NCBI RefSeq assembly: GCF_001510655.1
Contig: NZ_LMVC01000006.1
Coordinates: forward strand, 1-32,422
DNA length: 32,422 nt
Reading direction: 5' to 3'
Source: Fictibacillus sp. FJAT-27399
GTDB lineage: Bacteria; Bacillota; Bacilli; Bacillales; Fictibacillaceae
A program made the position numbers and the translations under genes. How positions within the stretch are numbered: position 1 is the first letter of the stretch; the number at the start of each line of letters is the position of its first letter. Below are positions 1 through 32,422 of this stretch, piece after piece. The notes beneath the pieces are model-generated. The model saw only the letters and a list, made by a program, of their open reading frames with translations, did no database searches and was not told the origin of the DNA.

Positions 1-187
1 GAATTTCACATTTTCTTCGTGCGATATAACGCTGCCGAAGCCTTCCTTGTCCTGCGGGACGAGCGTGACAGGGGAAACCCGCAGGCGCTTGCGCCGAGGG
101 GTTCAGCGCACGCCCCGCGGAAAGGGAGCAGCCTGAAATGGAAATCAACCACTCCCAAGGGCAACAAAGGTTACGAAAACAGCCTTT
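1..187 (-). repeat. Dispersed structured repeat, partial (minus orientation)
   Basis: Read on the minus strand this is a diverged member of the repeat family also seen at 3184-3411, 13425-13725, 30931-31043 and 32205-32422. It shares the CTTTCCGCGGGGCGTGCG core, the CCTGTCACGCT-GTCCCGCAGG segment and the module running to the cut end at base 1. Its head (GGCTGTTTTCGTAACC) differs from the GGGGCTGTCC head of the full copies but matches the copy at 30931. It keeps the inner stem as GGCGC-AA-GCGCC (84-95) and an outer AACCC/GGGTT pairing (76-80 with 99-103). The element continues outside the window. Confidence 0.8.
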
Positions 188-188
188 A

Positions 189-224
189 ACAATAATAAAA
201 CCTGCTCAGGATAAAAAGAGCAGG
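189..224 (-). terminator. Rho-independent terminator of the nucleoside hydrolase gene
   Basis: On the minus strand, CCTGCTC and GAGCAGG (201-207 and 218-224) form a 7-bp stem with a 10-nt loop, followed by a TTTTATTATTGTT tail (189-200). It lies 13 bp past the stop codon of the gene ending at 238. Confidence 0.75.
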
Positions 225-237
225 GTAGAGTGAAAAG

Positions 238-1188
238 CTACATGAGTTCTCCTGTCATGACAGACATGAAGTCATGATAGAACCAGTAAAAAATAAAATC
301 GAACGCAATACGATGTTTCTTTTCACCATTGTTCAAATCGGCATAGGGACGGATATCAGCGATGCTCTGTCCCTTTGTCACCCCGCTGTTCGTATCAATG
401 TATACAGGAAGATGACGAAACGAGAACATGTTCTGATGCAGAGTTGCCATCAGAGTGAGTGCATCATGAACCGGGCTTCCTTTAATACTGGGATTGCGCT
501 TCTTATAAAACTCATAATAAAAATCGAGCAGAGGCTTAATAATTTTAGCTTTTCCTTTAGACTGAATGTAATCGACCATCTGGGGTGTGACGATGGCACG
601 GTCTGTTACATTCAGGGGAATAATCGTTACATTATTGGCATAGTGAAGAACGATTTTTGCGGCAATAGGATCTCCGTGAAAGTTCGCTTCGGAAACAGCA
701 GTAACATTGCCCGGCACCCAAAATGCACCACCCATAATGTACACTTCTTTTACTTTATTCATCACGTCATTGTATAGGATGTACATGCTGGCAAGGGAAG
801 TTAATCTGCCTGTATTAACAATCGTCAATTCACCCGGGTACTGGTTGATGAGTGAGACAACGTCATAAAAGTTTTCAGTGAAACCTTGAGAGGGAAGCTG
901 TTGGGGAGGTTTGATGTATCCCAAGCCGTACTCTCCGTGCACTTCCGGATAAAAGATGGGATCTTCTCCTGTCAACGGTTTTTCAGCACCGAGTATGACC
1001 TTTGTATGCTGGGAAATATTAAATAGATTTACCAGATACGTAATATTGCGCAATCCCATTACCCTAGGAACATTTCCGTAGTCTGCGACCACTCCTATAA
1101 TATCCACCTGTTTACTTAAATACCCGTAAATTAAGGCAATCGTGTCATCGATGCCAACATCCGCAAAAAGCAAAACCTTTTTGGCCAT
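238..1188 (-). CDS. Nucleoside hydrolase family protein (IunH-like), paralog 1
   Basis: A 316-aa protein of the inosine/uridine-preferring nucleoside hydrolase family, which cleaves the N-glycosidic bond of ribonucleosides using a bound Ca2+; probably cytoplasmic. The N-terminal motif reads ADVGIDD (about residues 9-15) where classical enzymes have DxDPGxDD, so the first Asp and the Pro are missing but the Asp equivalent to D10 and the DD pair remain. Other family signs are MGGAF, SEANF..DP and GSPVHDAL, whose His-Asp matches the active-site His and the last Ca2+ ligand. The ATG follows AGGTGAT at a short spacing. A clearly related gene lies at 16914-17864 in the opposite orientation. Family assignment is firm; substrate and activity are open because the metal-binding motif is altered. 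Confidence 0.85.
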   Translation of the reverse strand: MAKKVLLFADVGIDDTIALIYGYLSKQVDIIGVVADYGNVPRVMGLRNITYLVNLFNISQHTKVILGAEKPLTGEDPIFYPEVHGEYGLGYIKPPQQLPSQGFTENFYDVVSLINQYPGELTIVNTGRLTSLASMYILYNDVMNKVKEVYIMGGAFWVPGNVTAVSEANFHGDPIAAKIVLHYANNVTIIPLNVTDRAIVTPQMVDYIQSKGKAKIIKPLLDFYYEFYKKRNPSIKGSPVHDALTLMATLHQNMFSFRHLPVYIDTNSGVTKGQSIADIRPYADLNNGEKKHRIAFDFIFYWFYHDFMSVMTGELM

Positions 1189-1433
1189 GGTATCACCTAA
1201 TTAAATGTTTTTTACAACATATGACTGGAGGATATGTAAAAGAATGTAAAATGGAGGAGGACTTTAGGCTTATCTTTAAAGGGAAAAAGTCTGATAGGAG
1301 AGAATGTGTCCTAGGTGCCTGTTCTAAAGTGTCAATGCCTGATTCATAGGAGGAATGACAACGGATCCTGCGGGCTCGCTTCCATTTAATCGCTTCATAA
1401 AGAATGGGTAACCCTTAAAGAGGAGAGGATTGA

Positions 1434-2162
1434 ATGAAAAAATCTTTTGCCGCATTGCTGGCGGCGAGTACTTTGTTCTCTTTTGCCCCGTTGACCGCCT
1501 ATGCCGACCATCAGGAAGAACAAAAAAATAGGGAAGTTGAGTATGTCGCGTTAGGAGATTCAATAGCCGCAGGAATGACGCCTTATGGTGACATTGACAA
1601 GAGCTATCCGGATTTTATTCAAAGCTATTTTAAAAGATCCCACGTGAAGCTAACAGATTATGATAATTTTGGTGTGCCAGGCTATACTTCAGAACAGCTG
1701 AAAGAGGATGTTTTAAACAATTCAGACGTGATGAAGGAGATTAAAGAAGCAACCCATATTACGATCAATATTGGGGCAAATGATCTTTTTCGCAAACTGA
1801 TGACCGATCCAGCACATGCTTCTGAAGGAATTGCGACGGCCAGTGCCAACCTTCAGTTTATCCTTCAGGCAATCGATAAGCTAAATCCAAATGTGCATGT
1901 ATATGTGATGGGGTATTACAATCCTTTCTCTTATTATGATCAGGATAGCCAAGCGTTCTTAGTTCCTTTGAATAACGCATTGAATTCTGCTATTAAGGAG
2001 GCAGCTGTATCAAATGGCGATTCATATGTCCCGACAGGTGGAGCCATCGATCCCCATTTCCAGAAATACATGCCCAATCCGGAAGATAACCACCTCAACA
2101 TCAAAGGATATAAAGTGATCGCTAAAGAGTTTTGGAGGGTGATAAAAAAGGATGTGAAGTAA
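1434..2162 (+). CDS. Secreted SGNH/GDSL-type esterase or lipase
   Basis: A 242-aa hydrolase exported by a typical signal peptide: MKK start, hydrophobic core and a likely cleavage after TAYA (residue 24). The four SGNH blocks are visible: GDSIAAG (Ser nucleophile, about residue 43), the Gly of FGVPGYTS, GAND (about residue 116) and DNHLNIKG (catalytic Asp/His, about residues 218-223). Such enzymes hydrolyse acyl esters of lipids, sugars or small molecules outside the cell. A GAGGAG ribosome binding site lies 7 nt before the ATG. The gene stands alone and ends at a hairpin terminator shared with the convergent neighbour. The substrate cannot be told from sequence. Confidence 0.9.
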   Translation: MKKSFAALLAASTLFSFAPLTAYADHQEEQKNREVEYVALGDSIAAGMTPYGDIDKSYPDFIQSYFKRSHVKLTDYDNFGVPGYTSEQLKEDVLNNSDVMKEIKEATHITINIGANDLFRKLMTDPAHASEGIATASANLQFILQAIDKLNPNVHVYVMGYYNPFSYYDQDSQAFLVPLNNALNSAIKEAAVSNGDSYVPTGGAIDPHFQKYMPNPEDNHLNIKGYKVIAKEFWRVIKKDVK

Positions 2163-2165
2163 GGG

Positions 2166-2192
2166 GAAAAGAGGACCGAGGTCCTCTTTTTT
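2166..2192. terminator. Bidirectional terminator between convergent genes
   Basis: AAAAGAGGAC / GTCCTCTTTT form a 10-bp stem with a 4-nt loop. A T-run follows on the plus strand, and the symmetrical A/T arms serve the minus strand. It lies between the esterase stop (2162) and the kinase stop (2191). Confidence 0.85.
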
Positions 2193-3054
2193 ATGCAGGT
2201 GAGACGAGTACTTTCCATTTCTCCCATGCCTTCAAATATTCGGGCAAGTCTGCAGGGTGATGCTGAGAACTTCTGGCCAGCCGTGTGAAAAGACCGAGCA
2301 GCACTTCCTCATTAAGGACTTGTTCATCGTAATTCCACATCCTTAATTGCTTTGCAGCAGGAATAATCGTTTCTTGTGTAAGTTCGTTTGCGGTAGAACA
2401 AAAAGCAAAGACAAGATCGTGGAGCGGGTGGCCGATAAAGGTTTGAGGATCAATTAAACCAGAGAGCTCCTGCTCTGAGAACAGGAAATTATGATACCCG
2501 CAGTCACCATGCAGCAAATAAGTGAGTTCAGATTCCTTGCTTTGGGACCTAAGTTTAGCAAGTTCAGCGATAAGCTCGTAATCTTCTTTTTCAAGCAGCC
2601 CAGAATGAATAATTTCTTTGACTGAACATATTTCGTCCTCCAAAAATTGTTCTCTGGAATGCTTAAGGTCGTCCCTGTATCCCCATCCATTTGCTTCAGA
2701 AAAAGGTTGATAGTAATTGAGCACATGCTGGACGAGGGAGGACAAGATGTTTGTTTTGTGCGTCCCGGAACTGTCTGTCGTTCCTGCAAGAAAGGGATAG
2801 ACGATGAATCGGTTCACAGGGTCTTTGTATACGAGACGGGGCAGGAAAGGAATATTCTCGTATTCATTCAAGAATTCCGCCTCTGCATTAATAACATTCG
2901 GTTCGTTGAACTTAAGCACCCATTGTTTTCCGCTTCCATCACGCAGTAATCCGATCGTACTGGTCGTTCCTCCGCTCAAAGGTTCGTAGACGGCATCTTT
3001 TGATTCTATGATCCCTTGGGTGTATAAATCTTTAACAATCCTATCCGTATCCAT
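2191..3054 (-). CDS. Aminoglycoside/choline kinase-fold phosphotransferase (APH family)
   Basis: A 287-aa protein with the protein-kinase-like APH fold, which transfers phosphate from ATP to a small-molecule hydroxyl. The catalytic loop HGDCGYHN (about residues 182-189) carries the Brenner-type Asp and Asn, and LIDPQ about 13 residues later supplies the metal-binding Asp. An N-terminal SGGTTST stretch resembles the glycine-rich loop. An AAGGAG site lies 7 nt before the ATG. It is a single gene convergent with the esterase. The family includes antibiotic-modifying enzymes but also choline, thiamine, methylthioribose and fructosamine kinases. Nothing here points to resistance, so the substrate is unknown. 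Confidence 0.82.
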   Translation of the reverse strand: MDTDRIVKDLYTQGIIESKDAVYEPLSGGTTSTIGLLRDGSGKQWVLKFNEPNVINAEAEFLNEYENIPFLPRLVYKDPVNRFIVYPFLAGTTDSSGTHKTNILSSLVQHVLNYYQPFSEANGWGYRDDLKHSREQFLEDEICSVKEIIHSGLLEKEDYELIAELAKLRSQSKESELTYLLHGDCGYHNFLFSEQELSGLIDPQTFIGHPLHDLVFAFCSTANELTQETIIPAAKQLRMWNYDEQVLNEEVLLGLFTRLARSSQHHPADLPEYLKAWEKWKVLVSPA

Positions 3055-3183
3055 GATCCGAACTCCTTTTTTGTTTGTATCTATTTAAAGAGTAGCAGAT
3101 TCTAGGCCAAATGTTTCATAATTTTTAAGTTTAAAGATCAATCGGGCGGCATCCATTTTTAGCCTTCTGCCTATCAAAAATTA

Positions 3184-3411
3184 GAGGGGCTGTCCAAGAA
3201 GTCTGTAAGCTGTTGATTTCCGTTCCAGGCTGCTCGCTTTCCGCGGGGCGTGCGGTGAGCCTCTTGGTGCAAGCACCGTCGGGAGTCTCACCTGTCACGC
3301 TAGTCCCGCAGGAGTCTCGCATCTTCCACTTCAATTAACTTTTCATTGAAGATTGTTCAAGCCAAAAAGGGGCTGCCTGAAGGTCAATTTTCGAATTTTG
3401 GACAGCCCCTC
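3184..3411 (+). repeat. Dispersed structured repeat with terminal inverted repeats, short form (228 bp)
   Basis: A complete element bounded by perfect 14-bp terminal inverted repeats: GAGGGGCTGTCCAA (3184-3197) and its reverse complement (3398-3411). Inside are GGTGAG (3254-3259) paired with CTCACC (3287-3292), enclosing a GGTGC-AA-GCACC hairpin (3266-3277). Compared with the copy at 13425-13725 it lacks a 60-bp cassette between two AGGA boundaries and about 22 bp carrying the GGCGT-GA-ACGCC hairpin. It has no open reading frame of its own. It sits between two minus-strand genes. Confidence 0.88.
3364..3410 (-). terminator. Terminator-like hairpin formed by the repeat end
   Basis: On the minus strand, AGGGGCTG (3403-3410) pairs with CAGCCCCT (3368-3375) and is followed directly by TTTTT. 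It begins 8 bp after the monooxygenase stop codon, so the inserted repeat probably provides that gene's transcription terminator. Confidence 0.65.
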
Positions 3412-3418
3412 TTCGTTT

Positions 3419-4945
3419 TTATGTCGACTTTAAGGAACGAATCCTGAATTTTTCAAAAAACTGCTTCAGTTTCTCTATGTTTTGGGTATCATCCGCAAGA
3501 GCAACGTACCCATCCGGCCGGACGGCATATAAGGAATCCTGCTTAAGGCCAACATCCTCCATTTCAGGCTGCCACACAAAGGTATGAATCGCAAAGCCTG
3601 CGCTTTTACCATATTCCCGAACTTCCGGATGAATTTCACCGTATACATGAATCTGCCAGTCCATTGTTTTCAGCGGATCGAAATTGTTGCCGCTCTCTGT
3701 CTGAATCCAGGGCAAGCGGTCGCCTCCATGAACTTTTCCGGCCTTACCTTTGCTCAGTGCGCTGTCACGGTACTCAATCCGTGTTTGTGAAACGGTATTA
3801 AAGGCAGCCCTGCGTGCGGCAGTGAAACCAAGCAGCAATGGAGTGACATAGGGAATCAACACCGTACGGAACAGGCGGTTACGAGTATTGCGTCCTACTA
3901 TCATTTGAAAGGCACGGTCGGTTGTTGAGACGAGTGTGCGGGCAAAGGCGATCCGTTCTGTTTCATACGTCTCAAGGATCTCAGGGTCTGCCCTGCCTTT
4001 CAGAACCCATGCAAGCTTCCACGATAAATTAACCGCATCCCCTATACCGGTGTTCATCCCCTGTCCGCCTGCAGGACTATGAATATGGCCGGCATCTCCA
4101 GCTATAAAGCAGCGGCCCTTTCTAAAATGCTCACTGACCCGATGATGAACATGATAGGTTGAGAACCAATTGACTTTATCAACTTTTAAACCAATCTGAT
4201 TTTCAGCGTAAGGCTGGATCTCATCGAATGTAATCGACGTGGACTGCTCAAGCTCACGGGGGATGATGCCGATCAGGCGGATCATTCCCGTACTTCTGAC
4301 CGGCATATACAAACAGAACCCCCTTTCACTGAGATGTACTTTAAGTGAGCGGTCCTGTGTTTCTTTATTTGATGACTCTACATCAGCCACATAAAAAAGC
4401 TGTTCGTACGTTCCACCTGCAAAGTCGAAGCCCAACCCTTTTCGTACGGTGCTGTGGGCGCCGTCACATCCGCATAAATAGTGGAATTCAGCGGTTTCCT
4501 CCATACCGTCTTTCTTCAAAACCGTGCGGACTCCTTCGCTGTCATCCGTAAAAGAAACCAGCTCGGTGTTCCACTCAATGGTGACGCCAGCCCTTTTAAG
4601 CTGTTCCACTAGAAATTGTTCGTGGACATCCTGAGGAAAACTTAAGGCAAAAGGATAAGGGCTGATGTCCTTGCCAAGATCGCTGAACTTGAATTCTGCT
4701 TTTTCTTTCGTTCCTTCACGAAGATGAACGGATTTCATCGGGATGCCGAGACTTACCACTTCATCCGCAATGCCTAATTGACGGTAAAACTCTAAAATTC
4801 TTGCATGGACGACCAATGCTCGAGATGCTTCTCCAGGTCCGGAATGTTTTTCAATAATGCGGAATGGGATCCCCATTTTTAAGAGCTGAAGGGCCAGGAC
4901 AAGCCCTGTTGGACCTGCCCCTACAATCAAGACTTGAGGATTCAT
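3419..4945 (-). CDS. FAD-dependent aromatic-type monooxygenase (PHBH fold)
   Basis: A 508-aa class A flavoprotein hydroxylase. GAGPTG (residues 8-13) begins the FAD-binding Rossmann fold, the DG motif CGCDGAHSTVRKGLGF lies near residues 158-172, and the GD motif FIAGDAGHIHSPAGGQGMN near 275-295 contacts the FAD ribityl chain. About 100 C-terminal residues resemble the thioredoxin-like tail of phenol 2-monooxygenase and rifampicin monooxygenase relatives. These enzymes use NAD(P)H and O2 to hydroxylate aromatic substrates, including some antibiotics. A GGAG site lies 9 nt before the ATG. The start overlaps the stop of the upstream gene fragment (ATGA), so translation may be coupled. The substrate is not predictable. 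Confidence 0.88.
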   Translation of the reverse strand: MNPQVLIVGAGPTGLVLALQLLKMGIPFRIIEKHSGPGEASRALVVHARILEFYRQLGIADEVVSLGIPMKSVHLREGTKEKAEFKFSDLGKDISPYPFALSFPQDVHEQFLVEQLKRAGVTIEWNTELVSFTDDSEGVRTVLKKDGMEETAEFHYLCGCDGAHSTVRKGLGFDFAGGTYEQLFYVADVESSNKETQDRSLKVHLSERGFCLYMPVRSTGMIRLIGIIPRELEQSTSITFDEIQPYAENQIGLKVDKVNWFSTYHVHHRVSEHFRKGRCFIAGDAGHIHSPAGGQGMNTGIGDAVNLSWKLAWVLKGRADPEILETYETERIAFARTLVSTTDRAFQMIVGRNTRNRLFRTVLIPYVTPLLLGFTAARRAAFNTVSQTRIEYRDSALSKGKAGKVHGGDRLPWIQTESGNNFDPLKTMDWQIHVYGEIHPEVREYGKSAGFAIHTFVWQPEMEDVGLKQDSLYAVRPDGYVALADDTQNIEKLKQFFEKFRIRSLKST

Positions 4946-5208
4946 ATCATCGGTCTCCTTTCAGAATTACTGTTTGATTTTTCGTTCACTTTAGGGGAAA
5001 CAGAACTGTTCCTCCCCTGATTGATTAAGATTTGAATCGTGGATGAAGAAGGGGAAGGAGTCTGCATAGAGATCTGTTTTTGACTAAAATCCCTTGGGAT
5101 GACAAGGGCTGCATAATACTTTCTGTCGTTTAGACCCTCTATTGCTTTTTGTTTACCTGAAACAGCATGCCATTTGACAGGTGAATCGCCATCTGACTTC
5201 TCCTGCAT
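4942..5208 (-). pseudogene. Fragment resembling the extracytoplasmic part of a YhgE/Pip-like (ABC-2 type) membrane protein
   Basis: An 88-codon reading frame with no membrane segment. The stretch RKYYAALVIPRDFSQKQ followed by a Pro/Ser-rich run and ILINQG resembles the large extracytoplasmic segment of YhgE/Pip family ABC-2-type membrane proteins, which run to hundreds of residues with flanking TM helices. Here only that internal piece remains, preceded by a lysine run and an in-frame stop just upstream (5236-5238), with no strong ribosome binding site. Its stop overlaps the monooxygenase start by ATGA. I infer a truncated remnant that may still be transcribed. The match is from memory of the family and should be verified. 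Confidence 0.5.
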
Positions 5209-5322
5209 GGCTTTCTTTTTTTTCGACCTTATTCCCTAGGTTGATTTTGCCATGTAGAAGAAGGTATGAAAGTGCAATTTGTAGAATTATTATTACGAAA
5301 ATACTGGTATGGGAGAGGTAAC

Positions 5323-5862
5323 TTGAAAATAGATAAAGTATTTGAATATGATATTAGTAATGATCTTTCGGTGCGTATACAAGAATTATTAAATGGCAGT
5401 TTTCCAGATGTCTATCCAACGAATAGAATTTACTTTAAGCAGTTACCGCATTTTAGATTTCTAGCTTTTAACGAGGAAAGTCAACTCATAGGACATGTAG
5501 GACTGGATTACAGAGTGATGAATTTAAACGGAAAGCCCCTAAAAATACTCGGTGTAATTGATTTGTGTGTTTCGCAAAACGCCCGCTCACAGGGTATTGG
5601 TTCGAGGCTGCTTTTAGAAATTGATAGGTTTTCTCAGGGACGCGATATTGATTTTATACTCTTATTTGCAGATAACATGGACTTATATTTAAGAAATGGA
5701 TATCAATCAGTTGGAAATAAATGCAAATGGATGCAAATTAATCATGAAACCCAAGTTACAAATGGTATAGGTACTGAACACATTTATGAATTAATGATTA
5801 AGCAAGTCGGCATGACCAATTGGAGGGAAGGGAATCTTGATTTATTAGGTTATCTTTATTGA
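5323..5862 (+). CDS. GNAT family N-acetyltransferase
   Basis: An acetyltransferase of about 179 aa of the GNAT superfamily, which transfers an acetyl group from acetyl-CoA. The pyrophosphate-binding loop reads ARSQGIGSRLL, after the beta-4 strand LGVIDLCVS, and LYLRNGYQSVG is the usual C-terminal 'FYxKxGF'-type segment. The frame is open from an ATG at 5266, but that codon has a poor ribosome binding site. TTG at 5323, preceded by GGGAGAGG, fits the domain start better, so I chose it. The gene is visibly more AT-rich than its neighbours, which suggests acquisition from elsewhere. It is monocistronic and followed by a good terminator. The substrate is unknown. Confidence 0.78.
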   Translation: MKIDKVFEYDISNDLSVRIQELLNGSFPDVYPTNRIYFKQLPHFRFLAFNEESQLIGHVGLDYRVMNLNGKPLKILGVIDLCVSQNARSQGIGSRLLLEIDRFSQGRDIDFILLFADNMDLYLRNGYQSVGNKCKWMQINHETQVTNGIGTEHIYELMIKQVGMTNWREGNLDLLGYLY

Positions 5863-5893
5863 GCTATGGGTGAATAGCAGTGTTGCAGGAGAG

Positions 5894-5919
5894 GAGCTAG
5901 ATTGATTAGCTCTTTTTTT
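5894..5919 (+). terminator. Rho-independent terminator after the GNAT gene
   Basis: GAGCTA / TAGCTC stem with a 7-nt loop followed by seven T residues, 32 bp after the stop codon. Confidence 0.8.
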
Positions 5920-6086
5920 ATTGTACCAATGGACAGGCTGATGATACAAACAAAAAACTATTTTATCATCTCATAGTAAAGCCGTATAGGTGGAGTCATT
6001 GATTGATAAAACCTCGCATATTTTCGGGATTTTTACTATCATATAACTAGCAGAGTCGAAACATCCTGAGGAAGGGGCCAAAACAT

Positions 6087-9000
6087 TTGAACATCAAACT
6101 CAACCATAGCATCATCAAAGAAAAGTGCGGTACGGTCTCCTTCAAAAAAGGAGACTCTTTTTATCGAGCGGATAAAGTGTACTTTGAAAGTTACAGTATG
6201 GATGCTTGTAAAGCAGCAGTTACAGGAACACAGGATTTTCATGTCACCATTGAACGGGAAATGAACGGAGGCTTTCGGTCTGAGTGCAGTTGTCCGACAC
6301 TGGCTTCTTTTCAAAAGGATTGTCAGCACGTTGCAGCCGTTTTACTTGCGATATACCATCACCAGCAACAAGGGACAGTTCCTCTGATTTCCGGTCGACA
6401 TCTTTCTGTATCTCTGGAAAATCAAGAACTGACAGAAGATTTTCTGACACTTTTTAATGATCAGCACAAGCGATCAAGCAGGCATCAGCTTCATTTTGAA
6501 AAAAGGCAAGTGCTTGATGTCGAGTTTACCTGCAAACCCGTGGAAGTAAGCAAAGGACAAACCGTTTTAGGCCTAGAGGTGAAAATCGGTCCGGTTAAAG
6601 TGCAGCACATCCGGGACTTTCTTCAACGTGTGAAAGAAGGGGGTATCAGCCCGCTTTCCCTTTCATTCACATTTGATCCGAGCCTCCATTGCTTTCAAAT
6701 GGAAAACGATGCGGTACTTCAACAGCTTATAAAAGCCATGCATGATGAACAGATATATATCGATGAACTGTTAGACCGGCCGAACGAGGTTACTCATAAC
6801 AACACCTTATTTATCACTCCTTCTTCTTGGGACATGCTGTTGCCTTTGCTTGAGAAAGCACCAATTGTAAAGCTGGAGTATGGCAACACGTATAGAAGGT
6901 TTCGGACATCGAAAGAACCGCTGTCTCTACAGTTTGACTTTGGAGAGTCGCAAGGGGAGAACTATCATTTGAAGATTGAAGGACTAAGTGAGATGGTCGT
7001 GTTACATTCCTATCGCTCTGTCCTTTCAGTTCGAAAACTGTTTCAGTTAAAAAGTGATGACTGCTCACGCCTTTCTGAACTGAAACGAATGCTGGATGCA
7101 TCAAGAACGAATGTCATACCGATTTCTCAGAAGCAGATGGGGATTTTTTTAGAAAAAGTCATTCCAGGTTTGAAACGCCTCGGGGAAGTTCACGTATCTC
7201 GTGCGATCACCGAGCAATTTGCCAAGATACCGTTAACAGCCAAACTATACTTGGATCGCGTGAAGAATCGACTCCTTGCCGGGCTGGAGTTTCATTATGA
7301 AAATATCGTCATTGATCCATTGGTCAGGCGTGATCTTCAGGAAAACTCCAAACTTATCAGAGATGTGGAGAAAGAGGAAATGATACTCAGGCTAATGGAA
7401 GAAAGCTCGTTTGCCAAGACAGATGGCGGATATTTTTTGCATAATGAAGAGCTGGAATATGAGTTTTTATATCATGTTGTTCCTAAACTCCAAAAGATTG
7501 CCCAAATCTATGCAACCACCTCTGTGAGAAATCGTATTTTCAGAGAGAATGCACGGCCGCAGATTAGAGTAAAGCTCAAAAAAGAACGGACCAATTGGCT
7601 GGAATTCAAATTTGATATCGATGGCATTCCTGAAGGACAAATACGAGATGTTCTTTTAGCACTAGAGGAGAAAAGAAAATATTACCGTTTGAGAAACGGC
7701 TCGCTGCTTTCATTAGAAACTAGGGAATTTGAAGAAATTCAACGTTTTCTGTATGCCTTGCCTGTTCCAAATCATGATCTGGAACAAGGCCTCGATCTAC
7801 CCTTCATTCAGGGAATGCAAATGCTTGATACTGCTGAGGATCGTACGTTTGATTTGGAGAAATCTTTCCTTCAATTCTTGGAAAACCTGCGAAATCCGGG
7901 CAGCTTGGCATTCGAGGTCCCAGTAGACTTGGAACCGATCTTGCGAGATTATCAAGAACAGGGGTACCAATGGATGAAAACACTTGCCAGCTATGGATTT
8001 GGCGGGATCCTTGCTGATGATATGGGATTGGGAAAAACGTTGCAAAGCATCACATTCATCGTATCGGTGCTTCAGGATATTCGTGAAAAGAAGTCTCCGG
8101 TCCTAATTGTCTGCCCGTCTTCTTTGACGTACAACTGGCTGAGTGAAATGAAAAAATTCGCTCCAGACATACAATCTGTTGTGGTTGATGGCAGTAAAGC
8201 AGAGAGATTAGCATTAATAAATGAAGCATTGGTTCATGATGTTATCATCACCTCTTATCCCTTGTTGCGCAAGGACATCGGGTGGTATGAGAAACAAGCC
8301 TTTCACACGGTATTTTTTGATGAGGCACAGGCTTTTAAAAATCCTGTGACGCAAACGGCACGAGCTGTGAAGAAGATTCAGGCAGATCATCGATTCGCGC
8401 TTACAGGTACACCAGTGGAGAATTCGCTGGAAGAACTGTGGTCGATCTTTCATGTTGTCTTTCCTGAGCTATTGCGCGGATTAAAGGAATTTAGTAATCT
8501 TCCAAAGAAAACCATTACACGAAGAATCTCTCCATTCTTGATGAGACGGTTAAAAGAGGATGTCCTGATGGAACTTCCTGAAAAAACGGAGTCCATGGAA
8601 TCAGTTGAATTGCTTCCTGAACAGAAGAAACTGTATGCAGCCTATTTGGCGAAGCTGCGGCATGACACACTAAAGCATCTGGACAAAGATACACTTCGGA
8701 AAAATCGCATCAAAATCCTTGCTGGTTTGACGCGTTTACGGCAGATTTGCTGCCATCCCGCTTTATTCGTAGACAGTTACAAAGGGACATCAGGGAAATT
8801 TAAGCAGCTCATGCAGATTGTAGAAGAATCCAAGCTATCTGGAAGAAGGGTGCTGATCTTCTCTCAATTTACGAAAATGCTGGAGCTCATAGGAAGGGAA
8901 TTAGCGAACCAAGGCCTTCCTTTTTTCTATCTGGATGGACAAACTCCCTCCATGGAACGGGTGGAGCTATGCAATCGATTCAATTCAGGTGAACGTGATC

Positions 9001-9302
9001 TATTTCTCATTTCCTTGAAAGCGGGAGGGACAGGCCTTAACTTGACGGGTGCTGATACGGTCATTCTGTATGATATATGGTGGAACCCTGCTGTCGAGGA
9101 CCAGGCAGCTGACCGTGCCCATCGGATGGGGCAGACCAATGCCGTCCAGGTCATCAAACTGGTTACCCAAGGTACAATCGAAGAAAAAATGAATGAACTG
9201 CAAGAGAAAAAGAAAGATCTCATTGAAGAGATTATTGGCGTTGGGGAGAAGCCGGCTTCATCCCTTACTGAAGAAGATATTCGGGAAATTTTGATGCTAT
9301 AG
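6087..9302 (+). CDS. SWIM zinc-finger SNF2-family DNA translocase/helicase-like ATPase
   Basis: A 1071-aa SWI2/SNF2 ATPase. A SWIM zinc finger (C67-x-C69, C79-x-H81) is followed by a long central region of the bacterial SNF2-associated type, then the two RecA-like lobes: Walker A DDMGLGKT (about residue 645), motif II DEAQ (about 745), motif III LTGTPVEN (about 771), motif V GGTGLNLTGAD and motif VI QAADRAHRMGQ (about 1006-1016). Every core motif is intact. The family uses ATP to translocate along double-stranded DNA and remodel bound protein; the bacterial RapA relative recycles RNA polymerase. The start is TTG behind AGGAAGGGG. The protein resembles B. subtilis YwqA in layout. It stands alone, with a terminator-like hairpin inside its first codons. 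Confidence 0.92.
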   Translation: MNIKLNHSIIKEKCGTVSFKKGDSFYRADKVYFESYSMDACKAAVTGTQDFHVTIEREMNGGFRSECSCPTLASFQKDCQHVAAVLLAIYHHQQQGTVPLISGRHLSVSLENQELTEDFLTLFNDQHKRSSRHQLHFEKRQVLDVEFTCKPVEVSKGQTVLGLEVKIGPVKVQHIRDFLQRVKEGGISPLSLSFTFDPSLHCFQMENDAVLQQLIKAMHDEQIYIDELLDRPNEVTHNNTLFITPSSWDMLLPLLEKAPIVKLEYGNTYRRFRTSKEPLSLQFDFGESQGENYHLKIEGLSEMVVLHSYRSVLSVRKLFQLKSDDCSRLSELKRMLDASRTNVIPISQKQMGIFLEKVIPGLKRLGEVHVSRAITEQFAKIPLTAKLYLDRVKNRLLAGLEFHYENIVIDPLVRRDLQENSKLIRDVEKEEMILRLMEESSFAKTDGGYFLHNEELEYEFLYHVVPKLQKIAQIYATTSVRNRIFRENARPQIRVKLKKERTNWLEFKFDIDGIPEGQIRDVLLALEEKRKYYRLRNGSLLSLETREFEEIQRFLYALPVPNHDLEQGLDLPFIQGMQMLDTAEDRTFDLEKSFLQFLENLRNPGSLAFEVPVDLEPILRDYQEQGYQWMKTLASYGFGGILADDMGLGKTLQSITFIVSVLQDIREKKSPVLIVCPSSLTYNWLSEMKKFAPDIQSVVVDGSKAERLALINEALVHDVIITSYPLLRKDIGWYEKQAFHTVFFDEAQAFKNPVTQTARAVKKIQADHRFALTGTPVENSLEELWSIFHVVFPELLRGLKEFSNLPKKTITRRISPFLMRRLKEDVLMELPEKTESMESVELLPEQKKLYAAYLAKLRHDTLKHLDKDTLRKNRIKILAGLTRLRQICCHPALFVDSYKGTSGKFKQLMQIVEESKLSGRRVLIFSQFTKMLELIGRELANQGLPFFYLDGQTPSMERVELCNRFNSGERDLFLISLKAGGTGLNLTGADTVILYDIWWNPAVEDQAADRAHRMGQTNAVQVIKLVTQGTIEEKMNELQEKKKDLIEEIIGVGEKPASSLTEEDIREILML
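6135..6162 (+). terminator. Intragenic terminator-like hairpin at the 5' end of the SNF2 gene
   Basis: GTCTCCTT (6135-6142) and AAGGAGAC (6148-6155) form an 8-bp stem with a 5-nt loop, followed by TCTTTTT. It lies about 50-75 nt into the reading frame. The geometry is that of an intrinsic terminator or attenuator, but it could be a by-product of the codons for SFKKGDSF. Confidence 0.4.
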
Positions 9303-9336
9303 AAAGATGACTTCTGACGCTGATGCTAATAACGAG

Positions 9337-9371
9337 GCACTGCTGGATTGATTCCAGCGGTGCTTTATTGT
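9337..9371 (+). terminator. Terminator of the SNF2 gene
   Basis: GCACTGCTGG / CCAGCGGTGC form a 10-bp stem (one G-U pair) with a 7-nt loop, followed by TTTATTGT. It lies 34 bp after the stop codon. Confidence 0.75.
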
Positions 9372-9399
9372 ATGTTCTTTTATGAAAATGACGTGATAT

Positions 9400-9525
9400 G
9401 CAAGTAATCCTTGTCGAATCGCAAGTAACGGGTGTGAAATCGCAAGTAAACTCTGTCGAACCGCAAGTAAACGAGCAAAAGCCGCAAGTAAACCAGTCAA
9501 ACCCGCAAGTAACGACCAAAACCGC
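9400..9525 (+). repeat. Six tandem 21-bp repeats with a conserved GCAAGTAA octamer
   Basis: Units start at 9400, 9421, 9442, 9463, 9484 and 9505. Each is exactly 21 bp and opens with GCAAGTAA; the remaining 13 bp vary except for a C before the next unit. The constant spacing is two turns of B-DNA, so all octamers would face the same side of the helix. It lies 98 bp past the SNF2 stop and just before an alpha/beta-hydrolase remnant. Frames reading through it give only heptad artefacts without a ribosome binding site, so I treat it as non-coding. This is the main content of the 484-bp gap 9303-9786. Confidence 0.9.
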
Positions 9526-9543
9526 CCACCGTAGCCCGTCTAG

Positions 9544-9693
9544 ATCACTCTTATTCCTCCAAAGGATGGAAAAGAAGTGGCCAGTTTGATCCAGAAAGCA
9601 GCCTTCGTGGAGTTTGAGAAATCCGGGCATGCGCCGAGCGTGGAAGAGCCGAAACGTTATACTGAAGTAATTAATAACTTTTTAAGATCTTAA
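9544..9693 (+). pseudogene. C-terminal remnant of an alpha/beta hydrolase
   Basis: An in-frame stretch from just after a TAG (9541-9543) to the stop at 9691-9693. The last 31 codons, including VEFEKSGHAPSVEEPKRY, match the C-terminus of alpha/beta hydrolases, where the GH carries the catalytic His and the EEP turn precedes the final helix. The nucleophile elbow, the acid residue and any start codon are absent. About four fifths of a normal 250-300-aa gene is missing. The break lies next to the 21-bp array. Confidence 0.65.
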
Positions 9694-9786
9694 TCCTCAA
9701 CTTTTATAGAAAAATTTTCCTGGAAAATTGTATAGTTAAAATGAAAGGATGCATAAAGTTTTTAAAGTTGGAGGTTAGGGGCGGGC

Positions 9787-10131
9787 ATGAAAAATCATTC
9801 AGTTGCATTTTCTATTATTTGTTTAGCCATAGGAATCACAGCGGGAAGCTGGTTCATATCTGACGCACTTAGCCCCAAAGCAATCCATACAACAACCGGG
9901 GAAACTGCTCAAAAGCAATTATTAACACAGTCGGAGTTAGCGGAATATCTAGGGTTAACTGCAGAAGAAGTTAAGAAACTGGGTCCTCAACTAGATAGCG
10001 GAGATGACCTTGAGAGTGAGCTTCCATTTATTAAAGTGGGGAGCACGGTGTATTTCCCCAAAAAAGCAGTTGATAAATGGCTGCGAGAAACGCAATCTTT
10101 GATCATTGAAATAGAATCAATTAAGCAATAG
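9787..10131 (+). CDS. Small membrane-anchored protein with an excisionase/MerR-like helix-turn-helix domain
   Basis: A 114-aa protein. Residues 6-25 are a hydrophobic helix without a clear signal-peptidase site, followed by a polar linker. From about residue 46 there is a compact domain with the pattern TQSELAEYLGLTAEEV ... LPFIKVGSTVYFPKKAVDKWL. That is the layout of helix-turn-helix 'DNA-binding, excisionase family' domains, including the recognition-helix/wing turn before KVG and the closing KWL helix. The few N-terminal charges leave topology uncertain, so the HTH-like domain may lie outside the membrane, where it could not bind DNA. The ATG follows GGAGGTTAGGGGCG. The next gene starts 11 bp downstream, so they form an operon. 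Function unknown. Confidence 0.75.
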   Translation: MKNHSVAFSIICLAIGITAGSWFISDALSPKAIHTTTGETAQKQLLTQSELAEYLGLTAEEVKKLGPQLDSGDDLESELPFIKVGSTVYFPKKAVDKWLRETQSLIIEIESIKQ

Positions 10132-10142
10132 GAGGTGGATGC

Positions 10143-10349
10143 ATGGCAGTGAGCAGAAATGCTAAGACCATAATTCTTGTTATTTTAGGTTTTGTCATTG
10201 TGATTTTTGCCCTTCAGAGAATGGGGATAGATGCTCATTTTGCTTTTTATAATTTTGTTCCCTTTTTAACGGCCTATATTCTTCCCTGGATTGCCCTCTA
10301 TTGGCTGATCCGGCTGGTCAAAGTGATAGAATCCAAGAATTACAATTAA
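10143..10349 (+). CDS. Small two-TM membrane protein, unknown function
   Basis: A 68-aa protein with two hydrophobic helices (about residues 9-25 and 34-58) and a basic, polar C-terminus. I do not recognise a family. It has a strong AGGAGGTG site and begins 11 bp after the HTH-like membrane protein, and the pair ends at one terminator. They are probably co-expressed and may work together at the membrane. Confidence 0.75.
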   Translation: MAVSRNAKTIILVILGFVIVIFALQRMGIDAHFAFYNFVPFLTAYILPWIALYWLIRLVKVIESKNYN

Positions 10350-10377
10350 GAAGGCTGCATGAGCAGTCTTCTTTTTA
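10349..10377 (+). terminator. Terminator of the two-gene membrane operon
   Basis: AGAAGGCTGC / GCAGTCTTCT (one G-U pair) with a 4-nt loop and a TTTTT tail. The stem starts within the stop codon. Confidence 0.8.
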
Positions 10378-10519
10378 ATGAAAAAGGGATTCCGCAGCAA
10401 TGGCTGTGACAAATGCCAGCCAATGGTTGGTAACATATCGCTCCTGCAGAAGGAAAAGCAGGGATGACAGCGAAAGTAAAGATTTGTAGATATATAATGG
10501 GACAAAAGGAGAGAGCGCA

Positions 10520-11185
10520 ATGGAGGAAACGTGGAGTAATGTCGATGCTTATTTCAGCTCAAAGCTTCATGGAGCTGATCCGGATTTGGACTATGTTCTG
10601 AAAGCCAACAGTGAGGCTGGTTTACCGTCAATTGATGTCTCACCCAGTCAAGGGAAGTTTCTTTATCTGCTTACCAAGTTAAAAGGAGCAAAACACATTC
10701 TTGAAATTGGTACGCTTGGCGGCTACAGCAGTATTTGGATGGCACGTGCGTTGCCGGAAGATGGACGTCTCATTACATTGGAATACAGCCAAAAGCATGC
10801 AGATGTAGCAAGGGAGAACATCAGGAAAGCAGGACTGGACCACAAAATTGAAGTGCTTGTAGGTCCTGCCCTTGAATCTTTGCCAACGCTGAAGGAAAAA
10901 GGATTCTCTTCTTTTGAATTTATCTTTATTGATGCTGATAAGCCAAACAACCCTAACTACTTAAAGTGGGCGCTGATGCTTTCCAAGCCAGGTACAGTAA
11001 TAATTGGGGACAACGTAGTGCGTGATGGAAAAGTAGTGGATGGCAACAGTCAGGATTCCAGTGTTCAGGGTTCACGAGCATTGATGGATCTGTTGGCCAA
11101 TGAGCCGAGGATCGAAGCGACAGCGATGCAGACGGTAGGAAGCAAAGGCTACGATGGGTTTGTTTTTGGCATAGTAAAAGAGTGA
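10520..11185 (+). CDS. SAM-dependent O-methyltransferase (family 3, YrrM/caffeoyl-CoA type)
   Basis: A 221-aa class I methyltransferase of the O-methyltransferase family 3. Motif I is LEIGTLGGYSS (about residues 67-77), the acidic SAM-ribose residue is in TLEYSQKH, and FIFIDADKPN followed by IIGDNVV gives the Asp residues that bind the divalent metal in catechol-type enzymes. Such proteins methylate hydroxyls on small molecules or, for some bacterial members, tRNA wobble hydroxyuridine. The length is normal. AAAGGAGAG lies before the ATG. It is monocistronic. The B. subtilis YrrM/TrmR type is a likely relative, but no tRNA-modification neighbours are present to support that. Confidence 0.85.
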   Translation: MEETWSNVDAYFSSKLHGADPDLDYVLKANSEAGLPSIDVSPSQGKFLYLLTKLKGAKHILEIGTLGGYSSIWMARALPEDGRLITLEYSQKHADVARENIRKAGLDHKIEVLVGPALESLPTLKEKGFSSFEFIFIDADKPNNPNYLKWALMLSKPGTVIIGDNVVRDGKVVDGNSQDSSVQGSRALMDLLANEPRIEATAMQTVGSKGYDGFVFGIVKE

Positions 11186-11196
11186 GGGAAGCACAT

Positions 11197-11268
11197 ATGA
11201 TCGAACTTCGGAAATTAACACTGACAAACCATAGAAAAAAGACTCGGGAATATTGGATTGATTTATAG
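11197..11268 (+). pseudogene. Possible N-terminal remnant of a GNAT acetyltransferase gene
   Basis: A 23-codon frame starting MIELRKLTLTNHRK, which resembles the first strand and helix of GNAT proteins, then stopping at 11266. No acetyl-CoA binding loop follows in any frame before the next gene. It is too short to be sure; it may be a chance frame. Confidence 0.3.
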
Positions 11269-11304
11269 AAGAAAAAGCCAACGCATGAACCATTGGCCAT
11301 TTAT

Positions 11305-11829
11305 TTACCAGCCTGACCGCTGGCGGAGCGACGTGATATGAGCGATATGATGACGGCTGTACCAGGAATACAACCCGATGTTCTGCGCTAGTGTTACAAC
11401 TCCGGAATCGGGATGAGTGAAGGTCTTTTCAAGATCAGCAGTGGTTAACGATTTAAGCAGTACGATCCAGCGTTCATGGAGAGCTTCCAGCAATTGAATG
11501 GAAACCGCTATCGGGAGTTTAGAATCTGGAAGCTCAGCCCATTGATTTTCCATGTAAGGCCTGATGACTGGATTCTCTTCTGTGAGCGCCAGTTTAAAGC
11601 GTGTATAGCTGTTAAGGTGGCTATCAGGCAAGTGATGGACAACCTGCCTTACTGTCCAGCCTCCAGTACGATAAGGAGTATCCAATTGATCGTCTGTAAG
11701 ATTGTTAACTGCTTCTTTCAGTTGATTAGGCGCTGACTCAATGTCATGGATCCATTTTTCAATCTTTTTCTCTGTAATGTCTTGATCTAGTGCAAATAAG
11801 CCAACCGGATAGCGTAAATCTATCATCAT
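11305..11829 (-). CDS. YfiT/BstA-like DinB-superfamily metalloprotein
   Basis: A 174-aa four-helix-bundle protein of the DinB/YfiT superfamily. [18 protein letters not shown] (about residues 56-73) and SRHHIAHI near the C-terminus provide the His ligands of the typical metal site. Family members act as thiol transferases, and B. subtilis YfiT and related Bst proteins are described as bacillithiol S-transferases that conjugate electrophiles. The start is one of two adjacent ATGs behind GAGGTG. It is a lone gene, divergent from the PhnB-like gene at 11942. The bacillithiol role is inferred from family. Confidence 0.85.
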
Positions 11830-11941
11830 TAGTTACACCTCACTTAACTTAGTAGAAAGTCATCTATTACTATTATACATAAGCTTGCAGGTTGTGGATT
11901 GAAGTGTTCGTTAATTTAAATATGCAGGGAGTTGAGTGGAA

Positions 11942-12334
11942 ATGTCCAAAGTAACACCTTTTTTAATGTTCGAAGGCCAAGCAGAGGAAGCGATGAACTT
12001 TTATGTTTCACTCTTTGATGATTCAGAGATTACAAAGATTACTCGATACGGTGCAAATGAGGGAGGAGCAGAAGGTTCAGTGATGAAGGCGGAGTTCAGC
12101 TTAAACGGGCAGCGGTTTCTCTGTATCGACAGCAGTGTGAAGCATGAATTTACCTTTACACCTTCCATCTCTATGTATGTAACCTGTGATACAGAAGAAG
12201 AGATTGATAGAGTATTTCAGAAATTGTCAGAGGACGGACAAGTCTTAATGCCGCTAGGCTCCTATCCATTTAGCAGGAAGTTTGGCTGGACCTCGGACAA
12301 GTTCGGCGTATCTTGGCAGCTGACCCTAGCGTGA
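11942..12334 (+). CDS. PhnB-like VOC/glyoxalase-superfamily protein
   Basis: A 130-aa protein of the VOC fold, PhnB/'3-demethylubiquinone methyltransferase-like' group: TPFLMFEGQAEEAMNFYVSL at the N-terminus and FGVSWQLT at the C-terminus are the usual ends. Such proteins are small dimeric metalloenzymes or binding proteins of mostly unknown substrate. GTG at 11936 is in frame, but AGGGAG sits 9 nt from the ATG at 11942, which I prefer. A second PhnB-like gene is at 27063. Confidence 0.85.
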   Translation: MSKVTPFLMFEGQAEEAMNFYVSLFDDSEITKITRYGANEGGAEGSVMKAEFSLNGQRFLCIDSSVKHEFTFTPSISMYVTCDTEEEIDRVFQKLSEDGQVLMPLGSYPFSRKFGWTSDKFGVSWQLTLA

Positions 12335-12337
12335 TAT

Positions 12338-12350
12338 GGTGCCAGGCACC
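12338..12350. repeat. Short palindrome GGTGCCAGGCACC
   Basis: A 13-bp palindrome with a single central base, 3 bp past the stop of the PhnB-like gene. No T-tail follows, so it is not an intrinsic terminator by itself. It resembles short palindromes scattered in Bacillaceae intergenic DNA. Confidence 0.45.
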
Positions 12351-12371
12351 GTTGGAAAGAGTGTACAAAGC

Positions 12372-12509
12372 ATGCAGATAAATATATCTTCTATCATCAA
12401 AAAAATTCCAAAGCTAAAAACAGGCCAGCGCTTCATCCTTGGAATCGATGGCCTAAGCCGCTCAGGAAAAAGCCAAAGGAGCTTACTCGAAGTATGTTTA
12501 GCCGATTAA
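12372..12509 (+). pseudogene. Truncated uridine kinase-like gene (N-terminal P-loop only)
   Basis: A 45-codon frame. LGIDGLSRSGKS is a Walker A motif in the form typical of Bacillus uridine kinase-like P-loop kinases, preceded by the usual amphipathic helix and KTGQRFI. After the GKS the sequence loses similarity and stops. Normal members are about 190-200 aa and carry a base/ribose-binding DD motif and a lid, none of which is found before the convergent gene at 12594. I infer a deletion remnant. Confidence 0.6.
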
Positions 12510-12574
12510 AAACCGGCAGCTGGCTTGAGGCCACATTTTATAATAACGGATTTTGTTCTGTCCAATAGCCCCAT

Positions 12575-12605
12575 GAAAAAACCAGCACTGTGACTAGTGC
12601 CGGTT
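12575..12605 (-). terminator. Terminator overlapping the hydrolase stop codon
   Basis: On the minus strand AACCGGCAC pairs with GTGCTGGTT around a loop containing the stop codon, followed by TTTTT. The stem begins inside the last codons of the gene ending at 12594. Confidence 0.75.
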
Positions 12606-13337
12606 TTCTTTATTGAGCCAGGATAGGATTTCTTTGATCACCTGATCCTGCTGTTTCTTGTTGGAGATACGTGCATTTTTGTCACCGGTTTGAGGACCGT
12701 ACATGCCAAACTGGGCATTATTCCCGCCTTTGATTTCATAGTAGGTGGTGTCAGCCGGATTAAACGATTTGTTGCCGTTGATCTTAGCTTTTGTGCTCAA
12801 GCCGTCTCGTTCTCCATAGATAGAAAGAAGAGGGAAGTGGGCTTTCGATAAATTTGAACCTTCCGTTGTATAGGAACCAAGGAAGATCATACCTTTAATC
12901 TTATTTGGGTGTTTCAAGGCATAAGCGGAAGCTGCTGATCCGCCCAGTGAATGGCCGGCGATATACCATTTCTTAATATCAGGATCAGCTTTCATCGCCT
13001 CTTCGGCTTTGTTTTTGCCGAGTAGAGCCAGGTTCAGCGGCATTTCCGGTATGACAACGAGATACCCGGCATCAGCTACCTTTTTCGCCCAGTAGGAATA
13101 AGCGGTTGGCTCAACTTTAGCTCCAGGGTAAAAAATCACACCATCCCTTGGTTCCATGTTTTTCGGTTTGAAAATATACAGGCCGTCTTTATGCTGGACC
13201 TCATTTTTTACGTCAACTAATTGGTTCAATTGAGCCGTTGGTTTAAAGGTCTTCTGTGTCCAGATGAAAAAGCCGCCGGCATAGACAACAAGCAAGATTA
13301 ACAAAATGATAAGGACAAGCTTCAGTTTCTTATTCAA
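12594..13337 (-). CDS. Membrane-anchored alpha/beta hydrolase, catalytic His replaced by Asn
   Basis: A 247-aa protein with an N-terminal membrane anchor (about residues 6-27) and an extracytoplasmic alpha/beta hydrolase domain. VIFYPGAKVEP supplies the oxyanion-hole region, GHSLGGS (near residue 130) is the nucleophile elbow, and YGERDGL holds the catalytic Asp. In relatives known to me the last triad residue lies in GGNHAQFG; here it reads GGNNAQFG, so the expected His is Asn. The start is TTG with GGAGG 7 nt upstream. It is monocistronic, with its own terminator. It may be inactive or use another residue. Confidence 0.85.
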   Translation of the reverse strand: MNKKLKLVLIILLILLVVYAGGFFIWTQKTFKPTAQLNQLVDVKNEVQHKDGLYIFKPKNMEPRDGVIFYPGAKVEPTAYSYWAKKVADAGYLVVIPEMPLNLALLGKNKAEEAMKADPDIKKWYIAGHSLGGSAASAYALKHPNKIKGMIFLGSYTTEGSNLSKAHFPLLSIYGERDGLSTKAKINGNKSFNPADTTYYEIKGGNNAQFGMYGPQTGDKNARISNKKQQDQVIKEILSWLNKENRH

Positions 13338-13424
13338 GTAAATCCTCCACGTGTTCTCCCGGTTCGGAAGTTGTTCTAGTATACCTTGTTAGTATGAACA
13401 TAAACTGTAATCCTGACAACAAAA

Positions 13425-13725
13425 GGGGCTGTCCAAGAAGTCTGTAAGCTGTTGATTTCCGTTCCAGGGTGCTCGCTTTCCGCGCGGCGTGCGGTGAGCC
13501 TTACCGGCGTGAACGCCTACTTTTTGGCGCTAGCGCCAAGAGGCTCACCTGTCACGCTAGTCCCGCAGGACAAGGAAGGCTCCGGCAGCTTTTTATCGCA
13601 CGAAGAAAATGTGAAGTTCATTTTCGAGGAGTCTCGCACCTTCCACTTCAATCAACTTTTCATTGAAGATTTTCAAGCCAAAAAGGAGCTGCTGAAGGTC
13701 AATTTTCGACTTTCAGGACAGCCCC
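13425..13725 (+). repeat. Dispersed structured repeat with terminal inverted repeats, long form (301 bp)
   Basis: Bounded by GGGGCTGTCC (13425-13434) and GGACAGCCCC (13716-13725). GGTGAGCC (13493-13500) pairs perfectly with GGCTCACC (13542-13549) and encloses two hairpins, GGCGT-GA-ACGCC (13506-13517) and GGCGC-TA-GCGCC (13526-13537). It contains the 60-bp cassette (13570-13629) absent from the copy at 3184. Open frames through it (13452-13793) follow the repeat and lack ribosome binding sites. Confidence 0.88.
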
Positions 13726-13801
13726 ATCAAAAATCAAAATGCTCCTGCAGAATGGGTCAGGTCATAGCTGTGGCTCGAACGGGGGATTCATAAGCAAAGA
13801 T

Positions 13802-13833
13802 AAAAAGATTGCTCTCTTGTGAGAAAGCAGTCT
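13802..13833 (-). terminator. Terminator of the sigma factor operon
   Basis: AGATTGCT / AGCAGTCT (one G-U pair) with A/T runs on both sides. On the minus strand it gives a stem followed by TTTTT, right after the sigma gene stop at 13838. It could also act on the plus strand. Confidence 0.75.
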
Positions 13834-13837
13834 TTTT

Positions 13838-14713
13838 TTAGGCAGAGATATGAGTAAGTTTATCGGGATTCATGACCGAGTAGATGTTTTGAATTCTATT
13901 ATTCTCAATATGAAGGGACATGACAGCATAGACACGCCCGCCAACCGTTAAAATCATTCCAGGTTCGCTGTTTACCGTAGTAAAGGTATAGCTGACGTCT
14001 TTTGGAAGCTTTGGCAAAATGCCTTGGTAAAAGCGTGAAATGCGGTCTGCTCCAAGGATCGGGAAGATAGCGGCTTTTATTTTTCCGCCTCCGTCTGTGG
14101 CCAGGGTAGCGTCAACTGACAACAGGCTGAGCAATGTATCGGTATCTCCGGAAGTGAGTGCACGAAAGAACTGTTCTGTGAGTGACGCTCCTTTTTTCGT
14201 TATTTTCTTTTCTTCAGAAGGACTTCCGATGCTTTTCTTCGCACGATGAAAGATCTGCCGGCAATTCGTGCTGCTTTTGCCAACCATTTCAGCAATATCC
14301 TCATAACTGTATTGTAAGACTTCCTTAAGGAGAAACACCGCTCGCTCTGTTTCCGACAACTGCTGAAGCAGAAGCAAGTAAGCCATGGATACTGATTCTT
14401 TCATGAACATTTGATGGGCCGGATCTTCACTTTGGGTGTTCTCTGTAAGCAGCGGCTCGGGCAGCCAATCTCCAACATACTGTTCTCTTTTCTTTCGAGC
14501 AGACTTCAGCCGGTCGATACAGCGGTTGGTTACCATTTTGCATAGATAGGCTTTTATATTCTGAATGTGCTCGGCCTCTGTTCCATTTAATGCGATAAAT
14601 GTATCCTGGATGATGTCCTCGGCGTCCTGTACACTGCCCAGCATTCGGTACGCCAAGGAAAAAAGAAGTGGACGGTGCGTGGTATAAAGCATTTCTGTAT
14701 CGATTGGACTCAC
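13838..14713 (-). CDS. ECF41-group RNA polymerase sigma factor with SnoaL-like C-terminal domain
   Basis: A 291-aa extracytoplasmic-function sigma factor. Region 2 (FSLAYRMLGSVQDAEDIIQDTF, about residues 14-35, quoted only as landmark ends FSLAYRML and DAEDIIQ) binds -10 DNA and core polymerase; region 4 (LSETERAVFLL ... YEDIAEMVG) binds -35 DNA. The group-specific marks of ECF41 are all present: WLPEPL in the linker (W83), DGGGK (207-211) and NPDKL (282-286) in the fused SnoaL-like domain, which modulates the sigma factor instead of a separate anti-sigma. It starts at GTG with AAGGAGG 6 nt upstream, 1 nt after the oxidoreductase stop. The operon has a matching ECF41 promoter, implying autoregulation. 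Confidence 0.93.
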   Translation of the reverse strand: MSPIDTEMLYTTHRPLLFSLAYRMLGSVQDAEDIIQDTFIALNGTEAEHIQNIKAYLCKMVTNRCIDRLKSARKKREQYVGDWLPEPLLTENTQSEDPAHQMFMKESVSMAYLLLLQQLSETERAVFLLKEVLQYSYEDIAEMVGKSSTNCRQIFHRAKKSIGSPSEEKKITKKGASLTEQFFRALTSGDTDTLLSLLSVDATLATDGGGKIKAAIFPILGADRISRFYQGILPKLPKDVSYTFTTVNSEPGMILTVGGRVYAVMSLHIENNRIQNIYSVMNPDKLTHISA

Positions 14714-14714
14714 G

Positions 14715-16004
14715 TTATGCCTCCTTTTGAATTCCGCGGTTCAAAGATTCCTGAACAATGGCTGATGCGGCTCTTTTCGCACTTGCGAATGCCGCATCTA
14801 CGAGCATTTCGTCATGGCCAGATCCATCTCCTGCAATATAAAATCCAGGAATTTCCGGGACGGATGGACCATAGGAAAGGTGATGGTTCATCGCACAGGA
14901 ATCTTGCATCACGGCAATGTGCGGAAGGAATTGATAGGCTTTCAGTTCCTTTCGCCAGCCGGGCTGCAGCATCTCTAATACATGTTCCAGCTCCTGTTTA
15001 CATTCTATTGCATTATTCTCCTGTTCTGTCCCCAAATATTTAATGAGCTGACAGACCACTGAACCGTCTTCACTTAAACGGGCAGCTCTAGAATGATTGG
15101 AAAATAAAATGTGTTGATCTACTCCAATCGCAAACTGCTGGTTCGGATTCGGAAGAGTGTGCAGCGAGACATCAAGACAAGCAGCAAACACCGGTTTTGC
15201 CCTTTCCCTCCAGGCGGAAAGAGACGTATTTTCAGCTCCCTCTATCAGTCTGAACGTTTGCTCCGGGCTTGCAGTAGATAGTACAGAATGCGCATTAATC
15301 GTTTCCCCATTAGACAATGAGAGGGTAAAAGAATCGTTCTTTAGGACAGAAGAGACGGATTGATGAGTGAGGATTGTTACGCCAGCTTTCACCGCTATCT
15401 CTTTTAATTCTTCAATAATGGTTTGCCAGCCGCCATCTACATAAATGACGCCGTTCATGCCTCTCAAAACCTGTTGTATTACAGCACCAGCTCTTTGTTC
15501 ATCCGGGCCAACGCAATACGTTGATGTTCGGCATAACGCGTAAAAAACGTGTCTGACCATGGGATCTTTAATTTCAGCTTCTGCCCATTGTCTCAAACTC
15601 ATATCTCCCAATGTTTTAGCATCGATTTTTTTCAGTTTGACCAAAAGCTTTCCTAATTCCATTTTCCCTGGCCAAGAAAGAAGCCTGGTGGAAAGCAGAG
15701 AGCTTAAACTGCTCGGAAGCATATATAAAGATTGATTCCAAATGGCACTGCCTTTCGTTTCCGGCACACTTCCTGGTGGTCTAATCCCAAGCTCGTTTAG
15801 TATCGCTTCCGCCTCACCACCTTTATAGAGAGCATGCCCGCCAAGGTTAAGATAGGCTCCATTTTTTTGGGTTGTTTGCGCCCGGCCGCCCAGTTGTTTT
15901 CCTTTTTCAATGACCACAGTTGAAATTCCGTCTTTGGCTAAATAAACAGCAGCTGTTAACCCTGCAATTCCTCCGCCAATGATCGCTGTTTCAAATGTTC
16001 TCAT
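14715..16004 (-). CDS. FAD-dependent oxidoreductase (phytoene desaturase/amine oxidase-like), ECF41 target
   Basis: A 429-aa flavoprotein. The N-terminus has the dinucleotide-binding fold AIIGGGIAGLTAAVYL followed by VIEKGKQLGGRAQT, and the C-terminus has the FAD-contact GFYIAGDGSGHDE motif, both as in NAD(P)/FAD oxidoreductases of the CrtI/amine-oxidase superfamily. The frame is open to 16214, but the ECF41-type promoter lies at 16034-16060. The ATG at 16004, followed by the Rossmann motif, is therefore the start. It is the first gene of a two-gene operon with the ECF41 sigma factor, so it is probably that regulator's main target. The substrate is unknown; no carotenoid genes are nearby. Confidence 0.88.
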   Translation of the reverse strand: MRTFETAIIGGGIAGLTAAVYLAKDGISTVVIEKGKQLGGRAQTTQKNGAYLNLGGHALYKGGEAEAILNELGIRPPGSVPETKGSAIWNQSLYMLPSSLSSLLSTRLLSWPGKMELGKLLVKLKKIDAKTLGDMSLRQWAEAEIKDPMVRHVFYALCRTSTYCVGPDEQRAGAVIQQVLRGMNGVIYVDGGWQTIIEELKEIAVKAGVTILTHQSVSSVLKNDSFTLSLSNGETINAHSVLSTASPEQTFRLIEGAENTSLSAWRERAKPVFAACLDVSLHTLPNPNQQFAIGVDQHILFSNHSRAARLSEDGSVVCQLIKYLGTEQENNAIECKQELEHVLEMLQPGWRKELKAYQFLPHIAVMQDSCAMNHHLSYGPSVPEIPGFYIAGDGSGHDEMLVDAAFASAKRAASAIVQESLNRGIQKEA

Positions 16005-16033
16005 AAGATCACCACTTTCTCTTTTACAAACAA

Positions 16034-16060
16034 GACGAGAAAAGGCCATCATCTGTGACA
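16034..16060 (-). promoter_or_regulatory. ECF41-type promoter
   Basis: On the minus strand TGTCACA (16054-16060) is separated by exactly 16 nt from CGTC (16034-16037). These are the -35 and -10 elements known for ECF41 sigma factors. It lies 30 bp upstream of the oxidoreductase ATG, so the sigma factor should transcribe its own operon. Confidence 0.85.
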
Positions 16061-16124
16061 AAAAGAAGAGAAAATTTTTTGACAAAGGGTAAACTAACAA
16101 AAATGAAGCAAGGGAGTGGAATAC

Positions 16125-16391
16125 ATGCGAATGAACGGGAACATTATCTCTGGTGAATTTGATGAGGGAATGAACGAGTTTTCGCTTCAGCAAGTGAAGC
16201 ATCTTACAACACAATCTACACTGTCAGTCAGCCAGTTAAATAAACTTTACGGTTATCTGCAGAAACATCAGAGTGATTTGGATGGCCAGGTGATCACTCT
16301 TTATGATGCAATGCCGATCAGACTGAGCCAGGAGGAAATTGGTCTGCTTCTGCAGGACTTAGGGAACATTCAATCTCTATATCAGCAGTAA
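16125..16391 (+). CDS. Small conserved-looking protein of unknown function
   Basis: An 88-aa soluble, mostly helical, acidic protein without TM segments or cysteines. I do not recognise a family. ATG at 16125 has AGGGAG 9 nt upstream; an in-frame GTG at 16116 is too close to that site. TTGACA at 16079-16084 could be a -35 element, but the -10 region is weak. It is divergent from the ECF41 operon, the two promoters being about 50 bp apart, so shared control is possible but not shown. Confidence 0.7.
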   Translation: MRMNGNIISGEFDEGMNEFSLQQVKHLTTQSTLSVSQLNKLYGYLQKHQSDLDGQVITLYDAMPIRLSQEEIGLLLQDLGNIQSLYQQ

Positions 16392-16444
16392 GCAACTTTT
16401 TTGGAAGAGATAAAATAAATCGGTTTAGGAGTGGAAAAACTGAA

Positions 16445-16735
16445 ATGGCACTTGCTGTTATGACGGCAATCTACTATGTGTTTTTATTGATCATAGGGGC
16501 AAGGCCAAACCATTTCTTTAAAAGCTTTTTTCCTGACGGGGCAACCAGAACCACGAATTCAATCGAATTACCTTCAGTAGACGAATACATATAAAAGGTT
16601 ACAGAAAATGGCGAACGAGTGGTTGTACCTAAAAATGCTATTCCAAATATGGGTTACTTTGCTTATTGTTTAGATAACCAGGGAATCCTGTTTGGAATAT
16701 CCGAAGTGAATGCTAATGCATATGTGAGTTCTTAA
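16445..16735 (+). pseudogene. Broken VOC/glyoxalase-family gene with an in-frame stop
   Basis: From 16445 a frame runs 49 codons to TAA (16592-16594) and then, in the same frame, continues to a second stop at 16733. The two halves join as IELPSVDEYI-stop-KVTENGERVVVPKNAI, then MGYFAYCLDNQGILFGISE. This is the C-terminal half of a glyoxalase/VOC protein with one sense codon changed to a stop. The first 32 codons, including a hydrophobic run, do not match the VOC N-terminus, so the front is also lost or replaced. The rest of 16392-16913 holds only a weak 21-codon frame starting with TTG near 16807. Confidence 0.65.
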
Positions 16736-16913
16736 TAAAAATGGACTCCCAAATTAATCGACGCCTTTTTACGGTTTTTTTCTAATTGAACTAAAAGGAA
16801 GGTTAATTGGAGAAGAAGAAAACCCTGAAGGTATTTATTGTGGCTACTCTTATCCACGGAGCATATCGGTGATCTTTGGTGTCATATACATTTAGAGAAA
16901 TGGAGGAATGTGT

Positions 16914-17864
16914 ATGCCCAAAAAGGTTCTTCTTTTTACGGATTTGGGAATAGACGATGCTTTTGCTCTCATATATGCTTTCTTCCGCAAAGAAGAAGTG
17001 CAAATATTAGGTATCGTAGCTGACTATGGTAATGTATCCAGAGTTGATGTTATTAGGAATATTAATTATATAAAGTTCATTATGGGACAAGAAAAGGTAC
17101 CTGTATTTCTTGGTGCTTCTGTCCCTTTAACGGGTATTTCGGTACAGTATTTTCCTGAAGTACACGGAAAAGTTGGATTAGGACCAATCATTCCCCCCGA
17201 GATTCCTTATCCTGTATTCCCTTTTAATGATATCTATCAGATCATTGATGCTAATATTGAGGATCTATCAATCATCAACCTTGGAAGACTTTCTTCATTA
17301 GCAACCGCATTTGTACTTAATTTAGAAAAGATGAGAAACGTTAAGGAATATATCTGCATGGGAGGAGCCTTCTTTGTTCCTGGAAATGTAACGGCCGTAG
17401 CTGAAGCCAATTTTTACTTAGATCCTTATGCAGCGAACCTTGTCTTGCAACATGCAAAAAATTTGACGCTTATCCCATTAAACGTCACTCAGTATGCACT
17501 TGTTACTCCCGAAATGGTTCAAACCATCCACAGATTTCACCAAAACACAAAGGACCCCGCAGGACTCATCATTAAACCGATGCTGGACTACTACTACAAT
17601 TTTTACTCTAAATCTAATCCAGGCATAAAAGGAAGTCCGATGCATGATTTTATGACCATTTGGTATCTGTTAAATCCTAATTTTGTTAGCCTTACAAAAA
17701 TTCCTATAAAAGTAATACCAGATCGGGGGGAGGGATTTGGTCAAAGCATTGCGGACCTGCGTTTTACAACAAACCCAGAGTATAAAATACATAGTGTGGC
17801 TGTTCAATTTAATTATGAGGCCTTTAAAAAAAGCATTATGGATACTCTTTTAATATGGAGGTAG
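16914..17864 (+). CDS. Nucleoside hydrolase family protein (IunH-like), paralog 2
   Basis: A 316-aa nucleoside hydrolase-family protein, paralogous along its full length to the gene at 238-1188. The N-terminal motif reads TDLGIDD: as in paralog 1 the first Asp and the Pro of DxDPGxDD are missing. MGGAF, AEANF..DP and GSPMHDF keep the active-site His-Asp. A shared GQSIAD near the C-terminus also marks this pair as one subfamily. GGAGG lies 7 nt before the ATG at 16914; an ATG at 16908 is in frame but too close. It is monocistronic. Likely role is purine/pyrimidine nucleoside cleavage, or a related function if the metal site has changed. Confidence 0.85.
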   Translation: MPKKVLLFTDLGIDDAFALIYAFFRKEEVQILGIVADYGNVSRVDVIRNINYIKFIMGQEKVPVFLGASVPLTGISVQYFPEVHGKVGLGPIIPPEIPYPVFPFNDIYQIIDANIEDLSIINLGRLSSLATAFVLNLEKMRNVKEYICMGGAFFVPGNVTAVAEANFYLDPYAANLVLQHAKNLTLIPLNVTQYALVTPEMVQTIHRFHQNTKDPAGLIIKPMLDYYYNFYSKSNPGIKGSPMHDFMTIWYLLNPNFVSLTKIPIKVIPDRGEGFGQSIADLRFTTNPEYKIHSVAVQFNYEAFKKSIMDTLLIWR

Positions 17865-18047
17865 AAGGTTTTCTCTAACTAACTTTTGAACTCCAATCCA
17901 TTCACCTATGTTAAGGGGAATAAGTTAATAAAAGAGCGTAGCTATCGTCTGAGTCTCACAATTTGTGCGTGATGGGATTATTAAGAGAAGATTTTCAACT
18001 GGCAGCTTTTCTAAAGCACAGGTTCGTTGAACAAGAAAACGCGGTAT

Positions 18048-18644
18048 TTATGTCTGATACAGTCTGATGGCATAGGGCATGAAAAAGGAAAGTATGGTTC
18101 CATTGAAGAAGGCGGTTAAAATCGTTCCGATGCCGATGGGTCCGTGGAGAAGAAAGGCGAGTAAGAGAATTACAACACTGATGACCAGCCGGGAGACAGC
18201 GATCGTCCAGCCGGCCTGTTTTTGAAGGATGAGCATGAGCCGGTCGAGAGGAATGGGTGCAAATTCAGCTTGTAGATAGAGGGATGTTCCGATACCAATG
18301 AACACCATACCCAAAGCGAGCAGTGAGAATTGAGAGAAGTACGTTACTGGTTTCAGCCAACCTTCGAGAGTGAAGAGCCAGAAATCGATTCCAGCACCAG
18401 TAATTGAGGCAGTTATTAAAGCCAAGTATTCAGGCCGGGTCCGGCTAGCAGCTGCATTTAAGAAGATCATCAACAGGGCAATAATAATCTCCCACGAGCC
18501 TACCGTGAGGCCGATGGTTCTAAACGATCCTACGAGAAGCGCGTCATATGGAGAAGTGCCGGAGTTTGAAAGAATGGTTAAGGAAATGCCAAGCGTTAGA
18601 ACAATGATTCCTAAAGAAAAGAATGATGATTTTCTGAAAGTCAT
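18048..18644 (-). CDS. YczE/YitT-like integral membrane protein
   Basis: A 198-aa protein with about five hydrophobic helices. GTSPYDAL in the first loop and PIPLDRLM in a later loop are marks of the YczE-like membrane family. The biochemical role of this family is not established; in Bacillus it sits near secondary-metabolite genes in some strains, but not here. AAAGGGG lies 7 nt before the ATG. It is probably monocistronic, and I see no clear terminator. Confidence 0.8.
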   Translation of the reverse strand: MTFRKSSFFSLGIIVLTLGISLTILSNSGTSPYDALLVGSFRTIGLTVGSWEIIIALLMIFLNAAASRTRPEYLALITASITGAGIDFWLFTLEGWLKPVTYFSQFSLLALGMVFIGIGTSLYLQAEFAPIPLDRLMLILQKQAGWTIAVSRLVISVVILLLAFLLHGPIGIGTILTAFFNGTILSFFMPYAIRLYQT

Positions 18645-18661
18645 GGAGTAGCCCCTTTAAC

Positions 18662-18696
18662 AAATTAAAACCTTGGAAAAGATTATCCAAGGTTTT
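18662..18696 (-). terminator. Terminator overlapping the YjcF-like gene stop
   Basis: AAAACCTTGGA / TCCAAGGTTTT form an 11-bp stem (18667-18677 with 18686-18696). On the minus strand it is followed by TTTTAATTT, and it includes the last codons and stop of the gene ending at 18683. Confidence 0.8.
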
Positions 18697-19108
18697 TCTT
18701 CATTATGATATGCGGGATGCCATCTTCGATAAATACACCGGATGCGGATTTATAACCCAATTTTTCGTAAAAGGGCTCTGCTTGGGTCTGGCCGTGCAGT
18801 TTGGCAGCCGTTAGCCCCTTTTCTCTCGCACATTCCTCAAGCGTGCTGATGATGATTTTACCAACACCGAACTTGCGATGGCTGGGAAGGACGCAGATCC
18901 GTTCAAATTTTGCCATGCCATCAACAATCCGCCATCTGCCAGTACCGACGGGGTGATCTCCGTCCATTACAAGAATATGCTCAGCCGCATCCTCGTGCTG
19001 ATCAAATTCATCCTCAAGAGGAACGCCTTGTTCTTCGACGAACACCTTTTTCCGAATCTTAATGGCATCTTCTCGTTCTTCATCTGTTTTTACGTGTTTA
19101 GCTTCCAT
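18683..19108 (-). CDS. GNAT family N-acetyltransferase, YjcF/ElaA-like
   Basis: A 141-aa GNAT protein. VFVEEQGVPLEDEFD near the N-terminus, ERICVLPSHRKFGVG (acetyl-CoA pyrophosphate loop), LHGQTQAEPFYEKLGY and the C-terminal GIPHIIM together mark the YjcF/ElaA type. The length matches the family. The substrate is unknown. The start follows GGATGAGGA. It sits between the YczE-like gene and the sensor kinase, all on the minus strand but separated by terminators. Confidence 0.87.
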   Translation of the reverse strand: MEAKHVKTDEEREDAIKIRKKVFVEEQGVPLEDEFDQHEDAAEHILVMDGDHPVGTGRWRIVDGMAKFERICVLPSHRKFGVGKIIISTLEECAREKGLTAAKLHGQTQAEPFYEKLGYKSASGVFIEDGIPHIIMKKNLG

Positions 19109-19153
19109 TCTTTCCTCATCCTTTCTACTTCCATACTAAAGAAAAATGGCAGG

Positions 19154-20512
19154 CTAGATTGGAAATTTCAGCTCCACCTCTGTTCCTTTTCCTTCCTCAC
19201 TATGAATGCTAATGTTTCCATTATGATGTTTCATAATATTTTTCGCGATGGAAAGCCCTAATCCTGTACCTCCAGTTTCTCGGCTTCGGGCTTTATCGGC
19301 CCTGTAAAAACGTTCGAAAATATGTTCTAAATCAGAAGAGGGAATACCTGTCCCATAATCTTGAATAGTAAGCAAAACATAGTTATCTTTTTTCATCATC
19401 TTTAGATCAATCGTAGACATACTGTATTTTAGCGCATTATCCAGAACGATAATAAGTACCTGTTTCACGGCAGCTTCATCTGCGAGAATGAAAAGGGTCT
19501 GCTGATCGTGTTGGAACGTGATGTCTCTTTGGTATACCTCTTTCATCTGCTCTAAAACCTGGTAACAGGCTGCAACTAGATCTATGGGCTTAAGGTGGAC
19601 ATTCTTTTCTATTTCGGAGGTGGCCAAGGCAAGAAAGGACTGTGTCATGTTTTGCATCCGGGTAGCCTCCGAATAGATAGTTTCCGCTGCTTCTTCCTTA
19701 GACAATCTGTGGTCCTTTACATCACTTCTCCTCAAAAAGTTGGCATAGCTTTTAATGACTGTAAGCGGTGTTCTTAGCTCATGGGATGCATCTGAAATAA
19801 ACTGCTTTTGCTTTTCAAGATTCTCCTGCAGCCTTATAATCATACGGTTAAAGGTGGTTGCCATTTTTTGAAGCTCGTCCTTCTTTTCGGTATTGATAAC
19901 AAGCTGCTGCGGGACACCGCTTTGCTCAATGTTTTCCATTGTCTTGATCATAGAAGAGATGGGTTTCATAATTACATTGGACAGCCATCTCCCGCCAAGC
20001 AATGATAAAAGGACGGCGATGACAGTACAGAACGTTAGGATGGATAATAATATATCCTTGCGCATTTCAAGCCCAAGGAGTCTTTCCCCGATTTCAATCG
20101 TACCTGTGACCTTGCCTTGACTGGTAATTGGCACACGAACAATTAAGATTTGTTCTTCGCCTTGTTCTTCATGTATGATATGCAGATTTGATTCTGTCTT
20201 CTTAGAAAAATGCGGCTTGAATTTATTGAGATGTTTATCATTTCTTACTTGGTTAATAACCTTTGATTCGGCATCAATGATACGAATGAAAGAGTGATTG
20301 GTTAAATAGGAAGTAAGGATTTCATCAGAGTAAACATGACCTGGCTTCTTATTCAGTACTTGAATAATGGAGTGAGCTTTCTGATGGACAGCTTCCTCTT
20401 CCATATTTACGGTAATCTTCATAAAGGAAAAAAAGACAACTCCATTTATGAGTAAAAGAATAGCAAGCAGCCAAGCTGTAGTATACAGGTTAATCTTCGT
20501 GGTAATCTTCAT
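19154..20512 (-). CDS. Sensor histidine kinase (HisKA, HAMP), OmpR-type partner
   Basis: A 452-aa membrane kinase. TM1 is about residues 10-31, an extracytoplasmic sensor domain follows to about 155, TM2 is about 160-180 and a HAMP linker follows. The phosphoacceptor is H244 in SDASHELRTPL. The ATPase domain has an N box VLDNALKYS, G1 DYGTGIP and the F/G2 segment RFYRADKA ... GGTGLGLSIAK, all intact. It autophosphorylates and passes phosphate to the response regulator encoded 1 bp upstream. AGGGAG lies inside the regulator gene before the ATG. It probably senses a membrane or envelope signal linked to the neighbouring RND pump, by analogy with other kinase-pump clusters. Confidence 0.92.
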   Translation of the reverse strand: MKITTKINLYTTAWLLAILLLINGVVFFSFMKITVNMEEEAVHQKAHSIIQVLNKKPGHVYSDEILTSYLTNHSFIRIIDAESKVINQVRNDKHLNKFKPHFSKKTESNLHIIHEEQGEEQILIVRVPITSQGKVTGTIEIGERLLGLEMRKDILLSILTFCTVIAVLLSLLGGRWLSNVIMKPISSMIKTMENIEQSGVPQQLVINTEKKDELQKMATTFNRMIIRLQENLEKQKQFISDASHELRTPLTVIKSYANFLRRSDVKDHRLSKEEAAETIYSEATRMQNMTQSFLALATSEIEKNVHLKPIDLVAACYQVLEQMKEVYQRDITFQHDQQTLFILADEAAVKQVLIIVLDNALKYSMSTIDLKMMKKDNYVLLTIQDYGTGIPSSDLEHIFERFYRADKARSRETGGTGLGLSIAKNIMKHHNGNISIHSEEGKGTEVELKFPI

Positions 20513-20513
20513 T

Positions 20514-21212
20514 TTATTTCTCCCTGGCGATATAGCCTACGCCCCTTACCGTATGGATGAGCGGTTCGTCAAATCCGCTTTCTATTTTCTTTCGCAAATA
20601 ACGCATATATACATCAAGAACGTTTGTATCCCCTTCATATTCATATCCCCACACATTGATGATAATGGACTCCCGTGTCACGATCTGATTTTTGTTGGTC
20701 AACAAGTAAAATAGTAAATCGTATTCTTTTGGCGTCAATGAAATGGATTTTCCGGTTCTCATGACCTCCCGTGTAGCAGGATTTAGGGTTAAATCTTTCA
20801 AAGTCAACAGCGTTTCCTCATCAATATTATTTTCAATTTTCAGCAATGGACGAGTGCGGATACAAGCACGGATCCTCGCCATCAATTCCTCACTTTCATA
20901 AGGTTTGGTAATATAATCATTCGCCCCTTGATCCAATCCCAATACTTTATCAAGTGTTAAATCCCTGGCTGTTAAAAGAATCACAGGAACATTTGAATCG
21001 GCGTTCCTGATTTTCCTCAACACTTCCATCCCGTTTAAACCGGGGAGCAGGATATCCAGCAGAATTAAATCTATTTTTTCCTGTAATGCTGCAGCAAGGC
21101 CGGATTTTCCGTTATGTTCAACGAGAACATCGTAGCCTTCAAGCTCTAATTCAATTTTCAGCATCTTCGCGATCTGTACTTCATCTTCTATGACTAAAAT
21201 GCGCTCTTTCAT
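20514..21212 (-). CDS. OmpR/PhoB-family response regulator
   Basis: A 232-aa two-domain regulator. The receiver domain has the acidic pair (E9, D10), the phosphorylated D53 in LILLDILLPG, the Thr of ILLTARD and the Lys of ITKPYE. The C-terminal winged helix (LTPKEYDLLFYLL ... GVGYIAREK) is OmpR-type. The frame is open to 21260, but ATG at 21212 has GGAGG 5 nt upstream and begins the receiver directly. It is the first gene of a two-gene operon with the kinase and is divergent from the RND pump gene, which it probably controls. Confidence 0.92.
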   Translation of the reverse strand: MKERILVIEDEVQIAKMLKIELELEGYDVLVEHNGKSGLAAALQEKIDLILLDILLPGLNGMEVLRKIRNADSNVPVILLTARDLTLDKVLGLDQGANDYITKPYESEELMARIRACIRTRPLLKIENNIDEETLLTLKDLTLNPATREVMRTGKSISLTPKEYDLLFYLLTNKNQIVTRESIIINVWGYEYEGDTNVLDVYMRYLRKKIESGFDEPLIHTVRGVGYIAREK

Positions 21213-21293
21213 ATCTGCCTCCAAATATGGCATTTTCCTATACTGTATCCAATGTAGCATGAAAAAAGTAAAAATTTATCATTCTCATGGATT

Positions 21294-21337
21294 TTTAAGA
21301 GTACTCTCAGAGAAATTTAAGGTTGTCTCTATATAGT
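21294..21337 (+). promoter_or_regulatory. Candidate promoter and direct repeats upstream of the RND pump
   Basis: TTTAAG occurs at 21294-21299 and 21316-21321, 22 bp apart (about two helix turns), followed 10 bp later by TATAGT (21332-21337). There is no good -35 at the proper spacing. This fits a promoter activated by a dimeric OmpR-type regulator binding direct repeats. Confidence 0.4.
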
Positions 21338-21403
21338 AGGACTGCAGAGGCCAACCATGCTTTCACAAAAGACAGATAGAAATATTAATAGGGAGGAAAG
21401 AGA

Positions 21404-24400
21404 ATGAAGAAATTGGTGGAAGCATCAATGCAAAGAGCCATTTTAATGATCGTGTGTGCGGTTATAATTTTGGCGTGGGGGGGGATTTCCGCCTACCAAA
21501 TGCAACGGGATTATCTTCCTGGAATTAATAATACAACACTGACAGTCAGCATGAGGGTACCTGGATATCAAGCTGAACAGGTAAAACAGGACATTACTGA
21601 TAATTTGGAAAGTGCGGTAAGAACAACAGATGGCTTAACTGACGTGGAGACTAATTCATATGATGGCGGACTCTTTATGAGTCTATACTTTCCAATGGAT
21701 TATGACATGAAACAAGCTGAAACTGATGTGAACAAAGCACTCGCTAATGCCGATCTGCCGCAAACGATCACGTCGACACCGACTGTAACGAGATTAACCA
21801 CAAGTTCGTTTCCAATCCTATCTTATAGTTTAACTAGTGCAAACCTTAATGAACAAACCTTAAGATCCACTGCACAGCAAGAGATCGTCAAGCAGCTGAA
21901 AACAGTGCCTGGAGTATCTGATGTGACAGTCTTTGGCGGGGCAAAGGACGGCTATGTGCTGACGATCCGCATGAAAGATCTTATCAAAAACGGATTAACC
22001 CTGGATGATATCAATAACTCTTTTGCGAAGTCCGTTCCATCCCTGCCAAAGGGGACGGTTGTTAATAACCTTTTATCCATTCCGGTTAGTTTTGATGGAG
22101 TTTCATTAACAGAAGATCAGATGAAAAATACAACTATTAAGAATTCAGAAGGAAAACTGATTCCTTTGTCTGCAGTGGGTACCATAACCCATTCATTAAA
22201 CGATGTAAAAACAGTATCAAGGACCAATGGTAAACCAAGTGTTCAATTAAATGTGATAAAAACTCCTTCTGCAAACATTACAGAGGTTGCGAAACTGGTT
22301 AAAGATCGAATCCAGCATCTTCATCTGGATACCGTCAATCCAAAAGATGTACATTTCCAAGTGCTGCTTGACCGTGAGAAGGAATTAAACAGCTCTCTTC
22401 ATGGATTGATACGGGAAGGATTGCTCGGTTGTTTATTCTCCATGATCTGTGTGTTCTTCTTTTTCAGAAACGTAAGATCCACCTTGCTTATCGCCATATC
22501 ATTGCCTATTTCCTTGCTGGCAACGACAATTTTCCTGAAATCGATGGGGATTACCCTTAACATTCTAACGGTTTCCGGATTGATTGTGGCGATGGGGCGG
22601 ATCGTGGATGATTCCATCGTCATTTTGGATAACATGTACAGAAAAAAGGAGAATGCCCCAGACAAAGCCTTGCTGCCACTGCTTGCTTCTTCTGTAACTG
22701 AAATGATTCCGGCGATTTTAGGATCTACGCTTACGACGATTGCCGTCTATGTCCCAATTGCGCTGGTAGGCGGAGTGATCAGCGCTTCGTACAGCGGATT
22801 TGCATGGTCTGTCGTTATCGCCTTGATTACGTCGTTCTTTGTTGCGATGCTCGTCATTCCTGCTTTGGCGTTCATGGGCTGGAAGGGAGGCCCTTCATCG
22901 AAAAAGGCAGTTACCATAGAGCCTGTTATGAAACCTGTCTTGGAAGCGGCGTTCAAACATAAAAAGATTATGGTGTTTGCTTCACTTCTCGTTTTTTTAT
23001 TCGCTGCCATTTATGCTGCGTTTTTGCCGGTGAGCTTTTTACCAAGTGCAAAAGTAGGTCAAATTGCAGTTAAAGCAGAATTGCCAAAGGGCAGTACCAT
23101 TAAGGAAGTGGATACAGAAGTTCAAAAGATTGAACATGCCCTAAAAAATGATTCGGACATAAAAGCTTATTCAGCCAGCTTTGGTTCCACGATGACACCT
23201 CAGAGCGATGATGTATTCGACCAAGGCGGCGGTTTTATTCAGAACCCGAATGTTGCCAATCTTTCTGTTGTTCTAAAAAACAACAAAGATGTGAATAGCG
23301 TCATAAAACAATTGCGCTCACAGCTGCCTCACCTCTCGAAACAAGTAGTCTATACCGTTACGAGCCAGAGCATTTCAGGCGATGATTCACAAATGAAAAT
23401 AATGTTTAGCGGTGCCGATCAAGCAGTACTGGATAAAACCGCTCAAGAAGCACGCCAAAGATTGGCTCACATCCCAGGATTAAGTGTGGATGGCAAAGTA
23501 GATTTAACGAACGGTATGCCTAAGTATAAGATAACCTTGAACTCATCTGTGATTAAGGCAAAGGGCATCAACATGGCGGATGTACTGAGCATAGTGAGAC
23601 GTTATACGGCTCCAACGAAGGATGCTACCATCAATGTGAATCATAAATCGCTGCCAGTAGATATGTTCTTGGAACAGATTTCTTCTGGAGAACATTCGAA
23701 AGTAACATTGGAAGCAACACCAGGTGATGTTTTGGGATCATTAGGTAACGAAACAGTGAAAGACAAAGAAGGCAAGGATGTGCAGTTTGCACAGTTTGCA
23801 AAAATCTCAAAAGATATATCCCCTGCTACGATCAGTGAGAGGGACGGACAGCCGTTCTCAGTCGTAACTGCCCAGATTACTTCCAATGATATTAGCGGAG
23901 TTTCAGGAACGGTCGGCCAAACGCTAACAAATATGAAACTTCCGCATGGTGTGTCTTATTCCATGGGAGGCATAACAGAGCAGGTCAAACAGATGATTTT
24001 TGATATGGTTATCGCAGTTGTCTTCTCCATCTTGCTTGTACTGCTTATTACATCTTCCATGTTTAAAGGATGGAGAGCACCACTCTCTGTACTTCTAAGT
24101 ATTCCTCTGGCATTAAGCGGAGTTGTAATTGCTCTCGGTCTGTTTGGAGGAGAATGGAACTTGGCTTCATTAGTCGGAGTGTTGATGCTTACTGGAATTG
24201 TAGTAACGAATGGGATTGTATTGATCGATAAGGTGGAAAGAAACCGCAGAGAGGGAATGGATGTAAGGACTGCAGTTTTACAGGGAAGCTTATCGAGGGT
24301 ACGTCCAATATTGATGACCGCTGCGGCTACCATCTTAACACTATTGCCATTGGCTTTTTCACACAGTTCAGATACAGTTATCTCACAAACTTTGGGAATC

Positions 24401-24529
24401 GTAGTAATCGGCGGGTTAATTACATCCACCCTCAACAGTTTTATCATTATTCCTATTATTTACGAATGGCTTCATCGAAAGTCCGTTCGTCAGGAATTAC
24501 CAATAACCAAACACAGAGCAAACCTATAA
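21404..24529 (+). CDS. RND-family efflux transporter, AcrB/SwrC-like
   Basis: A 1041-aa resistance-nodulation-division pump. A first TM helix, a large extracytoplasmic domain and a TM2-7 block are duplicated in the second half, giving the standard 12 helices. IVDDSIVILDN in TM4 keeps the paired Asp residues of the proton relay, and TGIVVTNGIVLIDKVERN in the second half is the matching repeat segment. The length and layout match B. subtilis SwrC (YerP), which exports surfactin-like lipopeptides and contributes to tolerance. No adaptor protein is encoded nearby, as usual for Gram-positive members. GGGAGGAAAG precedes the ATG. It is divergent from a two-component pair and ends at a strong terminator. 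The substrate is unproven. Confidence 0.92.
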   Translation: MKKLVEASMQRAILMIVCAVIILAWGGISAYQMQRDYLPGINNTTLTVSMRVPGYQAEQVKQDITDNLESAVRTTDGLTDVETNSYDGGLFMSLYFPMDYDMKQAETDVNKALANADLPQTITSTPTVTRLTTSSFPILSYSLTSANLNEQTLRSTAQQEIVKQLKTVPGVSDVTVFGGAKDGYVLTIRMKDLIKNGLTLDDINNSFAKSVPSLPKGTVVNNLLSIPVSFDGVSLTEDQMKNTTIKNSEGKLIPLSAVGTITHSLNDVKTVSRTNGKPSVQLNVIKTPSANITEVAKLVKDRIQHLHLDTVNPKDVHFQVLLDREKELNSSLHGLIREGLLGCLFSMICVFFFFRNVRSTLLIAISLPISLLATTIFLKSMGITLNILTVSGLIVAMGRIVDDSIVILDNMYRKKENAPDKALLPLLASSVTEMIPAILGSTLTTIAVYVPIALVGGVISASYSGFAWSVVIALITSFFVAMLVIPALAFMGWKGGPSSKKAVTIEPVMKPVLEAAFKHKKIMVFASLLVFLFAAIYAAFLPVSFLPSAKVGQIAVKAELPKGSTIKEVDTEVQKIEHALKNDSDIKAYSASFGSTMTPQSDDVFDQGGGFIQNPNVANLSVVLKNNKDVNSVIKQLRSQLPHLSKQVVYTVTSQSISGDDSQMKIMFSGADQAVLDKTAQEARQRLAHIPGLSVDGKVDLTNGMPKYKITLNSSVIKAKGINMADVLSIVRRYTAPTKDATINVNHKSLPVDMFLEQISSGEHSKVTLEATPGDVLGSLGNETVKDKEGKDVQFAQFAKISKDISPATISERDGQPFSVVTAQITSNDISGVSGTVGQTLTNMKLPHGVSYSMGGITEQVKQMIFDMVIAVVFSILLVLLITSSMFKGWRAPLSVLLSIPLALSGVVIALGLFGGEWNLASLVGVLMLTGIVVTNGIVLIDKVERNRREGMDVRTAVLQGSLSRVRPILMTAAATILTLLPLAFSHSSDTVISQTLGIVVIGGLITSTLNSFIIIPIIYEWLHRKSVRQELPITKHRANL

Positions 24530-24546
24530 TTAAAGATTGCTAGAGA

Positions 24547-24576
24547 AAGAGGCTGCAGGTGCAGCCTCTTTTTTTA
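24547..24576 (+). terminator. Terminator of the RND pump gene
   Basis: AAGAGGCTGC / GCAGCCTCTT perfect 10-bp stem with a 4-nt loop followed by a T-run. Confidence 0.88.
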
Positions 24577-24675
24577 TGGATTGGATGACAGTCTCTTTCA
24601 TAGAAACCATGTTAAAATATGGTGGGTACGTTAAATATTGTACGGGGTGGATCAGGAGAGGGGTTAAACAATAGA

Positions 24676-25893
24676 ATGTGGAAGAACCGAAACTTTTTAT
24701 TACTCATGTTTGGTGTTGCGGTTTCGAGTACTGGTCTATGGGTCGGGATCATCGGCAACCTGGAATTTTTGCAAAAGAACGTGGAGTCATCCTTTTTACA
24801 AGCATTGCTTCTATTATCGGGGTTTTTGGTCGGAGTATTCCTGGCTCCAATGGCCGGGAGGATTATTGATCGGGGAGATAAGAAAAAAATACTCATCTAT
24901 GCGGGTCTTGCGCGGTGTTTTGCGATCGTTTTCATGTACCTAGCCATTGCCAACGATAATGTCTGGTGGATGCTGATCTACACGTTTATCATCGGAATTG
25001 CAGGGACGTTTTCCAATCCGGCCATGCAGACACTTATTCCGTTAATCGTGAAAAAAGAAAATCTGCTTCAGGCAAACGGTGTATACATGAACATTTTTAC
25101 CGGTGCAAGAATTGCTGGGACAGCACTTGGAGGGGCGATGCTCGTCGGCATGTCGTTAACGGCGATGTACACGGTGACACTCGTATCCTATATTATTTTA
25201 CTTTTCTTAACGTTTTATATTGCAGTAGAGCAAAAGCCCAGAGAAAAGTCAGCAGACAGTAAAAAAGAAAGCTTCTTCAGTACGTTAAAAGAACTTTATC
25301 CTATCGTGAAAAATCAATCTAAGGTTGTCTACGGTATCTTTCTTCTTATACCGCCGTATTTGTTTCTTTCCGGCTTTAACTTGATGGTCATCGAGATCAG
25401 CCAGATTCAGCACAATCCCGGAATCAAAGGAATTCTCTATACAACAGAGGGGCTATGTGTGTTCCTTGGCACCTTTTTAGCAAGAAGGTTCTTTCGTGAA
25501 CGTCCGCGATTGCCGTATTTGTTTGCAATCACATTTCTCATCGCGACCGCTCATACATCACTATTTTTAGCCAATCATCCCGTGATGTCTGTCGTTTCGT
25601 TCGGCTTGTTTGGTCTGTCAGCGGGCATGCTTTTTCCGGTGACAACGACCATCTTCCAAACCGATATTCCTTCTGATTATCATGGACGGTTCTTCTCCAT
25701 CAAAGGCATGACAGACAACATTATCTTTCAAATTCTCATGCTGTTAACCGGGTTATTCCTGGATACCATTGGTTTTAAAAAAATGGTCATCGGCTTTGGT
25801 ATCAGCTCATTTGTCATAGCTTCCATTATTCTGCTGCAGTATCGGTCAAAAATGAATCAGAATAAAAGAAAGCCTGTAGCTATGGTGAAATAA
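24676..25893 (+). CDS. MFS transporter (MefA/EntS-like, MFS_3 type)
   Basis: About 405 aa with 12 predicted TM helices. MWKNRNFLLLMFGVAVSS starts helix 1; GRIIDRGDKKKILI is the loop 2-3 signature of the major facilitator superfamily, and DIPSDYHGRFFSI marks the C-terminal half. The type is that of macrolide or siderophore exporters (MefA, EntS). The frame is open from ATG 24619, but the membrane domain starts at ATG 24676. GGAGAGGGG lies 14 or more nt away, so the start is uncertain. The substrate is unknown. Confidence 0.87.
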   Translation: MWKNRNFLLLMFGVAVSSTGLWVGIIGNLEFLQKNVESSFLQALLLLSGFLVGVFLAPMAGRIIDRGDKKKILIYAGLARCFAIVFMYLAIANDNVWWMLIYTFIIGIAGTFSNPAMQTLIPLIVKKENLLQANGVYMNIFTGARIAGTALGGAMLVGMSLTAMYTVTLVSYIILLFLTFYIAVEQKPREKSADSKKESFFSTLKELYPIVKNQSKVVYGIFLLIPPYLFLSGFNLMVIEISQIQHNPGIKGILYTTEGLCVFLGTFLARRFFRERPRLPYLFAITFLIATAHTSLFLANHPVMSVVSFGLFGLSAGMLFPVTTTIFQTDIPSDYHGRFFSIKGMTDNIIFQILMLLTGLFLDTIGFKKMVIGFGISSFVIASIILLQYRSKMNQNKRKPVAMVK

Positions 25894-25955
25894 ATACTTG
25901 TCATCATTTGCCCCAATAAATGGTATAAATGTATAGTAAGTAGGGGGAGGCGAGG

Positions 25956-26071
25956 ATGAGTAAGTATGAGCGCAGCTTCTATATTGGAATAGCCTGTTCT
26001 ACATCTATGACATCTCTGCTCATTGGGAAAAAGGAGACGCAAGCTACGCGCTGGCCATTGAGGTGAAATAG
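25956..26071 (+). pseudogene. Small gene with a probable frameshift
   Basis: ATG at 25956 has a strong GGGGGAGG site. The frame begins MSKYER and ends at 26066 without sense, whereas the -1/+2 frame from about 25975 reads AQLLYWNSLFYIYDISAH, then WEKGDASYALAIEVK, to a TAG at 26069. Joined, they give a plausible 40-aa protein starting MSKYERAQLLYW. I infer a one-base indel near 25973. I do not recognise the family. Confidence 0.4.
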
Positions 26072-26139
26072 CTTGAAGACCAGAGAAAAATTTCTCATGG
26101 ATCAGGAGGAATGTGCATTTTAACAGAGAAGTTTAATAG

Positions 26140-26173
26140 GGCAGTGATGGTTTTAAACCATTCCAGCCTTTTT
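26140..26173 (+). terminator. Probable terminator
   Basis: GGC...ATGGTTT pairs with AAACCAT...GCC around a central TA with a small internal mismatch, followed by TTTTT. It closes the stretch 25894-26244, which otherwise holds only the small frameshifted gene. Confidence 0.5.
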
Positions 26174-26244
26174 CTTCATCATTTGCGAATTCGTTTCATA
26201 GGGTAGAGCAGAGAGATGGTATAAAAAAGGGGAGGTTATGCCTG

Positions 26245-26409
26245 GTGGCTTGGTTATTGCTGCTGTTGATTGCAGCTGCCGTTATGATTGGATTTTTTGT
26301 AAACTCCAGCAAAGCAACGAGGACCATACTCCAAGAGGATGACCCGGTTAAACTTCTAGAATCAGAGAATGCGAAAAATAATAGTTCATACAATGGAGGA
26401 CCGATGTAA
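26245..26409 (+). CDS. Small single-pass membrane protein, unknown function
   Basis: A 54-aa frame beginning GTG-GCT-TGG with GGGGAGG 8 nt upstream. Residues 3-19 form one hydrophobic helix (WLLLLLIAAAVMIGFFV), followed by a charged tail rich in Glu, Asp, Asn and Lys. An overlapping ATG frame from 26238 has worse spacing and is not membrane-like. Its stop codon lies within a terminator hairpin, which supports a real transcription unit. Confidence 0.6.
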   Translation: MAWLLLLLIAAAVMIGFFVNSSKATRTILQEDDPVKLLESENAKNNSSYNGGPM

Positions 26410-26425
26410 TATCGGTTCTTTTTTT
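26398..26425 (+). terminator. Terminator of the small membrane protein gene
   Basis: GGACCGAT / ATCGGTTC (one G-U pair) with a 5-nt loop, then seven T residues; it overlaps the stop codon at 26407-26409. Confidence 0.75.
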
Positions 26426-26442
26426 AGGAAAGGCAGGTGCAT

Positions 26443-26976
26443 ATGCAGATCTTATTGATTCGGCATGGTGAATCAGAAGATGACTTTTTAGATGAAGACT
26501 ACACTGGCTCAACTGATTTGCCGCTGACAAGCAGAGGGGTTGAACAGGTGGAAAGGATGGCACAGCGAGTTTGTGCTGAACTTCCGCCCGATCTGATTTG
26601 GAGCAGTACCCTGATCAGGGCCAGACAGGCAGCTGATCTTCTATCCAAGACGACTGGCTGTTCAGTAACCTACATAGATGACCTTAAAGAAAAACAGGAA
26701 GATGAAAGTAAAACAGACTTCAGGATGAGAGGAGAAAAGATCTTATCCTCAATTAGGGAACTTGGCAAAAATGGCAGCAGAGTTGCGGTTGTTTCTCATG
26801 GAGGCATGATCACCCAGATTATTGAAGGCTTCCTGGAGCTGCCTCTCGTCAACACCGTTTGGTTTCACTCTGACAATACAGGCATTCATCTGCTTGAATA
26901 CACTCGCAATGGCCAGCTCATCCGATTCACAAATTGTACTGCTCACTTAAAAAATAATGAGCAGTTGAGTGAATAA
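26443..26976 (+). CDS. Histidine phosphatase (phosphoglycerate mutase-like)
   Basis: A 177-aa protein of the histidine phosphatase superfamily. LIRHGESE near the N-terminus holds the phosphorylated His with its Arg, WSSTLIRARQAA holds the second Arg and VVSHGGMI the second catalytic His. It probably dephosphorylates a small phospho-metabolite; a mutase role is unlikely given the short length. GTG at 26437 is in frame, but ATG 26443 has GAAAGG 9 nt upstream. It lies 17 bp after a terminator and so is a separate unit. Confidence 0.87.
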   Translation: MQILLIRHGESEDDFLDEDYTGSTDLPLTSRGVEQVERMAQRVCAELPPDLIWSSTLIRARQAADLLSKTTGCSVTYIDDLKEKQEDESKTDFRMRGEKILSSIRELGKNGSRVAVVSHGGMITQIIEGFLELPLVNTVWFHSDNTGIHLLEYTRNGQLIRFTNCTAHLKNNEQLSE

Positions 26977-27062
26977 TATATTGCATCTTAATGTCACATA
27001 TAGTAAAATAAATAAGAACATTTGTTCGTGAAAATTCAAAATAAAAAAACGAGGTGTCTAGT

Positions 27063-27485
27063 ATGATCGTAGGGCTGTATCCTTATTTAGTAACGAATGG
27101 AAATGGACAAGAAGCTGTTAAGTTTTATGAAAAGGCATTGAATGCAAAGGTTTTATCGGTACAAACTTTTGGCGACCAGCCGGAGAATCCGGAATATCCT
27201 GTTCCAGCAGAAGCTAAAGACCGTGTAATGAATGCCCATTTAAAAGTGGGAGATCATGACTTGATGCTTTCTGATACATTCCCCGGGATGCCCTATGAAA
27301 CTGGAGACCAAGTAACAGTAGCAATCACGATTGACAGTGTTGAAACATCAAAAGAAGTTTTTGAAAAATTAAAAGAAGGCGGCCAAGTAATCATGGAGCT
27401 GCAAGAAACCTTCTGGAGCCCATCTTATGGCCAGCTGAAAGATAAATTCGGTGTAACGTGGCAAATTTCAACATTAGGAAAATAA
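27063..27485 (+). CDS. PhnB-like VOC/glyoxalase-superfamily protein
   Basis: A 140-aa VOC-fold protein of the PhnB/YjdN type: YPYLVTNGNGQEAVKFYEKA at the N-terminus, a DHDLMLSD strand in the middle and KFGVTWQIS at the end. The substrate is unknown. GAGGTG lies 6-7 nt before ATG 27063; GTG 27054 is within that site. It ends at a strong terminator. The protein at 11942 is a relative with similar ends. Confidence 0.87.
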   Translation: MIVGLYPYLVTNGNGQEAVKFYEKALNAKVLSVQTFGDQPENPEYPVPAEAKDRVMNAHLKVGDHDLMLSDTFPGMPYETGDQVTVAITIDSVETSKEVFEKLKEGGQVIMELQETFWSPSYGQLKDKFGVTWQISTLGK

Positions 27486-27497
27486 GTTAACTCATCC

Positions 27498-27528
27498 AAA
27501 AAAGCTGCTGCGGCAGCTTTTTTTTTTT
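27498..27528 (+). terminator. Terminator of the PhnB-like gene
   Basis: AAAGCTGC / GCAGCTTT with a TGCG loop followed by a long T-run (11 T). Confidence 0.9.
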
Positions 27529-27539
27529 GAAACTGTCCG

Positions 27540-27662
27540 ATTCTGGCATTATTGGAGAACGGCTTACCCGTTGAACATTTGGCTTTGCTTCTGCATCACG
27601 CTGGTGTGTCAGAAGAGGTAATGGCTGAATTAGCTAAACTTCAACAACGCCGTGTTGGTTAG
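27540..27662 (+). pseudogene. C-terminal remnant of an unrecognised gene
   Basis: An open stretch without a start codon near its front: an in-frame TGA lies at 27528. It reads ILALLENGLPVEHLALLLHH, then AGVSEEVMAELAKLQQRRVG, and stops at 27660-27662. The composition is clearly protein-like (amphipathic helices, no rare codon runs) but I cannot name the family. It probably is the tail of a decayed gene. Confidence 0.4.
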
Positions 27663-27683
27663 GGAATATACTTTAAATAAAAG

Positions 27684-27726
27684 GTAAAAACAGTTGTTAA
27701 TCATTCATTGATTACAACTGTTTTTT
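27684..27726. terminator. Bidirectional terminator
   Basis: AAAAACAGTTGT and ACAACTGTTTTTT pair, extended by TAATC/GATTA with a bulge. A/T runs lie on both sides. It serves the MFS gene that ends at 27735 on the minus strand. Confidence 0.8.
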
Positions 27727-27734
27727 GTAGATCA

Positions 27735-28961
27735 TTATACCCGCCATAAGGACGATCTCCAATATGCTAAAAAGATAAGAACATTTGCCAGTGCAGCAAT
27801 CCAAAAGACGGTACCAGGATGCGAAAACTTCGCGATCCAGCCGGCGGCAACAATGGCAAACGGCATACCGAGCTTGAAGATGGATCCGGTAAGGCCGCCG
27901 ATCCGGCCGATGAGGTGCTGTGGTGTCGTCTCCTGCCTGAACGTCCAGATACAGACGGAGGATACCGTTCCAAACAATCCTTCAAAAAACAAACCTGTTG
28001 CAAGCAGTACAGGGGTATGAGCAAAAAATAAGATTAAGTACCCCAAACCTGAGCCAAATGTCGTCAAACCAAGCAGTTTGCCGAGCTTCACTTTCCTCCT
28101 CAAAATACTGACCATACTGCTGCCTGTCAAGCCGCCCACCCCTGCAAAGGAAAGGGTTAATCCAAGCTCTGATGTGCTCAGCCTCAATTCATCCTTGGCA
28201 AAAAAGACAATCATCGTGTCGACCATACCAGAGGTAGAATTGATAAAAACAACAAGGATAGTAATGAGCCAAAGCGGCCGGTTTTCGCGGAGAGCCATCC
28301 ACCCTTCTTTTAAATCCTCAAGAAAGTGCTGCTTTTTTCGAACAACCACTTCCTTATGATCAAGCTTCAACAAGAATAAAAAGGTGACGAAAAAGGCAAC
28401 AGATGTAAGCAGAAGTCCATCATGAAGACTCGACAGCATCAAGATAAACCCGGTAATCGCTGGCCCCATAATACCGATCAGTGTTGTTACAAACGAAAAC
28501 GAGGCATTGGCCGGTGTGAGCAGCTCGTTCGGAAGCACTTGTTTGACCATACTGTAGCGGGCATTAAAGAACGCGTAGCTGCATGTCATGAGCAGGAAAC
28601 CACATACATAAAAGAGCGGTAAAGAATGATACCCCATCTGCAGGGCCAGGAACAATCCGAATAAAACGACACTCTGGATGCCGATCGTCCAAAGTGACCA
28701 ATGTTTCTTTTTCACCCGGTCGACGAGCACTCCGATGAACATGGCCAGCAGCAGATTTGGCAAAAATTCGATGGCCCTCATGTTCGACATAGCCACTGAT
28801 GAATGGGTGAAATCATATAAAATGAGGGGAAGAGCAAGCTCATAGATCTTCCCTCCGACCGAAAAGATGAGTCCTGTAATAAACAACAGCATAAAATTCT
28901 TATTTTTCCATAACACTGGCTTTTCTGCAGCCCGCATCTGAACGACCTTTTCTATCTCCAT
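27735..28961 (-). CDS. MFS transporter (MFS_3 type) divergent from an SgrR-like regulator
   Basis: A 408-aa transporter with about 12 TM helices. A polar N-terminus is followed by FMLLFITGLIFSVGG; GVLVDRVKKKHW is the loop 2-3 signature and TTPQHLIGRIGGL the equivalent C-terminal segment. It is the efflux-type MFS. GGGAG lies 8 nt before the ATG. The next gene, 104 bp away and divergent, encodes an SgrR-like regulator, which resembles the enterobacterial sgrR/setA arrangement where SetA is an MFS sugar exporter. By analogy this pump may export a sugar-like or peptide-like ligand of that regulator. The substrate is unproven. Confidence 0.88.
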   Translation of the reverse strand: MEIEKVVQMRAAEKPVLWKNKNFMLLFITGLIFSVGGKIYELALPLILYDFTHSSVAMSNMRAIEFLPNLLLAMFIGVLVDRVKKKHWSLWTIGIQSVVLFGLFLALQMGYHSLPLFYVCGFLLMTCSYAFFNARYSMVKQVLPNELLTPANASFSFVTTLIGIMGPAITGFILMLSSLHDGLLLTSVAFFVTFLFLLKLDHKEVVVRKKQHFLEDLKEGWMALRENRPLWLITILVVFINSTSGMVDTMIVFFAKDELRLSTSELGLTLSFAGVGGLTGSSMVSILRRKVKLGKLLGLTTFGSGLGYLILFFAHTPVLLATGLFFEGLFGTVSSVCIWTFRQETTPQHLIGRIGGLTGSIFKLGMPFAIVAAGWIAKFSHPGTVFWIAALANVLIFLAYWRSSLWRV

Positions 28962-29065
28962 CAGAAACGCTCCCTTCTATTACCAGTGTATCTTCCTTAA
29001 ATATGAAAAAAAGTGTAAATTAAAATCAAAACCTTTCATCTTTTATCAAAAAGGAGAGTGACCGG

Positions 29066-30874
29066 ATGCAGCTGCAGGAGCATTACCTCACTTTAAGACA
29101 ACATTACAGAGATACAGGGATCCATCTGCCGCTTTCGGTCACACTGGAGGAGATCAGTTCGGTACTTTTTTGCTCCAAGCGAAATGCAAACTTTCTCCTG
29201 AACAAGATGGTGGATCAGGAGTGGGTGAGCTGGTCGCCAGGCAGGGGGCGGGGGAATCGTTCGTCTCTTGCTTTTTTAATAGAGCAGAATTCCTTTCTGA
29301 TGGAGCTGGCAAAAGAGAAGGTAGTGAAGGGTGACTTAAGTCAGGCTCAGCAACTTTTACATAACTATGAACTGGATGCAGCGTATCAGCAGGAATTCAA
29401 TGTGTGGGTACAGCAGCAGTTAGGCTATCATCTGGAACAGAAGGAGAACATCGCGATTGACGTGCTGCGGTTCCCGTTCTATAGGGAGATCAAAGACATT
29501 GATCCGGCGTATGTGAATCGGCGGACAGAAGCACATTTGATTCAGCAGATTTTTGATACCCTGCTTGTCTATAACGGTACTTCAGGTAAACTCGAACCAC
29601 ACCTTTGTCATCATTGGCGCAGTGATGAGTCACTGATGGTCTGGACGTTCTTCCTGCGGAAAGGAATTCTGTTTCATCACGGGAAGCTGCTAACAGCTGA
29701 AGACGTTAAATACACCATCGAGCGAATTCACGATCCTATTAACGGTTCCCCACATCGATGGATGATGGAGAAGATTCAATCTATCACGGTTGTTCACGAT
29801 TATGAACTAAGAATTGAACTGTCCGAGCCGAATGGCCTTTTTGATTATTATTTTAGTACGGAACGGCTTTCCATCATGCCTCGTGATTTTGAATTGTTGT
29901 CTAACTATAAACGAGAGCCTGTTGGGAGTGGTCCATTTATGGTGGAGAGCAATGACGAGTCACAGCTTCAGCTTACTGCACATACGCACTACTTTAAGGA
30001 ACGGCCTTTTTTAGACCGGATTGAAATTTGGGTATGGCCAGATTATGACGGGGAGAAGATGTTGTTCGTTCCTCCAGGTGAGATGAAATATGTGCCGCAT
30101 CCTATAGTCGCTAGTGAAATGGAAGCGCACTACAAGGCACTCGATCATATTGAAAAAGGAGCGACCTACCTGATGTTCAACCTGAAAAAAGGAGGGCCGC
30201 AGTCTTCGTTTCTTTTCCGTAGAGCGATCGAGCAAGCTGTTGATTCCCAAGACTTGATTGAAAAACTGGGTGGGAAGAGGATGCTGCCGGCAGCAGGTTT
30301 TCTCCCAGCACGTTCACTAGAATCGCAGAGAACACATTCAAAGTCTGAAGCGAAACGCCTCCTTATTGATACCGAATACAAAGGTGAACCTTTAAAGCTA
30401 TATACCTATGAAATGAGAACCAACGAATTAAACGCAGAGTGGGTAAAAGAGCAGCTTGCCAGTGTGGGAGTGGAGATAGAGATTGTGGTTGTACCCATCG
30501 AGGAATTGAAAAAAGCAGAAGTGATGCAGGAGGCCGATCTGATCTTATCAGGGGAAGTCCTTGCCGATCCCGTGGAACTGTCACTGCTCGATATGTATGA
30601 AGTCGGCAATTCCTTTATCAGCTCTTTGATGGATGAGGATCTTCGTGAAGAAAAGGACCAGCTGATTCAGCAAGTATTTAAAGCTGAAACGCCGGAGAAT
30701 CGATTGCTGTATTTTGAGAAAATTGAAGAGCTGTTAAAACAGCGGAGTGCTCTTATCTTTCTTTACCATACACAGCAGAGCATTCTTCATCATCAGTCAC
30801 TGCAAGGTGTGACGCTTAACACGCTTGGATGGGCTGACTACAAGGATTTGTGGATTGAGCGTGTCTCCCTATAG
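29066..30874 (+). CDS. SgrR-like transcriptional regulator with a solute-binding domain
   Basis: A 602-aa two-part protein. Residues about 1-110 are a winged HTH of the SgrR N-terminal type (YRDTGIHLPLSVTLEEISSV, then SKRNANFLLNKM and WVSWSPGRGRGNRSSL). From about 150 on is a type 5 extracellular solute-binding domain: LEPHLCHHWRSDESLMVWTF, then TAEDVKYTIERI. It has no signal peptide, so the binding domain is used as a cytoplasmic sensor. SgrR in E. coli senses sugar-phosphate stress; Bacillaceae members usually control a neighbouring transporter. AAGGAG lies before the ATG. It is divergent from an MFS gene, its likely target. Confidence 0.9.
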   Translation: MQLQEHYLTLRQHYRDTGIHLPLSVTLEEISSVLFCSKRNANFLLNKMVDQEWVSWSPGRGRGNRSSLAFLIEQNSFLMELAKEKVVKGDLSQAQQLLHNYELDAAYQQEFNVWVQQQLGYHLEQKENIAIDVLRFPFYREIKDIDPAYVNRRTEAHLIQQIFDTLLVYNGTSGKLEPHLCHHWRSDESLMVWTFFLRKGILFHHGKLLTAEDVKYTIERIHDPINGSPHRWMMEKIQSITVVHDYELRIELSEPNGLFDYYFSTERLSIMPRDFELLSNYKREPVGSGPFMVESNDESQLQLTAHTHYFKERPFLDRIEIWVWPDYDGEKMLFVPPGEMKYVPHPIVASEMEAHYKALDHIEKGATYLMFNLKKGGPQSSFLFRRAIEQAVDSQDLIEKLGGKRMLPAAGFLPARSLESQRTHSKSEAKRLLIDTEYKGEPLKLYTYEMRTNELNAEWVKEQLASVGVEIEIVVVPIEELKKAEVMQEADLILSGEVLADPVELSLLDMYEVGNSFISSLMDEDLREEKDQLIQQVFKAETPENRLLYFEKIEELLKQRSALIFLYHTQQSILHHQSLQGVTLNTLGWADYKDLWIERVSL

Positions 30875-30930
30875 AACCTTTAATTCTTTCGAGCATAACG
30901 TACCAATAGAGCATCGTTTGTCATTTTATT

Positions 30931-31043
30931 TGGCTGTTTTCGTAACCTTTGTTGCTTTTAGGAGTGGTTGATTTCCGCTTCAGGAGTCTCGCACCTTGCA
31001 CTCCGATAACTTAGCAATGAAGGTTCTTTACAAAAATGTTCCC
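30931..31043 (+). repeat. Dispersed repeat, short internally deleted derivative
   Basis: GGCTGTTTTCGTAACCTTTG opens this copy and matches the head of the copy at 1-187 (minus strand). GAGTGGTTGATTTCC leads straight to CAGGAGTCTCGCACCTT, so the whole central structured part is gone. It ends near 31043. An ATG frame from 31036 starts inside it, which argues against that start for the next gene. Confidence 0.7.
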
Positions 31044-31104
31044 AAAGCAACAATCTTTTAGAAAAGAGCCTTTTATTTTCATGGATTACGAAGGAAATGA
31101 GGAA

Positions 31105-31332
31105 ATGAAAATGCTTGAAATCCTGGCCGTTATTGGTGCAATTATTGGGTTCGCTATCCTATTTTGGGTACGTGCACAGCTGAAAAATCCAAGGGTCTTT
31201 CGGAAAATGGTTCGTCAAGATAACGGGATGCTCCTCTTCTTGATGTATTTGGCCATCGGGGCTGTTGGATTAATGATAGCGGGAGTAAGCATTTCCTGTT
31301 TATATGAAGTGGGCGGCAGACCTATTTCTTGA
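31105..31332 (+). CDS. Small two-TM membrane protein, unknown function
   Basis: About 75 aa with two hydrophobic helices (ILAVIGAIIGFAILFWV and LLFLMYLAIGAVGLMIAGV) joined by a basic loop (RKMVRQDNG). No family is recognised. ATG 31105 has AAGGA 9 nt upstream; ATG 31111 has GAGGAA 6 nt upstream and is equally possible. A longer frame from 31036 starts within the repeat and is unlikely. It ends at a strong hairpin and is monocistronic. Confidence 0.7.
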   Translation: MKMLEILAVIGAIIGFAILFWVRAQLKNPRVFRKMVRQDNGMLLFLMYLAIGAVGLMIAGVSISCLYEVGGRPIS

Positions 31333-31358
31333 TAAGAGAAGCAAGAACTGCTAAACAT

Positions 31359-31400
31359 GAAAAAGCCTGTTTATCGAAACTGGGATAAACGGGCTTTTTC
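31359..31400 (+). terminator. Terminator of the two-TM protein gene
   Basis: GAAAAAGCCTGTTTATC / GATAAACGGGCTTTTTC form a 17-bp stem (one G-U) with an 8-nt loop. The T-run is within the 3' arm. Confidence 0.85.
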
Positions 31401-31440
31401 GTGCTTCAAAAAATGAAACCTGTATATTTTACTTAATTTT

Positions 31441-31465
31441 GTTTGCAAAGTGTAGATCCGGGTAC
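31441..31465 (+). promoter_or_regulatory. Candidate SigB-dependent promoter
   Basis: GTTTGC (31441-31446), a 13-nt spacer and GGGTAC (31460-31465), close to the SigB consensus GTTTAA-N13-15-GGGWAW. It lies 40 bp before the start of a YflT-like general stress gene, whose family is SigB-controlled in Bacillus. Confidence 0.65.
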
Positions 31466-31504
31466 TTAACCACAGTAGAAAGACCATTTATAAAGGAGGA
31501 ATTC

Positions 31505-32194
31505 ATGATGGGCAAGCATGTCATTGGTGTATATGAATCTGAGGAAGCGGCCGTAAGTGCTGTACAGCAATTGCAATTGAGAGGATATGACACAGATGAG
31601 ATCTCCGTAGTAACAAATCATGATCATTATACGGATACCGTGGAAACGATAACCGGTGCAACGGTTGATAATGTAAATGAAAAACCTCATAAAGAGTCTT
31701 TCTTGGACAAACTAAAAGCTGCATTTATGGATGATGAGTACACGAACAGCAAGAATAGCCTGGGAGAAAGATTATCGGATTATGGAATACCCGACCGGGA
31801 AGCTGCATCCTATGCTTCAGACGTGGAATCAGGCAAAATTCTGTTGATGGTCGATTCAGACCGTGATCTTGCAACGGATGAATCAGATGCCTTAAATCCT
31901 GCGAATGCTGGGATTGATTATGGGACATTTAGGATAGCTACGGATGTGGAAGTTACCAGAGATGGATACACTGCAGGGAACACTACTGACAATAACCATC
32001 ATGACAGTGACTTGCGAAGAGATGCTGATGTAATGGATGACAATGAGCGTCCTCTCCGGGCAAACTCGGATCTTACAGATGGTACAGACCGAGACTTATA
32101 CCCAGATGAAGATGGATTGAATGAAGGAGACCGCGACTTTAGAGACCGGACAAGACGAACACCAAGAAACTCGGACGAAGATAAATTGTTTTAA
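31505..32194 (+). CDS. YflT-like general stress protein with a charged, low-complexity tail
   Basis: About 229 aa. The first roughly 120 residues (HVIGVYESEEAAVSAVQQL, then GYDTDEISVVTN, and YASDVESGKILLMVD) form a YflT-type stress domain of unknown activity. The last 70 or so residues are rich in Asp, Arg and Asn, without hydrophobic cores, and are probably disordered. The frame is open from 31439, but AAAGGAGG sits 5 nt before ATG 31505 and 8 nt before ATG 31508, either of which could be used. A SigB-type promoter lies just upstream, so general-stress induction is likely. Confidence 0.87.
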   Translation: MMGKHVIGVYESEEAAVSAVQQLQLRGYDTDEISVVTNHDHYTDTVETITGATVDNVNEKPHKESFLDKLKAAFMDDEYTNSKNSLGERLSDYGIPDREAASYASDVESGKILLMVDSDRDLATDESDALNPANAGIDYGTFRIATDVEVTRDGYTAGNTTDNNHHDSDLRRDADVMDDNERPLRANSDLTDGTDRDLYPDEDGLNEGDRDFRDRTRRTPRNSDEDKLF

Positions 32195-32204
32195 GTAAAG
32201 AGTA

Positions 32205-32422
32205 AGGGGCTGTCCAAGAAGTCTGTAAGCTGTTGATTTCCGTTCCAGGCTGCTCGCTTTCCGCGGGGCGTGCGGTGAGCCTTACCGGCGTGAACGCCTA
32301 CTTTTTGGTGCAAGCACCGGCGGAAGTCTCACCTGTCACGCTAGTCCCGCAGGACAAGGAAGGCTCCGGCAGCTTTTTATCGCACGAAGAAAATGTGAAG
32401 TTCATTTTCGAGGAGTCTCGCA
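32205..32422 (+). repeat. Dispersed structured repeat, long form, cut by window end
   Basis: Begins AGGGGCTGTCC 11 bp after the stress gene and follows the copy at 13425 closely: the GGTGAG/CTCACC arms, the GGCGT-GA-ACGCC hairpin, GGTGC-AA-GCACC and the 60-bp cassette are all present. The 3' terminal repeat lies beyond base 32422. Confidence 0.88.

Follow-up and report, generated by a model that had tools for sequence, protein, structure and literature searches.

A conserved hairpin in two kinds of MITEs of Fictibacillus sp. FJAT-27399, possibly common to several kinds of mobile DNA

The first 32,422 nucleotides of contig NZ_LMVC01000006.1 of Fictibacillus sp. FJAT-27399, herein referred to as the window, contain five dispersed intergenic repeats. 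Do these repeats form a single family, and what maintains their fold? In the original prediction, they were copies of one REP- or MITE-like family, or of a structured RNA, selected as a folded RNA or single-stranded DNA form. As analyzed here, the window repeats are real, gene-free mobile elements that share one hairpin and fall into at least two kinds. This hairpin may be a part common to several kinds of mobile DNA.

The two kinds of elements, types A and B, have in common an imperfect palindrome of ~130 bp, herein referred to as the core. A covariance model derived from 38 cores (set A1) of this and other genomes recovered all five predicted copies in the window; the fifth match is weak. 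The features of the window, with core positions and scores from this model, are the following.

1–184, minus strand: type B MITE, truncated by the contig start; end GGCTGTTTTCG at 184 minus, core at 15–158 minus (58 bits), part of the ~60-bp cassette.
3186–3409, plus strand: type A MITE, complete, without cassette or 22-bp module; both ends, core at 3203–3348 (146 bits).
13425–13725, plus strand: type A MITE, complete; both ends, core at 13442–13665 (70 bits, with insertions), 22-bp module at 13503–13523, ~60-bp cassette from 13570.
30924–30931, unstranded: left 8-bp target duplication TTTTATTT of the 30932–31070 element, read from the sequence.
30932–31070, plus strand: type B MITE, middle of the core lost; both ends, core remnant at 30958–31019 (21 bits, E 0.015).
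31071–31078, unstranded: right 8-bp target duplication TTTTATTT of the same element, read from the sequence.
32206–32422, plus strand: type A MITE passing the window end; core at 32223–32389, 22-bp module at 32284, cassette from 32354.

The expectation of a single family with common ends did not hold, since the copies represent two MITE types. Type A ends, GGGGCTGTCC/GGACAGCCCC, were found in three copies (3186–3409, 13425–13725, and 32206 onward), and type B ends, GGCTGTTTTCG/GAAAAGAGCC, in two (1–184 minus, with only one end inside the contig, and 30932–31070). The last of these had been located correctly and delimited wrongly, at 30931–31043; its true extent is 30932–31070, with TTTTATTT immediately to the left and to the right. 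The 32206 copy extends to contig position 32611. A repeated stretch around an N in this copy resembles an assembly artefact. Further copies of the 3186–3409 element were found in the same genome at 97–98% identity. The predicted removable modules are present as well: the 22-bp hairpin at 13503 and 32284 and the ~60-bp cassette from 13570, from 32354, and from 50 on the minus strand. Both modules are common to types A and B in this genome, where 136 copies of the 22-bp hairpin were found at ≤2 mismatches (reversed-pattern control, 0). The copies were said to have no ORF, which is true in substance; a single mechanical ORF of 113 aa (13452–13793) spans one copy and was taken as chance. The elements show the general traits of MITEs, being short, non-coding, bounded by terminal inverted repeats, and high in copy number.

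Target duplications were looked for, and their presence in type B agrees with the predicted MITE-like nature. A further core-bearing type, type C, was found in other genera, and the termini of all three types are GG...CC. The 64 rows of type B, in which many elements count once per strand, include 31 with an exact 8-bp duplication and 47 with no more than one mismatch (0.5 and 1.9 on average after shuffling); among 29 rows of type C, these numbers were 10 and 26 (0.4 and 1.3 after shuffling). No direct flanking repeat of ≥3 bp was found in 56 copies of type A. Inverted flanks of 4 bp were found in 23 of these 56 copies (shuffled mean 14.5, maximum 20 of 500), and the excess was gone at ≥6 bp. 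No exact empty sites were found, the compared relatives being too divergent or having lost genes; the aligned matching stretches of four congeners, 75.7 kb in total, contain no core according to the covariance model.

The core is widespread in Bacillales: the covariance model matched 232 of the 299 genomes sampled from this order, and 94 of the 116 genera. Contig 10 (188 kb) of the studied genome contains 13 elements, from which the whole genome is extrapolated to hold probably several hundred. Among viral contigs, the pattern was matched in four and the core found in three of them; the 3184 copy had no match in 50,697 phage records. Within the reach of text searches, no name was found for this repeat, in agreement with the original prediction, which gave no family name.

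The stems were proposed to be kept by compensatory changes, and strong covariation supports this. By reading, the inner stems are as quoted: GGTGC-AA-GCACC at 3184 and 32205, GGCGC-TA-GCGCC at 13425, and GGCGC-AA-GCGCC at 1–187 minus. The outer stems are likewise GGTGAGCC/GGCTCACC at 13425 and AACCC/GGGTT in the partial copy. A second set, A2, comprises 88 cores. In the tree-based test, from which 2 of the 88 rows were left out, 16 of 39 pairs passed the null, and all 4 significant pairs of the all-pairs search lie inside the model. In the A2 alignment, which was fitted to the model and so favours the model's own pairs, double changes were found at 27 of 39 pairs, with 357 double-change cells versus a shuffled mean of 94 and a covariation score of 0.288 versus 0.018–0.059 with slid partners. 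Only 2 pairs passed the all-pairs test in a structure-free alignment (5 of 88 rows were left out of the MAFFT tests). The left-arm conservation of A2 is partly by construction, because its loci were picked by an exact left-arm pattern; set A1 was chosen otherwise.

Selection need not be the cause of such changes, as copying from arm to arm at replication, the correction of imperfect palindromes, would account for double changes lacking a strand bias. This explanation seems improbable, with a slight chance of being right, because specific irregularities endure in A1 (of its 38 cores, 36 have a C.T mismatch, 37 a T.G pair, and 30 a bulged A) and the core blocks are nearly invariant across genera. 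If the fold is selected, it could act as an RNA: the core would be a 5′-leader hairpin restraining transposase expression, either by blocking outside read-through or by hiding the start site, and MITEs would carry it by descent only. The core does lie in the leader, in sense orientation, at 10 of 57 IS1182-family loci, and two pairs are fixed as T.G on the sense strand. A precedent has been published in ISPpu9, where a leader structure regulates the transposase, as described in the available part of the report (PMC8450116). Wobble pairs at the remaining positions argue against this role. Outside the two fixed T.G pairs, G.U and A.C were found 82 and 74 times in A2, with no strand bias (243 and 74 with the fixed pairs included), 24 and 40 times in A1, and 13 and 8 times in the structure-free alignment, versus 22 and 2 times in the SAM riboswitch control. 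A tRNA control (35 G.U and 0 A.C in 21 tRNAs) was discarded in favour of the SAM riboswitch, as the tRNA finder rejects mismatches and so biases the counts. Moreover, the plus strand forms the more stable fold in only 28 of 88 cores, and the core is retained in gene-free MITEs in either orientation relative to tandem genes (14 along and 17 against, in a count of 67 cores from which 14 were dropped for overlap with mechanical ORFs of ≥100 aa and 4 more as unclassifiable). A leader RNA is considered unlikely. Since the core, outside the two fixed T.G pairs, lacks the wobble strand bias of SAM riboswitches, folded DNA is favoured over a one-strand RNA. Of the two predicted forms, DNA fits better, and a structured RNA is disfavoured by the wobble pairs, by the lack of an orientation preference, and by an Rfam 15 search of the window, which gave no match at gathering thresholds.

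Transposase genes provide the link from this DNA hairpin to its possible movers. At 10 of 57 IS1182-family loci, a sense-oriented core was found after the 5′ end of the element and ahead of its transposase gene; the other 47 have no leader core. The 10 leaders have at least four kinds of ends, and several of these loci are closely related (L415, L418, and L426 belong to one genus). Type A-like ends, GGGGCTGTCC(C)(A)..AAGTC, adjoin IS1182 genes at two loci of relatives (L090 and L104), and a third locus (L412) combines ends similar to type A with a core inside the leader. Some IS1182 elements have duplicated terminator hairpins on their two sides, a difference from the published IS1182/IS1272 descriptions. 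An IS1182 gene at E 1e-50 was found in 122 of 299 genomes versus 232 with cores; thus, at least 110 genomes have a core and no IS1182 gene at this threshold. No intact type A partner element was found in the gapped assembly of the studied genome, where the IS1182 match is a 53-residue fragment (profile positions 436–488).

Types B and C show some resemblance to another family. ISL3 elements produce 8-bp target duplications, the length seen in types B and C, and an ISL3 element in one genome (G043) starts with GGCTCTATGTCAATTGTTGG, which resembles the GGCTCT-N12-TGTTG of both types. The core was found in none of 30 ISL3 loci, and the studied genome has no ISL3 match. An end-pair scan of collected loci, plasmid matches to the type B and C ends, and viral contigs yielded no autonomous parent of type B or C; for plasmids, annotated surroundings were inspected for four of ten matches. 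One locus with type B-like ends and a 497-aa ORF (L381) was rejected as a type B parent, its end pair being taken as chance because the flanks have no duplication and the protein was judged by eye to be a glycosyltransferase.

The occurrence of one core inside several end types, some within one genome (A and B here, others by eye), and the sharing of both modules between types A and B could also mean that the core is, or was, an independent mobile hairpin inserting into transposons, with IS1182 leaders and MITEs as mere hosts. We regard this as quite unlikely, given that all 10 leader cores lie upstream and in sense and that, copies without recognisable outer ends aside, no duplication or gene of the core's own was identified. 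The predicted REP element moved by a RAYT is very improbable. RAYT-family matches are indeed frequent, occurring in 49 of 60 relatives, including the studied genome, and in 41 of 46 core-positive versus 8 of 14 core-negative genomes. However, the core was found near just 1 of 22 RAYT loci, there inside a type C element, while several RAYT genes have GGGNCTGTCCCC motifs nearby instead. Five core-positive genomes (G002, G003, G004, G038, and G045) have no RAYT match, and the 8-bp duplications of types B and C suit DDE transposition.

The explanation that we favour, with about an even chance of being correct, is that the core belongs to IS1182-type elements as a DNA-hairpin module with a putative role in transposition, which the MITEs of these elements have retained and which ISL3-like MITEs also carry. 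The MITE copies would be non-autonomous transposon derivatives, moved in trans by transposases acting on their ends: IS1182-family-like ends with inverted-repeat-like targets and no target duplication for type A, and ISL3-like ends with 8-bp duplications for types B and C. Such MITEs lack the transposase gene yet retain the core, which as a cruciform or single-strand hairpin DNA may aid transposition, possibly by drawing the element ends together or as a binding site for transposases of a family with known stem-loop use. The core would also have passed between IS1182-like and ISL3-like carriers. A wider proposal is offered tentatively, as possible but well short of probable: one hairpin module, selected as folded DNA and not RNA, would be shared among unrelated transposon families across the order and act in cis on transposition, or offer a landing hairpin to IS1182 transposases, which use stem-loops, and small carriers would thereby outcompete non-carriers. 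If the core is indeed a cis module common to several transposon families, this would bear on why only some MITEs reach hundreds of copies. A high-copy repeat is here tied to transposases already known for stem-loop use, and the comparison of G.U with A.C is a simple DNA-or-RNA test for conserved folds, applicable to other RNA-like repeats.

Several known systems share traits with these elements. Similarly to REP and REPIN sequences with their RAYTs, as described in the available parts of PMC3116915 and PMC3733652, the core repeats are high-copy extragenic palindromes; unlike them, the core is absent from the 22 RAYT loci except for the single one mentioned above. ERIC of enterobacteria, according to the available text of PMC2229807, is also an intergenic imperfect palindrome of ~127 bp whose mobilising enzyme is not shown; compared by description, it has TA termini, whereas the elements analyzed here have GG...CC ends and several outer end types. 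The bcr1 repeat is likewise a mobile intergenic Bacillus repeat of ~150 bp with a conserved fold (PMC3733652, PMC2267715, available parts), but by description, in a cited title, it is specific to the Bacillus cereus group, unlike the core. IS1272, a member of the IS1182 family, transposes by replacement of stem-loop targets (PMC5678879, PMC4923244) and, according to the available text of PMC5678879, leaves no target duplication. Type A resembles IS1182/IS1272, as described in the available parts of both papers, in its ends, its absent target duplication, and its inverted-repeat-like targets. It differs in the conserved leader hairpin and in the MITEs, neither of which is mentioned in those parts ("mite" has 0 occurrences in the available text of PMC5678879).

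The five copies proposed in the original prediction were all recovered by the covariance model, one of them weakly, but they do not form a single repeat family. They fall into two types of MITEs with different ends: type A, with IS1182-like ends, and type B, with ISL3-like ends. The two were fused in that prediction because both contain the same ~130-bp imperfect palindrome, hereafter called the core. The following features were found in the window:

1-184, minus strand: type B MITE, ends GGCTGTTTTCG/GAAAAGAGCC
3186-3409: type A MITE, ends GGGGCTGTCC/GGACAGCCCC
13425-13725: type A MITE, ends GGGGCTGTCC/GGACAGCCCC
30932-31070: type B MITE, ends GGCTGTTTTCG/GAAAAGAGCC
32206 to window end: type A MITE (type A ends being GGGGCTGTCC/GGACAGCCCC)
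13503-13523 and 32284-32304: 21-22-bp hairpin module

The type B copy at 30932 has TTTTATTT at each flank and has lost the middle of the core. The 22-bp hairpin module and the ~60-bp cassette are present, as predicted, in part of the copies, and both were found in type A and in type B. Allowing up to 2 mismatches, the hairpin module occurs 136 times in this genome (reversed-pattern control, 0), and it occupies two core sites: after GAGCC (loci L027-L034) and before CGCGGGG (L040, L049, L057, L058). These two different sites give the module the look of a mobile unit in its own right. In this assembly, many copies contain an N bordered on each side by a repeated stretch (L011-L013, L032, L036, L037, L405), likely a scaffolding artefact.

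Target-site duplications were found for type B and for type C, a further MITE with ISL3-like ends (GGCTCTGTTAAA/TTTAACAGAGCC) seen in other genera. In the flank tables, whose rows are not independent because many elements were entered once per strand and of which a few are spurious, an 8-bp duplication was exact in 31 of 64 type B rows and had at most one mismatch in 47 (shuffled-flank means 0.5 and 1.9), with no exact duplications at 6, 7, 9, or 10 bp; for type C, the counts were 10 and 26 of 29 rows (shuffled means 0.4 and 1.3). By reading, both types share the plan GGCT(C/G)T-N12-TGTTG(A/C). An element of 1,028 bp in L389 (5571-6598) is bounded by type C ends, has AATCAAAA at both flanks, and contains a lipoprotein-like ORF and no transposase.

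For type A, no direct flank repeat of 3 bp or more was found in 56 copies (53 from this genome and 3 from congeners, a few rows touching assembly Ns). The flanks were mutually inverted over 4 bp in 23 of these copies (shuffled mean 14.5, maximum 20), and the excess was absent at 6 bp or more. Type A-like ends adjoin IS1182 genes in relatives (L090, L104). Judged by eye from the listed flanks, four more end types seem to bear the core in other genera: GGCCACTGAAAAA, CTGTAGACAAACTCGA, GTTTCGAGA, and GAGGCTGGGACAAAA; GGCCACTGAAAAA and CTGTAGACAAACTCGA were found also at the ends of full-size IS1182 elements. A terminator-like palindrome in two copies flanks many IS1182-family elements of relatives (L089, L091, L093, L413-L415, L418-L420, L422, L425, L426, L428), as if the whole hairpin were duplicated on insertion.

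The predicted compensatory changes were supported statistically. In a MAFFT alignment of 38 diverse cores, with a 39-pair structure drawn on the same alignment, double changes were found at 28 pairs (score 0.192 vs. 0.033-0.054 for slid partners). In 88 cores aligned to the covariance model, an alignment biased toward its own pairs, they were found at 27 pairs, with 357 double-change cells vs. a shuffled mean of 94 and a covariation score of 0.288 vs. 0.018-0.059. Under a purpose-written tree-based null of the R-scape kind, run on 86 of the 88 cores, 16 of the 39 pairs had E <0.05, and 4 of 9,870 column pairs passed the all-pairs test, all four in the structure. A structure-free MAFFT alignment of 83 cores gave a cleaner but weaker result: two pairs passed, nested in one stem, and several next-best pairs share the same two diagonals, others lying elsewhere. 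Plain arm-to-arm copying was considered as the source of the compensatory changes; a C.T mismatch retained in 36 of the 38 cores and a T.G pair in 37 speak against it.

A fold at the RNA level tolerates G.U more than A.C. In the 88 model-aligned cores, 82 G.U and 74 A.C cells were counted without the two fixed T.G pairs (243 vs. 74 with them), and in the 38-core alignment, without two pairs that are mostly T.G, 24 vs. 40. On the structure-free alignment with the RNAalifold structure, the counts were 13 vs. 8 over 17 pairs (plus strand) and 17 vs. 2 over 8 pairs (minus strand). A control of 30 SAM riboswitches from the same order, obtained by different methods, gave 22 vs. 2. Outside the fixed pairs there is no strand bias, and the plus strand gave the more stable fold in 28 of the 88 cores. 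Based on mechanical ORFs, cores between tandem genes run along the gene direction in 14 cases and against it in 17, and convergent gaps with a core number 15 and divergent ones 3, vs. a background of 18 and 36 (Fisher p 0.0003), an excess expected if insertion occurs behind genes. Together, wobble counts, strand stability, and gene context favour a DNA fold; of the two forms originally proposed, folded RNA or single-stranded DNA, the RNA is thus disfavoured. In full-size elements the core may nevertheless have a leader-RNA role.

Such elements were scanned with the covariance model at 57 IS1182 loci, in sets of 30 and 27. In 10 of them (L098, L099, L106, L412, L415, L416, L418, L426, L431, L434) the core lies within the element, upstream of the transposase gene in sense orientation; these cases are not independent, since L415, L418, and L426 belong to one genus. 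By chance, ~0.7 correctly oriented cores would be expected in 350-bp leaders among the 57, an estimate from the core density of this genome, which varies between genomes. Of the L099 element, the contig includes just the 5' end, and in L106 the gene (231 aa) has been shortened internally. The ten elements have at least four kinds of ends, those of L412 (GGAGCTGTCTCAAAAG) being close to type A. A second, inverted core is located on the 3' side in L416; in L112 and L115 the core is upstream of a C-terminal gene fragment, and in L089 it is outside the element. The remaining loci had no core near the gene by the model, save a weak cut-off match in L424, and none was found in 30 ISL3 loci. The core-bearing IS1182-family element of L098 (1120-3118) interrupts the apical hairpin of a further core. 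Paired cores in inverted orientation, at spacings between about 40 bp and 1.4 kb, were observed in L297, L302, L332, L333, L345, and L416.

The core is widespread. In this genome, the 187,833 bases of contig 10 contain 14 model matches at E ≤0.05, counted as 13 elements, which extrapolates to some 300 elements in total. By blast, 46 of 60 relatives match the 3184 copy or its core, and the proposed covariance-model search found cores in 232 of 299 genomes and 94 of 116 genera sampled from the order. A pattern scan of named genomes gave at least 117 stretches; represented among the 80 listed are Peribacillus, Priestia, Neobacillus, Rossellomorea, Sutcliffiella, Halobacillus, Oceanobacillus, and further genera of Bacillales, alongside a single Pisciglobus and a record with the label Arthrobacter. 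That label is carried by L354, with a core, and by plasmid CP053689.1 (L408), with a type C end-like match; both are possibly mislabelled organisms. Seven plasmid records (Priestia, Peribacillus, Bacillus badius) also match. Three viral contigs (L402, L403, L404), perhaps one related phage or prophage, bear a core with identical score. No core was found in 75.7 kb of matching stretches from four congeners, aligned in parts to window bases 214-25652, so the congeners lack the 3186 and 13425 copies at the corresponding positions.

The core would be needed in cis for transposition and hence retained by MITEs; its folded DNA may be used by the transposase or in pairing of the ends, and it may have been transferred between carriers. 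Alternatively, the core may lead an independent life, apart from its carriers. Partners are often missing, since an IS1182 gene was found at E 1e-50 in only 122 of the 299 genomes vs. cores in 232; together with the partly related leader cases, this slightly reduces our confidence in the overall reading. In this genome ISL3 gave no match and IS1182 just a short fragment, so the enzyme that moves its copies may be lost, hidden in assembly gaps, or a member of another family.

Rfam gave no match in the window. The core family was not found in the available parts of the literature on such repeats, MITEs, RAYT, and IS1182 (compared: PMC3733652, PMC2267715, PMC4923244, PMC5678879; for ERIC, PMC2229807). 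Single-copy RAYT-like genes with GGGNCTGTCCCC motifs close by in relatives (L119, L132-L134, L136) seem to belong to a distinct REP system of the order. We file the repeats as MITEs, an already known class, whose structured DNA module is common to several transposon types. The published IS1272, an IS1182-family element, is described as replacing stem-loop targets with no duplication (PMC5678879, PMC4923244), and type A fits this mode of insertion.
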